From contig NZ_JAPVBG010000002.1 in assembly GCF_026967805.1 (NCBI RefSeq), forward strand, positions 1 to 64,000: DNA of 64,000 bases, in the 5' to 3' direction. The position numbers and the translations under genes are program-made. Position 1 is the stretch's first letter. Each line of letters starts with the position of its first letter. The DNA is from Blastococcus sp. VKM Ac-2987 (GTDB lineage: Bacteria; Actinomycetota; Actinomycetes; Mycobacteriales; Geodermatophilaceae). Below the pieces are notes generated by a model. The model saw only the letters and a program-made list of their open reading frames with translations. It was not told the DNA's origin and made no database searches. Below, piece by piece: positions 1-64,000 of the stretch.

Positions 1-7
1 GCCAGAA

Positions 8-60
8 CACGGGGTATTACTTGGCACTGACTTTCGGCACGCTGTTGAGTTCTCAAGGAG
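8..60 (-). promoter_or_regulatory. rRNA operon leader/ITS-like conserved element
   Basis: Read on the minus strand this stretch contains CTTGAGAACTCAACAGCG followed by TGCCGAAAGTCAGTGCCAA. From memory, this wording is typical of actinobacterial rRNA leaders and 16S-23S spacers, where it helps form processing stems. It contains the short stem TTGAG-TT-CTCAA. The direction implies that an rRNA gene lies to the left of base 1 on the minus strand. No rRNA sequence itself is in the window. The stretch from 61 to 341 has no gene I can support; it would hold the rrn promoter region if this reading is right. Confidence 0.5.
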
Positions 61-341
61 CGGACGCGCAGGAAACCCAGCCAATTTCTTGGCCTTCGTT
101 CCAGGCGATTTTCTCAATGTACCCCGGGCTCCGCAGCGGCTGAACCTCGGGGGTTCCTCCGGCGGTTTCCCGGGCCTCGCGGCCCGGTCCGTTCTCGCTC
201 GGTGCAGGAGGAACCATACACGCGTTCCAGGGGGTCGTGCAGGGGGGGGCCGGAGGTCCCCTCCCGACGCTGCGATCCGCCTGCCGGCGACCGGGTCGGG
301 GACGGCTCCCGGGGCCGGGGACGCTCCTGCGCCGGCAGGGG

Positions 342-968
342 TCAGGCGACGCCGCGCGGCCGGAACTGCACGCTCACGCGCGGCCCCACCGGTCTGGTGG
401 TCTTGGGGATGCAGTGCTCCCAGGTGCGCTGGCAGGAGCCACCCATGACCACGAGGTCGCCGTGCCCCAGCGGGAAGCGCAGGGACTCACCCCCACCGAC
501 GGGACGCAGCAGCAGGGGGCGCGGGGAGCCGAAGGAGACGATCGCGACCATCGTGTCGGCCGACCGGCCACGGCCGATGCGGTCACCGTGCCAGGCCACG
601 CTGTCCCTGCCGTCGCGGTACAGGCACATCCCCGCGGTGACGAACGGCTCGCCCAGCTCGGGCCCGTAGCGGCGGTTCAGCTGCGCGCGGGCCTCGGTGA
701 GCAGCGGATGGGGCAGCGTCTCCCGGCCGGAGTACCACCGGAGCAGCCGCGGGACCGCGACCTCCCGCTCGTACATCTGCCGGCGGTCCTCCCGCCAGCC
801 GATGTCACCGAGCAGGACCTCGAGCACCTCATCGGAGCCCGACACCCATCCCGGGAGGTGGTCGACCCAGGCCCCCCGGCCGAGGACCTGCCGGGTCACG
901 CCGTCCAGGGGCTCGAGCGTCGCTTCCTCGGCGAGATCCCACATCGAGGGCTGGTGCGCCAGCGTCAT
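342..968 (-). CDS. AlkB-like 2OG-Fe(II) dioxygenase
   Basis: A 208-residue protein of the AlkB family, which repairs alkylated bases by oxidative demethylation using Fe(II) and 2-oxoglutarate. The iron ligands are visible as WHGDRIG (His127, Asp129) and the late His185 in WEHCIPK. The 2-oxoglutarate-binding arginines fall in GPRVSVQFRPRG (Arg197, Arg203). The N-terminal half carries the usual substrate lid, with RLLRWYSG near residue 75. Length is normal for the actinobacterial group. The gene is separate from the RecQ-like gene downstream on the same strand but shares its DNA-repair theme. A 22-bp palindrome 20 bp upstream of the start suggests damage control. The exact substrate (1-methyladenine or 3-methylcytosine) cannot be read from sequence. 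Confidence 0.9.
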   Translation of the reverse strand: MTLAHQPSMWDLAEEATLEPLDGVTRQVLGRGAWVDHLPGWVSGSDEVLEVLLGDIGWREDRRQMYEREVAVPRLLRWYSGRETLPHPLLTEARAQLNRRYGPELGEPFVTAGMCLYRDGRDSVAWHGDRIGRGRSADTMVAIVSFGSPRPLLLRPVGGGESLRFPLGHGDLVVMGGSCQRTWEHCIPKTTRPVGPRVSVQFRPRGVA

Positions 969-987
969 GCCGGCACGCTACCCCGAC

Positions 988-1009
988 TTTTCGCACATGT
1001 GTGCGAAAA
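988..1009. promoter_or_regulatory. LexA-like palindromic operator upstream of alkB
   Basis: Ten-base arms TTTTCGCACA and TGTGCGAAAA flank a two-base centre, immediately upstream of the alkB-like start at 968. The core CGCACATGTGTGCG resembles the actinobacterial SOS box CGAACATGTGTTCG with a matched A-to-C and T-to-G change in the two arms. The site and its symmetry are seen; LexA as the binder is inferred. Confidence 0.5.
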
Positions 1010-1070
1010 GCTGTGGACGGAGCCCCGGCCCTGCCCGGCGCCCGGTCCCGGACGGCTGGCCGGGCCCTCC

Positions 1071-3293
1071 TCAGGCGCTGAGGGCGAGGGCGAACGGGAG
1101 CACGGCGGACGCACCGGCCCGGCGGAGCTCGCGGCCGGCGACCGTCATGGTCCAGCGGGAGTCGGCGAGGTCGTCGACGAGCAGCACCGGGCCGTCCACC
1201 GAGGCGAGGGCCTCGCGCAGCTCGGGCCCGACGACGATCCGGTCCCACACCGCGGCCAGCCGGAAGGCGCTGTTGCCCCCGGGCTGACCGGTGGGGCCGC
1301 CGTGCGCGAGCGATAGCTCCCCCAGGTACGGCAGCCGGCCCATGCGGGCGAGCCCCTGGGCCACCCCGGTCACCAGCTGCGGTCGCCGGCGCGAGGGCAC
1401 GGCCACCACGGCGGCCGGCCGCTCCTTCCAGTCCCATGCGGCGAGCACCCGGCCGCACGCCCGCAGGAGCTCCTCGTCCGGCCCGACGTCGGAGACCGAG
1501 CGGCGCACGGGCACGTCGAACGCGGCGTCCGGGTCCTCCTCGATGCTCGGCGCCTCGAGGTCGAGCTCGACCACACCCCCGACCCCGTCGTCACCGAGCA
1601 GGGACCGCAGGCGCTGCCCCCAGCCGAGGTCGGTGAGCCGGGCGACCGCGCGGCCGTTCTCCAGCTGCTCCGCCGGCGCGATCTTGCCCTTCACGTCGAC
1701 GCCCAGCCGATCGGCGCCGGTGGGCCACATGGCGCGCGGTGCCAGCTCGACGCCGGGCCGGTCGAGCGCGGCCGACGCCGCCTCGGACGCCGCCTCGGGG
1801 ACGTCGGTGGCGTACCAGGGGCCGGCGCAGACGTCGCAGCGGCCGCACGGTGCGGCGGTGGGGTCGTCGAGCGCGGACTGCAGGAAGGCCATGCGGCACT
1901 CGGCCTCGTCGACCGGCTTGGCGTAGGTCAGCATCGCGCGCTGCTCGGCCTCCCGGGTGCGCGTCACGCGGGCGTAGCGGTCGGCGTCGTACACCCACGG
2001 CTGCCCCGTGGAGCGCCAGCCGCCCTGCACCCGCTCCACCGCGCCGTCGACGGCGAGGACCTTGAGCAGCAGCTCGAGCCGCGAGCGGCGCACGTCGGCC
2101 ACCGTCTCCAGCCGCGCGACCGACCAGGCCCTGCCGTCGGCCATCGCCGTCAGCACCGCCGCGGCGTGGTCCTCCCGCGGCATCGACGACGTGGCGAACC
2201 ACTGCCAGATCGCGATGTCCTCCGGCCCGGGCAGCAGCAGCACGTCGGCGTGCTCGACGGCGCGGCCCGCACGGCCAACCTGCTGGTAGTAGCTCACCGG
2301 CGACGACGGCGCGCCCAGGTGGACGACGAAGCCCAGGTCGGGCTTGTCGAAGCCCATGCCCAGCGCCGAGGTGGCCACGAGCGCCTTCACCTCGTTGCTC
2401 CGCAGCGCCGCCTCGGCGTCCTTGCGGTCGGCGTCGTCGAGCCGGCCCGTGTAGGCGCGCACCTCGTGGCCGGCGTCGCGGAGCAGGTTGGCCGTCTCCT
2501 CGGCCGCCGCGACGGTCAGCGTGTAGACGATGCCGCTGCCCGGCAGGTCGCCCACGTGGGAGGCCAGCCAGGCCAGCCGCGCCCGGTCGCTGGGCAGCCG
2601 GAGCACGCCCAGCCGCAGCGAGTCGCGGGAGAGCGGGCCGCGCACCGTGGTGACCTCCACGCCGCCGGCGCCGAGCTGCTCGGCGACGTCGGCGACCACC
2701 CGCTCGTTCGCCGTCGCCGTCGTCGCCAGGACCGGCGTGCCCGCGGGCAGGGTGCCCAGCAGGTCGCGGATGCGGCGGTAGTCGGGGCGGAAGTCGTGCC
2801 CCCAGTCGGAGACGCAGTGCGCCTCGTCGACGACGACCAGCCCGCAGCGGGCGACCAGGCCGGGCAGCTGCTCCTCGCGGAACCGGGGATTGGTGAGCCG
2901 CTCGGGCGAGACGAGCAGGACGTCGACGTCGTCGGCGGCCAGGCGGGCGGCGATGTCGTCCCACTCGGTCATGTTGGCGCTGGAGATCTCCACGGCCCGG
3001 ATGCCGGCGCGGGCGGCGGCGGCGACCTGGTCGCGCATCAGGGCCAGCAGCGGGCTCACCAGGAGCGTGGGACCGGCCCCGCGGCGGCGCAGCAGCGCGG
3101 TCGAGACGAAGTAGACGGCCGACTTGCCCCACCCGGTGCGCTGCACGACCAGCGCCCGCTGGGACCGCTCGACCAGCGCGGCGACGGCGGCGTCCTGACC
3201 CTCGCGGAAGACCGCGTCGGGGCGGCCGGTGAGCTCCCGCAGGATCTCCAGGGCCTCGTCGGCGATCGAGGACGGCGGCGCGGCGGTGCTCAT
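1071..3293 (-). CDS. recQ: RecQ-type ATP-dependent DNA helicase with PRTase-like C-terminus
   Basis: A 740-residue superfamily 2 helicase. Walker A is TGWGKS (residues 53-58) and the DEAH box is VVDEAHC (about 154-160), followed by the RecQ-typical SDWGHDFRPDY. The helicase C domain ends in motif VI (QQVGRAGR), and a Cys cluster PCGRCDVC near residue 475 matches the RecQ zinc site. The last 200 residues carry VLLVDDLADSRWT, which resembles the PRPP-binding loop of type I phosphoribosyltransferases. I chose ATG 3293 (MSTAAPPSS) because residues upstream of it look non-coding and would run across the divergent PHP gene. Role: 3'-5' unwinding in recombination repair. The tail has no assigned activity from sequence alone. 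Confidence 0.87.
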   Translation of the reverse strand: MSTAAPPSSIADEALEILRELTGRPDAVFREGQDAAVAALVERSQRALVVQRTGWGKSAVYFVSTALLRRRGAGPTLLVSPLLALMRDQVAAAARAGIRAVEISSANMTEWDDIAARLAADDVDVLLVSPERLTNPRFREEQLPGLVARCGLVVVDEAHCVSDWGHDFRPDYRRIRDLLGTLPAGTPVLATTATANERVVADVAEQLGAGGVEVTTVRGPLSRDSLRLGVLRLPSDRARLAWLASHVGDLPGSGIVYTLTVAAAEETANLLRDAGHEVRAYTGRLDDADRKDAEAALRSNEVKALVATSALGMGFDKPDLGFVVHLGAPSSPVSYYQQVGRAGRAVEHADVLLLPGPEDIAIWQWFATSSMPREDHAAAVLTAMADGRAWSVARLETVADVRRSRLELLLKVLAVDGAVERVQGGWRSTGQPWVYDADRYARVTRTREAEQRAMLTYAKPVDEAECRMAFLQSALDDPTAAPCGRCDVCAGPWYATDVPEAASEAASAALDRPGVELAPRAMWPTGADRLGVDVKGKIAPAEQLENGRAVARLTDLGWGQRLRSLLGDDGVGGVVELDLEAPSIEEDPDAAFDVPVRRSVSDVGPDEELLRACGRVLAAWDWKERPAAVVAVPSRRRPQLVTGVAQGLARMGRLPYLGELSLAHGGPTGQPGGNSAFRLAAVWDRIVVGPELREALASVDGPVLLVDDLADSRWTMTVAGRELRRAGASAVLPFALALSA

Positions 3294-3373
3294 GGCGACG
3301 ACAGTAGGCATGCGGAGGGACAGAACGGGTGCCCGCGCGCGACCTGGGGACGACGGTGGAGAATCCACAGGCG

Positions 3374-4207
3374 ATGGCATCCCAGGGGCAGCGACCGGCC
3401 GACAACCACGTGCACACCCACTGGTCGTGGGACACGGCCGACTCCTCGACCATGCGCCGCGCCTGCGAGAAGGCCGTGCAGCTGGGCCTGCCGGCCATCG
3501 CGTTCACCGAGCACCTCGACTTCACCGTCTGGGACCCCGACGACCGGGCCACCGACGAGGGCCTGGTCGAGCGGCACGCGTCCCGGCACGCGGAGATCGA
3601 CGTCGAGGGCTACTTCGCCGAGCTGGAAGAGGCGCGCGGCCGGTTCCCGGAGCTGCGCATCCTGTCCGGCGTCGAGACCGGCGAGCCGCACCTGTTCGGC
3701 AGCAGCGTGGCCTCCTACCTGCGCCAGGCGCCGGTCGACCGGGTCCTCGGCTCGCTGCACTCGCTGTCCCAGGACGGCCGGCTGTACGGCGTCGGCCACC
3801 TCCTGTGGCAGGACGACGACGGCACGATGCGCCGCTACCTCGCCGAGCTGGTGGACATGGTCGAGAGCAGCGCCGTCTTCCAGGTGCTCGCCCACGTGGA
3901 CTTCCCCCGGCGCTACTGGCCGGGCGGCACGCACCGGTTCGTCGAGAAGGACTACGAGGAGGAGTACCGCGCCGTCTTCCGGGCGCTGGCCGGTACCGGG
4001 CGCGCGCTGGAGATCAACACCAGCAGCCCGCTCGCCTCGGCGGACCAGATGCGCTGGTTCCACGAGGAGGGCGGGGAGGCGGTGAGCTTCGGCAGCGACG
4101 CGCACACCCCGTCCGCGGTCGGGCAGAAGTTCGACCTGGCCGTCGACGTCGTGGAGGCGGCGGGCTTCCGCCCCGGCCGCGACCGGTTCGACTTCTGGCG
4201 CCGCTGA
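3374..4207 (+). CDS. PHP-domain phosphoesterase (histidinol-phosphatase-like)
   Basis: A 277-residue PHP-domain protein. The metal-binding signature is complete: HVHTHWSWDT near the N-terminus, FTEHLDF, GVETGEPHL, GSLHSL, LAHVDF and GSDAHTP near the C-terminus. This is the order expected of the trinuclear metal site in HisK-type histidinol-phosphate phosphatases. ATG 3374 is preferred to the upstream in-frame start at 3329 because the family begins close to the HxH motif; the longer form would overlap the promoter of the divergent helicase gene. No histidine genes adjoin it, so a role in histidine synthesis is possible but not shown. It converges with the BenE gene with only nine bases between stops. 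Confidence 0.82.
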   Translation: MASQGQRPADNHVHTHWSWDTADSSTMRRACEKAVQLGLPAIAFTEHLDFTVWDPDDRATDEGLVERHASRHAEIDVEGYFAELEEARGRFPELRILSGVETGEPHLFGSSVASYLRQAPVDRVLGSLHSLSQDGRLYGVGHLLWQDDDGTMRRYLAELVDMVESSAVFQVLAHVDFPRRYWPGGTHRFVEKDYEEEYRAVFRALAGTGRALEINTSSPLASADQMRWFHEEGGEAVSFGSDAHTPSAVGQKFDLAVDVVEAAGFRPGRDRFDFWRR

Positions 4208-4216
4208 CCAGCCCGG

Positions 4217-5383
4217 TCAGGCCGGGGAGACGGCGAGCTGGGGCCGGTACCAGGCCCAGAACACCAGCCCGACGGCCAGCGACCAGAACGCGGACCCGAT
4301 GCCGCCCACGGTGATGCCGCTGATCGCCACGAGGAAGGTGGCGACGACGGGGATCCGGTCCTCCGGCCGCGCCAGCGCCCCGCTCAGCGACGCAGCCAGC
4401 ACCGGCCACAGCGCCAGGCCGGCGGCCGCGGCCACGAAGCCCGCCGGAGCCGTGGCGACGAGGGCGGCGACCGCGGCCGAGACGAGCGCGAAGCCGACGT
4501 AGGTGAACCCCGCGGTGCGGGCGGCGAGGTAGCGGCGGCCCGGGTCGGCGTCCGCCTCCGGGCCGGCCGCCAGGGCGGCGCTGATGGCGGCCAGGTTGAT
4601 CGCGTGCCCGCCGAAGGGGGCGCCGAGCACCGTCCCAGCACCGGTGACGGCCATGGCCGGGCGCCAGGGGGCGCGGTAGCCGTAGGCGGCCAGCACCGCC
4701 ATGCCCGGCACGTTCTGCGAGGCCATGGTGACCAGGAACAGCGGCAGCGCCAGCCCGATCACCGCGGGAGAGCTGAAGTCCGGCGTCGTCCACTCCAGGG
4801 CGGGGACCAGCGCGGCGACCGGCACACCACCTCCCCGGGCGGCCAGCCAGCCGATGATGCCGAGGGTGACCGCGAAGGCGGCCGGCACGGCCCAGCGGGA
4901 GGAGAACCGCAGCAGCACCGCCCACACCACGATCACCGGCACCACCAGCCAGGGCATCTCCAGCGCGGACCGGACGGGCTGCAGGCACAGCGGGACGAGG
5001 ACGCCGGCCAGCATCGCCTGCGCCAGCACCGGCGGGATGGCGGCGATCGCGCGGCCCAGCCGGGGCCACGCCGCGGTGAGCAGCACCAGGACGCCGACCA
5101 GGACGAAGGCGGCGACGGCCACCGGCCAGGACGGCGCGGAGGCGGTCGCCAGCAGAGCGGCGCCCGGCGTGGACCACGCCACGGTGATCGGCATGCGCGT
5201 CCGCTGGGCCAGCAGCACGGTGGCCAGGCCCATCGCGACCGACAGGACCACCAGCCCGGAGGCCGCCTGCGCCGGTGAGGCACCGACCGCGCGGAGCCCG
5301 GTGAGCACGACCGCGAAGGAGCTGAGGAAACCGACCAGGGCGGTGACCAGCCCGGCGACGGTGGTCGACGACGGGGCGGGCAC
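4217..5383 (-). CDS. benE: BenE-family benzoate/proton symporter
   Basis: A 388-residue integral membrane protein with about twelve hydrophobic segments. The first reads AGLVTALVGFLSSFAVV, and the family motifs SQNVPGMAVLAAYGYR and APFGGHAINLAAISAAL lie in the second half. BenE proteins import benzoate or related aromatic acids with protons. GTG 5383 (VPAPSSTT) gives the usual BenE N-terminus. No benzoate catabolic genes are adjacent, so the substrate is open. Confidence 0.87.
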   Translation of the reverse strand: MPAPSSTTVAGLVTALVGFLSSFAVVLTGLRAVGASPAQAASGLVVLSVAMGLATVLLAQRTRMPITVAWSTPGAALLATASAPSWPVAVAAFVLVGVLVLLTAAWPRLGRAIAAIPPVLAQAMLAGVLVPLCLQPVRSALEMPWLVVPVIVVWAVLLRFSSRWAVPAAFAVTLGIIGWLAARGGGVPVAALVPALEWTTPDFSSPAVIGLALPLFLVTMASQNVPGMAVLAAYGYRAPWRPAMAVTGAGTVLGAPFGGHAINLAAISAALAAGPEADADPGRRYLAARTAGFTYVGFALVSAAVAALVATAPAGFVAAAAGLALWPVLAASLSGALARPEDRIPVVATFLVAISGITVGGIGSAFWSLAVGLVFWAWYRPQLAVSPA

Positions 5384-5497
5384 GGCGCGGGACGCTAGCG
5401 GAGCCGCTCGCGATCCGGCCCCGTCGCGGACCGACGGCCGGGCGCAGGTGGCCGACGTCACCTCCGGAGCCGGCGAGACCGCTCTACGTTGCTGGTC

Positions 5498-6031
5498 GTG
5501 GATGCTCCCGCCCCGGCCGTCCGCGACGCCACCGTGGCCGACGCCGCGGCCTGTGCGGCGATCTACGCGCCGTACGTCAGCGACACCGCGATCACCTTCG
5601 AGACCGAGCCGCCGACGCCCGAGCAGATGGCCGGGCGGATCGCGACGGCGCTGGCCGCGCATGCCTGGGTGGTGCTCGAGGACGGCGGCCGCGTCGTCGG
5701 TTACGCCTACGCCGGGCCGTACAAGGAGCGCGCCGCCTACCGCTGGTCGTGCGAGGTCAGCGTCTACCTGGAGCCCGGGCGACGGCGCCGCGGCAGCGGG
5801 CGGGCGCTGTACGAGGCGCTGTTCCAGCGGCTGGGCGCCCGGGGCTACCGCACCGCCGTCGCGGGCATGACGCTGCCGAACGAGCCGAGCGAGGGCCTGC
5901 ACGCGGCGCTGGGCTTCGAGCCGATCGGCACCTACCGGCGGATCGGCTGGAAGCACGGCCGGTGGCGGGATGTCGCCTGGGCGCAGCGATCGATCGCCTC
6001 CGGCGACGACCCGCCCGCGGATCCGCGCTGA
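5498..6031 (+). CDS. GNAT N-acetyltransferase, phosphinothricin acetyltransferase-like
   Basis: A 177-residue GNAT protein. The N-terminus VRDATVADAAACAAIYAPYV and the later ITFETEPPT are hallmarks of the PAT/Bar (phosphinothricin or methionine sulfoximine N-acetyltransferase) branch. The acetyl-CoA loop is GRRRRGSGRALYEALF, and the C-terminal LGFEPIGTYRRIGWKHGRW also fits that branch. GTG 5498 is the likely start; a TTG at 5489 is in frame but gives no added homology. It stands alone, between the divergent BenE gene and the carbamate kinase promoter. Many chromosomal PAT-like enzymes act on methionine sulfoximine or amino acids, so the true substrate is uncertain. Confidence 0.83.
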   Translation: MDAPAPAVRDATVADAAACAAIYAPYVSDTAITFETEPPTPEQMAGRIATALAAHAWVVLEDGGRVVGYAYAGPYKERAAYRWSCEVSVYLEPGRRRRGSGRALYEALFQRLGARGYRTAVAGMTLPNEPSEGLHAALGFEPIGTYRRIGWKHGRWRDVAWAQRSIASGDDPPADPR

Positions 6032-6034
6032 GCT

Positions 6035-6078
6035 CATCCGGCCAGGTACTTCACCGCTAAGGAAAATCCGTCTAGGGT
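6035..6078 (+). promoter_or_regulatory. Promoter and shared operator of the carbamate kinase gene
   Basis: AGGTACTTCACCGCTAA (6044-6060) is the right half of an imperfect 26-bp dyad that recurs at 20883, 20921 and 22681. Within it TTCACC (6050-6055) sits 17 bp upstream of TAGGGT (6073-6078), a good actinobacterial -35/-10 pair. The -10 ends seven bases before the GTG at 6086, so the transcript may be leaderless. The sequence relations are seen; the binding factor is unknown. Confidence 0.55.
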
Positions 6079-6085
6079 CGGCGGG

Positions 6086-7051
6086 GTGACGTCCAGCCGC
6101 GTGGTCATCGCCCTCGGGGGCAACGCCATGACCGGAGCCGACGGGTCGGCGACGCCGTCGGCCCAGCGCGCCGCGCTCGCCGAGGCCGCCACGCACATCG
6201 CCGACGTCGTCGCCGCGGGCGCCCAGGTGGTGCTCACCCACGGCAACGGCCCCCAGGTGGGCAACCTGCTGGTGAAGAACGAGCTGGCCGCGCACGAGGT
6301 GCCGCCGGTGCCGCTTGACTGGAACGTCGCGCAGACGCAGGCCACCATCGGCTTCACCCTCGCCGACGAGCTGGACGCCGCCCTGCAGGCCCGCGGTCTC
6401 CCCCAGCGCACCGCCGGCCTGATCACCCGGACGCTGGTCGACGCCGACGACCCGCACTTCGCCGAGCCGTCCAAGCCGGTCGGCCGCTACCTCCCGCGCG
6501 AGAAGGCGGACCGGTTCGTCGCGCTCGGCCAGACGTGGGAGGACCGCGGCGAGCGCGGCTGGCGCCGGGTCGTCGCCTCGCCCGAGCCGCAGGCCGTGGT
6601 CGACTCCGCGGCGATCCACGCGCTGGCCGGTGCGGGCTTCGTCGTCGTCTGCGCCGGCGGCGGGGGCATCCCCGTGGTGGACGACGGCCGGGACCACGAC
6701 GGGGTCCGGCACGCGCTGCGCGGCGTCGAGGCCGTCATCGACAAGGACCTCACCGCGGCCATCCTGGCCCGGGACGTCGAGGCCGACACCCTGGTCATCG
6801 CCACCGACGTCCCGAACGTGATGGTCGACTTCGGCACCCCGTCGCAGCGCGCGCTGGGCCGGGTGACCGCCGCCGAGATGCGTGAACTGGCGGCGGCCGG
6901 GCAGTTCGCCCGAGGATCGATGGGCCCCAAGGTCGAGGCGGCGCTGCGATTCCTGTCCCACGGCGGCGCGCGCGCCGTCGTCACCTCGCTCGAGCACATC
7001 GCCGACGCCGTCAGCGATGACTCCGTCGGCACCGTCGTCACCAACTCCTGA
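6086..7051 (+). CDS. arcC: Carbamate kinase
   Basis: A 321-residue amino-acid-kinase-fold enzyme. Family motifs are ALGGNAM at the N-terminus, [30 protein letters not shown] and [10 protein letters not shown]. It catalyses carbamoyl phosphate + ADP = carbamate + ATP in the cytosol. Length is standard. The neighbouring gene 12 bp downstream is a ring-opening amidohydrolase rather than an arginine deiminase pathway gene. With FdrA and DUF1116 proteins at 17.9-20.9 kb, the setting matches the allantoin-pathway use of carbamate kinase (E. coli AllK), in which it recovers ATP from carbamoyl phosphate made by a catabolic transcarbamylase. The GTG start has no clear ribosome-binding site, consistent with a leaderless message. 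Confidence 0.93.
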
Positions 7052-7062
7052 AGGGAACCCGC

Positions 7063-8166
7063 ATGCCCGCACCGATCGAGGTCCGCAAGGTCCCGCTGCA
7101 CAACGTCAGCGACGCCTCCGAGCTGGCCAAGCTCATCGACGACGGCGTCATGGACGCCGACCGGGTCATCGCCGTGATCGGCAAGACCGAGGGCAACGGC
7201 GGGATCAACGACTACACCCGGATCATCGCCGACCGCGCCTTCCGCGAGGTGCTGCTGGAGAAGGGCAGCCGGTCGAAGGAAGAGGTCGGCGACATCCCGA
7301 TCGTGTGGTCCGGCGGCACCGACGGCGTCATCAGCCCGCACGCCACCGTCTTCGCGACGCTGCCCGAGGACTCGGTGGAGAAGACCGACGAGCCGCGGCT
7401 GACCGTGGGCTACGCGATGAGCGACGTCCTGCTGCCCGAGGACATCGGCCGCGTGGCGATGGTGGAGAAGGTCGCCGAAGGCGTGAAGAAGGCGATGGCG
7501 GCCGCGGGCATCACCGACCCGGCCGACGTGCACTACGTGCAGACCAAGACGCCGCTGCTGACCATCGACACCATCCGCGACGCCCACGAGCGCGGCGAGA
7601 CGACCATCCTGGAGGAGCCGCACGGCTCCATGGACATCTCGAACGGCACGACGGCGCTGGGCATCGCGGTGGCCCTCGGCGAGATCGAGCTGCCGAAGCA
7701 GGAGCAGATCATGCGCGATCTCTCCCTCTTCAGTGCCGTCGCCTCCTGCTCGTCGGGCGTGGAGCTGGACCGGGCGCAGATCGTCGTCGTCGGCAACGCC
7801 CGCGGGCACGGCGGCGGCTACCGGGTCGGCCACTCGGTGATGAAGGACGCCCTCGACCAGGACGGCATCTGGAACGCCATCCGCGATGCCGGCCTCGAGC
7901 TGCCCGAGCGCCCGCACCACACCGACCTCGGCGACCGGCTGGTCAACGTCTTCCTCAAGTGCGAGGCCTCGCCGGACGGCAAGGTCCGCGGGCGGCGCAA
8001 CGCGATGCTCGACGACTCCGACGTCTCCTGGCACCGCCAGATCAAGGCGACCGTCGGCGGCGTGACGGCGTCGGTGACCGGCGACCCGGCCGTGTTCGTC
8101 TCGGTCGCCGCCGTGCACCAGGGCCCGTCGGGCGGCGGCCCGGTGGCCGCGATCGTCAAGGCGTAG
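7063..8166 (+). CDS. Ring-opening amidohydrolase (barbiturase/cyanuric acid hydrolase family)
   Basis: A 367-residue member of the AtzD/TrzD/barbiturase family, which has three similar sub-domains each giving a Lys-Ser pair. Candidate pairs are [11 protein letters not shown] with [12 protein letters not shown] in the first, QTKTPLLT with [10 protein letters not shown] in the second, and FLKCEAS with [11 protein letters not shown] in the third. The family hydrolyses cyanuric acid or barbituric acid. AAGGGA precedes ATG 7063, and the gene forms an operon with carbamate kinase. The uracil-type permease and molybdo-hydroxylase genes elsewhere in the window favour barbiturate as substrate (uracil oxidation pathway, giving ureidomalonate). 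Sequence alone does not exclude cyanuric acid. Confidence 0.88.
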
Positions 8167-8186
8167 TCGACAGCACGGCCTGCTTC

Positions 8187-8230
8187 GGGGAAGTGGGGGT
8201 CCGGACGACGTTCCGGACCCCTGCTTCCCC
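8187..8230. terminator. Bidirectional hairpin after the barbiturase gene
   Basis: The arms (8187-8205 and 8212-8230) pair along 19 positions, two of them G-T wobbles, around a six-base loop CGACGT. The hairpin lies between the converging barbiturase-like and signal peptidase genes. There is no U run, which is usual for actinobacterial terminators. Confidence 0.7.
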
Positions 8231-8248
8231 GACGTCGTTCCCGGGGGT

Positions 8249-9952
8249 TCAGGCCAGGAGGGTGCGGAGGGCCACCGGCGGGAGCGGCGCGGTGAGGTCC
8301 TCCTCCGCGGCGGCCGACCGGCGCGCGCGGGACGGCGCCGGGACCGGCGGCCTGCCGCGCCGGGCCTCAGCCCCGCCCGGCACCACGAACCGGTAGGTGG
8401 CGTCGACGTCGCGGACGGCGAAGACGTCCTCCTCCGCCGCGGCGTGGTGCAGGACGACGGTGTCGAAGCGCTCCGCGACCCGGCGCAGGGACTCGGCGTC
8501 GGAGACGTCGATGACGGTCCCGCCGGGCGCGAACGCGGTGACCGGCACGATCCGGTCGGCGTGCCGGACCAGGAACTCGTCGGCGGCGTCGCCGCGGCCG
8601 GACCGGCCGAGCACCGCCCCGGCGGCGGCCGTGAGCAGCGCGAGGGCGAGCACGGCGAGGACGCCGGCCCGGGCCACACCGACCGGGACGGCCAGGCCCA
8701 GGACGTCGAACGAGCGGGGAGCGACCGCGGTCACCGGCACGGCGGTGTCGGTCGTCGTCGCCAGCACGGCGTCGGGGTCACCGGCCAGGCGCAGCGCGGT
8801 CGGGTCCAGCGTGAAGTCGAGATCGGCCGGCGACGCGGCCTCGAAGGCGGTGCCGCGGGCGGTGCCGGCCAGCGCCACGGTGGGGGTGACGGTCAGCGTC
8901 GCGCTGCTGCCCGGGACCCCGACCTCGGCGTAGTGCCGGCTGAGCACCTCGGCCGCGCGCGCCGCGTCGACGTCCACCGACGCCGTCGCCACCCCGTCGG
9001 TGAAGCCGACGACGGGACCGCTGCCCAGGTAGGCGCTCCAGCCGTCGGCCGCCTGCACCGAGACGTCGAGGCGCAGCGCGCCCCGGACGTCGGCGAGGTC
9101 GGGGCCGCTGACGGTGTCCTCGTAGGAGACGGTCAGACCGGTCGCGAGCCTGGTCCAGACGGTGTCCCCGGTCGCGACGGCGCCCGTGGGGTAGGTGGTG
9201 CCGCGCTCGGCGGTGCCGGCGTAGGAGAAGCGGCCCTGCTGGCTGACCTGCAGGGTGTCCTCGACGGTCTCGGTGGAGGGGACGGCGACCAGGACGGCGG
9301 CGCCCACGGTCGCCAGCAGCGCGACGGCCGCAGCGCCCAGCGCGACCTGGCGGGCGCGGGCCCGGACCAGCATCGGCAGCGAGCCCCCGGAGACCTGCGG
9401 CAGCGACACCGAGGGCACGGAGAAGGCCGGAACCGACAGGGACGGCGCACGCAACGCCGGCAGCCGTCGCCGGAGGGCGCGGGCGCGCGAGCTGCCGCCC
9501 TTCCGGCGGGTGGAGCCCAGGACCAGGGACGCCGCGAGGCCCACGACCGCCAGCACCCACGGGGAGCCGAGGGCCTCGAGCGCCTTGCCGCCCTGCGGGA
9601 TGCGGACGAACAGCCGGCCGAGGACCTCTTCCTGCGTCGGCCGGTCCTCGTCGAGCCAGCTGTTGTTGTCCCCCTGCGTCACGAACCCGTCCGTGTCCGC
9701 GGCGACGATCCGGTGCATGACCACCGCGTCGAGGGACTCGCTGCGGTAGGCGACGACGTCGCCGACCGAGTAGGTGCTCGCCGAGCTCAGGACGGCGAGG
9801 TCGCCGGCGGAGAACTGCGGCTCCATGCTCTGGCCGTAGGTGGTGACGTAGGTCGTGCCACCGCCCAGCGCCAGCGGCCAGAACAGCCACATGGTCGCGA
9901 GCACCAGCGCGACGACGGCGCTGGTGCTTGCGACTCGTGATGCGGCGGTCAT
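8249..9952 (-). CDS. ER-type signal peptidase I fused to DUF5305-like domain
   Basis: A 567-residue membrane protein in two parts. Residues 1-150 are a signal peptidase I of the archaeal/ER (SipW) type: one membrane segment (about 10-30), YGQSMEP with nucleophile Ser42, a His in place of the bacterial Lys (VVMHRIVA, His80), and GDNNSWLDEDRP with acidic residues 95-103. A second membrane segment follows (about 128-145), then a basic Pro/Ser-rich linker. From about 215 a DUF5305-like exported domain runs between two more membrane segments (about 215-235 and 440-460) and a cytoplasmic tail. It is downstream of a TasA-like small exoprotein gene, its likely substrate. Fusion of the two modules in one chain is notable; DUF5305 assignment is by resemblance. 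Confidence 0.8.
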   Translation of the reverse strand: MTAASRVASTSAVVALVLATMWLFWPLALGGGTTYVTTYGQSMEPQFSAGDLAVLSSASTYSVGDVVAYRSESLDAVVMHRIVAADTDGFVTQGDNNSWLDEDRPTQEEVLGRLFVRIPQGGKALEALGSPWVLAVVGLAASLVLGSTRRKGGSSRARALRRRLPALRAPSLSVPAFSVPSVSLPQVSGGSLPMLVRARARQVALGAAAVALLATVGAAVLVAVPSTETVEDTLQVSQQGRFSYAGTAERGTTYPTGAVATGDTVWTRLATGLTVSYEDTVSGPDLADVRGALRLDVSVQAADGWSAYLGSGPVVGFTDGVATASVDVDAARAAEVLSRHYAEVGVPGSSATLTVTPTVALAGTARGTAFEAASPADLDFTLDPTALRLAGDPDAVLATTTDTAVPVTAVAPRSFDVLGLAVPVGVARAGVLAVLALALLTAAAGAVLGRSGRGDAADEFLVRHADRIVPVTAFAPGGTVIDVSDAESLRRVAERFDTVVLHHAAAEEDVFAVRDVDATYRFVVPGGAEARRGRPPVPAPSRARRSAAAEEDLTAPLPPVALRTLLA

Positions 9953-9975
9953 GCGAAGGCACCGATCGGAGGTTC

Positions 9976-10005
9976 GGGCGAGGCGGCCGCGAGGCCGCCT
10001 CGCCC
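9976..10005 (-). terminator. Intra-operon hairpin between exoprotein and signal peptidase genes
   Basis: GGGCGAGGCGGCC and GGCCGCCTCGCCC form a perfect 13-bp stem with loop GCGA. It lies 11 bp after the exoprotein stop and 24 bp before the peptidase start. A leaky terminator here would make the exoprotein more abundant than its peptidase; that role is inferred. Confidence 0.6.
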
Positions 10006-10015
10006 AGGCGGACTG

Positions 10016-10420
10016 CTAGTTCGAGGTGACCGTCAGCGAGGTCTTGTCGAAGGAGGAGATGAGGGGCGGCGTCGTCAGGGTGCAGGTGACGACGTGGTCC
10101 GAGCCGGACAGCGTGTAGCTGCAGGTGTTGGCACCGGAGGCGATCGGCGTCGTGCCGCTGTAGAGCGTCATGCGCGCCGACATGCCCGGCGACGCGACTG
10201 CCTGGTCGACGGTGAAGGCCACCGACTGCAGGCGTCCGCTGTCCGCGGTGGTGGGCGTGTAGGCGATGTTGTTGACGTTCACACCGGTCGCCGTCACCTC
10301 GCCGTAGCCGGCGACGTTGTTGTCGAGGCCGGTGAACGTGTTGCTGGCGGTGAAGGCGGAGGTCGTGGCGGCGACGCCGGCAACCGCGACACCGGCAAGC
10401 AGAACGCGCGACAGGCGCAT
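10016..10420 (-). CDS. TasA/CalY-like secreted protein (SipW-dependent type)
   Basis: A 134-residue small secreted protein. It starts MRLSRVLLAGVAVAGVAATTSAFTA, a signal peptide with a short hydrophobic core and cleavage near TSA-FTA. The mature part begins ASNTFTG and is rich in Thr, Ser, Val and Asn with predicted beta strands, ending SLTVTSN. SipW-dependent proteins (TasA, camelysin) have this build and are cleaved by ER-type signal peptidases, one of which is encoded immediately downstream. Two Cys residues near 100 and 112 could form a disulphide. A role as a surface fibre or matrix protein is inferred from this pairing; no specific homologue is recognised. Confidence 0.65.
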   Translation of the reverse strand: MRLSRVLLAGVAVAGVAATTSAFTASNTFTGLDNNVAGYGEVTATGVNVNNIAYTPTTADSGRLQSVAFTVDQAVASPGMSARMTLYSGTTPIASGANTCSYTLSGSDHVVTCTLTTPPLISSFDKTSLTVTSN

Positions 10421-10746
10421 GGCAGTGGGTCCTGTTCTCTCTCAGTGGCTCAGGCCCGCCGGGATGCTGGTCGCCCGGTCCACGTGCTGGCTGCGCCGAT
10501 TCATTGACGCCCCAGTTCTCGGCACCGGTCCACGCATTCTCAACTCCTGTCCCTGAAATGATCAGGAGTCGCTGAGTCGACAATTCCGGGACGGTCACCG
10601 AATGGTCGGGAATGGTCGCTCCGGTGCCGCAGCGGGGCCCGGTCGGCGCGCCTTCCCGGCCCCTGGAGCGGGCGCCCTACGGTGTTCCGGAACCGCCCTG
10701 CCACGGCAGGGAGCATGGTTCCCAGTGGCTGTGGAAGGGATCGGTC
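10421..10746. other. Divergent intergenic region, no gene seen
   Basis: This 326-bp stretch separates the exoprotein gene (minus) from the chemoreceptor gene (plus). I see a weak inverted repeat ACTCCTG (10543-10549) and CAGGAGT (10563-10569), and the receptor's ribosome-binding site GGAAGGGA just before 10747. An open frame reaches upstream to 10612 but lacks chemoreceptor character. Confidence 0.4.
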
Positions 10747-11997
10747 GTGCGCTCGTCGACGTCGCGAGGCCCGGTCTCGCCCCCGTCCGTGGCGGCGCCG
10801 CCCACCGCCGCGGAACCTCCGGCCCCGCGGCGGACCGTCGAGCGGGACACCAGCATGGAGGCGGCGGCCCAGCAGGCCGGCGTCCTGGCCCAGGCATCGC
10901 GGGAGGTCTCCGACACCTCCGCGGAAGCGGCCGCCTCGCTGGCCGAGCTGCGCGCCGCCATCGGCGACATCTCGAGCAGCACCGGCCGGGCGTCGGCCAT
11001 CGCCGAGGGGGCAGTGGGCGACGCGCGCGCCGTCGACGAGCGGATCGCCGCGCTGCAGACCGCGAGCGCGGCGATCACCGGGTTCGTGCGGTTGATCAGC
11101 GCGATCAGCCAGCAGAGCCGGTTCCTCGCGCTGAACGCCTCCGTCGAGGCGGCACGCGCCGGCGATCTCGGCCGCGGCTTCGCCGTCGTCGCCGACGAGG
11201 TGAAGGAGCTCGCCGACCGCACCGCGCAGGCCGCCCGGGACATCGACGCGCAGATCACGGCGGTGCAGCAGGAGACCCGGCAGGCCGTCGAGGTGGTGCA
11301 GCGGATCACCGGCACGCTCGGCGCGATCACCCAGGCCCAGGACGCCATCGCCGCCGCGGTGGCGCAGCAGCGGGTGGCCACCGACCGGGTCGTGGCGAAC
11401 GTCGACCGCGCCGCCGGCGGTTCCGCACGGATCACCGAGGCGGTGGCCAGGCTGGCCGAGAGCCAGCGGGTCGTCTACGTGCGCCGGGCGCTGGCGGTCG
11501 CCGAGCAGCAGCTGGCCGACCTCGGCGGCGCGCGGCTCGGCGCGGGGCGCAGCACCCTCCCCGTGCGCGACCAGTCCACCGGTGCCACGCACACCGCCCG
11601 GCTGCCCGACCTGCTGATCGGGGAACGGGTGCTGGACCGCAGCGACGACCCGCGCCGCCCGGCCGTCCTCGTCGACGAGGTCGTCCGCCAGGTCGGCGGC
11701 AGCTGCACGGTCTTTCAGCGCCTGGACGACGGCGGCATGGTGCGGGTCGCGACGTCCGTGCTCACCCCGGCCGGGCGGCGGAACGTCGGCACCTGCATCT
11801 CCCGGACCGACGGCGGCGGCAGCCCCAACCCGGTGCTCGCGGCGGTGCTGGCCGGCACCACCTACACCGGGGCGGCGACGGTGGCCGACCGGCCGTACTT
11901 CACCGCCTACACCGGGCTGCACGACGACGCCGGCGCGCTGATCGGCATGCTCTACGTCGGCCTGCCCCTGGACACGATGCCGGGCTCGGGTCGCTGA
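10747..11997 (+). CDS. Soluble methyl-accepting chemotaxis protein with C-terminal sensor
   Basis: A 416-residue protein with a chemoreceptor signalling hairpin about residues 45-275. Its tip ISQQSRFLALNASVEAARAG and the following GRGFAVVADEVKELADRT are near-canonical. The C-terminal 130 residues resemble a Cache-type sensor (TVFQRLDDGGMVRVATSV, then YTGAATVADRPYFTAYTG and GALIGMLYVGLPL). No membrane segment is present, so this is a cytoplasmic receptor with the sensor after the signalling domain, reversed from the usual order. GTG 10747 has a good ribosome-binding site six bases upstream. No che genes are in the window, so its output partners are elsewhere. Confidence 0.82.
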   Translation: MRSSTSRGPVSPPSVAAPPTAAEPPAPRRTVERDTSMEAAAQQAGVLAQASREVSDTSAEAAASLAELRAAIGDISSSTGRASAIAEGAVGDARAVDERIAALQTASAAITGFVRLISAISQQSRFLALNASVEAARAGDLGRGFAVVADEVKELADRTAQAARDIDAQITAVQQETRQAVEVVQRITGTLGAITQAQDAIAAAVAQQRVATDRVVANVDRAAGGSARITEAVARLAESQRVVYVRRALAVAEQQLADLGGARLGAGRSTLPVRDQSTGATHTARLPDLLIGERVLDRSDDPRRPAVLVDEVVRQVGGSCTVFQRLDDGGMVRVATSVLTPAGRRNVGTCISRTDGGGSPNPVLAAVLAGTTYTGAATVADRPYFTAYTGLHDDAGALIGMLYVGLPLDTMPGSGR

Positions 11998-12090
11998 CGG
12001 GCCGCTCTCGCCCGGAACCGGGGTCCCGCGGCCGGGGTCCTCTAGGTTGAGGGGCGAGGCCGCCGCACCGCTGGGCCGGACGAGGGGGAT

Positions 12091-13182
12091 GTGGTGAACC
12101 GGTCGGCACGTGTCGTCGCCGCGCTGCCCGCCGTCGTCCTCCTGCTGGTCGTGGCCGCGGACGTCGCCAGCGGCCGGAACCAGGTGGTCCTGGGGCTGAG
12201 CGTGATCGCGCCCCTGGCCGCGGCGACGTTCCTCGACCGCCGGTCCACCGTCGTCTATGCGGCGCTCGCCTTCGTCGTCGCCACCCTCCTCGGGCTCTAC
12301 GGGCAGCAGTACACGGCCGAGACGGCGGTGGCGCAGACGGTCCGGCTGGTCGCCGTCGCCCTGGGTGGGGTGCTGGCCGTGGTCACCTGCGACGTGCGGC
12401 TGCGCCGGGAGGCCCAGATGGCCCGCCTCGGCGCGGAAGCCGCCGCGACGCGGGCCGTCGTCCGGACCGGCGAGAGCCTGCAGCGGGCGCTGCTCGGCGA
12501 CGCCCCGCGGGTACCCGGCCTGGAGACCGCCGCCCGCTACCTGCCGGGCGCGCGCGAGGCCCAGGTCGGCGGGGACTGGTACGACGCCTTCCCGCTCGCC
12601 GACGGCTCCACCATGCTGGTCATCGGCGACGTCGCCGGGCACGACGCCCCCGCCGCGGCGACGATGGCGCAGACCCGGGGCATGCTGCGGGCACTGGCCC
12701 GGTCGGGGCGCACGTCCCCGGCGGGCGTCCTCACCGCGCTGGACGACGTCCTCTCGGGGCTGTCGCTGGAGACGCTGGTGACCGTCGCGGTGGCCACCGT
12801 CGACGTGCGCGGGCTCCCCGCGGACGCCGTGCCGCTGCACTGGTCCAACGCCGGTCACCCGCCCCCGCTGCTCGTGCGGGCCGACGGCACCGCCGAGGTG
12901 CTCGAGCGGGTGCCCGACCGGCTGCTCGGGGCCGTCTCCTCCGGCGTCCCGCGCAGCGACCACGAGCTCGTGCTGCACCGGGGGGACACGTTGCTGCTCT
13001 ACACCGACGGGCTCGTCGAACGGCGTGGCATGACCCTCGACGACGGCACCAGCTGGCTGGTGCGCGCGCTCCGGCAGCTGGGCCGGGAGCCGCTGGACCG
13101 GATGTGCGACGGCTTGCTGAGCGCACTGGGCACCCGCGGGGACGACGACATCGCGCTGCTGGCGGTCCGGCTCCCCGCCTGA
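12091..13182 (+). CDS. Membrane-anchored SpoIIE-type PP2C phosphatase
   Basis: A 363-residue protein with three to four hydrophobic segments in residues 5-110, then a PPM/SpoIIE Ser/Thr phosphatase domain to the end. Metal-binding motifs include VGGDWYDAF, VIGDVAGHD, SNAGHPPPLL, LLYTDGLVERR and GDDDIALL. Such enzymes usually dephosphorylate anti-anti-sigma factors in partner-switching systems. No STAS or HATPase anti-sigma gene is adjacent, so its target is unknown. GTG 12091 or GTG 12094 could start it, behind GAGGGGG. It is one of two such phosphatases in this part of the window, flanking the TctC-type lipoprotein gene. Confidence 0.88.
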   Translation: MVNRSARVVAALPAVVLLLVVAADVASGRNQVVLGLSVIAPLAAATFLDRRSTVVYAALAFVVATLLGLYGQQYTAETAVAQTVRLVAVALGGVLAVVTCDVRLRREAQMARLGAEAAATRAVVRTGESLQRALLGDAPRVPGLETAARYLPGAREAQVGGDWYDAFPLADGSTMLVIGDVAGHDAPAAATMAQTRGMLRALARSGRTSPAGVLTALDDVLSGLSLETLVTVAVATVDVRGLPADAVPLHWSNAGHPPPLLVRADGTAEVLERVPDRLLGAVSSGVPRSDHELVLHRGDTLLLYTDGLVERRGMTLDDGTSWLVRALRQLGREPLDRMCDGLLSALGTRGDDDIALLAVRLPA

Positions 13183-13263
13183 CCGGCGCCGTCCCGGTCA
13201 GCAGGTGCTGCGGCGGGCGGGATACCGCAGGATGTGTCCACCGCCCTCACGTCTGGAGTCTCG

Positions 13264-14238
13264 ATGCGCCCTGCCCGCGTGCTCGCCGCCGTGTTCGCCA
13301 CCTCCCTGCTCGCCGCCTGCGGCGGGGAGGAGTCCGGCTCCGGCGGGGAGGCCGCGGCTGACTTCCCGTCGCAGAACGTCCGGCTGATCGTGCCCTACAC
13401 CGCGGGCGGGCCGACCGACATCGCGGCACGGGCCCTCGCCGCGCACATGGAGGAGGAGCTCGACCAGTCGGTCGTCGTCGAGAACCTGCCGGGGGCCTCG
13501 GGCGCCACGGCCTACCAGCAGCTGATCTCCGCCGAGGCGGACGGGCACACGCTCTCCATGACCGCGCTGCCGACCGCGGTGCTCAACTACCTGAGCAACG
13601 ACGTCGGCTACACCCGCGAGGACTTCACGCCGATCGGCGTCGTCACGCGCGTGCCGTCCGGGATCGTGGTGCCCGCCGACTCGCCGTACCAGGACGTGGA
13701 GTCGCTGTTCGAAGCCGCGAAGGCCGACCCGGGGTCGGTCACCGTGGGCACGCCGGGCGCGACCAACACGCACGCCGCCGAGACGCAGCGGATCACCCAG
13801 CTCTACGACGTGCCGCTGACGGTGGTTCCGTTCGACGGCAACGCGGAGGTGCAGACGGCGCTCCTCGGCGAGAACGTGACCGCCGGGTTCGTGAACCTCT
13901 CGCAGGACATGCTCCCGGCGGTCGAGTCCGGCGACCTGCGCGTCCTCGCCGTCGGCAGCGAGGAGACCCTCCCGTACGTGGACGCCCCCACGTTCGTCGA
14001 GGAAGGGTTCCCCGAGCTGGTGCAGAGCACGACCACGTTCGGCGTGATCGCGCCGGCCGGCATCCCCGACGACGTGCAGCAGACCCTCGAGGCCACGCTG
14101 CAGAGCGCGGCCGAGGAGCCGGCGGTCGTGGAGACGCTGGACGAGCGCTACGTGCCCGAGGAGTTCATCGGCAGCGACGGCCTCGGCGAGCTGTTCGTGG
14201 AGACCGAGGAGACCTTCCGCGACGTGATGACCGGCTGA
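13264..14238 (+). CDS. TctC/Bug-family tricarboxylate-binding lipoprotein
   Basis: A 324-residue solute-binding lipoprotein. The signal RPARVLAAVFATSLLAAC has a lipobox LLAAC ending at Cys20. The mature domain begins FPSQNVRLIVPYTAGGPTD, the classic Bug/TctC opening, and continues with the ENLPGASGA and VGTPGATNTH loops. Bug proteins bind dicarboxylates, tricarboxylates and other small acids for TctAB transporters. No tctA or tctB lies nearby, so it is an orphan. ATG 13264 is preferred over an upstream in-frame start at 13234 because it places the signal peptide at the N-terminus. A role in the nearby nucleobase pathway (binding malonate-like acids) would be speculation. Confidence 0.87.
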   Translation: MRPARVLAAVFATSLLAACGGEESGSGGEAAADFPSQNVRLIVPYTAGGPTDIAARALAAHMEEELDQSVVVENLPGASGATAYQQLISAEADGHTLSMTALPTAVLNYLSNDVGYTREDFTPIGVVTRVPSGIVVPADSPYQDVESLFEAAKADPGSVTVGTPGATNTHAAETQRITQLYDVPLTVVPFDGNAEVQTALLGENVTAGFVNLSQDMLPAVESGDLRVLAVGSEETLPYVDAPTFVEEGFPELVQSTTTFGVIAPAGIPDDVQQTLEATLQSAAEEPAVVETLDERYVPEEFIGSDGLGELFVETEETFRDVMTG

Positions 14239-14292
14239 GCGAGCGGCGACCAGCCGGCGGGGGCGGCCGTGCCGTTCCCCGACGGTCAGGCA

Positions 14293-14326
14293 CCGCGGGG
14301 GACGACGTCCACCGCCGTCCCCGCGG
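14293..14326. terminator. Hairpin between converging lipoprotein and phosphatase genes
   Basis: CCGCGGGGGACG pairs with CGTCCCCGCGG (14316-14326) as an 11-bp stem with one bulged G. It lies between the stops at 14238 (plus) and 14330 (minus). Confidence 0.55.
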
Positions 14327-14329
14327 GCG

Positions 14330-16090
14330 TCAGCTGCGGAAGAGGACGAACGCGACGTCGTCGCCCGGGGCGTCACCGAGCAACCGCTCGGTGAGGCGCA
14401 CCTTCAGCTCGGCGGGCGCGAGGTGCCGGCCCTCGACCAGCGCCGCCACGGCCCGCGCGATCCCGTCGTCGAGCACCTCGTCCCGCCGCTCCACCAGGCC
14501 GTCGGTGTACAGCAGCAGCGTGGAACCGGCGGGCAGCGCCAGCTCGGTCTCGACGCGCTCGCACCTCTCCACGACGGCGAGTGGCAGGCCGCGCCCGGCC
14601 GCCAGCAGCCGGGGAGCACCGCCGTGCTCCACGAGCAGCGCCGGCAGGTGGCCGGCGCTGCTGTAGCAGAGGGTGCCCGCGCGGGGGTCGATGACGGCGC
14701 AGAACACGGTGCTCACGGCCGCCCCGGGGACCAGCGCGGCGAATCGGTCGAGGGCGGCGAGCACGTGGGCGGGCGACCGGCTCTCCAGCAGCAGAGCCCG
14801 GCCGGCGCTGCGCAGCTGCCCCATCACCGCCGCGGCGGGCAGGCCGCGGCCGACGACGTCGCCGACCACGACGCCATAGCCACCGTCGGGCAGGTCCACC
14901 ACGTCGTACCAGTCGCCGCCCACCTCCAGCGTGCCGGTGGCCGGCTCGTAGTGGACGGCGAAGCCCTCGGGCAGCACGGTGGGGCCGAGCACCGCACGCT
15001 GCAGGGTGACCGCGACGTCGGTGAAGAACTGGGCTCGGGCGCGTTCGGACCGCGCCCGCTCCTCCGACCGGCGACGCTCGGCCGCCACCGCCTGCGCGTC
15101 CGCGACCGCTGCGGCCACCTGCCCCGCGGCCAGCGCCATGAAGATCCGGTAGTCGTCGTCGAGAGGGAGGTGCGGGCTGGCGCCCAGCACCAGTGCGCCG
15201 ATCGGCCGCTCGGCACCGGCGGCCGTGAGCGGGAGAGCCACCGCGGTGTCGACGTCGGCCTGGCCGGCCGAGCTCGCGCCCACGTTCGCCAGCCCTGGCA
15301 GAAGAGCGGCCAGCCCGGTCACGGTCTGAGCCCTCCCCGTGGCCATCGCCAGGCTGACCTGCTCGGGGATGGGGCTGGTGGCCAGCTCACCGTGCACCCC
15401 CACACCCTGCCCGGCGACGAACCTCGGGGCCCCGTCGGGGTCCGCGAGGTAGACGAGCCCGAAAGGGCAGTCGGCGCGGGCGTCGGCGAGCACCCCGAGC
15501 GCGGTGGACACCGCCTCGGTCGTGTCCCCGTGCGCAGCACGCGGCAGGCTGCCCAGCCGCTGCAGGACGCCGAGCCGGCGGGCCGCCAGCACGCGGTGGG
15601 TGGTCTCGACGACCGTGTCCAGCAGCCCGGCCACCTGGCCACCCGGCTCGACCACCGGGCTGAACGAGAACGAGAAGTAGGTCTCCTCCTCGAAACCGTG
15701 CCGGGTCATGACGAGCGGCAGGTCCTCGGAGTAGGTGGCCCGCCCGGCCATCACCTCGGCGACCATGGGGTCGAGGGCCGGCCAGATGTCGGACCAGACC
15801 TCCCGCGCCGACCGGCCCAGTGCCGAGGGGTGCCGGTCACCGAGCATGGGGGCGTAGGCGTCGTTGTAGACCATGACGAGCTCCGGGCCCCACATGAGCA
15901 GGAAGGGGAAGCGCGAGTTCAGCGTGGCGCTGACCGCTGTCCCGAGCGTCGGCGACCAGTCGGCCTGCGGACCTAGAGCGGTCTCTCCCCAGTCGTGCTC
16001 GAGGACCATGCGCTGCAGTTCGGTCCGGGGCCAGCCGGGGATCAGCTCCGCCAGATGCCTGTTCAGCGCTTCCCCCTCCCGGCCCGGCAC
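14330..16090 (-). CDS. PAS-GAF-SpoIIE phosphatase
   Basis: A 586-residue soluble signalling phosphatase. Residues 25-175 look like a PAS domain of the type starting HDWGETALGPQADW and containing MVYNDAYAPMLG. A GAF domain occupies about 185-345, with ATGRAQTVTGLA and PIGALVLGASPH. The SpoIIE/PP2C domain follows from about 365, with VGGDWYDVVDL, VVGDVVGRGLPAAAVM, SSAGHLPALL, LLYTDGLVERR and GDDVAFVL. Such proteins link a ligand or light signal to dephosphorylation of an anti-anti-sigma protein. GTG 16090 is the longest start; an ATG near residue 28 is possible. No partner-switch genes adjoin it. Confidence 0.87.
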   Translation of the reverse strand: MPGREGEALNRHLAELIPGWPRTELQRMVLEHDWGETALGPQADWSPTLGTAVSATLNSRFPFLLMWGPELVMVYNDAYAPMLGDRHPSALGRSAREVWSDIWPALDPMVAEVMAGRATYSEDLPLVMTRHGFEEETYFSFSFSPVVEPGGQVAGLLDTVVETTHRVLAARRLGVLQRLGSLPRAAHGDTTEAVSTALGVLADARADCPFGLVYLADPDGAPRFVAGQGVGVHGELATSPIPEQVSLAMATGRAQTVTGLAALLPGLANVGASSAGQADVDTAVALPLTAAGAERPIGALVLGASPHLPLDDDYRIFMALAAGQVAAAVADAQAVAAERRRSEERARSERARAQFFTDVAVTLQRAVLGPTVLPEGFAVHYEPATGTLEVGGDWYDVVDLPDGGYGVVVGDVVGRGLPAAAVMGQLRSAGRALLLESRSPAHVLAALDRFAALVPGAAVSTVFCAVIDPRAGTLCYSSAGHLPALLVEHGGAPRLLAAGRGLPLAVVERCERVETELALPAGSTLLLYTDGLVERRDEVLDDGIARAVAALVEGRHLAPAELKVRLTERLLGDAPGDDVAFVLFRS

Positions 16091-16257
16091 GCGCCACGCC
16101 GCCCTGCCGGCGCCCGGTCATGCCGGGTGCATCGTCCCATCCGGGCCGCCCACAGGTGAATCGGGCACTACCTATGGGGGCGCACAGGCCTCCCCGGGAA
16201 CGCCCGCTCCGCCCGGGCGACCGGCCACCCGCCCGGGCGGCGTCCACTGCTGCGCGA

Positions 16258-16329
16258 TCAGGCGACGGTGGTCTCCAGCGTCACCGGGACGTTGCCGCGG
16301 GTGGCATGGGAGTAGGGGCACACCTGAAC
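16258..16329 (-). pseudogene. 3' stub of an Ohr/OsmC organic hydroperoxide reductase gene
   Basis: The last 22 codons read QVCPYSHATRGNVPVTLETT plus VA, then stop. QVCPYSHATRGN is the Ohr motif around its second active-site Cys. Upstream of the Gln the homology stops and the sequence becomes the 5' edge of a TetR stub on the other strand. The first five-sixths of the gene is therefore missing, including the catalytic Cys and Arg. Confidence 0.75.
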
Positions 16330-16572
16330 GCCGCGGCCGAGTTCCCCGACCCCGCGCACCCGGTGCACCGCGCCGTCCTCGCCCACCGCCGGTTGCTGGA
16401 CGAGACGGTGCGCCGCACCTTCGCCGTCGCCGGGCACCCGGACCCCGCAGAGGCGGCCCGCCGGTTCGTGATGCTCCGCGACGGCGCGATGGTGGCCGGA
16501 TACCCGGCCGATCCGCGGACGGCCCGGGCGACGCTGCTCGCCGCCGTCGACGACCTGCTCGCGGCGGTCTGA
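16318..16572 (+). pseudogene. 3' stub of a TetR-family regulator gene
   Basis: About 80 codons match the C-terminal domain of TetR regulators: NAAAEFPDPAHPVHRAVLAH, then RRFVMLRDGAMVAGYPADP. The DNA-binding half is absent. The open frame continues upstream but across antisense ohr sequence. The arrangement implies an ancestral divergent pair (ohr leftward, tetR rightward) in which one deletion removed both 5' halves and the shared promoter, leaving the two 3' ends joined at about 16325-16335. TetR identity rests on the FPDPAHPV and LLRDGAMVAG patterns. Confidence 0.72.
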
Positions 16573-16573
16573 C

Positions 16574-16804
16574 TCAGCCGGCGAACCAGCTGTCGCCCGG
16601 GAGGTCGGGCCCGCGCCGGTCGCGGTCCTCGCGCGGGGTGGGCGGCGACCACGGCCAGAGGGGAACGATCTGTTCGGCCGCGCGGCGGATACCGGCGTCG
16701 TCCGTGCGCGCCAGCACCGCGTTCACCGGCAGGGCGACCGGGATCTCGTTCGTCGGGGCGACCATCCGCCGGTGGAGGTCGTCGGGGCCGTGCTCGGTCC
16801 ACAT
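16574..16804 (-). CDS. Small conserved-looking hypothetical protein
   Basis: A 76-residue protein starting MWTEHGPDD and containing APTNEIPVALPVNAVLARTD, with an acidic-then-basic C-terminus ending PGDSWFAG. I do not recognise a family. It is hydrophilic with no signal peptide. A longer reading to 16912 is open, but the added part is Arg/Gly-rich like a shadow frame. Its stop lies one base from the TetR stub stop, so it may once have been the neighbour of that regulator. Confidence 0.4.
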   Translation of the reverse strand: MWTEHGPDDLHRRMVAPTNEIPVALPVNAVLARTDDAGIRRAAEQIVPLWPWSPPTPREDRDRRGPDLPGDSWFAG

Positions 16805-17026
16805 AGTCCCGGACCCTGTCGGTTCCGACCCGCCCGGCAAGCGCCGCGTCCAGCGGGAGCGGTACTCACCCGCGGCCGGTCCTGACGCAGGCCCGAAGAG
16901 CCACTTGCCCATTGCGACGACACGCCGAAGGGCGCCTGCGACGCCAGCACGCCCTGCTTCTCAGCTGGCCCCACTAACCTGCGCGCGATCCAAGACGCGT
17001 CCGTTCTAGAAGGAGGAGGGGCCAGG

Positions 17027-17770
17027 ATGCTGGAGAACGCGGGGGTGGACTACCCGGAAGCACGGACGGTGGTCGACCTGCTCGCCACCAGCCGGGGTGA
17101 CGTGCTGATCAGCCTCGTCGAGTCCGCGGACCCCACCGAGATCGTGGTGTCCATCGGCGAGGACCGCTCGCGACGGCGGGTCCGGTTGGAGCCCGGCGAG
17201 CACGTCGAGGTGCTGTGGCGCGGGCCGGAGGAGCTGCGCTCCCTCCCCACGGAACTGGTCGCCGCCGAGCTCCACCCACCGCAGTGGCGGCTGCGCCCCG
17301 TCGGCCCGTCCACCCGGGGCCAGCGGCGGTCCGCGGTGCGCGCGCCGCTGAGCCTGCAGGTGCAGATGACCGTGGGCGCGGACGTGCTCAACGGCCTGAC
17401 GGTGGACATCAGCGAGGGCGGCATCCGTGCCCTCTTCTCGCCGCTCGACCCGGCGCGCGCCACCGCGCCCGGAGCGACAGGCGAGCAGCCCGCAGGGGAC
17501 TCCCCGCCGGAGCAGCCCGTGGCGGAGGACCGTTCCCGCGGGGAGGCGGAGGGCCCGCTGCGCATCGGCGCCGTCCTCCCGCTGGTCGTCTGCCTGGAGG
17601 AGCGGGAGGAGCTGCCCTGCCGGGGTGAGGTGATCCGGCGGATCCCGCGCCAGGACGGCGGCATCGAGCTGAGCCTGCGGTTCGTCGACATGCCCGAGAA
17701 GACCCAGGACCTGGTCCGCCGGCACGTGTTCGCCGGGCTGCGGTCGCTGCGCGCCCGGGGCATGCTCTGA
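17027..17770 (+). CDS. PilZ-domain c-di-GMP-binding protein
   Basis: A 247-residue protein with a YcgR-like N-terminal region (1-95) and a PilZ domain (98-240). The c-di-GMP signature is intact: RSAVR (Arg101, Arg105) and DISEGG (Asp127, Ser129, Gly132). An insertion of about 35 residues, rich in Ala, Pro and Glu, interrupts the barrel after the second motif. A strong ribosome-binding site GGAGGAGGGG precedes ATG 17027. No flagellar gene is close, but a diguanylate cyclase is encoded at 60.7 kb and a soluble chemoreceptor at 10.7 kb, so motility or surface control is a reasonable guess. Confidence 0.85.
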   Translation: MLENAGVDYPEARTVVDLLATSRGDVLISLVESADPTEIVVSIGEDRSRRRVRLEPGEHVEVLWRGPEELRSLPTELVAAELHPPQWRLRPVGPSTRGQRRSAVRAPLSLQVQMTVGADVLNGLTVDISEGGIRALFSPLDPARATAPGATGEQPAGDSPPEQPVAEDRSRGEAEGPLRIGAVLPLVVCLEEREELPCRGEVIRRIPRQDGGIELSLRFVDMPEKTQDLVRRHVFAGLRSLRARGML

Positions 17771-17812
17771 GCCGCGGCGGCGCCGGAGGGTGTGCATCGC
17801 GGCGCGCGAGAT

Positions 17813-17857
17813 CTGCGCAGTGGCCCCCATCGAAGGCCTGATGGGGGCACTGCGCAG
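17813..17857. terminator. Strong bidirectional hairpin between PilZ and DUF1116 genes
   Basis: Arms 17813-17831 and 17840-17857 pair over 18 bp with one bulged G and an eight-base loop. The converging stops are at 17770 and 17870. Confidence 0.75.
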
Positions 17858-17869
17858 GTCCGCCCGCGC

Positions 17870-19291
17870 TCAGGCGGTGCGGGCCTCCTCGGCGAGCGCG
17901 GCGAGCGCCTGCTCGAAGCACTGCTGCGGCGGCTGCACCAGCCCGGCACCGACCTGACCGGTGCCGGCGACCCGCCCGGCCATACCGGTGTTGATCTGCG
18001 GCAGCCAGCCGGTCCGGGCCACCTTCAGCACGTCGATGCCGGTCGGCGAGCCGCGGAAGCCCATGATCGGGATCGCCATGGCCGGGTTCTCGGTAAGCGT
18101 CAGCTGGTACATCCGCTCCGTCGTCGCCAGGGCGTCGGGGACGGTGCCGCCGACGAACCGGACGATCGCCGGCGCGGCGGCCATGGCGAAGCCGCCGATG
18201 CCGTAGGTCTCCATGATCGCGGAGTCGCCGATGTCGGGGTTGGCGTCGTCGGGGCCGTAGTCGCCCAGGAACAGCCCGACCGGGGTGTTCGCCGGGCCGG
18301 TGAACCAGCGGTCGCCGGTGCCGGCGGTCTGGATGCCGAACTCCGTGCCGTTGCGCGACATCACGGTGAGCATCGTCGAGCCGGGGACGTCGCGGGCGGC
18401 GTCGAGCGCGAGCTTCGCCGTCGGCATGCCGAGGTTGAGGAAGAAGTGCTCGTTGCCGCCGATGAACTTCAGCACGGCGGCGATGTCCGACGACGGCACG
18501 CCCTCCACCGCGACGATCGACGGCGACAGCTCGCGCAGCGCCATCAGGGAGCCCGCGCGGTTGCGGTTGTGCCCCTCGTCGCCCATCTGGAGCATCTGCG
18601 CCAGCACGGCCTTCACGTCGAGCGGGTCGTTGCCGGCGTCGATCGAGCCGCGCACGGCCTTGGAGAGCACCGGGCCGAGCACGTCGCGCATCCAGCGCAG
18701 CCGGACCTGCACCTCCTCGTTGAAGGCGCCCATCCGCAGCACCTTGCCGAGGCCCTCGTTGAGGTTGCAGAACGCCTGCCCGCCGGTGACCGGGTCCTCC
18801 AGGCACCACATCCACATCGAGGGGCTGGTGACGCCGGCCATCGGGCCGACCGTGCGGTGGTGGTGGCAGGGGTCGAGGGTGACCGCGCCGGTGGAGAGCA
18901 GGATCTCCGCCTCCTCGACGTCGGCCGCCCAGCCCTCGAACAGGCAGGCGCCGACGAGCGCGCCCCGCATCGGGCCGGAGGCGGCCTCCCAGGTCAGCGG
19001 GGGTCCCGAGTGCAGCAACGTGCGGTCGGCCAGGCCGATGACCTCGCGGGCCGGACGGACGTCGACCAGCACCGACCCGGCGGCGAGCAGCCGCTCGACG
19101 GCGGTGCGGTTGGCCGCGGCGCGGCGGGAGTCCAGGGCGAGCGCGGCGAGGTCGGCCGGGTCGCCGAAGCCCGGCGGCCGCCAGTCGACGTCGGCCACCT
19201 CGGCGCCCTGGGCGCGCAGCGCGTCGGAGAAGACGTCGACGCCGGCCGCCACGATGGACGGCGGACCGGAGAGCAGGTTCCCGAGGCTCAT
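17870..19291 (-). CDS. DUF1116 protein, AllG/YlbE-like transcarbamylase subunit
   Basis: A 473-residue DUF1116 protein. Recognisable segments are the N-terminal VFSDALRAQGAEVADVDWRPP, HHHRTVGPMAGVTSPSMWMW in the middle, GDEGHNRN near 240, and MPIMGFRGSPTGID-like text near the C-terminus. In E. coli the DUF1116 protein AllG (YlbE), with AllF (FdrA) and AllH, forms oxamate carbamoyltransferase, which converts oxalurate and phosphate to oxamate and carbamoyl phosphate. Here the gene lies after fdrA on the same strand; ATG 19291 overlaps by ATGA the stop of a duplicated fdrA 3' end. No AllH (DUF2877) gene is visible. A carbamoyltransferase role is therefore inferred from FdrA and carbamate kinase, with an unknown acyl-urea substrate. 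Confidence 0.85.
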   Translation of the reverse strand: MSLGNLLSGPPSIVAAGVDVFSDALRAQGAEVADVDWRPPGFGDPADLAALALDSRRAAANRTAVERLLAAGSVLVDVRPAREVIGLADRTLLHSGPPLTWEAASGPMRGALVGACLFEGWAADVEEAEILLSTGAVTLDPCHHHRTVGPMAGVTSPSMWMWCLEDPVTGGQAFCNLNEGLGKVLRMGAFNEEVQVRLRWMRDVLGPVLSKAVRGSIDAGNDPLDVKAVLAQMLQMGDEGHNRNRAGSLMALRELSPSIVAVEGVPSSDIAAVLKFIGGNEHFFLNLGMPTAKLALDAARDVPGSTMLTVMSRNGTEFGIQTAGTGDRWFTGPANTPVGLFLGDYGPDDANPDIGDSAIMETYGIGGFAMAAAPAIVRFVGGTVPDALATTERMYQLTLTENPAMAIPIMGFRGSPTGIDVLKVARTGWLPQINTGMAGRVAGTGQVGAGLVQPPQQCFEQALAALAEEARTA

Positions 19292-19341
19292 GCGGAGGCT
19301 CCCAGCAGGTCGAGGGCGTACCGCGTGGCCGCGGCGTTGGA
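19288..19341 (-). pseudogene. Duplicated 3' end of fdrA
   Basis: Read on the minus strand, 18 codons encode SNAAATRYALDLLGASA and a stop, closely matching the real FdrA C-terminus SNAAATRYALRLLGAAS at 19353-19406. The two 54-bp copies align without gaps, with most differences at third positions, 65 bp apart. The stub's stop overlaps the DUF1116 start as ATGA. It is best explained as the remains of a second fdrA copy that once abutted DUF1116. Confidence 0.8.
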
Positions 19342-19352
19342 TCCTGGAGACG

Positions 19353-20858
19353 TCACGAGGCCGCTCCGAGCAGACGGAGGGCGTACCGCGTTGCGGCGGC
19401 GTTGCTGGCAAAGACACTTGCGCCGGCGGCGGCGAGGGCGTCGGCCTGGGCCGACCAGCCCTGCGGATCGCCCTCGGTGCCGATCAGTGCGACGACGACC
19501 GGCAGCGCCCGCTGCTCGCGGGCGGCCCGCAGCGCGGGGACCAGTGCCCCGGCCGGATCGGGGTCGGCCCCGTGACCGAGGACGACATCCAGGAGCAGGA
19601 CGGCGGGCTCGTCGGAAGCGGCCAGCTCGGCGATCGCCTCCAGCCGCAGGGTCGGGTCGATCATCGGGTGCGCGCGGCCCACGGTGAGGGCGTCGTCGCC
19701 GAAGTCGACGACGAGGTGGCCCGAGGCGGACAGGTCCGTCCCGAGGTCGAGCCCGGGCTCCAGCGGGGTGTTCGAGCGGATGCCGCCCAGCGCCGGGGAG
19801 GCCAGCAGCATCGCCTCGTCGGCGAGCGTGCCGCCGGAGTAGAGGCCCTTGAGCGCCGCGCCGGGGACGGCGGCCTCGGCGGGCCCGGGGCGCGCGGGCC
19901 ACACCGGGACGTCGAGCCCCATGTCGGTCAGCAGCGCCTCGACGGCGGCGGTGAGGTCGGGCGTCTCGGCCGAGAGCGCGGCGCTGCGGACCGGCACGGA
20001 GAGACCGTCGGCGAACTCCGTCACCGCGGCGGCCACCGACGGAGCCGGGGGCTTGGACACCACCAGCACCCGCTCGGTGGCCGGGTCGGCGTCCAGCGCG
20101 GCGAGCGCGTCGAGGGTGGCCAGGCCCCCGACGGCCTCCGACAGGTCGCGGCCGCCGACGCCGAGCACGTGCGAGACGCCGACGCCGGCCATGTCGAGCA
20201 GGCAGGACACCTGCTGGGCGCCGGTGCCCGACGCCGCGACCAGCCCGACCGGGCCGGGGCGGACGACGTTGGCGAACCCGAGGGCGACGCCGGAGACGAT
20301 CGCGGTGCCGCAGTCGGGGCCCATCACCAGCACGCCGGCGTCGTGCGCGGCGCGCTTGAGCGCGACCTCGTGCTCGACCGGGACGCCGTCGGAGAAGACC
20401 AGCACGCTGCGCCCGGCGGCGATCGCGTCGGCCGCCTCGGCGACGGCGTACTGACCGGGGACGCTCACGATGGCCAGGGCCGGGGCCTCGGGCGCCAGCT
20501 CGTCCAGGCCCGCGCCGACCGTGCGGTGCGCGACGGCGGTGGCGGTGCCGGTGGAGCGCTCCCGCTCGGCCAGCGCGGCGTCGACGTCGGCGAGCGCATC
20601 GGCCAGCGCGGCGTCGTCGTCGGCGCGGACGGCGATCAGCAGCTGCTCGGGTGAGGCGTCGCCGTCGGGGGCCAGCCCCATGTTCGCGGCGAGCTCGAGG
20701 TTCAGCGGGGTCGCCATGGCCACGAGGACGGCCGAGACGCCGTCGCGGGCGCCGATGCGGCGGCTGACCTGCATCAGCTTGACGGAGTCGGCGTAGACCC
20801 CGGACCGAAGCTGCACCGAGACCGTCGCGTCTCCCCCGGCGGGGGCTGAGGAGCTCAT
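19353..20858 (-). CDS. fdrA: FdrA-family protein, AllF-like transcarbamylase subunit
   Basis: A 501-residue FdrA protein with a CoA-ligase-like fold. The N-terminus SVQLRSGVYADSVKLMQVSR is characteristic, followed by a Rossmann part (VGLVAASGTGAQQVSCLLD and VMGPDCGTAI) and the C-terminal LYSGGTLADEAMLLA and VLLLDVVLGHGADPDP. In E. coli FdrA is AllF, part of oxamate carbamoyltransferase. E. coli FdrA is somewhat longer. The gene precedes DUF1116 and is divergent from the uracil-type permease, sharing a 180-bp control region with two copies of the regulon dyad. With the carbamate kinase at 6.1 kb this suggests phosphorolysis of an N-carbamoyl acid to carbamoyl phosphate. Confidence 0.88.
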   Translation of the reverse strand: MSSSAPAGGDATVSVQLRSGVYADSVKLMQVSRRIGARDGVSAVLVAMATPLNLELAANMGLAPDGDASPEQLLIAVRADDDAALADALADVDAALAERERSTGTATAVAHRTVGAGLDELAPEAPALAIVSVPGQYAVAEAADAIAAGRSVLVFSDGVPVEHEVALKRAAHDAGVLVMGPDCGTAIVSGVALGFANVVRPGPVGLVAASGTGAQQVSCLLDMAGVGVSHVLGVGGRDLSEAVGGLATLDALAALDADPATERVLVVSKPPAPSVAAAVTEFADGLSVPVRSAALSAETPDLTAAVEALLTDMGLDVPVWPARPGPAEAAVPGAALKGLYSGGTLADEAMLLASPALGGIRSNTPLEPGLDLGTDLSASGHLVVDFGDDALTVGRAHPMIDPTLRLEAIAELAASDEPAVLLLDVVLGHGADPDPAGALVPALRAAREQRALPVVVALIGTEGDPQGWSAQADALAAAGASVFASNAAATRYALRLLGAAS

Positions 20859-20864
20859 CCCCGG

Positions 20865-20899
20865 ACCGTACCGGCGGATCTCTCAGCGGTGAAGTATCG
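20865..20899 (-). promoter_or_regulatory. fdrA promoter with shared operator
   Basis: On the minus strand TTCACC (20888-20893) lies 17 bp upstream of TACGGT (20865-20870), the same -35 and spacing as the carbamate kinase promoter. The -35 sits inside TCAGCGGTGAAGTATCG (plus strand 20883-20899), a copy of the dyad half-site. ATG 20858 is six bases beyond the -10. Confidence 0.55.
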
Positions 20900-20920
20900 G
20901 CATCTACCCGCAATAACGAT

Positions 20921-20946
20921 TTAGCACTGAGGTACTTCCGCCCACG
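20921..20946 (+). promoter_or_regulatory. Shared operator upstream of the uracil-type permease gene
   Basis: TTAGCACTGAGGTACTT (20921-20937) matches 22681-22697 at 16 of 17 positions and matches the carbamate kinase and fdrA sites in the other orientation. It lies 104 bp before the permease start and 22 bp from the fdrA copy, so one protein could control both directions. Confidence 0.6.
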
Positions 20947-21040
20947 GTGCGAGCCGTGCCACATTGACGCCTCTCGCTGCGCCGACACCACCGTCGACCA
21001 GCACCGGCACGAGTCGCAAGTGCACGTCGAGGAGGCACTC

Positions 21041-22516
21041 ATGGCGTTCGGGTGGAAGCTCTACGGGGACGGCAAGACTCCCCCGCTCGGAGAGGCCGTC
21101 GCCCCCGACGAGCGCCTCTCCTGGCCACGCACGGCCGGCATCGGCGCGCAGCACGTCGTCGCCATGTTCGGGGCGACCTTCGTCTTCCCGATCGTCATGG
21201 GGCTGGACCCCAACCTGGCGATCATGATGAGCGGCATCGCCACGATCATCTTCCTGCTGATCGTGAAGAACCAGGTACCGAGCTACCTGGGCACCAGCGC
21301 CGCCTTCGTCGGCGGCGTTGCCGCGATCCGCACCAACGGCGGTGACTCCAGCGACGTCGTGGGCGCCCTGCTGGTCGCCGGTGTCGTGCTCGCCCTCGTC
21401 GGTCTGCTGATCCACTTCGCGGGCCTGGGCATGATCAACAGGGTGCTGCCGCCGGCGGTGACCGGCGCGGTGGTAATGCTCATCGGGTTCAACCTCGCCC
21501 CGGTGGCGGCCGGCATCTACTGGCCCCAGGACCAGTGGGTCGCGCTGGCCACGATGACCTTCGTCATCGTCGCCTCGCTGGCGCTGCGCGGTTTCATCGC
21601 CCGCATCTCGATCCTGCTGGGGCTGATCTTCGGCTACCTGCTGTCGATCCTCCTGGACGCGACGGCCGGCCAGATCACCTCGGTCGACGGCACCGGCGCG
21701 GTGTCCACCCGCGACCGGATCAACTTCGACTCCGTCGCCGACGCGAACTGGTTCGGCCTGCCGGACTTCACCGCGCCGTCGTTCTCGCTGAACTTCAGCC
21801 TCCTGGTCATCCCCGCCGTCATCGCCCTGGTCGCGGAGAACGCCGGCCACGTCAAGGCGGTCGCGGAGATGACCAAGCGCGACCTCGACCCGGTCATGGG
21901 CCGCGCGGTCTTCGCCGACGGGTTCGCCACCGTCGTCGCCACCTCGGTCGGCGGCTCCCCCACCACCACCTACGCCGAGAACATCGGCGTCATGGCCGCC
22001 ACCCGCGTCTACTCGACGGCGGCCTACTACATCGCCGCGCTGGTGGCGATCCTGCTCGGCCTCATCCCCAAGTTCGGCGCCCTGATCAACATCGTCCCGG
22101 GTGGCGTGCTCGGCGGCATCACCGTCGTCCTCTACGGGATGATCGGCCTGCTCGGCGCCAAGATCTGGAAGGAGAACCGGGTCGACTTCGCCAACCCGAT
22201 CAACCTGGTGCCGCTGGCCGCCGGGATCATCATCGGCATCGGCAACGTCACCCTGGTCTTCTCCGACGACTTCGTGCTCAACGGCATCGCGCTGGGCTCG
22301 ATCGTCGCGGTGGTGGCCTGGCACCTGGCCCGCTGGCTGGCCCCGGCCGACATGAAGGACGCACTGCTCCGCGAGGGCGTCCATCCCGCGGCCGGCAGCA
22401 CGCTCGGCCACGCCCCCGGCGAGGAGGTGTCCCCCGACCCGTCGTCGGTGGACGAGGTCGGCCGCCCCGGCGTGCTCGGCGGCCGCACGCCGGGCAGGGA
22501 CAACCACGACCGGTAA
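21041..22516 (+). CDS. NCS2 nucleobase permease, uracil permease-like
   Basis: A 491-residue membrane protein of the nucleobase:cation symporter-2 family with about 12-14 membrane segments. The substrate loop VGGSPTTTYAENIGVMAATR is the uracil-permease (UraA/RutG) version rather than the xanthine/urate version (QNxGxxxxT). VAENAGHVKAV in the preceding helix also fits uracil transporters. A hydrophilic 45-residue tail follows the last membrane segment. ATG 21041 is preferred over GTG 21020 because GAGGAGG lies five bases upstream of it. Divergent from fdrA and upstream of the molybdo-hydroxylase operon, it probably imports the pathway substrate, most simply uracil or a related pyrimidine. Confidence 0.9.
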   Translation: MAFGWKLYGDGKTPPLGEAVAPDERLSWPRTAGIGAQHVVAMFGATFVFPIVMGLDPNLAIMMSGIATIIFLLIVKNQVPSYLGTSAAFVGGVAAIRTNGGDSSDVVGALLVAGVVLALVGLLIHFAGLGMINRVLPPAVTGAVVMLIGFNLAPVAAGIYWPQDQWVALATMTFVIVASLALRGFIARISILLGLIFGYLLSILLDATAGQITSVDGTGAVSTRDRINFDSVADANWFGLPDFTAPSFSLNFSLLVIPAVIALVAENAGHVKAVAEMTKRDLDPVMGRAVFADGFATVVATSVGGSPTTTYAENIGVMAATRVYSTAAYYIAALVAILLGLIPKFGALINIVPGGVLGGITVVLYGMIGLLGAKIWKENRVDFANPINLVPLAAGIIIGIGNVTLVFSDDFVLNGIALGSIVAVVAWHLARWLAPADMKDALLREGVHPAAGSTLGHAPGEEVSPDPSSVDEVGRPGVLGGRTPGRDNHDR

Positions 22517-22680
22517 GCCCGGCCGCTGCACCGCCCCCGCCGTCCCCGGCGCCCCGACGAGGTCCTCGACACCGTCCGGGCCCGGGGACGGCGCGCGTCC
22601 GGGGGCACCGGGACCGCGCGGTACCGGCGAGGACCGGTTCCGGCCGCCCGCTGACGTCCCGGCGACGATGTCGCGAAGTT

Positions 22681-22706
22681 TTAGCGCTGAGGTACTTTCG
22701 CCTGCC
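22681..22706 (+). promoter_or_regulatory. Shared operator upstream of the molybdo-hydroxylase operon
   Basis: TTAGCGCTGAGGTACTT (22681-22697) is the fourth copy of the regulon site, 67 bp before the coxM-like start. Downstream, an AAGAGT hexamer at 22719 has spacing similar to that of the other promoters, though a poor -10 match. The 22517-22680 stretch before it holds nothing I can name. Confidence 0.6.
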
Positions 22707-22763
22707 TCCGGCCGGTGAAAGAGTGAATCCCCGCAGCCGCTCGCACGGAGGTGACCGCAGCCG

Positions 22764-23639
22764 GTGAAGCCAGCTCCTTTCAGCTACGCCGACCCAGGCT
22801 CCCTGGACGAGGCCCTCGAGGTCCTCGCCGAGGAGGGCGCCAAGGTGCTCGCCGGGGGCCAGTCGCTCCTGCCGCTGCTCTCGATGCGCCTCGCGGCGCC
22901 GGCCACGCTCGTGGACATCAACCGGGTCCCGGGCCTGGACGCGGTCGACGTCACCGACGACGGCGTGACCGTCGGCGCCCTGGTCCGCCACCACGCCCTC
23001 CTGCACCACGACGCCGCCGCCCGCGTCCAGCCGCTGCTGGCCCGCGCGACGGCGAACGTCGCGCATCCGGCCATCCGCAACCGGGGCACCACCGTCGGCT
23101 CGATCGCGCACGCCGACCCGTCGGGGGAGATGACGTCGGTGCTCGCGCTGACCGACGGCTCGGTCACCGTGGCGGGCGCTGCCGGCACCGACACCGTGGG
23201 CTGGCGCGACTTCTTCGTCGGGCCGCTGGAGACGTCGATCGCCGGGCCCGCCGTCGTCACCTCCGCCTTCTTCCCCGCGCTGCCGCCGCGCTCGGGGACG
23301 GCCTTCGCCGAGATCGCCCGCCGCAAGGGCGACTACGCCGTCTGCGGTGCGGGCGTCGTCGTCACGCTGGACGACGACCGGCGCGTGACCTCCGCCCGCG
23401 CCTCCTACGTCTCGGTGGGCATCGTCCCCGAGGTGCACGACCTGACGGAGGCCGTCGCCGGGGCGCCGGTGGAGAAGGCCGACTGGGCCGCCGCCGGCGC
23501 GCTGGCGCGGACGCTGGTCGAGCCGGACACCGACATCCACGCCAGCGCCGACTACCGGCGTCTCCTGGTGGGCGTGCTGACCGAGAGAACTCTGGCCGAG
23601 GCTGCCGCCGAGGCCTCCGCGAGAGCGACGCGCGAGTGA
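22764..23639 (+). CDS. FAD-binding subunit of a xanthine dehydrogenase-family molybdo-hydroxylase (CoxM-like)
   Basis: A 291-residue medium subunit of the CoxM/HcrB family, carrying electrons from the iron-sulphur subunit to an acceptor through FAD. FAD motifs are LAGGQSLLPLLSMRLA and RNRGTTVGSIAHADPSGE, with the family's RRKGDYAVCGAG towards the C-terminus. It starts at GTG 22764 behind GGAGGTG. The operon order is M-S-L-G. Length matches the family. It needs the small and large subunits encoded downstream. Confidence 0.92.
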   Translation: MKPAPFSYADPGSLDEALEVLAEEGAKVLAGGQSLLPLLSMRLAAPATLVDINRVPGLDAVDVTDDGVTVGALVRHHALLHHDAAARVQPLLARATANVAHPAIRNRGTTVGSIAHADPSGEMTSVLALTDGSVTVAGAAGTDTVGWRDFFVGPLETSIAGPAVVTSAFFPALPPRSGTAFAEIARRKGDYAVCGAGVVVTLDDDRRVTSARASYVSVGIVPEVHDLTEAVAGAPVEKADWAAAGALARTLVEPDTDIHASADYRRLLVGVLTERTLAEAAAEASARATRE

Positions 23640-23707
23640 GCATCGCAGCGAGCGCCGGCGAGCGAGGAGCGGAACGAGTGCGGAGCAAACACCATCGGGA
23701 GGGCCGC

Positions 23708-24223
23708 ATGACCAGAGTCGACACGGAGCGCACGATCACCGTCACGGTGAACGGTGTTCCACGTGAAGCCACCGTGCCGGTGCGCCGGCTGCTGTCCGAC
23801 GCGCTGCGCCACGACCTCGGGCTCACCGGCACCCACGTGGGCTGCGAGCACGGGGTGTGCGGGGCCTGCACGGTGATCGTCGACGGCGCCCCGGTGCGCT
23901 CGTGCCTGATGCTCGCCGTCCAGGTGGACGGGTCGGAGGTGCGCACCGTCGAGGGCCTGGCGCACGACGACCACCAGGGCGGGCAGGTGATGCACCCGGT
24001 GCAGGAGGCGTTCCGCGAGTGCCACGCGCTGCAGTGCGGGTTCTGCACGCCGGGCTTCCTGATGACGATCGCCGCCGGGCTCGAGGGCCGGGACAACTCG
24101 GTGGAGATCTCCGAGGAGGAGGTCGACGAGATGGTCGGCGGCAACCTGTGCCGGTGCACCGGCTACGCCAACATCAAGAAGGCCGTGCACCACGCGGCCG
24201 CCGCGATGAAGGACGACGCCTGA
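23708..24223 (+). CDS. [2Fe-2S] subunit of a molybdo-hydroxylase (CoxS-like)
   Basis: A 171-residue small subunit with two [2Fe-2S] clusters. The plant-ferredoxin-type site is CEHGVCGACTV with a later Cys in PVRSCLM, and the C-terminal site is CGFCTPGF with NLCRCTGY. It passes electrons from the molybdenum centre to FAD. The 68 bp before ATG 23708 contain a ribosome-binding site (GGGAGGGCCGC). Its stop overlaps by ATGA a 31-codon frame that leads into the large-subunit gene. Confidence 0.94.
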   Translation: MTRVDTERTITVTVNGVPREATVPVRRLLSDALRHDLGLTGTHVGCEHGVCGACTVIVDGAPVRSCLMLAVQVDGSEVRTVEGLAHDDHQGGQVMHPVQEAFRECHALQCGFCTPGFLMTIAAGLEGRDNSVEISEEEVDEMVGGNLCRCTGYANIKKAVHHAAAAMKDDA

Positions 24224-24318
24224 TGACTCCGGCCGCTCCAGGCATAGGAAGCTATGCCTACGTCCTGAGCCCGGAAACGCAGGCAAAGGTTCCTATGCCT
24301 GAGGGGGGCGAGCGGTGA
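24223..24318 (+). other. 31-codon bridging frame containing alternative hairpins
   Basis: This frame (MTPAAPGIGSYAYVLSPE...) overlaps coxS by ATGA and coxL by GTGA. It contains three copies of an 8-mer: AGGCATAG (24240-24247), CTATGCCT (24252-24259) and CTATGCCT (24293-24300). The first two form an 8-bp hairpin with loop GAAG; the first and third extend to a perfect 11-bp repeat, AGGCATAGGAA with TTCCTATGCCT. The rare ATA codon and lower GC suggest a palindromic insertion rather than a selected peptide. Confidence 0.5.
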
Positions 24319-26738
24319 CGACGAAGCTGTTCGGGGAGCCGGTCCGCCGGCGCGAGGACGCCCGGCTGATCACCGGCAAGGGCCGCTACCTCGACGACAT
24401 CGGCCACGACGCCCTGGCCGCCGCGTTCGTGCGCAGCCCGCACGCGCACGCCCGGATCACCGGCATCGACGTCGACGCCGCCCTCGAGGTCGAGGGCCTG
24501 GTCGCCCTCTACACCTACGAGGACCTCGCCGGCCCGATGGCCGAGCCGCTGCCGGTGCTCATCCCGCACCCGCAGCTGCACGCCCCGCGCACCGGCTACC
24601 CGCTGGCCAACGGCGAGGTGAACCACGTCGGCGAGCCCGTCGTCATGGTGGTGGCCACCGACCGGTACGTGGCCGAGGACGTCTGCGACCGCATCGTGGT
24701 GAGCTACGAGGAGCTGCCCGTCGTCGTCGGCGTGGACGCCGCCCGCGCGGCGCGCTCGTGCGTGCACGAGGAGATCCCCGACAACGTCGCGGCCCGGCAC
24801 CACCAGGAGACCGGCGACGTCGAGCCGGTGCTGGCCGACTCCCCCCGCACGCTGAGCTTCACGCAGTACATCGAGCGCAGCGCGTGCATGCCCATGGAGG
24901 GCAAGGGCGTGCACGCGAAGTGGGACGCCGACGACGACTCGCTGCGGGTCTACACCAGCACCCAGGCGTCGACGTCGGTGCGCGCGGCGATCGCGGCGAA
25001 GCTGCAGCTCTCGCTGGACAAGGTCGAGGTGATCGCCCCCGACGTCGGCGGCGGCTTCGGCGTGAAGATCATGCACCCGTGGCCCGAGGAGCTGCTGATC
25101 CCGATGGCGGCGATCGCGCTGGGCCAGGAGGTGAAGTGGTCGGAGGACCGCCGCGAGCACTTCATCGGCTCGGCGCACGAGCGCCAGCAGCGGCAGGAGA
25201 TCACCGTCGGGTACGACGACGACGGCCGGATCACCGCGCTCGACGTGCACATCTGGCACGACAACGGCGCCTACACGCCCTACGGGATCATCGTGCCGAT
25301 CGTGACGGCGACCCAACTGGTCGGGCCGTACGCGCTCCCGGTGTACCGGGTGATCGTCGAGTCGGTCTACACGAACACCGTCATCGTGACGCCGTACCGC
25401 GGCGCCGGGCGGCCGCAGGGCTGCTACGCGATGGAGCGGACGATGGACCGCATCGCCGACGAGCTGGGCCTGGACCGCGCCGTTGTCCGCGAGCGGAACC
25501 TGATCCAGCCCGATCAGTTCCCCTACGACCACCAGCTGACGTTCCAGGACGGCCGGCCGGTCATCTACGACTCGGGTGACTACCCGGGGCTGCTGGACAA
25601 GCTGCGGACGCTGGTCGGCTGGTCGGAGGCCGAGCAGCTGCGGGCCGACGCCGGCGCGCGCGGCAAGCTGCTCGGCGTCGGGATGGCCATGTACGTGGAG
25701 GGCACCGGGCCCGGGCCGTACGAGGGCGGGCACGTGCAGGTGCTCGGCAGCGGCAAGGTGCTGGTCTCGACCGGGCTGACGTCGCAGGGGCAGGGGCACG
25801 AGACGGCGTTCGCGCAGATCGTCGCGTCGGAGCTCGGGGTGCCGATCGAGGACATCGAGGTGACCACCGGCGACACCCGGCGCTTCGGGTACGCCGTCGG
25901 CACGTTCGCCTCCCGGGCCGCGGTGATGAGCGGCAACGCGATCGCGCTGGCCGCCCGCGGCGTGAAGGAGAAGGCGCTGCGGATCGCCGCGGAGGTGCTG
26001 GAGGCCTCGCCGGAGGACCTGGAGATCGACGAGGGCGTCGTGCAGGTGAAGGGCGTGCCGGGCACGTCGATCCCGCTGCGCACGGTGGCGGTGCTGTCCA
26101 ACCCGCTGCGGTACGCCTTCGACGAGGCGGCCCGCCAGGCGACGCAGTTCGCCGGTCCGGGCGACGACTCGAAGCCCCCGGTGGCGCCGGGCGACGCGCC
26201 GGGCCTGGAGCACCGCGACTACTACTCACCGATCCGGTCGACGTTCGCCTCGGGTGCCCACGCGGCGATCGTGGAGATCGACCCGGCGACGTGGGAGATC
26301 GACGTCGTCAAGTACGCCGTGGTGCACGACTGCGGGAACGTGGTCAACCCGATGATCGTCGAGGGTCAGGTGCACGGCGGCGTCGCGCAGGGCGTGGGTG
26401 GTGCGCTGTACGAGCGGATGGCCTACGACGCCGACGGGCAGCTGCAGAACGCCTCGTTCATGGACTTCCTGATGCCGTACGCGTCGGAGGTCCCGGACAT
26501 CGACATCGACCACCAGCAGACGCCGTCGCCGCTGAACCCGCTGGGCATCAAGGGCGCCGGTGAGGCCGGCGTCATCCCGGGGACGGCGGCGATCGCCTCG
26601 GCGATCGAGGACGCGGTGGGACGGCGGATCGCCTCGATGCCGATCTCGCCCACGGAGCTGTACGACCTGGTTCGGAACGACTCGTCGGAGATGACCGCCG
26701 CGGCGCAGCGCCGCGCGGGGACTGGAGTGATGGCGTGA
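24315..26738 (+). CDS. Molybdopterin-binding large subunit of a xanthine dehydrogenase-family hydroxylase (CoxL-like)
   Basis: An 807-residue molybdenum subunit. VGGGFGVK (the substrate-side Gln/Phe region), the active-site loop TPYRGAGRPQGCYAMER, the GQGHETAFAQIV cofactor motif and the catalytic Glu in KGAGEAGVIP are all present. The loop reads AGR, not the CSFR of true form I CO dehydrogenase, so CO oxidation is unlikely. The enzyme should hydroxylate a heterocycle or similar carbon. The permease, FdrA, DUF1116, carbamate kinase and barbiturase-like genes suggest a pyrimidine such as uracil, giving barbiturate. The start is GTG 24315, overlapping the bridging frame's stop. Confidence 0.92.
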   Translation: MTTKLFGEPVRRREDARLITGKGRYLDDIGHDALAAAFVRSPHAHARITGIDVDAALEVEGLVALYTYEDLAGPMAEPLPVLIPHPQLHAPRTGYPLANGEVNHVGEPVVMVVATDRYVAEDVCDRIVVSYEELPVVVGVDAARAARSCVHEEIPDNVAARHHQETGDVEPVLADSPRTLSFTQYIERSACMPMEGKGVHAKWDADDDSLRVYTSTQASTSVRAAIAAKLQLSLDKVEVIAPDVGGGFGVKIMHPWPEELLIPMAAIALGQEVKWSEDRREHFIGSAHERQQRQEITVGYDDDGRITALDVHIWHDNGAYTPYGIIVPIVTATQLVGPYALPVYRVIVESVYTNTVIVTPYRGAGRPQGCYAMERTMDRIADELGLDRAVVRERNLIQPDQFPYDHQLTFQDGRPVIYDSGDYPGLLDKLRTLVGWSEAEQLRADAGARGKLLGVGMAMYVEGTGPGPYEGGHVQVLGSGKVLVSTGLTSQGQGHETAFAQIVASELGVPIEDIEVTTGDTRRFGYAVGTFASRAAVMSGNAIALAARGVKEKALRIAAEVLEASPEDLEIDEGVVQVKGVPGTSIPLRTVAVLSNPLRYAFDEAARQATQFAGPGDDSKPPVAPGDAPGLEHRDYYSPIRSTFASGAHAAIVEIDPATWEIDVVKYAVVHDCGNVVNPMIVEGQVHGGVAQGVGGALYERMAYDADGQLQNASFMDFLMPYASEVPDIDIDHQQTPSPLNPLGIKGAGEAGVIPGTAAIASAIEDAVGRRIASMPISPTELYDLVRNDSSEMTAAAQRRAGTGVMA

Positions 26739-27412
26739 AGCTCGACGGCTCTGCGGTGCTGCACGGCGACCCCGAGAAGGTCTGGGCCGTGATCACCGAC
26801 CCGGCCGTGCTGGCCCGGACGATCCCCGGCTGCGAGACGCTCGAGCAGGTCGGCGACGACGAGTACAAGATGAACGTCTCCGTCGGCGTCGGAGCCATCA
26901 AGGGCACGTACGCGGGCGAGGTGAAGCTGGCCGACAAGCAGCACCCGACGTCGTACGTCATGCACGCCGCGGGCGCGGGTGCGCCGGGCAACGCGCGGGC
27001 CCAGGTGACGATCACGCTCGCCCCGGCCGACGAGGGCACGACCAACCTGACCTACTCCGCCGACGCCGTCATCGGCGGGCCGGTCGCGGGCGTGGGCCAG
27101 CGGATGATCACCGGCGTCGCCAAGCGGATGGCCGGGCAGTTCTTCAAGGCGATCGACGACGAGCTGACCGGCAAGGCCGTCCCTGCCGCCGCCGTCCCGT
27201 CGGCCGCCGCGGTGAGCTCGACGGCGGCGGAGGACGTCTCCGGCAAGCACGCCGCTCCGGCCGCCGAGGCCGCGCCGGCGGTGTTCGCCGGCAGGGCCGG
27301 CGCTGCCGCGGGAACGTCCGGCGACGCGCAGACCCTGGCGCTCGGCGCCGTCGGCGGTGCCGTGCTGACGCTGATCGGCATCCTGGTCGGCTACCGCCTC
27401 GGCCGCCGATGA
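26735..27412 (+). CDS. CoxG-family SRPBCC protein with C-terminal membrane anchor
   Basis: A 225-residue protein. Residues 1-145 are a CoxG/SRPBCC domain (KLDGSAVLHGDPEKVWAVIT, then TIPGCETLEQVGDDEY and FFKAIDDEL). An Ala-rich linker leads to one C-terminal membrane helix, GAVGGAVLTLIGILVGYRLG. CoxG proteins recruit Mo-hydroxylases to the membrane or help deliver substrate or electrons to the quinone pool. GTG 26735 overlaps the coxL stop (GTGA), so it is translated with the enzyme. It is the last gene of the operon. Confidence 0.9.
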   Translation: MKLDGSAVLHGDPEKVWAVITDPAVLARTIPGCETLEQVGDDEYKMNVSVGVGAIKGTYAGEVKLADKQHPTSYVMHAAGAGAPGNARAQVTITLAPADEGTTNLTYSADAVIGGPVAGVGQRMITGVAKRMAGQFFKAIDDELTGKAVPAAAVPSAAAVSSTAAEDVSGKHAAPAAEAAPAVFAGRAGAAAGTSGDAQTLALGAVGGAVLTLIGILVGYRLGRR

Positions 27413-27449
27413 CGTGGCTCGCGGCGTAGCCGGATCGCCGCACGGCAGC

Positions 27450-28160
27450 TCAGCCGCCGGGGCACGTGCTGGGATACCCGCTGCGCTCCTGGCACGTGGG
27501 CTCGCGCGCCGGCTCCGGCGCCTGCTCGGGCTCGTCGAGCGGGGCGCTGAAGTACTCCGTGCCCGACTCGAGGTAGAGCAGGTAGCCCACCTCGTCGCCC
27601 CGGGCGCGGTCGGTGAGCGCTGCCCCGTCGAACTGCCCACCTCCGGCGACGACGTGCGACCCGGCGCCGCCGAGCCGGTACCCCAGCAGTCGGGCCGTGT
27701 CGGTGGCATCGACGTCGAACAGGCCGTACCGGAAGCCGCCTGAGCAGTGGGTCCGCTCGATCCGGGACGCAGCGGCCGGCACCTCGCACAGCGCCCCGAC
27801 CATCTCCTGGGTGAGCCGCACGGCGTCGGCCTCCGTCTCGGCGGGCAGCCCGACGACGGCCGCGTAGTCGAACGTGCACCGCACCTCCTCCGGCCCGGTC
27901 GAGAAGATCGCTCCGGTGTTCGAGATCTCGTCCACCGCGCAGCTGTCGAGGAACGTGGTCGCCAGCGGATCCCGTCCGCCGAGCACGCCGTCGACGTAGT
28001 CCCGCATGTCTCGCCCGGCCACCTCCCTCGCCCGCTCGGCGGCGTCGGTCCGCGCGAGGTCGTAGGGGTCGTCGTCCCACCAGGCGACGATCACGCCCAC
28101 CACCACGAGCACGATCACGGCGGAGACGGCCGACCGGACGGCCTTGCTCCGGCCGGTCAC
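27450..28160 (-). CDS. Single-pass membrane protein of unknown function
   Basis: A 236-residue protein. After VTGRSKAVRS there is one membrane helix (SAVSAVIVLVVVGVIVAWW), then an extracytoplasmic domain with four or more Cys (FLDSCAVDEI, EVRCTFDY, GALCEVP, ERTHCSGGF) that could form disulphides, ending PTCQERSGYPSTCPGG. I recognise no family. GTG 28160 is the likely start: the open frame runs on to 28373, but the extra N-terminus is first junk-like, then a sigma-factor stub. It converges with coxG. Confidence 0.6.
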   Translation of the reverse strand: MTGRSKAVRSAVSAVIVLVVVGVIVAWWDDDPYDLARTDAAERAREVAGRDMRDYVDGVLGGRDPLATTFLDSCAVDEISNTGAIFSTGPEEVRCTFDYAAVVGLPAETEADAVRLTQEMVGALCEVPAAASRIERTHCSGGFRYGLFDVDATDTARLLGYRLGGAGSHVVAGGGQFDGAALTDRARGDEVGYLLYLESGTEYFSAPLDEPEQAPEPAREPTCQERSGYPSTCPGG

Positions 28161-28269
28161 GTCGCGGGCACCCCGGCCGCCGTCGTCCAGCAGCAGAGCA
28201 CCGGCCTGCCCCTTCCCGTCGACCAGGCGCGGGTCCGCCCCGCCCCTTTCTGGAACCGGTGGGGACCGT

Positions 28270-28373
28270 AGCCTGCCGCGGTCCGACGTCAGCAGGAACG
28301 CCACCCGCAGCAGTGCCGGGGACCACCGCCGGGCGAAGTCGGCGAACTCGTCGTCGAACTCCGCGCCCACCAC
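28270..28373 (-). pseudogene. 5' stub of an ECF (SigE-family) sigma factor gene
   Basis: From GTG 28373 the frame reads VGAEFDDEFADFARRWSP and then LLRVAFLLTSD, which closely resembles the N-terminal region 2 start of actinobacterial SigE-family ECF sigma factors (FADFVRARSPALLRTAYLLTGD). Homology ends at LLTSD. The rest of sigma-2 and all of sigma-4 are missing. The stub is in frame with the membrane protein downstream, so a chimaeric 307-residue product is possible. Confidence 0.6.
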
Positions 28374-28459
28374 GCTCCCTCCGTCCGGGCGCTCCGGGCG
28401 GAACAGGAGGGGGGATCCGGGCGCTGACGACGGCGACGCCCGACGAAGGAGACCTCCGC

Positions 28460-29293
28460 ATGCCCAGGACCTGGTTCATCACCGGCGCCTCCCGCGGCTT
28501 CGGCCGCGAGTGGTCGATCGCCGCCCTCGAACGCGGCGACGTCGTCGCCGCCACCGCCCGCGACACGGCGAGCCTCGACGACCTCGTGCAGCAGTTCGGC
28601 GACAAGGTGCTGCCGATCCGCCTCGACGTGGACGACCGGGACGCCGTCGTCGCGGCCGTGCGGCAGGCGCACGACCGCTTCGGCTCGCTGGACGTCGTCG
28701 TCAACAACGCCGGCTACGGCCAGTTCGGCATGGTCGAGGAGATCAGCGAGGCCGAGGCCCGCGCCCAGTTCGACACCAACGTCTTCGGCGCCCTGTTCGT
28801 CACCCAGGCCGCGCTGCCCTACCTGCGCGCCCAGCGATCGGGCCACATCCTGCAGGTCAGCAGCATCGGCGGGATCACCGCCTTTCCGAACATCGGCATC
28901 TACAACGCCTCCAAGTGGGCGCTCGAGGGCTTCAGCCAGTCGCTGGCCGCGGAGGTCGCCGACTTCGGGATCAAGGTGACGATCATCGAGCCCGGCGCCT
29001 ACGCCACCGAGTGGGGCGGCGCCTCGGCCAGGCACGCCACCCCGGAACCGGCCTACGACGCCTTCCGCGAGAAGGCCGCCGAGCAGCGCCAGGCCCGCGC
29101 CGGCAACCCGGGCGACCCGCTGGCCACCCGTGAGGCCGTGCTCCAGCTCGTCGACGCGAAGAACCCGCCGCTGCGGATCTTCTTCGGCGACGGCCCGCTC
29201 ACTCTCGCCGAGCGCGACTACGAGTCCCGGCTGGCCGAGTGGCGCGGCTGGGAGCCTCTCTCCGTGGCGGCGCACGGCTCCAGGAAGGGCTGA
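28460..29293 (+). CDS. Short-chain dehydrogenase/reductase
   Basis: A 277-residue classical SDR. TGASRGFG is the NAD(P)-binding loop, NNAGYG follows strand 4, the catalytic set is Ser in VSSIGG with YNASKWA, and PGAYATEW is the post-catalytic segment. The build matches the oxidoreductases of the SDR5-like group that often lack a known substrate. ATG 28460 follows a GGAGACC-type ribosome-binding site. It stands between the sigma stub and an SRPBCC remnant, with no pathway context. Confidence 0.87.
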   Translation: MPRTWFITGASRGFGREWSIAALERGDVVAATARDTASLDDLVQQFGDKVLPIRLDVDDRDAVVAAVRQAHDRFGSLDVVVNNAGYGQFGMVEEISEAEARAQFDTNVFGALFVTQAALPYLRAQRSGHILQVSSIGGITAFPNIGIYNASKWALEGFSQSLAAEVADFGIKVTIIEPGAYATEWGGASARHATPEPAYDAFREKAAEQRQARAGNPGDPLATREAVLQLVDAKNPPLRIFFGDGPLTLAERDYESRLAEWRGWEPLSVAAHGSRKG

Positions 29294-29339
29294 CCCCCAG
29301 CGGGCCCGGCGGCAGGGCCGGCGGCCGCGCCGGAGGCTG

Positions 29340-29519
29340 TCGCCGGCGTACCGGTCCCACGAGGGCGAGCAGACGTCGTAGCACTCGTCGGCGGGGGTCA
29401 ACCCGACGTGGGTGAAGCGGACCTCGCTGCCGCCGGCCACGGGCGAGACGTCGAAGCGGATGACGGTGTCCCGCCACTCGCGCTGGTCGGACACGAAGCC
29501 GAGGTGCAGGCGCTCGCCA
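29340..29519 (-). pseudogene. Internal fragment of an SRPBCC (AHSA1-like) gene
   Basis: On the minus strand the frame encodes LHLGFVSDQREWRDTVIRF, then EVRFTHVGLTPADECYDVCS and WDRYAGDSLR, the C-terminal half of an AHSA1/START-like SRPBCC protein. No start is found before it and no stop follows the SLR segment, where the family normally ends soon after. Both gene ends appear lost. A plus-strand tail (about 29511-29577, PADRRQRMEQRIAGR then TAG) abuts it and may be another gene end. Confidence 0.55.
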
Positions 29520-29645
29520 GCCCCGGCATGCCCGCCGACCGGCGGCAGCGCATGGAGCAGCGGATCGCCGGCCGGTAGGGGCCTCGGTCGACCCTCATCC
29601 CGAGCCCGGGGCCGGCCCCAACGGGGCGGGCGCGCCAGGGGCCCG

Positions 29646-29690
29646 GGCAGTCCGCCTCTGCCCAGCCGGAGTGGGCAGAGGCGGACTGCC
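29646..29690. terminator. Perfect 19-bp inverted repeat
   Basis: GGCAGTCCGCCTCTGCCCA (29646-29664) and its exact complement (29672-29690) flank a seven-base loop GCCGGAG. It lies downstream of the ABC permease gene (minus) and of the SRPBCC remnant. It is most likely a factor-independent terminator without a U tail. The rest of 29294-29816 holds only the remnants described. Confidence 0.65.
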
Positions 29691-29816
29691 GGAGAAGATG
29701 TCCCCGCGCCCCGGCTCGGCTGCAGGCAGCGGTCGGTGCCGGCGCGGCCGGGGAGAACAGCGGGTGAGACCCGGCCGCGGACGGGAGGCTCTCCGTCCGC
29801 GACCGGGCACCGTCGG

Positions 29817-30575
29817 TCACTGGACGGCCCGCCGGTGGGTGAGGACCCAGCCGGCCACGGACGAGACGACCACCCAGCCCACCAGGACGAGCACCGACTG
29901 GGTTCCGTGCACCCCCTGGGCCAGCTCCAGGGTCGCCTGGGCCGGGTCGAGCTTCTCGCCCAGCTCGGGCTTCCCCATCCGCACCAGCGGCAGCACGCCC
30001 AGGATCAGCAGGTACAGCGCCGTGAGCGCGGCCGGCGTGTTGGCCACCGCGGCCCCCACCCCCGCGCCGGTCACCGCGAACGCCGCCCCGGCGCCCACCA
30101 CGGCCACCAGTGCCCGCGCCGTGCCGTCCCAGTTGACATCGTCGACCCCCACGACGGCGATCACCGCGAGCGACAGCGCTGCCGACACCGCGGCGAAGGC
30201 CGCGCCCAGCAGCGCAACAGCCGTCGCCTTGGCCGCCAGCACCCGGCCGCGGTGCGGCACGAGCAGGAAGGTCGTCTGCACCGTCCGGTGGGTCCACTCG
30301 GACGCGGTGGACACCACGCCGAGCGAGAGCAGCACCATCCCGGTGAGCATCCCGGCGATGCCGATCGGCCCGGCGGCCCAGCCGATCTCCGCCTCGAGCG
30401 CGGCGAGGGCGATGCCCACCGGGCCGAGCAGCACGGCGGCTCCGGCGAGCGCCGTCCCCGAGCGGTGGGACAGCGACTTGCGCACCTCGATGCCGACCAG
30501 GGCCGGCAGTGACGGACCGGTCCGGCGCACGGCGACGTCGCTGCGGACGGGGGTGAGGGTCAGGGTTGCGGTCAT
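29817..30575 (-). CDS. ABC-2 type transporter permease
   Basis: A 252-residue membrane protein with six hydrophobic segments, a short cytoplasmic N-terminus (LVGIEVRKSLSHRSG) and the ABC-2 family pattern TASEWTHRTVQTTFLLVPHRG. It is encoded 24 bp downstream of the ATPase gene on the same strand and forms its membrane partner. A DUF-like actinobacterial exporter for peptides, drugs or lipids is likely; substrate is unknown. A sensor kinase/regulator pair is encoded divergently next to the ATPase and may control this exporter. Confidence 0.83.
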   Translation of the reverse strand: MTATLTLTPVRSDVAVRRTGPSLPALVGIEVRKSLSHRSGTALAGAAVLLGPVGIALAALEAEIGWAAGPIGIAGMLTGMVLLSLGVVSTASEWTHRTVQTTFLLVPHRGRVLAAKATAVALLGAAFAAVSAALSLAVIAVVGVDDVNWDGTARALVAVVGAGAAFAVTGAGVGAAVANTPAALTALYLLILGVLPLVRMGKPELGEKLDPAQATLELAQGVHGTQSVLVLVGWVVVSSVAGWVLTHRRAVQ

Positions 30576-30599
30576 GGCGAACTCCTCCGGGAGCGATGG

Positions 30600-31475
30600 T
30601 CAGGAAGCGGCGGTGAGCTGGAAGAAGACGTCCTCGAGGCCGCGCTGCGCCGGGCGCAGGTCGACCAGGACGTGGCCGCCCGCGGCGGCCACCGCGCCGA
30701 CGGCGGCCGGCGACGCACCGGCGACGACGAGCGCGCCGTCGCCGCCGTGTTGCACGTGGAACCCCGCCCGCTCCAGGGCGGTGGCGAGCGCGGCGGCGTC
30801 CACGGCGCGGACGACGACGTCGTCCCCGCCCAGCAGCGAGGCGACCGTGCCGTCGGCGACGACCCGTCCGTTGCCGATCACCAGCAACCGGTCGACGGTG
30901 TGCTCGACCTCCCCGAGCAGGTGCGAGGAGAGCAGCACCGTCCCGCCGCGCGCCGCGTGCCCGCGCAGCAGGTCGCGCATCCAGCGGATGCCCTCGGGGT
31001 CCAGCCCGTTGACCGGCTCGTCGAACACCAGCACCGGCGGATCGGCGAGCAGCGCACCGGCGATGCCGAGCCGCTGCCGCATGCCCAGCGAGTAGCCGCC
31101 CACCCGCCGCCGCGCCGCGTCGGCCAGACCCACCACCTCGAGCAGCTCGTCCACCCGCGCAGCCGCGACGCCGATCGTCGCGGCGAGCAACCGCAGGTGC
31201 GTCCGGCCGGAGCGCCCGGGGTGCACGGCGCCCGCGTCGAGCAGCGTCCCGACGACGGCACCGGGGTTGGGCAGCTGCGCGTACGGCCGCCCGTCCACGG
31301 TCGCCGAGCCCGCCGACGCCGGGACCAGGCCGGTCATCATCCGCATCGTCGTCGTCTTGCCGGCGCCGTTCGGGCCGAGGAAGCCGGTGACCGTGCCCGG
31401 CTCCAGGGCGAACGAGACGTCGTCGACGACGGTCCGCTCGCCGTACTTCTTGGTCAGTCCGCTCACGGTGATCAT
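30600..31475 (-). CDS. ABC transporter ATP-binding protein
   Basis: A 291-residue ATPase. Walker A is GPNGAGKTTT (residues 34-43), the signature reads YSLGMRQRLGIAGAL, Walker B is VLVFDEPVNGLDPEG, and the H loop is LLSSHLL. It belongs to the CcmA/DrrA-like group paired with ABC-2 permeases, and its permease gene follows. The C-terminal 80 residues form the usual variable regulatory domain. It is divergent from the histidine kinase gene at 31659. Confidence 0.93.
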   Translation of the reverse strand: MITVSGLTKKYGERTVVDDVSFALEPGTVTGFLGPNGAGKTTTMRMMTGLVPASAGSATVDGRPYAQLPNPGAVVGTLLDAGAVHPGRSGRTHLRLLAATIGVAAARVDELLEVVGLADAARRRVGGYSLGMRQRLGIAGALLADPPVLVFDEPVNGLDPEGIRWMRDLLRGHAARGGTVLLSSHLLGEVEHTVDRLLVIGNGRVVADGTVASLLGGDDVVVRAVDAAALATALERAGFHVQHGGDGALVVAGASPAAVGAVAAAGGHVLVDLRPAQRGLEDVFFQLTAAS

Positions 31476-31658
31476 GGGAGCCTCCGCAGCTCGTCGGGTG
31501 GTGCCGACGAACGTGCCGGGACGGCGCGGGTCACCGCGTCGGCCGGGAGCAGCGGGATCGACCGCCGGACGGCGCGATCGGCGTCATCCGAAAGGGAACA
31601 CCGGGGACCACCTCGCGGCCGACCCCCAGGCGGCCGTCGCGGAAATACGCTCCGGCGC

Positions 31659-32792
31659 ATGAGCCTCCGCGACCGCCTGTGGCCGGGCGTGACCACGCGC
31701 GGGGTCTGGCTCGAGCTGCACGTGGCGGGGACCTGCGCCGCGCTCGTCGCCTTCGAGGTGGCGGCGATCGACCCGGGATCGCTCGGCTCGCTCCTGCTCG
31801 TCCTCACCGGCGTGGCCTTCGGCGTGCTGCTGCTCGTCCTGCGCCGACGGGCGCCCCTGGTGCCGTTCGCGCTGGGGGCGGCGCTGAGCGCCATCGACAT
31901 CTCCACCGGTGCGCTCGTCGCGGCCTACGCCGTCGCCCGGTACGTGAGCTCGTGGCGCACCCTCGCGGTCGCCGGGACCGTGGGAAGCCTCGCGGCGCTG
32001 CAGCCGTGGGAGCACCAGACGCCCGACGAGTGGGTCGGCGGCATCGCCACCGCCGCGCTGCTCGTCGTGCTCCCCGGTGCGCTGGGTGTGTGGCAGCGCA
32101 CGCGCGCCGAGCTGATCACCGCCCTGCGGTCGCGGGCGGAGAGCGCCGAGGCCGAGCGCGAGCTGCTGGCGCGCGACGCCGTCCTCACCGAGCGGACCCG
32201 GATCGCCCGCGAGATGCACGACGCCGTCGGGCACCGGGTGAGCCTCATGGTGCTCCAGGCCGGGGCGATCGAGATGGCTGCGGCCGATGCCGGCCGGGTC
32301 GAGCAGCTCGCCGGCAACGTGCAGGCCGCCGGGCGGCAGGCCCTGGACGAGCTGCGGCAGATGGTCGGCGTCCTCCGCGGCGGCGAGATCGACGACGAGG
32401 CGCCGCTCGGCCCGCAGCCGGGGCTGGCCGACCTGCCCGGTCTGGTCGCGCAGGCGCGGGCCGCCGGGATGGACGTCCGGTTGCCCGCCGTCCCCGCCGT
32501 GCCGGTCGGTCCGGCCACCAGCCGGGCCGCGTACCGGATCGTCCAGGAGGCGCTCACCAACGCCGGCCGGCACGCACCCGGCGCGCGCGTGACGGTGACG
32601 ATCCACCGGGGCCGCGACGAGCTGACCGTCCAGGTGCTCAACGGGCCCGCGCGCGGCGTCCCCGCGGGAACGCCGGGCGGCGGCTACGGGCTGGTGGGGT
32701 TGAGCGAGCGGGTGCGCACCCTCGGCGGCCGGCTGACGGCCGGGCCACGGCTGGACGGCGGCTTCTGCGTCGAGGCGGTGTTGCCGTCATGA
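31659..32792 (+). CDS. Sensor histidine kinase (NarL-system type)
   Basis: A 377-residue membrane kinase. Four to five hydrophobic segments (about 20-140) are followed by a HisKA_3 dimerisation helix with REMHDAVGHRVSLM (phospho-acceptor His187) and an HATPase domain (IVQEALTNAGRHAPG, then GGGYGLVGLSERVRTLGG). It overlaps the response regulator start by ATGA, a standard two-component operon. Its sensor region lacks a recognisable extracellular domain, a feature of intramembrane-sensing kinases that often control nearby ABC exporters such as the divergent one here. Confidence 0.92.
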   Translation: MSLRDRLWPGVTTRGVWLELHVAGTCAALVAFEVAAIDPGSLGSLLLVLTGVAFGVLLLVLRRRAPLVPFALGAALSAIDISTGALVAAYAVARYVSSWRTLAVAGTVGSLAALQPWEHQTPDEWVGGIATAALLVVLPGALGVWQRTRAELITALRSRAESAEAERELLARDAVLTERTRIAREMHDAVGHRVSLMVLQAGAIEMAAADAGRVEQLAGNVQAAGRQALDELRQMVGVLRGGEIDDEAPLGPQPGLADLPGLVAQARAAGMDVRLPAVPAVPVGPATSRAAYRIVQEALTNAGRHAPGARVTVTIHRGRDELTVQVLNGPARGVPAGTPGGGYGLVGLSERVRTLGGRLTAGPRLDGGFCVEAVLPS

Positions 32793-33463
32793 GCGGACCG
32801 GGAAGCCGCATCCGCGTGCTGCTGGTCGACGACGAGGAGCTGGTGCGGTTCGGGCTGCGGACGGTGCTGGAGTCCGCCGGCGGGTTCGAGGTGGTGGGCG
32901 AGGCGGGCAACGGGGCCGACGGCGTCCGCGCCGCCCGCGAGCTGCGGCCGGACGTCGTCCTGATCGACATCCGCATGCCGGTGGTGGACGGCCTCACCGC
33001 AACCCGGCAGATCCTGGCGATGCCGCAGGCGCCGAGGGTCGCCGTCCTCACCACGTTCCACGTCGACGAGTACGTGCACGCGGCGCTGGCCGCGGGTGCC
33101 GGCGGCTTCCTGCTGAAGGACACCCCGCCCCGCGAGATCGCCGCCGCCGTGCGGGCGGTGGCCGACGGGACGGCGACCCTCTCCCCCGCCGTGACCGCCG
33201 CGATCATCGAGTCCTACGTCGACCGCAAGGCCGCGCCGCGGCGGGCGGAGGCGCTGCGCAAGGTCGCAGGCTTGTCCGACCGCGAGCGGGAGGTGCTCGC
33301 GCTGCTCGGCACCGGCGAGCCCAACGCCGAGCTGGCCCGGCGGCTGTTCGTCAGCGAGGCGACGGTGAAGACCTACGTCTCGCGGCTGCTCACCAAGCTC
33401 GACCTGGTCAACCGCACCCAGGCGGCGATCCTCGCCCACGAGGCCGGCTTGCTCGACGGCTGA
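32789..33463 (+). CDS. NarL/LuxR-family response regulator
   Basis: A 224-residue regulator. The receiver has the acidic pair VDDEE, the phosphoacceptor Asp60 in VVLIDIRMP, Thr in VLTTFH and Lys in LLKDTPP. The LuxR helix-turn-helix (LSDREREVLALLGTGEPNAE, then SEATVKTYVSRLLTKL) fills residues 155-215. Unlike the two orphan LuxR regulators at 40-42 kb it has every phosphorylation residue. It is cotranscribed with its kinase and probably controls the divergent ABC genes. Confidence 0.94.
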   Translation: MSGPGSRIRVLLVDDEELVRFGLRTVLESAGGFEVVGEAGNGADGVRAARELRPDVVLIDIRMPVVDGLTATRQILAMPQAPRVAVLTTFHVDEYVHAALAAGAGGFLLKDTPPREIAAAVRAVADGTATLSPAVTAAIIESYVDRKAAPRRAEALRKVAGLSDREREVLALLGTGEPNAELARRLFVSEATVKTYVSRLLTKLDLVNRTQAAILAHEAGLLDG

Positions 33464-33493
33464 CCGCCGGCCGAGCGCGACTGCGCGCGGACG

Positions 33494-33531
33494 GTGGTCC
33501 TGGGCGGCGGTCGACCAGGACCGGCGCGCAC
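33494..33531. terminator. Hairpin between regulator and thioesterase genes
   Basis: GGTCCTGG pairs with CCAGGACC (33524-33531) in an 8-bp stem, with GCGCGC outer sequences on both sides that can add pairs. It lies between converging stops at 33463 and 33537. Confidence 0.5.
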
Positions 33532-33536
33532 CCGGC

Positions 33537-34289
33537 TCACGCGCCCAGCAGCCGCCGGGTCTGGCGGCCGCGGGCCAGGAGCGACCCGTCCTCCGCCCGC
33601 AGCTCCACGTCGTCGATCGCGACGTCGGCGTCGCACCAGACCGTACGCTGGTCCACCCGCACCCAGGCGCCCGCCCCGGGCACCGGCCCGGCGAGATGGG
33701 CGGTCAGCTCGACGGTCGGCATCGCCGCCGGGACGGTGCGGACGGCGAACAGCGACGGCGGCAGCGCGTCCAGCAGCACCCCGAGCTGCACCAGCGGCTC
33801 GAGCTCCACGCCCCTGATCCGCACCCACGCGTGCAGCCGCGGCTCGGCGCCACCGGCCAGCGGGCGCGAGGTGCCCAGCGCCCGGATCTCGGTGTGCTCG
33901 GCGACCGGCACGTACGCGCGCGGCAGCTCGAACGGGACGCCGTCGGCGACCTGCGGCAGCTCCGCCGGCGCCCCGTGCTCGATCCCCGGCGACGCCGGGC
34001 CGGCCAGGGTGAGCGTCTGCGCCACCGCGCGCAGGACGCCGTCCTGGACCAGCTCGCTGCGCACGCTGCCGGTGCGTCCGCTGCGATCGGCCGTCGCCGT
34101 CACCACCGCGGCGACGCCGGGCGCGACGCCGCCCACCAGGTGCGCGGTCACCGCCCGCGGTGGCGCCCCGGCCAGCGACGCCGCGGCCGCCAGCAGGTGG
34201 CCGACGACCAGGCCGCCCTGCGTGCTGCTGAACGACCGCCAGCTCGGGTCGAAGGAGAGCTGACGTCCGGGGGCGGTGACGGCGGTCAT
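33537..34289 (-). CDS. TesB-like acyl-CoA thioesterase family protein
   Basis: A 250-residue double-hotdog protein of the actinobacterial thioesterase group (TesB/4HBT_3-like). It opens FDPSWRSFSSTQGGLVVGHL and has matching second-half strands (TVELTAHLAGPVPGAGAWVR, then VDVEL-like and LLARGRQTRRLL). Such proteins hydrolyse acyl-CoA or act on related acyl substrates. ATG 34289 lies 10 bp downstream of the MFS stop, so it forms an operon with the exporter under the divergent HxlR regulator. The exact substrate cannot be told. Confidence 0.72.
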   Translation of the reverse strand: MTAVTAPGRQLSFDPSWRSFSSTQGGLVVGHLLAAAASLAGAPPRAVTAHLVGGVAPGVAAVVTATADRSGRTGSVRSELVQDGVLRAVAQTLTLAGPASPGIEHGAPAELPQVADGVPFELPRAYVPVAEHTEIRALGTSRPLAGGAEPRLHAWVRIRGVELEPLVQLGVLLDALPPSLFAVRTVPAAMPTVELTAHLAGPVPGAGAWVRVDQRTVWCDADVAIDDVELRAEDGSLLARGRQTRRLLGA

Positions 34290-34299
34290 GGGGTTCCTC

Positions 34300-35709
34300 T
34301 CACGGGGCGGGACGGAGATCGGGGTGCTGGGCACGGCCGATGGCGAGCGCGAGGGCGCTGGCGCCCAGCGCCAGGACGGCGACGAGCAGCCAGCCGCGGT
34401 CCGCGCCGGGCAGGTCCCCACCGCTGCGGGCCACGGCGGCCAGCAGCAGGGCGACGCCCAGGGTGGCGCCGAGCTGGCGGGCGGCACCGAAGGTCGCCGT
34501 GCCGGTGGCGAGCGCACCGGGGGGCAGCGCGGACGACGCCGCCGCCGAGAGGTTGGTGAGCGTCAGCCCGACGCCGAGGCCGGTGAGCAGCTGCCCGGGC
34601 AGGAAGCCGGTGAGGTACGCCGGATCGGCGCCGACCTGCGTGAGCCACCAGAGCCCGCCGAGGGCGAACAGCGCCGTCCCGGCCGCGGCGACCACCCCGC
34701 AGCCCACCCGGGCGCCGAGCCGGCCCGCCGGCACCGCCGTCAGCGCGGCCAGCAGCGGCCCGGGCACGAGCGCGACGCCGGCCTCGATCGCCGAGTAGCC
34801 CCAGCCGCCGGTCAGCCACAGCACGTTGCCCAGCAGCATCGCGGCGAAGGCCGCCATGAAGGCGGCGATGGACAGGCAGGCCAGCGAGAACGCGCGGGCG
34901 CGGAAGAGCGGCAGCGGCAGCACCGGCACCAGGCCCGCCGGAGCGCGGGCGGCCCGGACCACGACGAGCACGCCGGCGACGACGGCCCCGGTCAGCGCGC
35001 CGAGGACGACGCCGTCGGTCCAGCCCCGCTCGGGGGCGTCGACCAGGGCGTACGCCGGCAGGCCCACGGCGAGCACCAGCAGGATGGTGCCCACGAGGTC
35101 GGGACGGCGCGTCTCGGCGTCGTCCCGCGACTCCGGGAGGACCCGCAGGCCGACCACCAGCGCGACCACGACGACCGGCAGGTTGACGAGGAACACCCAC
35201 CGCCAGGACGCCTCGACCAGCAGCCCGCCGATCGGCGGCCCGAGCGCGGCGGCCACCCCCCCGACGGCGGACCAGATCGCGATGGCCCGCGCCCGGCGGG
35301 CCGGCGGGAAGGTGTGCAGCAGCAGGGCCAGCGACGTCGCCGTCACCATCGCGGCGCCGACGGACTGCACGACCCGGAAGGCGACCAGGCTGCCGACACC
35401 CCAGGCGAGCGCGCACCCGAGCGACCCGGCGCCGAAGGTGGCGAGGCCGGTGAGGAAGACCCGCCGCCGGCCGATGCGGTCGGCGACCCGGCCGGCCGGG
35501 GCGAGCAGTGCCGCGAAGCCGATCGTGTAGCCGTTGAGCACCCAGGACAGCGCCGTGGTGGAGGCGTCGAGCGAGCGGCTCAGCGCCGGGAAGGCGACGT
35601 TGACGATGAACAGGTCGAGGGCGGCCAGGAAGACCGCCGCCGAGACCACCAGCAGCACCAGACCCGGTCGGGTGGGCGCCGGGGTCCGCGGTTCCGCCGT
35701 CGTCCGCAT
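34300..35709 (-). CDS. DHA2-family MFS drug exporter (EmrB/QacA type)
   Basis: A 469-residue transporter with 14 predicted membrane segments. The motif A version GRVADRIGRRRVFL follows helix 2, DLFIVNVAFPAL (motif D1) is in helix 1, and GPPIGGLLVE (motif C, antiporter) is in helix 5. The DHA2 family exports drugs and dyes using protons. The gene is divergent from an HxlR repressor gene; two GGTTCG-N5-CGAACC palindromes lie in the 85-bp gap. Start ATG 35709; a GTG six bases upstream is possible. Confidence 0.92.
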   Translation of the reverse strand: MRTTAEPRTPAPTRPGLVLLVVSAAVFLAALDLFIVNVAFPALSRSLDASTTALSWVLNGYTIGFAALLAPAGRVADRIGRRRVFLTGLATFGAGSLGCALAWGVGSLVAFRVVQSVGAAMVTATSLALLLHTFPPARRARAIAIWSAVGGVAAALGPPIGGLLVEASWRWVFLVNLPVVVVALVVGLRVLPESRDDAETRRPDLVGTILLVLAVGLPAYALVDAPERGWTDGVVLGALTGAVVAGVLVVVRAARAPAGLVPVLPLPLFRARAFSLACLSIAAFMAAFAAMLLGNVLWLTGGWGYSAIEAGVALVPGPLLAALTAVPAGRLGARVGCGVVAAAGTALFALGGLWWLTQVGADPAYLTGFLPGQLLTGLGVGLTLTNLSAAASSALPPGALATGTATFGAARQLGATLGVALLLAAVARSGGDLPGADRGWLLVAVLALGASALALAIGRAQHPDLRPAP

Positions 35710-35728
35710 GCGCACCCCTGCCACCGGT

Positions 35729-35745
35729 GGTTCGACAACCGAACC
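35729..35745. promoter_or_regulatory. HxlR operator 1 (MFS-proximal)
   Basis: GGTTCG-ACAAC-CGAACC is a perfect six-base dyad with a five-base spacer, 20 bp from the MFS start. Its twin is centred 42 bp away, four helical turns. Confidence 0.65.
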
Positions 35746-35770
35746 GACTGGCCGGGACGCTACACGACTC

Positions 35771-35787
35771 GGTTCGATATGCGAACC
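35771..35787. promoter_or_regulatory. HxlR operator 2 (regulator-proximal)
   Basis: GGTTCG-ATATG-CGAACC repeats operator 1 exactly in both arms. It ends seven bases before the HxlR start at 35795, well placed for autorepression. Confidence 0.65.
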
Positions 35788-35794
35788 TGGTGGC

Positions 35795-36262
35795 ATGACG
35801 ACGCGACTGGACGAGCTCCCGGGCCGGCGCTGCTCCATCGCGGGCGCGCTCGACGTCGTCGGTGACCGGTGGGCGCTGCTGATCGTCCGCGAGGTGTCGC
35901 TGGGGGCGCACCGGTTCAGCGAGATCCTGCGCGGCACCGGCGCCCCGCGGGAGCGGCTGACCGCCCGGCTGAACGCCCTGGTCGACGCCGGCGTGCTGGA
36001 GCGGCGCGGGTACAGCTCGAACCCGCCGCGCGCCGACTACCACCTGACGAAGGCCGGCCGCGACCTGCTGCCGGTCCTCCAGGCGCTCATGCAGTGGGGC
36101 GACCGCCACGTCGCCGACACCCCGCCGGTCGAGCTGCACCACCACGGGCACCGCATCGCCGCCTCCTGGGTGTGCGACGTCTGCGGCGAGCCGGTGGGGC
36201 GCGGCACCGAGCGCCGGGTGCCCGACGGCAGCGAGCCGGGGCACGGTCCGGTCCCCCGCTGA
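35795..36262 (+). CDS. HxlR-family transcriptional regulator
   Basis: A 155-residue winged-helix regulator. It carries the HxlR hallmarks CSIAGALDVVGDRWALLIVR, RFSEILRGTGAPRERLTARL and the wing YHLTKAGRDLLPVL, with the conserved N-terminal Cys14 used by redox-sensing members. A short zinc-ribbon-like C-terminus (VCDVCGEPVG) is present. It probably represses itself and the divergent MFS-thioesterase operon through the two palindromes. The ligand is unknown but should be a substrate of the exporter. Confidence 0.92.
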   Translation: MTTRLDELPGRRCSIAGALDVVGDRWALLIVREVSLGAHRFSEILRGTGAPRERLTARLNALVDAGVLERRGYSSNPPRADYHLTKAGRDLLPVLQALMQWGDRHVADTPPVELHHHGHRIAASWVCDVCGEPVGRGTERRVPDGSEPGHGPVPR

Positions 36263-36349
36263 CCCGGGGACGCGGACTCCGGGGAGGTGGGCCCCGGCGG
36301 CGCCGTGGGACCCCGGTTCCCCCGGAGCATGGCCCGGGGGCTGCGGCGG

Positions 36350-37279
36350 TCAGGCCGCCGGCACCCTCAGCGGGATGCCGGTCTCCCGCTCGGAGACCTC
36401 CCACAGGACGTCGATCTGCTCCTGCAGGCCCACCCGGCGCAGGACCGGCCGGCGCACCGCCGGACCGTGCGAGCCGAACCGCGGCGCGTAGAGCTCACCG
36501 CCATGGGCGCGCGGATCGGCGGCGGCGCGCAGCTGCGGCCGCGCCCCCTCGAACGGCGTCATCCCCGACCGCGCCGTCAGCGCCTCGAAGAAGGCACCCA
36601 CCCAGCCGGCGCCGCCCTCCCGCACCGACCGCGCCTGCAGGTCGGTGTTCGACAGCCCGGGGTGGGCGACGAGCGAGGACGCCGCCACCCCGGCCCGCGC
36701 GAACCGCTGCTGGAGCCCCAGCCCGAAGTGCAGGTTGGCCATCTTGGCCCGCGCGTACGAGGCCCACGCCCCGTAGCCCGCCGCCATGTGCGGGTCGTCC
36801 GGGTCCAGCCGCCGGGCGCGGTGCCGCGCCGTGCTCGTCACCGTCACCACCCGCGCGGCCGGGGCCGCCAGCAGCGCCGGCAGCAGGTGCGCGGTGAGCG
36901 CCCAGTGCCCCAGGTGGTTCACGCCGAACTGCATCTCGAACCCGTCGGCGGTGGCCCGCTGCGGCATCGCCATCACCCCCGCGTTGCTCACCAGGAGATC
37001 GACGCGCTCGTGCCGGGCCAGCACCGCGCCGGCCGCCGCCGACACCCCCGAGAGGTCGCCGAGGTCCAGCGGCACGATCTCCAGCGACGCGGCCGGGTAC
37101 CGCTGCGCGATCCGCGCCACCGCGGCCGTGGTCTTGGCGCCGTCCCGGGCGGCCACCACCACGTGCGCACCCGCCCCGGCCAGCGCCAGCGCCGTCTGGA
37201 AGCCGAGGCCGCCGTTGGCACCGGTCACCACCGCGGTGCGCCCGCTCAGGTCGGGGATGTCCTTCTCCGTCCAGGCCAT
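36350..37279 (-). CDS. SDR-family oxidoreductase (retinol dehydrogenase-like)
   Basis: A 309-residue SDR of the long RDH/WWOX-like group. NAD(P) loop TGANGGLG, NNAG-equivalent SNAGVM, and YARAKMAN as the YxxxK motif are all present, with Ser in TSTARHRA. It acts on lipophilic alcohols or ketones in most relatives. ATG 37279. It is divergent from the mycothiol-dependent-type gene at 37394 and converges with hxlR. Confidence 0.86.
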   Translation of the reverse strand: MAWTEKDIPDLSGRTAVVTGANGGLGFQTALALAGAGAHVVVAARDGAKTTAAVARIAQRYPAASLEIVPLDLGDLSGVSAAAGAVLARHERVDLLVSNAGVMAMPQRATADGFEMQFGVNHLGHWALTAHLLPALLAAPAARVVTVTSTARHRARRLDPDDPHMAAGYGAWASYARAKMANLHFGLGLQQRFARAGVAASSLVAHPGLSNTDLQARSVREGGAGWVGAFFEALTARSGMTPFEGARPQLRAAADPRAHGGELYAPRFGSHGPAVRRPVLRRVGLQEQIDVLWEVSERETGIPLRVPAA

Positions 37280-37393
37280 GGCGCCGATCCTCCCCGACCG
37301 GCCGGGCCGGGCCGCGGGACCCGGCGATGAGTTCGGGCCCGGGTTCCGGTCTCCCCTCGCGTCCGCACCCGTGACCGGCGAGGAGCCCGAACC

Positions 37394-38059
37394 GTGCCTG
37401 CGTCCCGGAGACCCCGTGTCGCCCTGCTCGCCCACGTCGCGGCCGAGCGCCACGACCTCTGCGACTACCTCGAGACGCTCGACGACCGGGACTGGCAGGT
37501 GCGCTCCCTCTGCCCGGCGTGGACCGTGCACGACCTCCTCGCCCACCTCACGCTGTCGCACCGGCAGACCCTGCGGGCGACGCTGGCCCACGTCGTCCTG
37601 GCCCGCGGGGACCTCGACCGGGCCGAGGCGGAGTGGGCGCACGAGCTGTCGGCGGAGCACTCCCCCGCCGAGCTGATCGCCCTGCTGCGCGAGACGGCCG
37701 CCGTGGACCACCGGGTCCCGCTGAGCGGACCGCTCGACCCGCTGACCGACGTCCTCGTGCACGGCCAGGACATCGCCCGCCCGCTCGGGCACCGCCGGGA
37801 GATGCGCCCCGACCGGGCACTGCCGGCGCTCCGGCACGTCTGGTCCAACGGCTTCTACGGCCGGCCGGGCAAGCGCTTCGCCGGGCTCCGGATGGTCGCC
37901 ACCGACGCCGACTGGTCCGCCGGCACGGACGGCCCGGAGGTCCGGGGCGCGGTCGGCGACCTGCTGCTGCTCGCCACGGGCCGGGCGGCCGGCCTGGACG
38001 GGCTCAGCGGCCCCGGGGTGGGAGCGGCCGCCGGGGTCCTCCAGCTCACCGACGCGTGA
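37394..38059 (+). CDS. Maleylpyruvate isomerase-family (DinB-like) protein
   Basis: A 221-residue protein of the TIGR03083/MDMPI_N group. The four-helix DinB-like part has LAHVAAERHDLCDYLETLDD, CPAWTVHDLLAHLT and the metal ligand region VHGQDIARPLGHR. These actinobacterial proteins are related to mycothiol-dependent maleylpyruvate isomerase; most have no known substrate. The three expected metal-binding His positions seem present (around residues 51, 124 and 133). GTG 37394 is the start. It is followed by a strong hairpin. Confidence 0.8.
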   Translation: MPASRRPRVALLAHVAAERHDLCDYLETLDDRDWQVRSLCPAWTVHDLLAHLTLSHRQTLRATLAHVVLARGDLDRAEAEWAHELSAEHSPAELIALLRETAAVDHRVPLSGPLDPLTDVLVHGQDIARPLGHRREMRPDRALPALRHVWSNGFYGRPGKRFAGLRMVATDADWSAGTDGPEVRGAVGDLLLLATGRAAGLDGLSGPGVGAAAGVLQLTDA

Positions 38060-38097
38060 CCCCCGGCCCGGGGGCCGGTACCAGCGGACGCGCCGAA

Positions 38098-38125
38098 GGG
38101 CCCCCACCCTGACGGGAGGGGGCCC
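38098..38125. terminator. Bidirectional GC hairpin
   Basis: GGGCCCCC (38098-38105) pairs with GGGGGCCC (38118-38125), with extra CCC/GGG pairing inside the 12-base loop. It lies between converging stops at 38059 and 38149. Confidence 0.65.
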
Positions 38126-38148
38126 CTCGGGGTCGGCTGCTCAGCCGG

Positions 38149-39483
38149 TCACGGCGTGACCGGGTAGGGCTCGCCGCAGATGGTCGGCGGGATGCTGGCG
38201 TCACAGCGGTTGCCCCGGAACTCCAGGCCGTCTCCGGCCGGGAGGAACGGCACGTTCTCCCCCGGCGCGCCGACGAAGATGTCCATCTGCACCGGTCCGC
38301 CGGGGCCGAGGATGCCCCAGTTGTCCCCGAAGCGGTTGCCGCTAGCCCGGACGTCCTCCACCGGGCCCGCCGGCACCTGGCCGGGCTGGATGCCGAACGG
38401 CGGGAGGGTGAACAGCGTGAGGCCACCGGCCGGGTTGGTCAGCCGCTGCACGCCCGCCGGCAGCACGGGCCGGTTGTCCTCGATCCTGTTGCCGTGGAAG
38501 GACAACCCGTCGGCGTTGACCACCTGCATCCCCACGCCGGAGACGTGCTGGTCGCCCTCCCGGCCCTGCAGGCAGTACCGGTTGTTGGCCGTCGAGGAGT
38601 TGCCGGTGACCCGGAAGTCGCCGGTCTGCACGTCGCCGCTGGTGTCGGCGACCTCGGTGCCGACGTCGTCGAACACGAGCAGTCCGATGCAGTTGCCGGT
38701 GAAGGAGTTGCCGGCGACCCGGCCGCCCCGGGCCTCGCGGAGGAAGAGCCCGAGGTTGTAGCCCTCGAGGTGGTTGCCCGAGATGCGCGCACGGGCGTCC
38801 GGGCTGTCACCGACACCGATGCCGGCGGTCCCCGAGTCGGGCACGAGGGGGTCGCTGCTGCGGTCGAGGCCGATCTCGACGTTGCCACCCAGCTCGATGT
38901 CGGTCGAGTCCAGGGCGAGGATGCCGTACCGGTCGTGCGCGTGCCCCTCGTGCCCGTGCACGGTGAACCCGTCGGCGCCCCAGGCGAGGATCCCGCTGGC
39001 CGGGTGGTTGCGCGTCGTCAACCCGGTCACCTTCACCGGCTGGTCCGGCCTCAGGAAGAAGAGGCCGGAGACGTTGTCGGCCAGGGTGGGCTCGACGTCC
39101 TCGCCGTCCACCTCCTGCTGCGCCGTCCAGCACGCGGTCGCCTCGACGTCCGGCAGGTCGCCGACGGTCGCCCACTCGGGCCAGGAGATGACCGTCCGGT
39201 CCGCACCCGCGCCCCGGATGGTCAGGCCTTTGCCCTCGATGCAGACCGCTTCCTCGTACTCGCCCGGCGCGATGGTGATCGTGTCGCCGGACGCGGCCCG
39301 GTCCACGGCCTCCTGGATCGACTGACCCGGGTGCACGTCCCAGGTTCTCGCGCCTGCGCGATCCCCGTGGGCCGTCGCCGTCGCCGGGAAGGCGGCGAGC
39401 AGGAGACCGGTCGCCGCGACGACCGCTCCGCCCCTGACCGCCGTCGACCGGTAGGTGGCTGTCGTTGTCCCGGTACCGCGCAT
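38149..39483 (-). CDS. Secreted right-handed beta-helix protein
   Basis: A 444-residue exported protein. A signal peptide (GGAVVAATGLLLAAFPATAT-AHG) is followed by the pectin-lyase-fold opening PGQSIQEAVDRAASGDTITI and then repeated coils of the form I-xGN-x(n)-G-x-N (ISGNHLEGYNLG, VAGNSFTGNCIG, FHGNRIEDN, ASGNRFGDNWG), as in NosD/PbH1 proteins. Cys pairs late in the chain may form a disulphide. Such proteins bind or modify surface polysaccharides, but no catalytic residues can be assigned. No N2O reductase genes adjoin it, so a NosD role is unlikely. Confidence 0.82.
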   Translation of the reverse strand: MRGTGTTTATYRSTAVRGGAVVAATGLLLAAFPATATAHGDRAGARTWDVHPGQSIQEAVDRAASGDTITIAPGEYEEAVCIEGKGLTIRGAGADRTVISWPEWATVGDLPDVEATACWTAQQEVDGEDVEPTLADNVSGLFFLRPDQPVKVTGLTTRNHPASGILAWGADGFTVHGHEGHAHDRYGILALDSTDIELGGNVEIGLDRSSDPLVPDSGTAGIGVGDSPDARARISGNHLEGYNLGLFLREARGGRVAGNSFTGNCIGLLVFDDVGTEVADTSGDVQTGDFRVTGNSSTANNRYCLQGREGDQHVSGVGMQVVNADGLSFHGNRIEDNRPVLPAGVQRLTNPAGGLTLFTLPPFGIQPGQVPAGPVEDVRASGNRFGDNWGILGPGGPVQMDIFVGAPGENVPFLPAGDGLEFRGNRCDASIPPTICGEPYPVTP

Positions 39484-39820
39484 GGAACGCCCTCCCGAAT
39501 CCCGGCCGCGCCGATGTGCTGCCGATGAGGTGCCGGCGGGAGACGGCGGAGCACGTCGGCTCCCGGCCCGGCCTGGTGCGCCGACAACCTTCCGGGACGG
39601 GACGGGCGGCATCCAGCCGACCGAGGTCGGTTGTTGACCGGTCCCCGGGTCGGAGACCGCGCCCCGGGGTGGAGGGTGGCCACGCCGCAGGTCGGAGGCC
39701 GACCCCCACCCAGGTCGCGGTCGTCGGCCGGCGGAGCGACCGGAAGGTCCAGTCCCCCGGGTAGGACCCGCGGCAGAGCCGCGTACGCCGTCGACACAGC
39801 GGACGACCGGGGAGCACAGT
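39484..39820. other. Upstream region, no gene seen
   Basis: This 337-bp stretch upstream of the beta-helix gene has no convincing gene, RNA or repeat. The missing N-terminus of the ABC permease remnant would be expected in its right part but is not found. Confidence 0.4.
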
Positions 39821-40431
39821 CTCGAAGCCCTGCTCGCCGGCACCCTGCCCGACCGGCTGGTCCAGAACGCGCTGTCGGGGCTGCCGCTCTTCGGCGGCGC
39901 GCTCCTGCTGGCGCTGGGCGCGCTGCTGGCCGCCGGGGAGTACGGCTGGGGCACGCTCACGACCTTGCTCGGCCAGGGTCCCCGGCGGCTCACCGTCCTC
40001 GCCGGCCAGCTCCTGGCCCTGCTGGCCGCGCTGGCCGCCGCCGTGGTGGTCAGCTTCCTGCTCACCGCGGCCGTGAGCTGGGGGATCGCCGCCGCCGAGG
40101 CCGCGCCGATCGCCTGGCCCGGGGTGGGGAGCTCGCCCGGGGCCTGGGCAGCGGGCTGCTCATCGCGACCACCTGGGGCCTGCTGGGCATGCTGCTGGGC
40201 ACCGCGCTGCGCAGCCCCGCCCTGCCGGTCGCGCTCGGGCTGGTGTGGATCCTCGCCGTCGAGAGCCTCGTCGTGAACGTCGCGGCGCTGGCCGGGCCCG
40301 ACGCCACCGTGCGCACCCCCGGGTTCGCCGCCATCGTCGACGGCGGCCAGGCCGCCTGGGTGCTGGCCGGTTCGGTCGTCCTGTTCACGGCGCTCACGGC
40401 GCTGCTGCTCGCCCGGCGCGACATCACCTGA
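39821..40431 (+). pseudogene. 5'-truncated, frameshifted ABC-2 permease
   Basis: Two frames together give one permease. Frame one encodes LEALLAGTLPDRLVQNALSG, then LTTLLGQGPRRLTVLAGQ and two membrane segments up to about 40130. The second frame continues with LARGLGSGLLIATTWGLL to LLLARRDIT and a stop. Restoring one G in the GGGG run of GGGGTGGGGAGCTC (about 40121-40134) would join them. The N-terminal cytoplasmic helix and first membrane segment are absent, and there is no start or ribosome-binding site. It is doubly broken. No partner ATPase is adjacent. Confidence 0.75.
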
Positions 40432-40451
40432 CCGCGCCCGGACGTCGGATC

Positions 40452-41255
40452 TCAGGCGGCCGGGAAGGCGTCCCGGTTGACGAGGATGGCCAGCTGGGTA
40501 CGCGTCCGGACGCCGAGACGTCGCATGGACGCCGTCAGGTGGCTCTTGACGGTCGCCAGGCTCAGGAACAGCTCACGGGCGATCTCGTCGTTGCTCAGGC
40601 CCTCCGCCACCAGCTCGGCCACCTCCCGCTGCCGCTCGGTGAGCCGGTCGAGCGGGCGGCTCGCCGGTGGAGTGCCCGCCGGGGAGTCGATCAGGTACCG
40701 CACGAGCTGCGTCGTCGCACTGGAGTCGAGCGCCGCTTCGTGCCGGGCCAGCGCGCGGACGGCGTCGACGAGCCGCTGGCCGGCGGAGCACCGGGGCAGG
40801 TAGCCCCGGACGCCGCTCTTGAGGACCGCGACCAGCGCCGACTCGGCCTCCTCCCCCGGCTCGGCCAGCACCAGGACCGCGGTGCCGCGGCAGGAGAGGT
40901 CGTGCAGCAGCGGCAGGGTGGGACCCCCGACGAGTCCTTGCCGGACGACCACGACCTGCGCCTCCACCCCACCGGCCGCAGCGACCGCGCCCGAGAGGTG
41001 GGGTGTCTCGGCGACCACCGCCATGTCCGGCTGCGCCTCGAGCACCACGCGCATCCCGAGGCGGAAGACCTCGTGGTCCTCGCACAGCAGTACCCGGACC
41101 AGGCTGACCGGTGGCCTGGCCGCCTGAGGATGCAGCGGGGTCACCGGCCGGGACGTCCCGGGCCGTCTGCCGGCGCCGCCCGGAGGGGAGCTACCTGCCG
41201 GACGGCGCAGCGCGAGGCTGCCGGGTGGCGACCCGGTGCTCAGGTCATCGCTCAT
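40452..41255 (-). CDS. LuxR-type regulator with degenerate receiver (1)
   Basis: A 267-residue regulator. A 50-residue Pro/Gly-rich extension precedes a receiver-like domain (VRVLLCEDHEVFRLGMRVVL). At the phosphoacceptor position the chain reads AQVVVVRQGL, with Arg105 where Asp should be, so ordinary phosphorylation is unlikely. The LuxR DNA-binding domain is intact (LTERQREVAELVAEGLSNDE, then SLATVKSHLTASMRRLGVRT). ATG 41255 has AGGGGGAA upstream. With its paralogue at 41444 it lies beside the polyketide operon and is a candidate pathway-specific regulator like those controlling other type II PKS clusters. Confidence 0.85.
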   Translation of the reverse strand: MSDDLSTGSPPGSLALRRPAGSSPPGGAGRRPGTSRPVTPLHPQAARPPVSLVRVLLCEDHEVFRLGMRVVLEAQPDMAVVAETPHLSGAVAAAGGVEAQVVVVRQGLVGGPTLPLLHDLSCRGTAVLVLAEPGEEAESALVAVLKSGVRGYLPRCSAGQRLVDAVRALARHEAALDSSATTQLVRYLIDSPAGTPPASRPLDRLTERQREVAELVAEGLSNDEIARELFLSLATVKSHLTASMRRLGVRTRTQLAILVNRDAFPAA

Positions 41256-41443
41256 GCTTCCCCCTGCCCGCACTGACGACGGGGCGGGAAGAGGATTGGC
41301 AACGACAGGGTTCCGACTCCCGCCCGTCCCACCGGGCACACAGACGGTAACGCACAACCGACGGTCTTTGACAGCGAACTCTCACGTGAATCACAGCCCC
41401 CACCCAGGATCTCGGGACCGGAACGGCTGGGCCGGCGAGGAGG

Positions 41444-42175
41444 TCAGCCTTCCCGCGGGCCGGCGGCCCGCCCCTTCGCCGAGCCGGCGGCCCGGTTGAC
41501 GTAGATCGCCAGCTGGGTGCGGTCCCGCAGACCGAGGCGGCGCAGCGCCACGGTGATGTGACCCTTGACCGTGACCCGGCTCACCTGCAGCCGCTCCGCG
41601 ATCTCGGCGTTCGTCAGACCCTCGGCGACGAGCTGCGACACGGCCTGCTGACGGGCCGTCAGGGGGTTGTGCGGGGACGTCCCGCTGTCGACGGTCGGCT
41701 GCCGCCCGCCGTCGAGGCGGTGCAGGAGCTCGCCGGTGACGGCCGCGTCGAGGACCGTCTCCCCCCGCACGACGGCGCGCACCACCTCGACCAGCCGCTG
41801 GGGGGTGACGGTCGTGTGCACGTAGCCGCGGACCCCCGCCCGGAGCGCGTCGACGAGGTCGCTGCCGGCGCCGGGCTCGCCGAGCCAGACGACCCGGCTG
41901 CCGAGCGCGGTCAGCGCCCGCACCAGGTCCTGGACGACCGGGTCGGCCGCGTCCAGGCCCACCAGGGTGACATCGGGCCGGTGGGCGGCCGCGAGGGCCA
42001 GGGCCTCGTCGCCGTCGGCGGCCTCGGCCACGGCGGCGAGGTCGGGGGTCCGGCGGAGCACGGTGCGCAGACCGTGGCGCAGGACCTCGTGGCCGTCGCA
42101 GATCAGCACGCGCACCGGCGCGCCGCAGCCGGACGGGGCCCGCCGGTGACCGGCGTCGTCCGGTTCGCCACCCAT
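41444..42175 (-). CDS. LuxR-type regulator with degenerate receiver (2)
   Basis: A 243-residue paralogue of the regulator at 40452. The receiver-like domain starts VRVLICDGHEVLRHGL, with one acidic residue replaced by Gly, and the phosphoacceptor strand reads PDVTLVGLDAAD, with Gly73 in place of Asp. The LuxR helix-turn-helix is complete (LTARQQAVSQLVAEGLTNAE, then SRVTVKGHITVALRRLGLRD). It is divergent from the polyketide operon across 382 bp. Both regulators therefore probably work by ligand binding or expression level. Confidence 0.85.
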   Translation of the reverse strand: MGGEPDDAGHRRAPSGCGAPVRVLICDGHEVLRHGLRTVLRRTPDLAAVAEAADGDEALALAAAHRPDVTLVGLDAADPVVQDLVRALTALGSRVVWLGEPGAGSDLVDALRAGVRGYVHTTVTPQRLVEVVRAVVRGETVLDAAVTGELLHRLDGGRQPTVDSGTSPHNPLTARQQAVSQLVAEGLTNAEIAERLQVSRVTVKGHITVALRRLGLRDRTQLAIYVNRAAGSAKGRAAGPREG

Positions 42176-42557
42176 GCGCAAGCTCCGTTCCGGGGTCCGG
42201 CGCCGCGCGGCGCCGCCTCTTCCGGGTGGCAAAAGCTAACGACCCTGCGCCGCCGCCGCCATCGGGTCCCGGCGCGCCGTGCCGTACTGCCCGGCCGTTT
42301 CATACCGGGGTAGGGGTGCTCCGTGCCGCAAGGGCGCCTTCCCCCCGCCCCGCTGGGGGGGTGGGGGCCCCACCTCCGGGCTCCAGGTCGGATCCCCGAT
42401 CCGTCCTCCGGTGCGGCCGGACGACGCCGGCCATCCCCTGCGGGGCCCGACCACGATTCCGACCCGAGACGGATCCCGCCGGGCCGGTGCACCGCCCTAG
42501 CGTTCCGGCATCGCTCGCGACCTCCCTCCGAGCCCCGCAGCAAACGCTGGAGTCCCC
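42176..42557. other. Control region of the polyketide operon
   Basis: This 382-bp divergent region separates the LuxR-type regulator gene from the first cyclase gene. It holds a C-run/G-run tract (about 42342-42371) able to fold into a GC hairpin, and CTGGAG just before GTG 42558 as ribosome-binding site. I find no repeated binding site with confidence. Confidence 0.4.
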
Positions 42558-42893
42558 GTGCACCAGACGATGATCATCGCGAAGATGGCGCCGACCGACG
42601 CCGACGACGTCGCCGCCGTCTTCGGCCGCTACGACGCGACGTCCATGCCGCACCGGATCGGGGTGCAGCGGCGCTCGCTGTACCAGTTCCACGGCATCTA
42701 CGTGCACCTCATCGACTTCGACCGCCCGCCCCAGGAGGCCATGCGGATCGCGCAGGCGCTGCCGGACTTCCGCGCGGTGAGCGACGAACTGCGCCCCTAC
42801 ATCGAGGCCTACGACCCGGGGTGGCGTTCACCGCAGGACGCGATGGCCCGCCGCTTCTACAGCTGGACGGCGGACGGGGGGCCGACGCCGTGA
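42558..42893 (+). CDS. TcmI-family polyketide cyclase
   Basis: A 111-residue dimeric alpha-beta barrel protein of the TcmI family. Typical segments are FGRYDATSMPHRIGVQRRSL, then YQFHGIYVHLIDFD and AMARRFYSW. TcmI-type enzymes close later rings of aromatic polyketides (in WhiE the equivalent is ORFVII). It is the first gene of the operon, from GTG 42558, and its stop overlaps the carboxylase start as GTGA. A two-domain relative closes the operon at 56864. Confidence 0.88.
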   Translation: MHQTMIIAKMAPTDADDVAAVFGRYDATSMPHRIGVQRRSLYQFHGIYVHLIDFDRPPQEAMRIAQALPDFRAVSDELRPYIEAYDPGWRSPQDAMARRFYSWTADGGPTP

Positions 42894-44617
42894 CCCAGGC
42901 GCGGTCCACGTCCGCCCCGGCCGCCGAGCGGGTGGAATGGGTCCTGTGCCCGGCGTGCGGGTGGCTCCTCTACGGCAAGCGGCTCGACCGCAACATGCAC
43001 GTCTGCCCGGAGTGCGACCACCACCTGCGCCTCGGCGCGCGGGCCCGCATCGACCTGCTCGTCGACCCGGGCAGCTTCACCGAGACGACCTTCCCGCCGG
43101 GCGCCCCCGACCCGTTGACGTTCATCGACCTCCGCGAGTACCCGGAGCGGCTGCAGGAGGCCGCCCGGCGGTCCGGCGGATCGGAGGCGGTCGTCGTCGG
43201 CACGGCCCGCCTCGGCGGTGCGGACGTCGTGCTGGCGATCATGGACTTCGCCTTCCTCGGCGGCAGCATGGGCGTGGAGGTGGGGCGGCGGGTCAGCGGC
43301 GCGGCGGCCCTCGCGCTGGAACGCGGGCTGCCCCTGGTCACCGTCTGCGCCAGCGGCGGCGCCCGGATGCAGGAGGGCGTCTTCTCGCTGTTCCAGATGG
43401 CCCGGGTCAGCCATGCCTTCGGCCGGCTGCGCGAGGCCGGCCTGCTCTCCGTCTGCGTGCTCACCGACCCCACCTACGGCGGCGTGTCCGCCTCGTTCGC
43501 CACCCTGGCGTCGGTGCTGGTCGCCGAGCGCGGCGCGCACATCGGCTTCGCCGGGCCGCGGGTCGTGCAGGAGACCATCCGCGCCGAGCTGCCCCGCAAC
43601 TTCCAGACGGCGGAGTTCCTGCTCGAGCACGGCCTGGTGGACCGGGTCGAGAGCCGTGCCGAGCTGCGCCCGCTGCTGATCCGGCTGATCGCGCTGCACG
43701 GCGCCGCCGCCCCGCCCGCCCCCGTGCCCGGTGACGACGGGCCCGCGCCGGCCGAGCCGCACTCGGCCTCCGGGCACCAGGACCCGTGGGAGGTCGTCGA
43801 GCGGGCCCGCGTCGTCGACCGGCCGACGACGCTGGACTACCTGCACACGGCGTTCGACGACTTCATCGAGCTGCACGGCGACCGGGCCTTCGCCGACGAC
43901 CCCGCCGTCGTGGGAGGGATCGCATCGATCGGCGGCCGATCGGTCGTGGTGATCGGCCACGAGAAGGGGCACACCGTCCGGGAACGGGTGGCCCGCAACT
44001 TCGGCATGCCGCACCCCGAGGGGTACCGCAAGGCGCTGCGCCTGCTCGAGCACGCAGAGGCGTCGTCCCTCCCGGTGGTCACCCTGGTGGACACCCCCGG
44101 CGCCCACCCCGGACCGGAGGCCGAGGAACGCGGCCAGTCGCACGCGATCGCCGAGATCATCATGCGCAGCAGCCGGCTGCGCGTCCCCGTGGTCGCGGTG
44201 GTGACCGGGGAGGGCGGCAGCGGCGGCGCGCTGGCGCTGTGCACCTCCGACCGGCTGCTGGTGCTCCAGAACGCCTACCTGTCGGTGATCAGCCCCGAGG
44301 GCTGCGCCGCCATCCTCTGGCGGACCGCCACCGCGGCGCCGACCGCCGCCCGGGCGATGCGGCTGGGCGCCGCGCACCTCCGCGAGTCGGGCATCGCGAC
44401 CTCCGTGGTGGCCGAGCCACCGGGCGGCGCGCAGACCGACCCGATGGCGGCCGCGCGCCTGCTGCGGTCCGCGCTGGTCCGCGAGCTCGACGACCTCGCC
44501 GGCGTCGAGGTGGCCGACCTCCTCGACGCCCGCGCCCGGCGGCTGGCCGGCATCGGCGACGACGCCCGTCCGCTGCGGACGCTGCAGCCCGCCGCACCGT
44601 TGGGGAGCCGACCATGA
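42890..44617 (+). CDS. accDA: Acetyl-CoA carboxylase carboxyltransferase, AccD-AccA fusion
   Basis: A 575-residue single-chain carboxyltransferase. Residues 1-285 are AccD-like: a zinc ribbon CPACGW and CPECDH, then ASGGARMQEGVFSLFQMAR. Residues 300-560 are AccA-like: DFIELHGDRAFADDPAVVGG, TPGAHPGPEAEERGQSHAI and GEGGSGGALAL. It transfers CO2 from biotin to acetyl-CoA to make malonyl-CoA. Bacterial AccD and AccA are usually separate; the fused form is the plan seen in some secondary-metabolite carboxylases. Start GTG 42890 overlaps the cyclase stop, and the BCCP gene overlaps its own stop, so carboxylase and PKS are made together. Confidence 0.92.
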   Translation: MTQARSTSAPAAERVEWVLCPACGWLLYGKRLDRNMHVCPECDHHLRLGARARIDLLVDPGSFTETTFPPGAPDPLTFIDLREYPERLQEAARRSGGSEAVVVGTARLGGADVVLAIMDFAFLGGSMGVEVGRRVSGAAALALERGLPLVTVCASGGARMQEGVFSLFQMARVSHAFGRLREAGLLSVCVLTDPTYGGVSASFATLASVLVAERGAHIGFAGPRVVQETIRAELPRNFQTAEFLLEHGLVDRVESRAELRPLLIRLIALHGAAAPPAPVPGDDGPAPAEPHSASGHQDPWEVVERARVVDRPTTLDYLHTAFDDFIELHGDRAFADDPAVVGGIASIGGRSVVVIGHEKGHTVRERVARNFGMPHPEGYRKALRLLEHAEASSLPVVTLVDTPGAHPGPEAEERGQSHAIAEIIMRSSRLRVPVVAVVTGEGGSGGALALCTSDRLLVLQNAYLSVISPEGCAAILWRTATAAPTAARAMRLGAAHLRESGIATSVVAEPPGGAQTDPMAAARLLRSALVRELDDLAGVEVADLLDARARRLAGIGDDARPLRTLQPAAPLGSRP

Positions 44618-45135
44618 CACCGAGCGACCTGGCGCACCGCGCCGGACAACTCAGCGGCGGGCCGTCCGCGGAGCCGCCGGGCCGGGCCCGGGACCTGAGC
44701 GACGAGGTCGTCGACCTGGCCCGGTCCCTGCCCGGTGACCTGCGGCGCCTCACCGTCCGCGACGGGGACCGGGCGATCGAGGTGGAGTGGGCTCCGGACC
44801 TCCCCACCGCCGACACCGGGAGCACTCCCTCCCGGCGGGCGGCCGCCGCGGAAGCGGAGGAGCAGGCGCCGGACGTCCCGGTGGGCGGCACCCCCGTCCG
44901 CGCGCCGCTGGTCGGCACGTTCTACGCCGGCCCCTCGCCCGAGGCGGACCCGTTCGTCCGTGTGGGCGACGAGGTGGAGGCCGGCCAGACCCTCGGGATC
45001 GTCGAGGCGATGAAGCTGATGAACCCGATCGTCGCCGAGGAGTCGGGAACGGTGCACGAGATCCGCGTCGCGGACGCCGAATCGGTCGAGTACGACCAGG
45101 TCCTGATGGTGCTGCGCCCGCCGGGGCGGCCGTGA
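44614..45135 (+). CDS. accB: Biotin carboxyl carrier protein
   Basis: A 173-residue BCCP. The C-terminal biotinyl domain (about 90-170) holds VEAMKLMNPI with biotinyl Lys134 and the protruding-thumb-like region APLVGTFYAGPSPEADPF. The N-terminal 60 residues contain a short amphipathic helix for the complex (VVDLARSLPGDLRRLTVRDG), and a Pro/Ala linker joins them. ATG 44614 overlaps the preceding stop (ATGA) and its stop overlaps the next start (TGATG). It carries CO2 between the AccC part and the AccDA protein. Confidence 0.94.
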   Translation: MTPSDLAHRAGQLSGGPSAEPPGRARDLSDEVVDLARSLPGDLRRLTVRDGDRAIEVEWAPDLPTADTGSTPSRRAAAAEAEEQAPDVPVGGTPVRAPLVGTFYAGPSPEADPFVRVGDEVEAGQTLGIVEAMKLMNPIVAEESGTVHEIRVADAESVEYDQVLMVLRPPGRP

Positions 45136-46859
45136 TGATCAGCCGGCTGCTCATCGCGAACCGGGGGGAGATCGCCGTCCGCATCGCCCGGGCCTGCCGC
45201 GAGCTCGGGATCGAGGTCGTGGCCGTGCACTCGACCTCCGACCGGCACTCCGCGGTCGTCGAGATGGCCGACGAATCGGTGCACATCGGCCCCTCGGCGC
45301 CCCGGGCGAGCTACCTGCACGTGCCGAACATCGTCGAGGCGGCGCTGCGCAGCGGCGCCGATGCCGTCCATCCCGGCTACGGGTTCCTGTCCGAGGACCC
45401 GGACTTCGCCGAGATCTGCGAGATGGAGGGCCTGACCTTCGTGGGACCGCCGCCCGCGGTCATGCAGCAGATGGGGAACAAGGCGACGGCGCGACGGCTC
45501 ATGGCCGACGCCGGGCTCCCCCTGCTGCCCGGGGTCGTCGAGCCGGTCCGGACGGCGGACGAGGGGCTCGCCATCGCGGCCGGCATCGGCTACCCGGTCA
45601 TCATCAAGGCCGCGGCGGGTGGCGGCGGGCGCGGGATGACCGTGGTGGCCGGGCCCGAGGACTTCGCCCGGGCGTTCGACGACACGCGCGCCGTGGCCCG
45701 GGCGGTGTTCCGCGACCCGACCGTCTACGTCGAGCGCTACCTGCCGCGGGCCCGCCACGTCGAGGTGCAGGTCCTCTGCGACGCGCACGGGCAGGGCATC
45801 CACCTGGGCGAGCGCGACTGCTCGCTGCAACGGCGGCACCAGAAGCTGCTCGAGGAGGGCCCGGCCGGGCACCTCAGCCCCGACCAGCGGGCCGAGCTCG
45901 GTGCGCTCGCCGTCCGCGGCGCCCTGTCGGTCGGCTACGTCGGCGCGGGGACGATGGAGTTCCTCGTCGACGGCAGCGGTCGCCCGTACTTCATGGAGAT
46001 GAACGCCCGCATCCAGGTCGAGCACCCGGTCACCGAGCTGCTCACCGGGGTGGACCTCGTACGCGAGCAGCTCCTCGTCGCCGGAGGACGTCGGCTGCGG
46101 CTGCGGCAGGAGGACGTCGTCCCCCGCGGAGCCGCGATCGAGTGCCGCATCAACGCCGAGGACCCCGCCCGCGGTTTCGCCCCGGCCCCCGGTCACCTCG
46201 ACGTCCTGCAGGCGCCCGACGGGCCCTGGACCAGGTTCGACAGCGGCTACCGCCAGGGCGACGACATCAGCCCGCACTACGACTCGCTGCTGGGCAAGCT
46301 CGTCGTCTGGGCTCCCGACCGCGACCAGGCGATCCGGCGGATGGACCGGGCGCTGGCCGAGCTCCGGGTCGAGGGGCGCGGGGTCCGCACCACCGCCGCG
46401 CTCCACCGCGCGCTGCTGAGGGACCCCGACGTCCGCGCCGATCGGCACGACGTCCAGTTCATGGACCGCCGGCTGCCCGCCCTCCTCGCCCGGGCCGCCG
46501 GACTCACCGAGGCCCCGGAGCCGGGCCTGCCCGGCGCTGCCCGCGGCCGTCTCCAACTCGTCCCCGCACCGTCCACCGCACCGCACGAAAGGAACACCGC
46601 CATGCCCGGAACCACGTTCACCCAGGCCGACCTCATGGACCTGCTCTCGGAGAAGGTCGGTCTCCCGCGGGAGAACCACACGTCCGACCCCGACGCCCAC
46701 TTCGAGGACATCGGCCTGGACTCGCTGGCCTTCCTGTCGATGCAGTCCGAGCTGAACGACCGCTACGGCATGGAGATGCCCGACGACAGCCCCGCGCGCT
46801 ACACGTTCGGCGAGATCGTCGCGACCGTCTCCCGGGCCCAGACCCAGCAGCTGACCTGA
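45135..46859 (+). CDS. accC: Biotin carboxylase in frame with acyl carrier protein
   Basis: A 574-residue open reading frame. Residues 1-455 are a complete biotin carboxylase: SRLLIANRGEIAVRIARACR, the glycine-rich ATP loop KAAAGGGGRGM, HLGERDCSLQRRHQKLLEE, EMNARIQVEHPVTE and the active-site Arg region. There is no stop after the usual C-terminus. A 34-residue linker (about 456-489) leads directly into an acyl carrier protein beginning at Met490. An internal AAAGGA ribosome-binding site at about 46588 could also make the ACP alone. A real fusion would tether malonyl-CoA supply to the PKS; a readthrough of two genes that lost a stop is the simple alternative. See the separate ACP entry. Confidence 0.85.
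   Translation: MISRLLIANRGEIAVRIARACRELGIEVVAVHSTSDRHSAVVEMADESVHIGPSAPRASYLHVPNIVEAALRSGADAVHPGYGFLSEDPDFAEICEMEGLTFVGPPPAVMQQMGNKATARRLMADAGLPLLPGVVEPVRTADEGLAIAAGIGYPVIIKAAAGGGGRGMTVVAGPEDFARAFDDTRAVARAVFRDPTVYVERYLPRARHVEVQVLCDAHGQGIHLGERDCSLQRRHQKLLEEGPAGHLSPDQRAELGALAVRGALSVGYVGAGTMEFLVDGSGRPYFMEMNARIQVEHPVTELLTGVDLVREQLLVAGGRRLRLRQEDVVPRGAAIECRINAEDPARGFAPAPGHLDVLQAPDGPWTRFDSGYRQGDDISPHYDSLLGKLVVWAPDRDQAIRRMDRALAELRVEGRGVRTTAALHRALLRDPDVRADRHDVQFMDRRLPALLARAAGLTEAPEPGLPGAARGRLQLVPAPSTAPHERNTAMPGTTFTQADLMDLLSEKVGLPRENHTSDPDAHFEDIGLDSLAFLSMQSELNDRYGMEMPDDSPARYTFGEIVATVSRAQTQQLT
46602..46859 (+). CDS. Type II PKS acyl carrier protein (possibly only as part of the accC frame)
   Basis: An 85-residue ACP: FTQADLMDLLSEKVGL, then the phosphopantetheine site DIGLDSLAFLSMQSEL with Ser41, and the acidic recognition helix after it. 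The ATG has AAAGGA ten bases upstream, so it may be translated independently. The same frame is open throughout the preceding biotin carboxylase gene. Independent expression, fusion, or both are possible. It carries the growing polyketide between the KS pair and the tailoring enzymes. Confidence 0.85.
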   Translation: MPGTTFTQADLMDLLSEKVGLPRENHTSDPDAHFEDIGLDSLAFLSMQSELNDRYGMEMPDDSPARYTFGEIVATVSRAQTQQLT

Positions 46860-46884
46860 TCACCCCAGCCGGAGGAGCGACGAG

Positions 46885-47382
46885 ATGAGCACCACCATCG
46901 AGCAGGCCACCCCGACGGCCGGTCACACCGACAACTCGATCTACATCGACGCGGGCATCGACCACGTCTGGCGGATGACCAACGACCTGACCACCTGGCC
47001 CGACCTGTTCACCGAGTACAGCGAGGTGACGATCCTCGCGCAGACCGACACCTGGTTCCGCTTCCAGCTCAAGATGCACCCCGACGAGTCGGGGCGGGTC
47101 TGGAGCTGGGTCTCCGAGCGCACGCTCGACGAGGCCGCCCGCGAGGTCCGGGCCCGGCGCGTGGAACCCGGGCCGTTCGAGTTCATGGACATTCGGTGGT
47201 CCTACGCCCCGGAGGGCGACGGCACCCGGATGCGCTGGGTGCAGGACTTCCGGATGCGCCCGGACGCGCCGATCGACACCGAGGCGATGGCCCGGCGGAT
47301 CGACGCCAACAGCAAGATCCAGATGGCGATCATCCGCGACAAGGTCGAGGCCGCCGCCCCAGGACCGGAGCGGGTGACGTGA
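46885..47382 (+). CDS. Polyketide aromatase/cyclase (SRPBCC)
   Basis: A 165-residue START-like aromatase/cyclase of the TcmN/WhiE-ORFVI type. It begins with the characteristic HTDNSIYIDAGIDHVWRMTN and continues WPDLFTEYSEVTIL and WSYAPEGDGTRMRWVQDF. These enzymes bind the reactive polyketide and direct C9-C14 or C7-C12 first-ring closure. A strong GGAGGAG precedes ATG 46885. Its stop overlaps the acyltransferase start (GTGA). It is single-domain, so it fits non-reduced polyketides, as in spore pigments. Confidence 0.92.
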   Translation: MSTTIEQATPTAGHTDNSIYIDAGIDHVWRMTNDLTTWPDLFTEYSEVTILAQTDTWFRFQLKMHPDESGRVWSWVSERTLDEAAREVRARRVEPGPFEFMDIRWSYAPEGDGTRMRWVQDFRMRPDAPIDTEAMARRIDANSKIQMAIIRDKVEAAAPGPERVT

Positions 47383-48347
47383 CCGGCCTCCGGGAGGCCG
47401 CCGTCGTCCTCCCGGGCGAGAGCGGCGTCCGGCCCGGGATGGTCGACGTCTGGCTCGCCGATCCGGTGGCCGCCGCAGTGGTGGACGAGACCTCGGAGGT
47501 GGTCGGCCGCGACGTCGCCGCCTGGTGGCGGGACCCGGCGGCTGCCGCCGACCCGGTCGCGACGCACCTCGAGGTCGTCGTCACCGGGATCGCCGGCTAC
47601 CGCAGCCTGGCGGCGCGGGGCCTGGCTCCGGTCGTCGTGGCCGGGCACGGCATCGGCGAGTACGCCGCCCTCGTGGCCGCCGGGGCGCTGGAGCTGACCC
47701 AGGTCGTGGAACTGGTGCACTGGCGGGCGGAGCTCCTGGCGCATGCCACGCGCCCCGGCCGCGCCGGTGCCGCCGCCGTCGTCGGACCGGGTGCGGGCGA
47801 CGTCGCCCGGGCCGCCGTCGACGAGCTGTCCGACGCCGGGCCGCTGAGGATCGCCTGCTGCGACGCGCCCGGCCAGGTGGTCCTCGCCGGCACCTCGGAG
47901 GCGCTGACCCGGGCCAGGGCGGTGGTCGAAGCCGCCGGCCTGGTCCTGGTCCCGCTGCCCGGGCGGGCACCCTGCCACAGCCCGCTGGTGCAGCCGGTCG
48001 CCGACCACCTGGCTGCGGCCCTGGCCGACCTCGACTGGTCGGTGCCGGCCGTGTGCGTGGTGCCCAACGTCGACGGGGAACCGACCCTCGACCCGGACCG
48101 GCTGGCGACGCGGCTGCGGCACCACCTGACCTCCCCGGTGCAGTGGGAGGCGACCTCGCGGTCGCTGGTCGCGGCGGGCGCGACGGCGGTGGTCGAGATC
48201 GGCGCCGTCCCCGTGCTCGGGCGGCTCGTCCGGCAGGTGCACCCCGATCTCCCGATCTCCCTGGCCGCCGGCCCCGGAGCCTCCGTACCCACCGATCCCC
48301 CGGAGCTCGCACTCGCGGGCACCGTGCCCACCCGAGGAGAGAGATGA
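47379..48347 (+). CDS. Malonyltransferase-like protein lacking the Ser nucleophile
   Basis: A 322-residue protein of the FabD/MCAT fold. The nucleophile elbow reads VAGHGIGEYAALVAAGAL: Gly91 stands where GHSxGE has Ser. The catalytic His is kept (PCHSPLVQP, His200), as is the C-terminal VEIGAVPVLGRLVR. Without Ser the usual ping-pong acyl transfer cannot run, so it may be a structural partner, a hydrolysis-free binder, or a degenerate enzyme complemented by FabD of fatty acid synthesis. GTG 47379 overlaps the preceding stop; ATG of the cupin gene overlaps its own. Confidence 0.82.
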   Translation: MTGLREAAVVLPGESGVRPGMVDVWLADPVAAAVVDETSEVVGRDVAAWWRDPAAAADPVATHLEVVVTGIAGYRSLAARGLAPVVVAGHGIGEYAALVAAGALELTQVVELVHWRAELLAHATRPGRAGAAAVVGPGAGDVARAAVDELSDAGPLRIACCDAPGQVVLAGTSEALTRARAVVEAAGLVLVPLPGRAPCHSPLVQPVADHLAAALADLDWSVPAVCVVPNVDGEPTLDPDRLATRLRHHLTSPVQWEATSRSLVAAGATAVVEIGAVPVLGRLVRQVHPDLPISLAAGPGASVPTDPPELALAGTVPTRGER

Positions 48348-48775
48348 CGACGATCCAGCACGCCCCCAGCGCGGTGCACATCGGCCCGGTCGTGTCCCGG
48401 GCCGATGCGCCCCCGAACCGCCGACGGGGTGGTGACATCCGGGTGCTGCTCTCGCCGACGAGCGTGGGCGCCACCGCAGGGTTCATGGGAACCCTCACCC
48501 TGGAGCCGGGCGAGGTCGTGACCGAGCACTGGCACCCCTACTCCGAGGAGTACCTCTACTGCCAGACCGGTGACGTGCTGGTCACGCTCGACGGCGAGCA
48601 GCGGCGGCTGACCGCCGAGTCCGCCGTGCACATCCCGATCGGCGTGCGCCACCGCATCGTCAACGACGGCACCGGGACCGCCTTCTTCGTGTTCCTCTGC
48701 GGCCCGCTGGCCCCGCGGCCGGAGCTCGGCCACGTCGACACCGAGCCCTCACCGGGCTCGCTCGGCGCCCGGTGA
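48344..48775 (+). CDS. Cupin protein of WhiE-ORFII type
   Basis: A 143-residue cupin. Metal ligands are [12 protein letters not shown] in motif 1 (His, His, Glu) and [14 protein letters not shown] in motif 2 (His). Small cupins of this kind accompany the KS pair in spore-pigment PKS clusters (WhiE ORFII), where they are thought to assist chain folding or oxidation. It is translationally coupled on both sides and precedes the KS-alpha gene, the same order as in whiE. Confidence 0.88.
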
Positions 48776-50070
48776 TGGACACCGAGCGGCGCCGGGTCGT
48801 CATCACCGGCATCGGCGTGGTCGCGCCCGGCTCCATGGGCCGCGAAGGCTTCTGGGACATGCTGACCGCAGGGCGGACGGCCACCCGGCGGATCACCTTC
48901 TTCGACCCCGGCCCGTTCCGGTCGCAGGTGGCGGCGGAGGTCGACTTCGACGGCGTCCGCCTGGGGCTGACCGCCCAGGAGGTGCACCGCAACGACCGCT
49001 TCGTGCAGATGGCCCTCGTCGCCGCCGACGAGGCGGTCGCCGATTCCGGCCTCTCCCTCGGGGCCGGCGGCGGGGACGACGCCCCCGATCCGGACCGGGT
49101 CGGGATCACGCTCGGCAGCGCGGTCGGTGCCACGATGCGGCTGGAGAAGGAGTACGTGGCGGTCAGCGACGCCGGCGCCCACTGGCTGGTCGACCCCCGC
49201 TACGCCTCCCGCTTCCTGCACCACGCGCTCGTGCCCAGCTGCGGCGCCACGGAGCTGGCGGTGCGGTTCGGCGCCCACGGGCCGGCCACGGTGGTCTCCA
49301 CCGGCTGCACCTCCGGCATCGACGCCGTCGGGTACGGCAGCCAGCTGATCGAGGACGGCGACGCCGACGTCGTCCTCTCCGGTGCCAGCGACGCCCCCAT
49401 CTCCCCGATCTCCATGGCCTGCTTCGACACGATCCGGGCCACGACGGCCTGCAACTCCGATCCCGAGCACGCAGCCAAGCCCTTCGACGCCCGGCGGGAC
49501 GGCTTCGTCATGGGCGAGGGCGCGGCGGTGCTCGTGCTGGAGGAGCTCCAGCACGCCCGCCGGCGCGGGGCGACCATCTACTGCGAGGTCACCGGCTACG
49601 CCAATCGCTGCAACGCCTTCCACATGACCGGCCTGCGCCCCGATGGCGTGGAGATGGCCGAGGCGATCGGCCGGGCCCTGGACCAGGGCCGGACCGATCC
49701 CGCCGAGGTCGGCTACGTCAACGCGCACGGATCGGGCACCAAGCAGAACGACCGGCACGAGACCGCAGCGGTCAAACGCAGCCTCGGACCGGCCGCGCAG
49801 CAGGTCGCCATGAGCTCGATCAAGTCGATGGTGGGGCACTCGCTCGGCGCGATCGGCTCGATCGAGATCGCCGCGACGGCGCTGGCGGTGCACCGGGGGG
49901 TCCTGCCGCCCACGGCGAACTACGAGGTCCCCGACCCGGAGTGCGATCTGGACTACGTGCCCAACACCGCCCGCGAGCAGAAGGTCGACGTCGCGATCTC
50001 GGTGGGCAGCGGGTTCGGCGGGTTCCAGTCGGCCATCGTGCTGGCCAGCGCCTCGCGGCGGGCGTCATGA
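48775..50070 (+). CDS. Type II PKS ketosynthase alpha subunit
   Basis: A 431-residue ketosynthase. The active site is complete: [12 protein letters not shown] (Cys178), [11 protein letters not shown] (His318) and [11 protein letters not shown] (His355). It condenses malonyl-ACP units with its partner at 50067. GTG 48772 or ATG 48775 can start it; the latter is next to the family's N-terminus [14 protein letters not shown]. The cupin stop overlaps (GTGATG). The lack of a nearby ketoreductase suggests a non-reduced aromatic polyketide, unless the aldo/keto reductase downstream acts on the chain. Confidence 0.95.
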
Positions 50071-51311
50071 GCGGCCTGCTCGTGACGGGGATGGGCGTCG
50101 TCGCGCCGACCGGCGTCGGCGCCGAGGCGCACTGGGCGTCGCTGCTGCGGGGCGAGCCGGCGATCCGGCCGATCCAGGGCTTCGACCCGGCGCGGTACGG
50201 CATCTCGCTGGCCGGCCAGGTGCTCGACTTCGTGCCCACGGACCACGTGGCCCCGCAGTTGCTGGTGCAGACCGACCGGTGGACGTGGATGTCCCTGGCG
50301 GCGGCCACCCTGGCCGCCGAGGACGCCGGCTACGACGACCCCGAGGACGCCTACGCCACCTCGGTCTTCCTGGCCGCCGGCTCCGGCGGCAACGAGTTCA
50401 GCCAGCACGAGATCCAGGGGCTGTGGGCGAAGGGGCCGAAGTCCGTCGGCGCCTACCAGTCGATCGCGTGGTTCTACGCGGCCAGCACCGGCCAGATCTC
50501 CATCCGGGACGGCCGCAAGGGACCGTCCGGCGTCGTGGTCAGCGAGGGCGCGGGCGGACTGGACAGCATCGGCTGGGCCCGCCGGGTGGTCCGCCGCGGA
50601 ACTCCGGCGGTGCTGGTCGGCGGCACCGAGGCCGGGCTGTGCCCGTACGCCCTGCTGTGCACGGAGACCAGTGGCCGGCTGTCCACGGCGGAGCGCGCCG
50701 AGGACGCCTACAAGCCGTTCGACCGGCGGGCCTCCGGGCACGTCGTCGGCGAAGGCGGGGCGATCCTGCTGCTCGAGGAGGCCGACGCCGCCCGTGCCCG
50801 CGGGGTACAGCAGGTGTGGGGCGAGGTGGCGGGCTACGGCGCTACCCACGACGCCTACCACCACGAGGCCCCCGCGCCGGACGCGACGCAGTACGCGCGG
50901 GCGATCCGGCTCTCGCTGGCCGACGCCGGGGTGACGCCGGAGGACGTCGACCTGGTCGTGGCCGACGCCGCGGGGACGCCGGAGCTGGACGCGCACGAGC
51001 TGCAGGCCCTGGCGTCGGTCTTCGGCCGGCGGCGGACGCCGGTGCCGGTGACCGCGCCGTCGTCGTGGACCGGGCGGCTGATGGCCGGTGGCTCGGCCCT
51101 GAACGTGGCCACCGCCCTGCTGGCGATGCGCGACGGGATCGTGCCGGGGATCGCCCACCTCGACGACCCGGTCGAGGCCGAGGGCGTCGACCTCGTGCAA
51201 CGGACCCGGGTGCTGGACCTCGAGGTCGTGGTGGTCCTGGCCCGGGGCTTCGGGGGCTTCAACAGCAGCCTGGTGCTCCGCCGGCACGTCGGGGAGGAGG
51301 GAGCGGCATGA
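50067..51311 (+). CDS. Type II PKS ketosynthase beta (chain-length factor) with Gly161
   Basis: A 414-residue chain-length factor. It lacks the KS Cys, as expected, but the conserved Gln161 of CLFs is also missing: [12 protein letters not shown] has Gly161 where AEQAGGLD is normal. The tail [19 protein letters not shown] is standard. The CLF-KS dimer sets chain length, and Gln161 has been linked to malonyl-ACP decarboxylation for priming. Its loss could mean different priming. ATG 50067 overlaps the KS-alpha stop (ATGA); its own stop overlaps the ABM gene. Confidence 0.92.
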
Positions 51312-51655
51312 CGGCGGTGGGCGACGCACCCGCGGTGCGCACCATCCTGCGCATGCGGGCCCGCGAAGGGTGCGAGGCCGCGTTCGAGACGGCCTGGCGC
51401 CGAGCCGCCGCGGAGATCAGCCGGGTACCCGGGAACCTGTGGCAGGAGCTGATCCGCGACGCCGACGACCCGCGGACCTTCCTGATCACCAGCGACTGGA
51501 CCGACCGGGCTGCGGTCGACGCCTTCGGCCGCAGCCCCGCCCGGGAGACGCTCACCGAGGCGCTGCGCGACCTGCGGGAGGACGCGGCCCGGAACACCTA
51601 CGAGGTGCTGGCAGCCGTGCCCGGTGCCGGGCGGTCGCTGGGGGAACCGGCATGA
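51308..51655 (+). CDS. ABM-domain (antibiotic biosynthesis monooxygenase) protein
   Basis: A 115-residue ABM protein (RTILRMRAREGCEAAFETAW, then SDWTDRAAVDAFGRS). ABM proteins of the TcmH/ActVA-Orf6 group oxidise anthrone-type intermediates to quinones without cofactor. It is nearly identical in plan to the first domain of the next gene, showing a recent tandem duplication. ATGA overlaps on both sides. A catalytic role is possible but its active residues are not known to me. Confidence 0.85.
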   Translation: MTAVGDAPAVRTILRMRAREGCEAAFETAWRRAAAEISRVPGNLWQELIRDADDPRTFLITSDWTDRAAVDAFGRSPARETLTEALRDLREDAARNTYEVLAAVPGAGRSLGEPA

Positions 51656-54474
51656 CGGAGCCTGCAACGGTGCCGGGCGAGCGGACCGGGGTGCGGACCG
51701 TCCTGCGGATGCGTGCGCGGGAGGGCTGCGAGGGCCGGTTTCAGACGGCCTGGCGCCGGGCGGCCGCGGAGATCAGCCGGGTGCCGGGGAACCTGCGCCA
51801 AGAGCTGATGTGCGACGAGGACGACCCGCGCTGGTTCGGCGTCGTCAGCGACTGGACCGACCGGGCGTCGGTGGACGCCTTCGAGCGCAGCTCCGCCCGG
51901 GATGCGTTCACCGAGGCGCTGCGCGACCTGCGGGACGACGCCACGCGCTCGACGTTCACCGTGCTGGCGACGGTGCCGGCCGAGCCGTCGCGGCCGGTGC
52001 GCATCGACTTCTCCACCAGCGTCAAGCCGGGCGAGCAGGAGGCCTTCGAGCGCGCGTACACGACGGTCACCAAGCGCATCGAGGACTCACCGGGCTACGT
52101 GCGCGAGGAGCTGCTGCGCGACGCCACGGGCCTGCGATACCACATCTTCGCGGAGTGGAAGTCCGAGGACGACTTCGTCGCGTGGGTGGAGGACCCGTCG
52201 CACATGGCGATCGGCGCACCGCTGGCCCGGTGGCACTCGGTGGAATTCCGGCGCGAGGTCCTGGAGATCCGCCAGCGGTCCGGCACCGACTTTCCGCCGC
52301 TGCCCCCGCCCGGCGGCACCGTCGAGGTGGAGCGGGTCCGCGTCGACTCCGCCGTCGCCGTCGAGCCCTGGGAGCAGGAGGCGTTCGAGCTGGCGTACTG
52401 CGCCGCCGCGCAGCTCGCCCGCAGCGCCCCCGGCCACGCCCGCGAGGAGCTGCTCCGCGAGCCCGGCGGAGGCCGCTACCACGTCGTCGCCGAGTGGGAA
52501 TCCGAGCAGCGGTTCACCGACTGGGCGGCGGGGCCGGGGAACTGGGCCGCCGGGCCGCTGGGCCGGTGGCTGGCGCGGGGCGAGGACCGCCGCGTCTTCT
52601 CGCTGCGCGTCCGTCCGGAGCCGCCGTCGGTGGCCGCGGTGCGGCCGGTGCAGGTCCGCGTGGACGAGGCCGCCGGCACCGTGCCCGCCCCGGCCGTACC
52701 GCTCGCCGGCAGCACGGTCCCCAGCGCCAGCGTGCAGGAGTTCGTGGAGAAGCCGGACGACGCCGGCGCCCACACAGCCGCCGTGCCGATGCCGGCCGCG
52801 GCCGACCCCGCCGGCGGCGTCCGCGCTCCCGGTCGGCCGGTCGAGGTGCTCGTCGTCGGTGCCGGGCCGGCCGGGCTCACCCACGCCATCGAGCTGGCCC
52901 GTCGCGGCATCGCCGTCCGGATCGTGGACAAGCGCCCGCAGGCCTCCACGCAGGCGGACAAGGCGATCGGCATCCACTGCCGGACGATGGAGATCTGGGA
53001 GGACCAGGGCATCGTCACCGAGGCGATGGACGCGGGCATCTGGCTGCACGGGCAGACGGTGTTCGTCAACGGCGAGCAGACCCACCAGGTCGACTGGTCG
53101 GGGCTCGACGAGCTGCCCTACGCCCACCTGGGGCTTCCGCAGTACGACACCGAGCGCATCCTCGGGGCGAAGCTGGCCTCCCTGGGCGTCGCCGTCGAGC
53201 GCGGGGTCGAGCTGGTCGGCTTCACCCAGGACGACGACGGCGTCACCGCACAGCTGCGGTCCGCCGCGGGCGAGGTCGAGACGACCCCGGCGCAGTACCT
53301 GGTGGGCTGCGACGGGGCGCACAGCGCCGTCCGCTCGGGGCTGGGGCTGGCCTTCGAGGGCGGGCTGTCGATGTTCCCGCAGCTGTTCATGCTCGGGGAC
53401 GTCGACGTCGACTGGGACCTGCCGGCCGGGCACCTGGTGCGCTTCGTCCGGATCGAGGGCGACGACTTCACCGGGATGCTGGTGTGCGTCCCGCTCAAGG
53501 GGCGCAACCGCTACCGGATCGCGACGCTGGCCCCCGAGCGGTGGCAGGAGGCGGTCGGCTCCGGCGCCGTCCCGGCCGGGTTCTGGCAGGAGTACGAGCC
53601 GCCGACGCTGGCGGACCTGCAGGCCGCGATCGACGACCTGGGCCCGCCCGGGACGACGGCGAGCAACCTGCGCTGGTCGTCGATCTTCCGGATCAAGCAC
53701 GGCATCGTCGACCGCTACCGCGAGGGACGCGTCTTCGTCGCCGGCGACGCCGCGCACCTGCACCCGCCGGCGGGCGGGCAGGGGATGAACACCGGCATCC
53801 AGGACGCGTGGAACCTCGGCTGGAAGCTCGCCCTCGTCGTCCGGGAGCGGGGCGCGCCCGGACTGCTGGAGAGCTACGAGGCCGAGCGCCGTCCCGCCGG
53901 GAAGATGATCGTCGACCGGGCCGTGGCCATCGCGTTCACCGACGAGATGGACATGGACGACGAGAAGGCGCAGTTCCTGCTCGAGATGCAGATGACCATG
54001 AACTACGCCGGCAGCCCGCTGGTCGGCGAGGCGGCACCGGGGGGCTTCCCCACCGGGCCGGAGCCCGGGCACCGCGCGCCGGACGTCCAGGGCCTGCGGC
54101 GCTTCGGCGTCTCCCACCCGCTGCGGCTGTTCGACCTGACCCGCGGCACCCGCTCCACCTTGCTGCTGCACGCCGACGCCGGCGCCTCGGAGGAGCAGCT
54201 GCTCGGTCTGGAGAAGCTCGCCGTGGGAGTGCGGCAGCAGAGCCGCGGCGAGGTGACCACCTACCTGCTGGTCGCCCCGGGCACTCCGGCGCCCCTGGTC
54301 GTCGACCTGCCGGTGATCGCCGACCCGGACGGCGCCTTCGCCGCCGCCTACGGCGTCACCGGCGCGGGGACGGCGGCCTACCTGGTCCGCCCCGACGGCC
54401 ACGTCGGCTTCCGCACCCGGCCGGTCAACGAGGCCGCGCTCGTCCTCCACCTGGCCGGGGTGTTCGCGCAGTGA
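51652..54474 (+). CDS. Triple ABM-domain FAD-dependent aromatic hydroxylase fusion
   Basis: A 940-residue protein. Three ABM-like ferredoxin-fold domains come first (about 14-105, 115-210 and 224-325): RTVLRMRAREGCEGRFQTAW, RIDFSTSVKPGEQEAFERAY and RVDSAVAVEPWEQEAFELAY. After a 75-residue linker a class A flavin monooxygenase follows, with GAGPAG (403-408), GCDGAHSAVRSG (552 on) and GDAAHLHPPAGGQGMNTG (Gly698, Asp699). The last 150 residues are the thioredoxin-like C-terminal domain of PHBH-type polyketide hydroxylases (MtmOIV/PgaE relatives). It probably hydroxylates the aromatic core and may also form a quinone. Start ATG 51652 overlaps the preceding stop. Confidence 0.9.
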   Translation: MTEPATVPGERTGVRTVLRMRAREGCEGRFQTAWRRAAAEISRVPGNLRQELMCDEDDPRWFGVVSDWTDRASVDAFERSSARDAFTEALRDLRDDATRSTFTVLATVPAEPSRPVRIDFSTSVKPGEQEAFERAYTTVTKRIEDSPGYVREELLRDATGLRYHIFAEWKSEDDFVAWVEDPSHMAIGAPLARWHSVEFRREVLEIRQRSGTDFPPLPPPGGTVEVERVRVDSAVAVEPWEQEAFELAYCAAAQLARSAPGHAREELLREPGGGRYHVVAEWESEQRFTDWAAGPGNWAAGPLGRWLARGEDRRVFSLRVRPEPPSVAAVRPVQVRVDEAAGTVPAPAVPLAGSTVPSASVQEFVEKPDDAGAHTAAVPMPAAADPAGGVRAPGRPVEVLVVGAGPAGLTHAIELARRGIAVRIVDKRPQASTQADKAIGIHCRTMEIWEDQGIVTEAMDAGIWLHGQTVFVNGEQTHQVDWSGLDELPYAHLGLPQYDTERILGAKLASLGVAVERGVELVGFTQDDDGVTAQLRSAAGEVETTPAQYLVGCDGAHSAVRSGLGLAFEGGLSMFPQLFMLGDVDVDWDLPAGHLVRFVRIEGDDFTGMLVCVPLKGRNRYRIATLAPERWQEAVGSGAVPAGFWQEYEPPTLADLQAAIDDLGPPGTTASNLRWSSIFRIKHGIVDRYREGRVFVAGDAAHLHPPAGGQGMNTGIQDAWNLGWKLALVVRERGAPGLLESYEAERRPAGKMIVDRAVAIAFTDEMDMDDEKAQFLLEMQMTMNYAGSPLVGEAAPGGFPTGPEPGHRAPDVQGLRRFGVSHPLRLFDLTRGTRSTLLLHADAGASEEQLLGLEKLAVGVRQQSRGEVTTYLLVAPGTPAPLVVDLPVIADPDGAFAAAYGVTGAGTAAYLVRPDGHVGFRTRPVNEAALVLHLAGVFAQ

Positions 54475-54517
54475 CCGCACCGCAACCCCACGACCACACC
54501 CAGCCCAGGGAGACGAC

Positions 54518-55795
54518 ATGACGCAGACCGCACCGGCAGCCCCGGTCCCGGACGAGGAGATCGTGCCGGGTGAGGAGATCTACACACCCGAGTTCCGGGC
54601 CGACCCGTACCCGGTCTACGCCCGGCTGCGCCGGGAGCGGCCCGTCGTGCGGGTGCGGACGCCCCGGTTCGACTCCTTCCTCGTCACCCGCTACGACGAC
54701 GCGCGGAAGGCGCTGTCGGACCCGCGGCTGTCCAAGGACCTCTACCGCGCCGGGGACACCTACCTGCAGGTGTTCGGCGAGAAGGCGCGGCAGATCAACA
54801 CCAACATGCTCAACTCCGACCCGCCGGAGCACAGCCGGCTGCGGCGCCTGGTGACCCAGGCGTTCACCCCGCGGCGGATCGAGGCGATGCGACCCCGCGT
54901 GGAGGCGATCGTCGAGCGCCTGCTGGACCGGATGGCGCCGCACGGCCGCACCGAGTTCGTGGACGACTTCGCCCTCCGGCTGCCGCTGGCGGTGATCGGC
55001 GACCTGCTCGGGATCCCCGAGGCCGACCACGAGGAGATCCTGGCCGGCACCCAGGTCATCCGGACCGTCGGCACCGGCGGGCGCAGCCCCCAGGAGAACC
55101 GGGCGGCCATCGGGCAGGCCCAGGAACGGCTGCACGCCTACTTCACCGGCCTGGTCGCCGCCAAGCGCCGGGAGCCCGGCGAGGACCTGGTGAGCGCCCT
55201 GATCGCGGCCCGCGACGGCGACGGCCGGCTCTCGGAGCCCGAGCTGGTGTCGACCTGCTTCCTGCTCCTGTTCGCCGGGTACCAGACCACCTCGGACTTC
55301 CTGGGCAACGCGGTGGTCGCGCTGCTCACCCATCCCGACGAGCTGACGAAGCTCCTGGCCGACCCGGGCCTGGTGCCGGAGGCCGTGGAGGAGCTGCTGC
55401 GCTTCGACGGCTCGGTCCCGGTGTCCAGCTTCCGGTTCGCCACCGAGGACCTGGAGATCGGCGGCGTGCCGATCCCCCAGGGTTCGATCGTCACGGTCGT
55501 GCTCAGCTCGGCCAACCACGATCCGCAGCTGGTCGCGGAACCGGACGGGCTGGACGTGACCCGGGGCGACGTCCAGCACATGTCCTTCGGTCACGGCGTC
55601 CACTACTGCCTGGGCACCGCCCTCGCCCGCCTGGAGGCCACCACGGCGCTGCGCCGGATCCTGGTCCGCCTGCCCGACCTCCAGCTCGACGTCCCCGTGG
55701 AGGAGCTGCAGTGGCTCCCGGCCGCCTCGGCCTTCCGCGGGCTGCTCGAGCTGCCGCTGCGCTTCACCGCCACCCCGGTGCGGGACCCGCGGTGA
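54518..55795 (+). CDS. Cytochrome P450 (CYP107-like)
   Basis: A 425-residue bacterial P450. The haem loop is SFGHGVHYCLGTALARLE (Cys364), the K-helix is EAVEELLR, and the ERR arginine is in SSFRFATEDLEI. In the I-helix the usual AGxE/DTT is FAGYQTTSD, with Gln at the acidic position, which may alter oxygen activation. AGGGAGA precedes ATG 54518, 43 bp after the fusion gene. It presumably oxidises or couples the polyketide; ferredoxin genes are not in the window. Confidence 0.93.
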   Translation: MTQTAPAAPVPDEEIVPGEEIYTPEFRADPYPVYARLRRERPVVRVRTPRFDSFLVTRYDDARKALSDPRLSKDLYRAGDTYLQVFGEKARQINTNMLNSDPPEHSRLRRLVTQAFTPRRIEAMRPRVEAIVERLLDRMAPHGRTEFVDDFALRLPLAVIGDLLGIPEADHEEILAGTQVIRTVGTGGRSPQENRAAIGQAQERLHAYFTGLVAAKRREPGEDLVSALIAARDGDGRLSEPELVSTCFLLLFAGYQTTSDFLGNAVVALLTHPDELTKLLADPGLVPEAVEELLRFDGSVPVSSFRFATEDLEIGGVPIPQGSIVTVVLSSANHDPQLVAEPDGLDVTRGDVQHMSFGHGVHYCLGTALARLEATTALRRILVRLPDLQLDVPVEELQWLPAASAFRGLLELPLRFTATPVRDPR

Positions 55796-56745
55796 CCGGG
55801 ACGGTCGCCGGCGCGCCGGTGGTCGCGGCGCGCTCGGAGCGCTACCCGCTCGGCGACCGGTCGGTGGCCCGGCTGGGCTTCGGCGGGATGAAGCTGAGCG
55901 GCCGCCGTCTGATGGGTTCCTCGACCGAGCGCGGCACCGCGGTCGCCGTCCTCCGCAGGGCCGTCGAGCTGGGCGTGCAGCACCTCGAGACCAGCGCCCA
56001 CTACGGCCCCGACGTGGTGAACGCGCTGGTGCGCGAGGCGCTGCACCCCTACCCGGAGGAGCTCGTCGTCGTCACCAAGGTGGGTGCCAGGCGGACGCCG
56101 GACGGGGGGTGGGTGCCCGCACTGGGCGCAGCGGAGCTGCGCCACGCAGTGCACGACGACCTCGACAGCCTCGGGGTGGACGTGCTGGACGTGGTCCTGC
56201 TGCGCATGCCGGGTCTGGGTGAGCAGATGACCGGCGACATCGTCGAACCGTTCGGGGCGCTGGCGCAGCTGCAGCAGGAGGGGCTCGTCCGTCACCTGGG
56301 GCTGAGTCACGTGACCGCCGAGCAGGTGGCCGCGACGCGGGCGGTCGCGCCGCTGGCCTGCGTGCAGAACCACTACAACATCGTCCACCGCGACGACGAC
56401 GGGCAGGTCGACGCGCTCGCCCGGGAGGGCATCCCCTACGTGGCCATGGAGGGCCTCTCCTACACGACGTTCTTCCCGGTACGGGACCTGGCGCCGCGAC
56501 AGGAGGCCGCCCTGGACGCCGTCGCGCGGCGGCTGGACGCCACCCGGTCGCAGGTGGCCATGGCCTGGATCCTGGCCCGCTCGCCCAACCTGCTGGTGAT
56601 CCCGGGGGCGACCTCGGTGGCCCAGCTCGAGGAGAACGTCGCAGCGGCCGCCCTGGCGCTCGGTCCCGCCGACCTGGCGGAGCTGGACCGCATCGCCGAC
56701 GACGGCACGCCCGGGCCGCGGCCGGCGGGCTCCCCGACCGTCTGA
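55792..56745 (+). CDS. Aldo/keto reductase
   Basis: A 317-residue AKR. It has VARLGFGGMKLSG near the N-terminus, HLETSAHYGP (Tyr in place, but Glu where the catalytic Asp of DTAxxYG is expected), VVVTKVG with Lys, and VRHLGLSHV. The barrel's NADPH-binding end is standard (LLVIPGATSVAQLEENVAAA). It would reduce a ketone or aldehyde of the polyketide. The Asp-to-Glu change is seen in few active members that I know. GTG 55792 overlaps the P450 stop. Confidence 0.86.
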   Translation: MTGTVAGAPVVAARSERYPLGDRSVARLGFGGMKLSGRRLMGSSTERGTAVAVLRRAVELGVQHLETSAHYGPDVVNALVREALHPYPEELVVVTKVGARRTPDGGWVPALGAAELRHAVHDDLDSLGVDVLDVVLLRMPGLGEQMTGDIVEPFGALAQLQQEGLVRHLGLSHVTAEQVAATRAVAPLACVQNHYNIVHRDDDGQVDALAREGIPYVAMEGLSYTTFFPVRDLAPRQEAALDAVARRLDATRSQVAMAWILARSPNLLVIPGATSVAQLEENVAAAALALGPADLAELDRIADDGTPGPRPAGSPTV

Positions 56746-56863
56746 CCCGTGCAGGAGTTCGGTGGTGGACGGGCCCGGACCCGGCCGGTCCACCCCGAGG
56801 ACGTCCACGCCGGGTCAGCCGTGCCCGGCCATCGCCATCCGGCACAGAACCACAGGAGGAAAG

Positions 56864-57556
56864 ATGACCTTCCGCCCGTTCCGCAACGTGATCGTCTGCC
56901 GCATGGTGCCCGGCAGCGAGGACAAGGTCGGCCGCGTCTTCGCCTACTACGACACCACCACGCGCCCCCAGGACCTCGGGGTCGTCGGGCGGTACCTGCT
57001 GTCGCACGACGACCTCTACCTGCACGTCATCGAGCGCAAGGAGGACCCGGAGATCTCGGGTCAGCGCCGCGGTCTGCCCGCCTTCCAGAAGATCGCCGAC
57101 GAGATCGCGCCCTACGTGACGCCGTACCCCAGCTACTGGCAGAACCCGTCCCACTCCGTCGCCAAGCCGTTCTACCAGTGGGTACCGGACGGGGACGTGC
57201 CCGAGCACCGGGAGCTGACCGTGATCGTGCAGCGGATGAAGCCCGGGGCCGAGGACGACATCGCCCGCGTCTTCGCCGAGTCCGACGCGGGGGACCTACC
57301 GGTCGAGACCGGGGTGACCGGGCGCTGGCTGTACTCCATGGAGGACGTCTTCGTGCACCTGCTGGAGCAGGACCCGGAGAAGGCCGCGGCTGTCCGGGCC
57401 AGCCACGAGTCGTTCCGGCCCGCCTTCACCAGGATCATGGAGCAGCTCCGCCCGTACCTCAGCCCGTACCGCCCGGAGACCTGGCAGACCCCGAGGGACT
57501 CGGTGGCCACGGTCTTCCACCGGTGGCAGGCCGACGACTGGCACCCGGAGGGCTGA
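56864..57556 (+). CDS. Two-domain TcmI-like polyketide cyclase
   Basis: A 230-residue protein with two TcmI-type domains (about 1-115 and 120-228): FRNVIVCRMVPGSEDKVGRV, then LTVIVQRMKPGAEDDIARVF, each ending with a W-x-T/N-P block (QNPSHSVAKPFYQW, QTPRDSVATVFHRW). AGGAGGA stands four bases before ATG 56864. A 118-bp gap before it may hold a second promoter. It closes the cluster; the single-domain relative opens it. It likely closes later rings. Confidence 0.85.
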   Translation: MTFRPFRNVIVCRMVPGSEDKVGRVFAYYDTTTRPQDLGVVGRYLLSHDDLYLHVIERKEDPEISGQRRGLPAFQKIADEIAPYVTPYPSYWQNPSHSVAKPFYQWVPDGDVPEHRELTVIVQRMKPGAEDDIARVFAESDAGDLPVETGVTGRWLYSMEDVFVHLLEQDPEKAAAVRASHESFRPAFTRIMEQLRPYLSPYRPETWQTPRDSVATVFHRWQADDWHPEG

Positions 57557-57605
57557 CCACGGCACCGGTGCGGTGCCGCCGGCGCACCCGGTCGTCGCGA
57601 CGCGC

Positions 57606-58160
57606 TCAGCGGAGACGGCCGGTGGCCCGCAGCTCGACCGCCGTCAGCACCTCCCAGCGGATCGCCGAGCTGCCCGGCCGGATCAGCCGCCAGTAGCGGT
57701 CGAACCGTCGCCGGGTCGTGGCGTCGGTCGACGTCACCCGGGTCTCCGAGCTCAGCTCCGTCCCGTCGCCCCGGGGCGTCAGCCGGAAGTCCATCGCGGC
57801 CTTCACCCAGCCGCGCTGGGTGAAGCGGCGGAACTCCCCGGCGTCCAGGACCGGCCCGGCGTCGCCGCCGTCGAGCCGCCACGGCTGCAGCGCACCGCCG
57901 AACACCACCGACGACGGCGCCTCGGCGGCCAGCAGCGGCACCGGCAGCGCATCGAGGAACGGCCGGTCGTGCAGCCGGCCGAGGCCCCTGCCGGACAGCG
58001 CGACCGGCAGGAACCGGGCGGCGCCGAGCGCCAGCGTCACCGGCAGCCCCGACAGCCGCACCTCGTGCAGCGCGGCCCAGACCACCGGCGGCGGGGCGGC
58101 GATCCACCGCGCCTGCCGGGTGACGTGCTCGGGCCGGGGGAGGACGTCGTCGAGCTCCAT
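57606..58160 (-). CDS. SRPBCC-like hypothetical protein
   Basis: A 184-residue protein (LDDVLPRPEHVTRQARWIAA, then PPPVVWAALHEVRLSG). The strand pattern and FRLTPRGDGTELSSETRV, with a C-terminal amphipathic helix (RRFDRYWRLIRPGSSAIRWE), are typical of SRPBCC/DUF2867-like actinobacterial proteins. Function is unknown. ATG 58160 overlaps by ATGA the stop of the serine hydrolase gene upstream, so the two are cotranscribed. Confidence 0.65.
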   Translation of the reverse strand: MELDDVLPRPEHVTRQARWIAAPPPVVWAALHEVRLSGLPVTLALGAARFLPVALSGRGLGRLHDRPFLDALPVPLLAAEAPSSVVFGGALQPWRLDGGDAGPVLDAGEFRRFTQRGWVKAAMDFRLTPRGDGTELSSETRVTSTDATTRRRFDRYWRLIRPGSSAIRWEVLTAVELRATGRLR

Positions 58161-59293
58161 CAGCCGAGCGCGCCGTAGACCGCGCGGACGTAGGCCTCGC
58201 TGCGCGGCGAACCGATCAGCCCGGCGCCCATCCTGTTCATCATGTAGCTGATGGTCAGCCGCCGGTCGAGGTCCATCACCACCAGCGAGCCACCCCAGCC
58301 GCCCCAGAAGCAGGTCCGGCCCGGGGGCACGTAGGGCACCGTGGGGGAGCCCAGGCAGAAGCCGGTCCCCCACCGGAACGGCGCGCCGAGCACCAGGTCC
58401 ACGCCGTCGGCCTGCTGGTCGAACACCTTCTCGACCGTCTCCGGCGAGAGCAGCCGGACCCCGCCGGCCTCGCCGCCCAGCGACAGGGTCCGCAGCACCG
58501 TCATGACACCGCGGGCGTTGGAGTGCCCGTTCAGCGCGCCGAGATCGGCGGCCCGCCACTCCGGGGAGTTCGCAGCCTTCGCCGACGCGGTCGGGCCGGT
58601 GAAGGTCTTGACGCTCACCGACTCCGGGTCCAGCGTGCGCGGGTCGACGTCGGGACGCGGCGGCGCCACCACCGGCGCGATCCGGGAGACCTCCGACTCG
58701 CGCGCCCCGATCTGGAAGTCCGCGCCCAGCGGGTCGGCGATGTTGTCGGCGACGAACTTCTTGAAGGTGGTGTTCGTGATCCGCCGGATGACCTCGCCGA
58801 CCAGGTGCCCCTGGTTGTTGGCGTGGTAGCCCGACGCGGTACCCGGCTCCCACCACGGCCGCTGCTGGGCCAGCCGCTCGGTGGCGGAGGTCCAGTCGTA
58901 CATGTCGCGGATGGAGAACGGCTGCTCCCACCCCGAGACGCCGGAGGTGTGCGCCAGCAGGTGCCGCACCCGCACGTCCTTCTTCCCCTTGGCGCAGAAC
59001 TCGGGCCAGTAGTCGCCCACCGGCGCGTCCAGGTCCAGCTCGCCGCGCTCGACCAGCAGCAGCGCGGCGAGCGCCAGCACGCACTTGGTGGTCGACCAGA
59101 CGTTGACGATCGTGTGCTCCGACCAGGGCTGGGTGCGCGCCTCGTCCCGGTAGCCACCCCAGAGGTCGACGACGGTCTCGCCGTCCAGGTCGACGGCGAC
59201 CGACGCGCCGAGCTCCTCGCCGTCCAGCTGCTGCGCCAGCGCCTCGCGCACCCCCGCGAAGCGCTCGTCGCACCTGCCGTGGACCTCGGCCAT
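58160..59293 (-). CDS. Serine hydrolase of the class C beta-lactamase/EstB family
   Basis: A 377-residue serine hydrolase. SxxK is STTK (Ser67, Lys70), the YxN motif is YHANNQG, and the HxG-like motif falls near the C-terminus (WGGWGGSLVV). Relatives (EstB, LACTB-like) are esterases rather than true beta-lactamases; no signal peptide is seen, so it acts in the cytoplasm. ATG 59293 starts it. It forms an operon with the SRPBCC-like gene. Confidence 0.88.
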   Translation of the reverse strand: MAEVHGRCDERFAGVREALAQQLDGEELGASVAVDLDGETVVDLWGGYRDEARTQPWSEHTIVNVWSTTKCVLALAALLLVERGELDLDAPVGDYWPEFCAKGKKDVRVRHLLAHTSGVSGWEQPFSIRDMYDWTSATERLAQQRPWWEPGTASGYHANNQGHLVGEVIRRITNTTFKKFVADNIADPLGADFQIGARESEVSRIAPVVAPPRPDVDPRTLDPESVSVKTFTGPTASAKAANSPEWRAADLGALNGHSNARGVMTVLRTLSLGGEAGGVRLLSPETVEKVFDQQADGVDLVLGAPFRWGTGFCLGSPTVPYVPPGRTCFWGGWGGSLVVMDLDRRLTISYMMNRMGAGLIGSPRSEAYVRAVYGALG

Positions 59294-59413
59294 GAACTCC
59301 TCCTCGTCGTCGCGACCCGTCTGCCGCCTGCCCGGATGGGACCACGCACACACTCGCCGCCGCCGCCGGGGTCCGCCACCCGCGGCCCCACCGCCCCTCC
59401 TCTCGCTCCTGGC

Positions 59414-59755
59414 TCAGGCCGCGTGCGCGGCCAGCAGCACCCGGACCACCTCGGCCACGAGGTCCGACGGCAGCGGACGGTCGTGCGGCAGGCGCATCGC
59501 GTCCTTCGTCCCGCGCCACGGGGCGACCCGGTCCGCGAGCCCGGCCGGCAGCTCCGGCAGGGGGTACAGCGCTATGTGGTGCCGCCACGCGGCCAGGTGC
59601 ACCACCGGCCGGCCGGCCGCGGTGAACGTCGGCATCCCGTAGCTGATCCGCTCACCGGCCTCGGGCAGCTCGCGGTGCACCAGCACCCGCAGCTCGGCCA
59701 TCCGCTCCCGGACGTCGCCGGGCAGCGCTCCCAGGTACTCGTCCACCGTCTCCAT
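59414..59755 (-). CDS. DUF1801 protein
   Basis: A 113-residue DUF1801/YdhG-like protein (TVDEYLGALPGDVRERMAEL, then ISYGMPTF, HHIALYPLP and RLPHDRPLP). These small proteins are common in actinobacteria and are sometimes called iron chaperones on weak evidence. ATG 59755. No operon partner is evident. Confidence 0.85.
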   Translation of the reverse strand: METVDEYLGALPGDVRERMAELRVLVHRELPEAGERISYGMPTFTAAGRPVVHLAAWRHHIALYPLPELPAGLADRVAPWRGTKDAMRLPHDRPLPSDLVAEVVRVLLAAHAA

Positions 59756-59805
59756 CAGCCACCTCCGGTCGGGTTCGACGACGTGCAGGGCAGACCGCGG
59801 GCGGC

Positions 59806-59943
59806 GGCACTTCTCATCGCGGCGACCTGCTGACCGACGAGCGGGGCGGCTCCTCCATCGGCGGCGCCGACTTCGCCGTCGCCCTGGTCGACGAGATCGA
59901 GCACCCGGCTCACCGCCGGGCGCGCTTCACCGTCGCCTGCTGA
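59806..59943 (+). pseudogene. 3' stub of an NAD(P)-binding (YwnB-like) reductase gene
   Basis: The final 43 codons read HRGDLLTDERGGSSIGGADF, then AVALVDEIEHPAHRRARFTV and a stop. This is the C-terminus of NAD(P)-dependent epimerase-like proteins of the YwnB/YesF group. No Rossmann part is found upstream; instead there is DUF1801 promoter sequence. Confidence 0.65.
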
Positions 59944-59988
59944 CCGCCCGACCGGCCGGGCATCCAGGAGGAACGCACCCCGCTCCGG

Positions 59989-60609
59989 TCAGCCCGGGAG
60001 GGTGAAGTCACCGGTCATGACCTCCCCGACCCGTCGGTACGCGGCCATGACGGCGCCGGTCGAGGTGACCGACGACGTCACCAGTTGCCAGGTCAGCGCC
60101 GCGGTACCGGCGGTGAACAGCCGCTTCCCCTCCCCCACCACGACCGGGAAGGTGATCAACCGCAGCTCGTCGACCAGGTCGTCCCGCAGCAGGGTCTGCA
60201 GCAGACCCGCCGACCCGTGGACCTGCAGCTCACCGCCGTCCTGCTCCTTGAGCGCGCGCACCGCGGTGGGGACGTCGCCCTCCAGCAGACGGGCGGTCGC
60301 CCAGTCCAGCGACGTCAGCGACCGCGAAGCGACGTACTTGGTCTTCGTGTTGAGCGCCGTCCCGACCGGGTCGCCCTCGGTGGGGACGTTGGGCCAGTGC
60401 GCGGCGAAGATCTCGTAGGTGCCGCGCCCGAGCAGGAAGTCCTGCGCCGGCGCGAACCACGCCTCCATCTGGGCGCCCAGGGCGTCGTCGAAGAGAGGGA
60501 CCAGCCAGCCTCCCCAGCGGAACCCGCCGGAGGGGTCCTCCTCCGGGCCGCCGGGGGCCTGCATGACCCCGTCCATGGTCAGGAACGTGGTGACGACGAG
60601 CGGGCGCAC
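59989..60609 (-). CDS. RibD C-terminal/dihydrofolate reductase-like protein
   Basis: A 206-residue reductase of the RibD-C fold (VVTTFLTMDGVMQAPGGPEE, FLLGRGTYEIFAAHWP, HGSAGLLQTLLRDDLVDELR and TFPVVVGEGKRLF). Such stand-alone proteins are NADPH-dependent reductases with unknown substrates. GTG 60609 is chosen because AGGAGGAA precedes it; the open frame upstream adds an unlikely MTGRTDCRQ extension. Confidence 0.86.
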   Translation of the reverse strand: MRPLVVTTFLTMDGVMQAPGGPEEDPSGGFRWGGWLVPLFDDALGAQMEAWFAPAQDFLLGRGTYEIFAAHWPNVPTEGDPVGTALNTKTKYVASRSLTSLDWATARLLEGDVPTAVRALKEQDGGELQVHGSAGLLQTLLRDDLVDELRLITFPVVVGEGKRLFTAGTAALTWQLVTSSVTSTGAVMAAYRRVGEVMTGDFTLPG

Positions 60610-60678
60610 GGCTTCCTCCTGTCGGCAGTCGGTACGCCCGGTCATGACGGTCCGCGGCGCGCGAACTCATCGGTCCGG

Positions 60679-61587
60679 TCAGGTCGGGCGCGCGGTCCGC
60701 CGGCGCTGCGAGCTCTTCGCGCCGTACATGGCGCGGTCGGCGCGGGCGATGACGTCGTCGGCCACCTCGCCGGGGTGCCCGACGGTCGCCCCCACGCTCA
60801 CCCCGATCGACAGCGGCCCGTCCGGGCCGTGGAACGGCGCGTCCAGCCGGGCGACGACGCGCCGCACGAGGCCGGAGAGCTCCTGCTCGTCGCCCCGGGG
60901 GCAGAGGATCACGAACTCGTCCCCGCCGAACCGCGCCACCAGCTGGTCGGTACCGGCCACCTCGACCAGGCGGGTGGCCGCCTCGGCGAGCAGCCGGTCG
61001 CCCACCCCGTGCCCGTACTGGTCGTTGACCGTCTTGAAGTCGTCGAGATCGCAGAACAGCAAGCCGCAGCCGCCGGCTCCGAGCAGGGTGCCGAGCTGGT
61101 CGAACAGCGCCCCGCGGTTGGCCACGCCGGTCAGCAGGTCGGTCCGGGTCTGCTCGTGCAGCCGGGCCTCGCGCGCCCGGTCGTCGGTGACGTCGAGGCC
61201 CACGCAGGCGATCCCGTAGGGCCGCCCCTCCTCGTCGTGCAGGACGGTGTTGCGCATGGTCACCCGGCGCAGCTCGCCCCGGGCGTCGATCCAGTCGGCC
61301 TCCTGCGGGAAGGCCTTGCCGCTCGCGATCGCCATCCGCACGGCGTCCTCGGCGTAGGGGACGTCCCGGGGGATCACCCACACGTCGACGAACCGCCGGC
61401 CGAGCAGCGCGTCGCCGTCCTGGCCGGTGAAGCGCTGCAGCGCCGGGTTGGCGAGCACGATGCGGCCGTCGGCGTCGATGATGCACAGCAGCGCGTCCAC
61501 CGACTGGATGAAGGCCTGCGCCAGGTCCGCCTCCAGCAGCGCGGGGCTCGCGGCGCCCGGCGAGCACGAGCCTCCCTGCGCAGACAT
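60679..61587 (-). CDS. PAS-GGDEF diguanylate cyclase
   Basis: A 302-residue soluble protein. A PAS domain (about 20-140, with CIIDADGRIVLANPALQRF and GLDVTDDRAR) precedes a GGDEF domain (about 145-295). The catalytic RFGGDEFVI is intact and metal ligands lie in FCDLDDFKTVND. The inhibitory RxxD site is absent (the spot reads AGTD), so product inhibition should be weak. It makes c-di-GMP, a possible ligand for the PilZ protein at 17.0 kb. ATG 61587. Confidence 0.93.
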   Translation of the reverse strand: MSAQGGSCSPGAASPALLEADLAQAFIQSVDALLCIIDADGRIVLANPALQRFTGQDGDALLGRRFVDVWVIPRDVPYAEDAVRMAIASGKAFPQEADWIDARGELRRVTMRNTVLHDEEGRPYGIACVGLDVTDDRAREARLHEQTRTDLLTGVANRGALFDQLGTLLGAGGCGLLFCDLDDFKTVNDQYGHGVGDRLLAEAATRLVEVAGTDQLVARFGGDEFVILCPRGDEQELSGLVRRVVARLDAPFHGPDGPLSIGVSVGATVGHPGEVADDVIARADRAMYGAKSSQRRRTARPT

Positions 61588-61756
61588 CAGGCGTCACTCC
61601 CGGCAGTCGTCGGACGGACTCGTTCCGCACCTGGGGCCGCGAACATACGGCGGCGCACGGCGTCGCGGGACCCTTCCGGAGCTGCCCCGACACCCCGGGT
61701 TGCCTAACGTGGATCGAGCAACCAGTACGCCGCGATACCAGGGGGAAGGAATCCGC

Positions 61757-62965
61757 ATGCTCTCCGAGAGGTCCGCACCCGTCATCCAGGCGACGCTGCC
61801 GGTGGTGGCCGAGAACATCCAGGAGATCGCCCGGCGCTTCTACGCGCACCTGTTCGGGGAGCACCCCGAACTGCTCGACGGGACCTTCAACCGCGGCAAC
61901 CAGGCCGAGGGGACCCAGCAGCTCGCGCTGGCCGGCTCGGTGGCCGTCTTCGCCAGCGCGCTGGTCAACCACCCCGACCGGCTGCCCGAGCACCTGATGA
62001 GCCGGATCGCGCACAAGCACACCTCGCTGGGCATCACGCCCGGGCAGTACCAGGTCGTGCACGACAACCTGTTCTGGGCGATCGTCGACGTCCTCGGCGA
62101 CGCCGTCACGCCCGAGGTGGCCGCCGCCTGGGACGAGGTCTACTGGCTGATGGCCCACGCGCTGATCAACCAGGAGCGCGGTCTCTACAGCGCCCGCGGG
62201 GTGCGGCCGGACACCGTCTGGCGGCAGTGGGAGGTGGCGGAGAAGACCCGGGAGACCGACGACGTCGTCACCTTCCGGGTGCGGCGGGTCGACGACCGGC
62301 TGGTCAAGACCTCGCTGCCCGGCCAGTACGTGACCGTGCGGCTGGTCATGGCCGACGGCGTCCGCCAGCCGCGGCAGTACAGCCTCACCCGGGCCGACGA
62401 CGGCGAGCACCGCCAGTTCTCGGTCAAGCGCGTGCACGGCGGGGACAAGCCCGACGGGGAGGTCTCCACCCTGCTGCACGACTCCGTGGACGTCGGCGAC
62501 CGGCTGGAGATGTCGGTCCCCTTCGGCGACGTCGTCCTCGACGACTCCGGGCGCCCGGTGGTGTTCGCCAGCGCCGGCATCGGGATCACCCCGATGGCCG
62601 GGATGCTCTCGCACCTCGCGCACGCCGGCTCAGGCCTCGACGTCCGGCTGTGGCACGCCGACGTCGACGAGGCGTCGTGGGCGCTGCGGGAGCAGGTCGT
62701 CGGTGACGTGCAGAAGCTGCCGAAGTCGTCGGTGCACGTCTGGTTCGAGCGGGGCGCCGAGTGCTCGCTGCCGGTCGACGGCGTGCACGCGGGGCAGATG
62801 GACCTGTCCCGGGTGGAGCTGCCGGAGGGTGCGGTCTACTACCTCTGCGGCCCGCTGCCGTTCATGCAGGCCGTGCGCAGCGAGCTCATCGACCGCGGCG
62901 TCCCGGCCAGGGACATCCAGTACGAGGTGTTCGGTCCCGACCTGTGGCAGGCCGACCTCGACTGA
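61757..62965 (+). CDS. hmp: Flavohaemoglobin, nitric oxide dioxygenase
   Basis: A 402-residue flavohaemoprotein. The globin domain (1-140) has Tyr29 (B10, RRFYAHLF) and proximal His88 (AHKHTSLGI). The FAD domain shows RQYSLTRADDG and the NAD domain SAGIGITPMAGML and YLCGPLPFMQAV. It converts NO and O2 to nitrate with NADH. GGGGAAGGA precedes ATG 61757. No NsrR-type gene is adjacent. It is followed by an 18-bp hairpin. Confidence 0.95.
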   Translation: MLSERSAPVIQATLPVVAENIQEIARRFYAHLFGEHPELLDGTFNRGNQAEGTQQLALAGSVAVFASALVNHPDRLPEHLMSRIAHKHTSLGITPGQYQVVHDNLFWAIVDVLGDAVTPEVAAAWDEVYWLMAHALINQERGLYSARGVRPDTVWRQWEVAEKTRETDDVVTFRVRRVDDRLVKTSLPGQYVTVRLVMADGVRQPRQYSLTRADDGEHRQFSVKRVHGGDKPDGEVSTLLHDSVDVGDRLEMSVPFGDVVLDDSGRPVVFASAGIGITPMAGMLSHLAHAGSGLDVRLWHADVDEASWALREQVVGDVQKLPKSSVHVWFERGAECSLPVDGVHAGQMDLSRVELPEGAVYYLCGPLPFMQAVRSELIDRGVPARDIQYEVFGPDLWQADLD

Positions 62966-62973
62966 GCACCGGC

Positions 62974-63014
62974 GCGTGCACCCGCCGCGCCCCGAGGGCG
63001 CGGCGGGTGCACGC
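62974..63014. terminator. Perfect 18-bp hairpin between hmp and the old-yellow-enzyme gene
   Basis: GCGTGCACCCGCCGCGCC (62974-62991) and its exact complement (62997-63014) flank loop CCGAG. Converging stops are at 62965 and 63021. Confidence 0.75.
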
Positions 63015-63020
63015 CGGCCG

Positions 63021-64000
63021 TCAGCGGGCGGCGGCCAGCGACGGGTAGTCGATGTAGCCCTCGGGCCCGGACGCGTAGAAGGTGAGCGGGTCGGGCTCGT
63101 TCTCGGGGTGCTCGCCCTGCCACCGCTCGACGAGGTCGGGGTTGGCCAGGACGGGGCGCCCGACGGCGACGGCCTCGGCGTGCGACTCGTCGATCAGCGC
63201 CAGCGCCTCCTCCCGGGTGGTGACCGTGCCGAAACCGCTGTTGGCGATCAGCGGCCCGCCGAACCGGCGGCGCAGCTCCTGCACCAGGTCGCCGGCAGGT
63301 TCCACGTGCAACACGCTCAGGTAGGCCAGGCCCAGCGGGCGCAGCCCGTCGACGAGCGCGCCGTAGGTGGCGAGCACGTCCTCGCGGTCGGTCTCCAGGG
63401 CGTCCTGGATGTTGTGCTCCGGCGAGATGCGGATGCCGACCCGGCCGGCGCCGATCGCCCCGGCCACGGCCGTGGCCACCTCGACGACGAAGCGGGCGCG
63501 GTTCTCCGGGCTCCCGCCGTAGACGTCGTCGCGCTGGTTGGACGCCGGCGACAGGAACTCGTGCAGCAGGTAGCCGTTGGCGGAGTGCAGCTCGACGCCG
63601 TCGAGCCCGGCCTCGACGGCCCGCACCGAGGCGGCGACGAGGTCGGCGATGGTGGCACGCGCCTCCTCGGTGGTGAGCGCGTGCGGCACCGGGAAGGGCT
63701 TCTTCACTCCCCCACCGATGTGCACCTCACCCCTGATGGCCAGCGCGCTCGGCGCAACCACCCGGGTGCCGGTGAGCTCCGGGTGCGAGACCCGGCCACC
63801 GTGCATGACCTGCAGGACGAGGCGGCCGCCGCGGGCGTGGACGGCGTCGGCGACCTTCCGCCAGCCCTCGGCCTGCTCGTCGGTGACGATGCCCGGCTGA
63901 CCGGCGAACGCGCGGGACTCGTCGTTCGGGAAGGTGCCCTCGGTGATGATCAGCCCGACACCGGCCCGCTGCTCGTAGTGCTCGACGACGATGTCTCGGG
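63021..64000 (-). CDS. Old yellow enzyme-like alkene reductase (partial, N-terminus beyond window)
   Basis: At least 326 residues of an NADH:flavin oxidoreductase/NADH oxidase family protein. Visible motifs are LIITEGTFPNDESR, LVLQVMHGGRVSHP, DGVELHSANGYLLHEFLSP (His and Asn ligands of the substrate), RISPEHNIQDA and AVAVGRPVLANPDLVERW (FMN phosphate). It reduces activated alkenes with FMN and NAD(P)H. The stop is at 63021; the frame is open through 64000, so the first 30 or so residues lie to the right of the window. The internal Met at 63806 is not the start. Confidence 0.93.
   Translation of the reverse strand, partial: RDIVVEHYEQRAGVGLIITEGTFPNDESRAFAGQPGIVTDEQAEGWRKVADAVHARGGRLVLQVMHGGRVSHPELTGTRVVAPSALAIRGEVHIGGGVKKPFPVPHALTTEEARATIADLVAASVRAVEAGLDGVELHSANGYLLHEFLSPASNQRDDVYGGSPENRARFVVEVATAVAGAIGAGRVGIRISPEHNIQDALETDREDVLATYGALVDGLRPLGLAYLSVLHVEPAGDLVQELRRRFGGPLIANSGFGTVTTREEALALIDESHAEAVAVGRPVLANPDLVERWQGEHPENEPDPLTFYASGPEGYIDYPSLAAAR

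Follow-up and report, generated by a model that had tools for sequence, protein, structure and literature searches.

A gene cluster of Blastococcus predicted to degrade uracil by an oxidative pathway with a phosphorolytic step

The window, a stretch of 64,000 nucleotides from Blastococcus sp. VKM Ac-2987, carries genes for a carbamate kinase (CK), a barbiturase, the AllG (DUF1116) and FdrA (AllF) proteins, an NCS2 permease and a coxMSLG-like molybdo-hydroxylase (Table 1). The initial annotation had named all of these genes, and profile searches confirm every one. The four cox genes together span positions 22764-27412 of the plus strand, and the coxG-like protein probably has a role in assembly or membrane anchoring. 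The region from the barbiturase to coxG is not one operon. Positions 8249-17830, between the barbiturase and AllG genes, encode signal-peptidase-like, chemoreceptor, SpoIIE, TctC and PilZ proteins with no evident link to the pathway. No regulatory RNA was detected in the window at gathering thresholds.

Table 1. Pathway genes in the window, with the matches or positions that characterise them.
Feature	Position	Strand	Remarks
Carbamate kinase (CK; ArcC/AllK type)	6086..7051	+	Ends 11 bases upstream of barbiturase; Pfam AA_kinase, 106 bits
Barbiturase (3-oxo-3-ureidopropanoate-forming)	7063..8166	+	PF09663, 486.5 bits; barbiturase/AtzD family
AllG (DUF1116), subunit of predicted ureidomalonate transcarbamylase	17870..19291	-	PF06545, 299 bits
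FdrA (AllF) subunit	19353..20858	-	PF00549/PF02629, CoA-ligase domain
NCS2 uracil-type permease	21020..22516	+	PF00860
coxM-like FAD subunit, molybdo-hydroxylase	22764..23639	+	PF00941, PF03450
coxS-like [2Fe-2S] subunit	23678..24223	+	PF00111, PF01799
coxL-like molybdopterin subunit, predicted uracil 6-hydroxylase	24315..26738	+	PF02738, PF20256, PF01315
coxG-like protein	26735..27412	+	PF06240, 98 bits

The barbiturase is the only member of its family that we found in the genome. Its best match in the PDB is the entry 'Barbiturase' 5hwe (638 bits, compared with 339 bits for the best cyanuric acid hydrolase), which places it in the barbiturase branch (EC 3.5.2.1) of the AtzD family and not in the cyanuric acid branch. 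The CK exceeds the cut-off of the NCBIfam carbamate kinase model NF009007 (300 bits, cut-off 266) and stays below that of TIGR00746 arcC (339 bits, cut-off 358). It is 41% identical to E. coli AllK and is the single match to our CK query in the whole genome. The permease is RutG/UraA-like, but does not reach the curated cut-off of either model; among solved structures it matches a uracil permease with 218 bits and a uric acid-xanthine permease with 61. It conserves residues E241, H245 and E290 of UraA, which we take to have functional roles there.

AllG and FdrA are 49% and 38% identical to their E. coli counterparts, and the 397 bits of FdrA against the FdrA model fall below the curated cut-off of 433. 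The third subunit, AllH, had been described as not visible, which would have been a further novelty. This is true of the window only. AllH is encoded on a separate contig (G000:C8:41604-42596), where it adjoins a PucR-type regulator; it scores 95 bits in the whole-genome search and 92 bits as a protein, and is 33% identical to E. coli AllH over 129 residues. In the window genus it is unlinked to the barbiturase cluster. Two unassigned frames in the window (17006-17830 and 16574-16912), considered as a local AllH substitute, gave no Pfam match even at an E-value of 10. The genome therefore encodes all three subunits known from oxamic transcarbamylase, AllF and AllG in the window and AllH elsewhere, as well as a dedicated catabolic CK.

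The same genes recur together in relatives. We counted genes over 19 linked clusters from a tblastn pass; the codon-bias gene caller had missed the window CK and several AllH, FdrA, AllG and CK genes. The permease, coxMSLG, barbiturase, FdrA and AllG are present in all 19 clusters, and the 18 other barbiturases share 73-96% identity with the window protein. CK and HyuAB are each found in 17. The two clusters that have no CK are those of G241 and G354, the former with a 47% identical CK elsewhere in its genome. Sixteen clusters encode an amidase from one of two unrelated families, never from both, and in 14 of these it sits between coxG and HyuA. One amidase per cluster, from either family, is what we would expect if malonamate were formed, since malonamate would need an amidase. 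A family III CoA-transferase occurs in nine clusters and an AccDA-like carboxyltransferase in seven, a count from which we excluded the window match (34%) because it is a polyketide cluster's own enzyme. An AMP-ligase found in three clusters was considered as a malonyl-CoA synthetase, which the PDB matches do not support (FadD5 is the best with 315 bits, malonyl-CoA synthetase has 208 bits). In the window genus HyuAB lies beyond the end of the window and the cluster has no amidase; the nearest homologue of one cluster amidase, the only type sought there, is a 58% match about 275 kb from the barbiturase. PucR-family regulators adjoin the genes in the clusters, as they do at the AllH of the window genome.

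The initial annotation had proposed a search for this gene set across actinobacteria, and in 394 genomes of the window's class the association holds. The barbiturase family is present in 82 genomes, AllG in 88 and both in 75 (Fisher p = 3e-58, with related genomes not independent). The five family members with the lowest scores, three of which were checked and are 37-42% identical, come from genomes that all lack AllG. Without these five, a barbiturase-branch gene is found in 77 genomes (G023 and G209 included despite partial or split matches), of which 75 also have AllG and 73 AllH; the AllH genes of G048 and G158 were missed by tblastn and found near AllG by a profile search. For 30 of the 82 genomes identity was determined at the locus (73-80% to the window protein) and the others were assigned by bit score. 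Of the 75 genomes, 48 have barbiturase and AllG on a common contig, in 40 cases at most 60 kb apart. In 75 of 80 named loci a CK gene precedes the barbiturase on the same strand, at a distance of no more than 1.5 kb.

Barbiturase-linked AllG and FdrA each form their own clade, with support of 100/97 for AllG. The trees hold the rows found by the codon-bias gene caller, namely 17 of the 19 clusters for AllG and 14 for FdrA, and the AllG tree omits G116 and G220 of the 15 other AllG loci. The one barbiturase-free row inside the linked clades stems from an incomplete MAG, and G068b, an AllG row that falls outside, is the second copy of a barbiturase-bearing genome. G206 combines a 78% identical barbiturase with a 45% identical CK, yet has neither AllG nor AllH, and four MAGs retain CK with no AllG detected.

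In our view, the cluster is likely to represent the oxidative pyrimidine pathway in a phosphorolytic form. What we observe are the gene identities, their co-occurrence and linkage, and genomes in which AllG and CK are missing together. The reactions that barbiturase, AllFGH and CK catalyse are known from the work of others, and we predict which substrates the hydroxylase, AllFGH and the amidases use. Uracil would be imported by the NCS2 permease and oxidised at C6 to barbiturate by the CoxMSLG-type molybdo-hydroxylase. Barbiturase would open the ring to give ureidomalonate (3-oxo-3-ureidopropanoate), which AllF(FdrA)-AllG-AllH, the last supplied from another contig, would cleave phosphorolytically to malonamate and carbamoyl phosphate. 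CK could then use carbamoyl phosphate and ADP to form ATP, with release of CO2 and ammonia. Among the relatives whose clusters we read, most have a cluster amidase that probably goes on to yield malonate, and some also have a CoA-transferase and a carboxyltransferase that would pass malonate onward. That FdrA and DUF1116 phosphorolyse the barbiturase product while CK makes ATP was already the core of the initial annotation. It is supported by the way the genes co-occur and are linked, by the four genomes that lack AllG and CK alike, by the clades that the linked proteins form and by the failure to find an AllD orthologue. Against it count the sub-threshold score of AllF, the CK-free clusters of G241 and G354, the AllG-free genomes with CK (G206 and the four MAGs), the urease of many AllG-positive genomes and, in the window genus, the unlinked AllH and the cluster without an amidase. 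The annotation further claimed that uracil oxidation yields ATP instead of urea. The gene evidence favours a route through carbamoyl phosphate, but there may be no net gain of ATP if HyuAB, a possible ATP user, consumes it.

One could also argue for an unrecognised hydrolase, either the cluster amidase or HyuAB, that releases malonate and urea from ureidomalonate in line with the classic pathway, with AllFGH and CK acting on another ureide of the pathway, for example one derived from thymine or a methyl-pyrimidine. Soong et al. are said to have described the classic course from uracil through barbiturate and ureidomalonate to malonate and urea in 2001 and 2002, and the organism with the ureidomalonase is reportedly R. 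erythropolis. An excerpt of a later paper that cites Soong et al. reports a ureidomalonase yielding malonate and urea and calls the oxidative pathway, which ends in these two products, rare (PMC3758960). Amidases and HyuAB belong to the clusters, HyuA is also present in AllG-negative Rhodococcus genomes, and 27 of 69 AllG-positive barbiturase genomes have urease (29 if two weak fragments are counted). Nevertheless, we think that this explanation is unlikely, for the following reasons. First, CK adjoins the barbiturase in the great majority of named loci. Second, we found no urease in the window genome or in its congener, so that any urea formed there would go unused. Third, that two unrelated families can supply the amidase is easier to reconcile with a simple amide as substrate than with a special ureidohydrolase.

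The urea-forming course does fit another group of genomes. Rhodococcus erythropolis, Rhodococcus sp. IEGM 1409, Rhodococcoides fascians and Modestobacter muralis, all isolates, have a close barbiturase, and whole-genome searches found neither AllG nor CK in them. All four have urease, and this combination is predicted by hydrolysis to urea. In three Rhodococcus-type loci an amidase directly follows the barbiturase; this type of amidase occupies that place in one of 75 CK-type loci (L177), some of which end soon after the barbiturase. Urease is found in nine of the 11 AllG-negative genomes of the family (five of the 11 lie outside the barbiturase branch); within the branch it is present in five of six AllG-negative and 27 of 69 AllG-positive genomes (p = 0.08).

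It is similarly improbable that AllFGH and CK serve a purine or allantoin route and act on oxalurate. Oxalurate is the substrate of the sole AllFGH that has been characterised, as far as the excerpt of PMC11326118 goes. PucR-family regulators adjoin the genes, and five genomes of the class (G003, G159, G116, G167 and G288) carry FdrA-AllG-CK sets and no gene of the barbiturase family. However, a purine route would require a supply of oxalurate by the ureidoglycolate dehydrogenase AllD, and the search for AllD was negative at the cut-off in all 80 genomes, with weak homologues in 20 of them; the window genome is one of these and has three. For this reason we describe the complex as working like an oxamic transcarbamylase (OXTCase) and do not file it as one. 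E. coli allB, allC, allD and allE were the best match at no place in the 19 clusters (tblastn, E 1e-10, 40% of length). AllG instead tracks the barbiturase, with the linked copies in their own clade, and an allantoin route leaves the joint absence of CK and AllG from Rhodococcus-type genomes unexplained.

We give still less credit to the possibility that uracil is not the substrate of the molybdo-hydroxylase, which would instead be a CO dehydrogenase, the name that NCBIfam gives it, or an oxidiser of another N-heterocycle, and that barbiturate is external or made by another enzyme. The coxL-like subunit matches the NCBIfam model CODH_aero_grp5 above its cut-off (1463 bits), and none of the solved relatives listed is named a pyrimidine hydroxylase. 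Its motif PYRGAGR, however, places GAGR where the CO dehydrogenases 1ffu and 8uem have CSFR, the active-site loop with Cys that we take to be the signature of form I CoxL. From this loop we judge an aerobic CO dehydrogenase of form I unlikely. The nearest relative in the PDB is quinoline 2-oxidoreductase (1t3q) with 475 bits, compared with at most 394 for CO dehydrogenases. Quinoline 2-oxidoreductase hydroxylates the carbon adjacent to a ring nitrogen, but it has another substrate and the similarity is limited to these 475 bits. The conserved hydroxylase and the uracil-type permease share a cluster with the barbiturase in all 19 regions, and also in R. erythropolis.

A cyanuric acid hydrolase as ring opener, with biuret as the intermediate from which AllFGH would form urea and carbamoyl phosphate, is very improbable given the PDB similarity: the protein does pass the NCBIfam cyanuric acid amidohydrolase cut-off (NF052395; 471 bits against 360) and nitrifiers are reported with allFGHK beside biuret genes (an excerpt of PMC12625717), but where the two aligned cyanuric acid hydrolases have an Arg, the window protein and 5hwe both have Asn, and an isochorismatase-type biuret hydrolase is not among the families identified in the clusters. 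Barbiturases are reported to have glutamine at the position that one paper, in its own numbering, calls Arg188 (an excerpt of PMC4051656).

Compared with known systems, the predicted phosphorolytic pathway shares the barbiturase, permease, CoxMSLG-like hydroxylase, HyuA and CoA-transferase/carboxyltransferase with the Rhodococcus loci of the oxidative pyrimidine pathway. It differs in that three Rhodococcus-type genomes have an amidase after the barbiturase and no detected AllG or CK, whereas the window genome has AllFGH and CK instead. AllFGH, a transcarbamylase described as having no similarity to known ones, was tied to its genes in 2024 as the E. coli oxamic transcarbamylase acting with AllK (Kim and Kim 2024, in an excerpt of PMC11326118). 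The window genome has all three subunits and CK as well. Unlike in E. coli, it lacks AllD over the cut-off, the barbiturase-linked AllG and FdrA fall in separate clades, AllH is unlinked, the genes are linked to a barbiturase rather than to allantoin genes, and the predicted substrate is one CH2 longer. The ureidoglycine transcarbamylase of Rubrobacter xylanophilus is another bacterial enzyme that splits a ureide with phosphate and has an adjacent CK gene; judging from an excerpt, it is a pseudo-ATCase in a purine pathway with allantoate as substrate (PMC4016543). Our searches of open-licence PMC text found no paper that joins two of barbiturase, ureidomalonate and carbamoyl phosphate, barbiturase with fdrA, or at least three of uracil, barbiturate, CO dehydrogenase and CoxL, and the excerpts consulted do not describe this pathway.

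Somewhat less firmly, we favour the broader view that a so far unrecognised, urea-free phosphorolytic uracil route is widespread in actinobacteria. This branch of AllFGH would be a ureidomalonate (malonamate) transcarbamylase with its own CK, 'CO dehydrogenase group 5' would consist of uracil 6-hydroxylases, and Rhodococcus would carry a hydrolytic, urea-making form in which an amidase replaces AllFGH and CK. If so, AllFGH would gain a second substrate. The family name CODH_aero_grp5, which makes such bacteria look like CO oxidisers, would be corrected. As 77 of the 394 genomes have the barbiturase branch and 75 of these AllG, the phosphorolytic form would be the commoner one in the class and the Rhodococcus form the exception.

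Our results show that the gene set behind the pathway proposed in the initial annotation recurs in other actinobacteria. Among 394 genomes of the class, 75 carry both a member of the AtzD/barbiturase family and AllG (DUF1116), and 73 carry AllH as well; singly, the family is present in 82 genomes, AllG in 88 and AllH in 80. Five of the 82 family genomes rank lowest by best score when full-length matches are compared (291–439 bits). We place these low-scoring members outside the barbiturase branch because the three that we checked are only 37–42% identical to the barbiturases. That leaves 77 genomes (including G023 and G209, counted on partial or split barbiturase matches), with AllG in 75 and AllH in 73. 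The two without AllG are G014, a 72% complete MAG, and G206. The association between the barbiturase branch and AllG has a Fisher p of 3e-64, computed over related genomes that are not independent. Where both genes are on one contig, they lie at most 60 kb apart in 40 of 48 genomes. AllG occurs without any barbiturase-family gene in 13 genomes. Five genomes of the class that lack such a gene hold FdrA-AllG-CK sets (loci L216, L217, L223, L225 and L228; CK, carbamate kinase), and barbiturase-free sets of this kind are possibly oxalurate-type or other ureide transcarbamylases.

In the window, all genes named in the initial annotation were found, from CK to coxMSLG.

Genes of the proposed pathway in the window
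Feature	Position	Strand
Carbamate kinase (CK)	6086-7051	+
Barbiturase	7063-8166	+
AllG	17870-19291	-
FdrA	19353-20858	-
NCS2 permease, then coxM, coxS, coxL, coxG	up to 27412	+

The CK/barbiturase half is separated from the AllG-to-coxG half by genes without an evident link. Between the halves, 10612–17770 encodes a Cache-domain chemoreceptor-like protein, a TctC binding protein, two SpoIIE phosphatases and a PilZ protein. The ring-opening enzyme scores 638 bits against its closest solved structure, barbiturase 5hwe, versus 339 against the best cyanuric acid hydrolase; the nearest Blastococcus record is 98% identical, and the genome belongs to the Geodermatophilaceae. The permease matches uracil permease best (218 bits, versus 61 for the uric acid-xanthine permease) and conserves UraA residues E241, H245 and E290, which bind uracil. 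NCBIfam assigns CoxL (24315–26738) to CODH_aero_grp5, an exception model, and thus names it a CO dehydrogenase. This name is probably a misnomer, since the CSFR loop is absent and the protein's relatives sit in barbiturase clusters. CoxL has PYRGAGR in place of the CSFR of the two CO dehydrogenases compared. Among solved structures, it is closest to quinoline 2-oxidoreductase (475 bits; CO dehydrogenases at most 394). Rfam models detected no RNA families in the window. A type II polyketide-like cluster at 42821–55795 (AccDA fusion, biotin carboxylase, two ketosynthase-type proteins, ABM/FAD monooxygenase, P450) contains its own carboxylase genes, which suggests its own malonyl-CoA supply.

Of the 40 linked regions we read 19, among them the window, chosen to span families and genera with the sole other requirement that barbiturase and AllG lie at most 60 kb apart. 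All 19 contain the permease, coxM, coxS, coxL, coxG, barbiturase, FdrA and AllG; CK is present in 17 and PucR in 16. AllH is linked in 17 (two of these genes were found by profile alone) and is missing only in the window genus. The initial annotation reported no visible AllH; the genome has one, on another contig (C8:41604-42596), divergent from a PucR-type regulator gene. Most relatives that we read carry AllG-FdrA-AllH in this order on one strand, with PucR, the permease and coxMSLG encoded on the opposite strand. This suggests that AllH and PucR were split off from the cluster as a pair in the window genus; congener G390 shows the same split.

One could also argue that these proteins serve purine breakdown, with oxalurate as the substrate. 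In E. coli, oxalurate is formed by oxidation of ureidoglycolate (PMC12535856). This oxidation is the step of AllD, ureidoglycolate dehydrogenase. None of the 80 AllG-positive genomes (75 with the barbiturase family) has AllD over the cut-off of 496 bits; weak homologues (121–244 bits) occur in 20 of them, with three in the window genome. Nor are E. coli allB, allC, allD or allE the best match to any place in the 19 clusters. Barbiturase-linked AllG forms one tree group (support 100/97), whose only barbiturase-free row comes from G108, a MAG of 80% completeness. The tree of FdrA is in agreement (97/98), at lower resolution and with long branches.

The loci that lack the transcarbamylase are also informative. 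In 75 of 80 named barbiturase loci, CK is found upstream of barbiturase at a distance of at most 1.5 kb. (In 32 of the 34 loci L135–L168, from Geodermatophilaceae and kin, and likewise in the window genome, barbiturase lies less than 10 kb from the contig end on its upstream side.) AllG status is known for 78 loci, 28 from the flank and 50 from whole genomes, with L163 and L184 left out: 69 have CK and AllG, four have neither, four have CK only (all MAGs) and one has AllG only. The last, L188 from Arachnia, has CK elsewhere in the genome, 3.7 kb from a second AllG copy. The four with neither come from R. erythropolis, Rhodococcus sp. IEGM 1409, Rhodococcoides fascians and Modestobacter muralis; neither gene turned up when the whole genomes were searched, and urease is present in all four. 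A ureidomalonase is reportedly known from R. erythropolis. At the three Rhodococcus-type loci (L171, L173 and L174; Rhodococcus/Rhodococcoides) an amidase-signature protein directly follows barbiturase. This amidase is a candidate ureidomalonase, the enzyme described by Soong et al. (cited in PMC3758960).

Of the 75 AllG-positive barbiturase genomes, 69 were searched for urease, and 27 have it (29 if two weak fragments are counted). Among AllG-negative family genomes the figure is 9 of 11 (p = 0.01). Five of these 11 fall outside the barbiturase branch, and the six inside give 5/6 (p = 0.08); hence, the higher frequency of urease in AllG-negative genomes is a tendency only. Urease was not found in the window genome or its congener. 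Kim and Kim (PMC11326118) describe a similar pattern among enterobacteria, where the urease-negative members that they name carry AllFGH and urease-positive Klebsiella pneumoniae lacks it. G206 fits the proposed pathway less well: its barbiturase is 78% identical and it lacks AllG and AllH, yet it has a CK (45% identical). Set against the way AllG, CK and barbiturase occur together, the narrower urease contrast and G206 weigh little.

Our searches, made in open-licence PMC text, found no publication joining barbiturase with fdrA, with ureidomalonate or with carbamoyl phosphate, the last two with each other, or uracil/barbiturate with CO-dehydrogenase terms.

The most likely sequence, with predicted substrates throughout, begins with uracil import. 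Uracil would be hydroxylated to barbiturate, whose ring would be opened to ureidomalonate; AllFGH would then split ureidomalonate with phosphate into malonamate and carbamoyl phosphate, and CK would turn the latter into ATP, CO2 and ammonia. Ureidomalonate differs from oxalurate by one CH2, and each is the N-carbamoyl amide of a short oxo-acid; we therefore infer that the chemistry required of AllFGH is unchanged. HyuA and HyuB accompany 17 of the 19 clusters, and HyuA also occurs in Rhodococcus-type genomes (70% identical in R. erythropolis); the HyuAB step may cost ATP. The window genome's copies (71% and 78% identical to cluster copies) lie just beyond the window at C5:70749-74689 (L236:8750-12690), on the strand of coxG and about 43 kb beyond it. 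A nitrilase-like amidase is present in 11 of the 19 clusters and an amidase-signature protein in 5, never together, and in 14 of these 16 clusters the amidase sits between coxG and HyuA. The window genome's own cluster has no amidase; a search with the amidase-signature type gave C5:282537-283922 (58%) as its best homologue. Two such interchangeable amidases would suit hydrolysis of a simple amide such as malonamate. Likewise, the family III CoA-transferase (9/19) and the AccDA-like carboxyltransferase (7/19, the window's polyketide enzyme excluded) would suit activation and decarboxylation of malonate.
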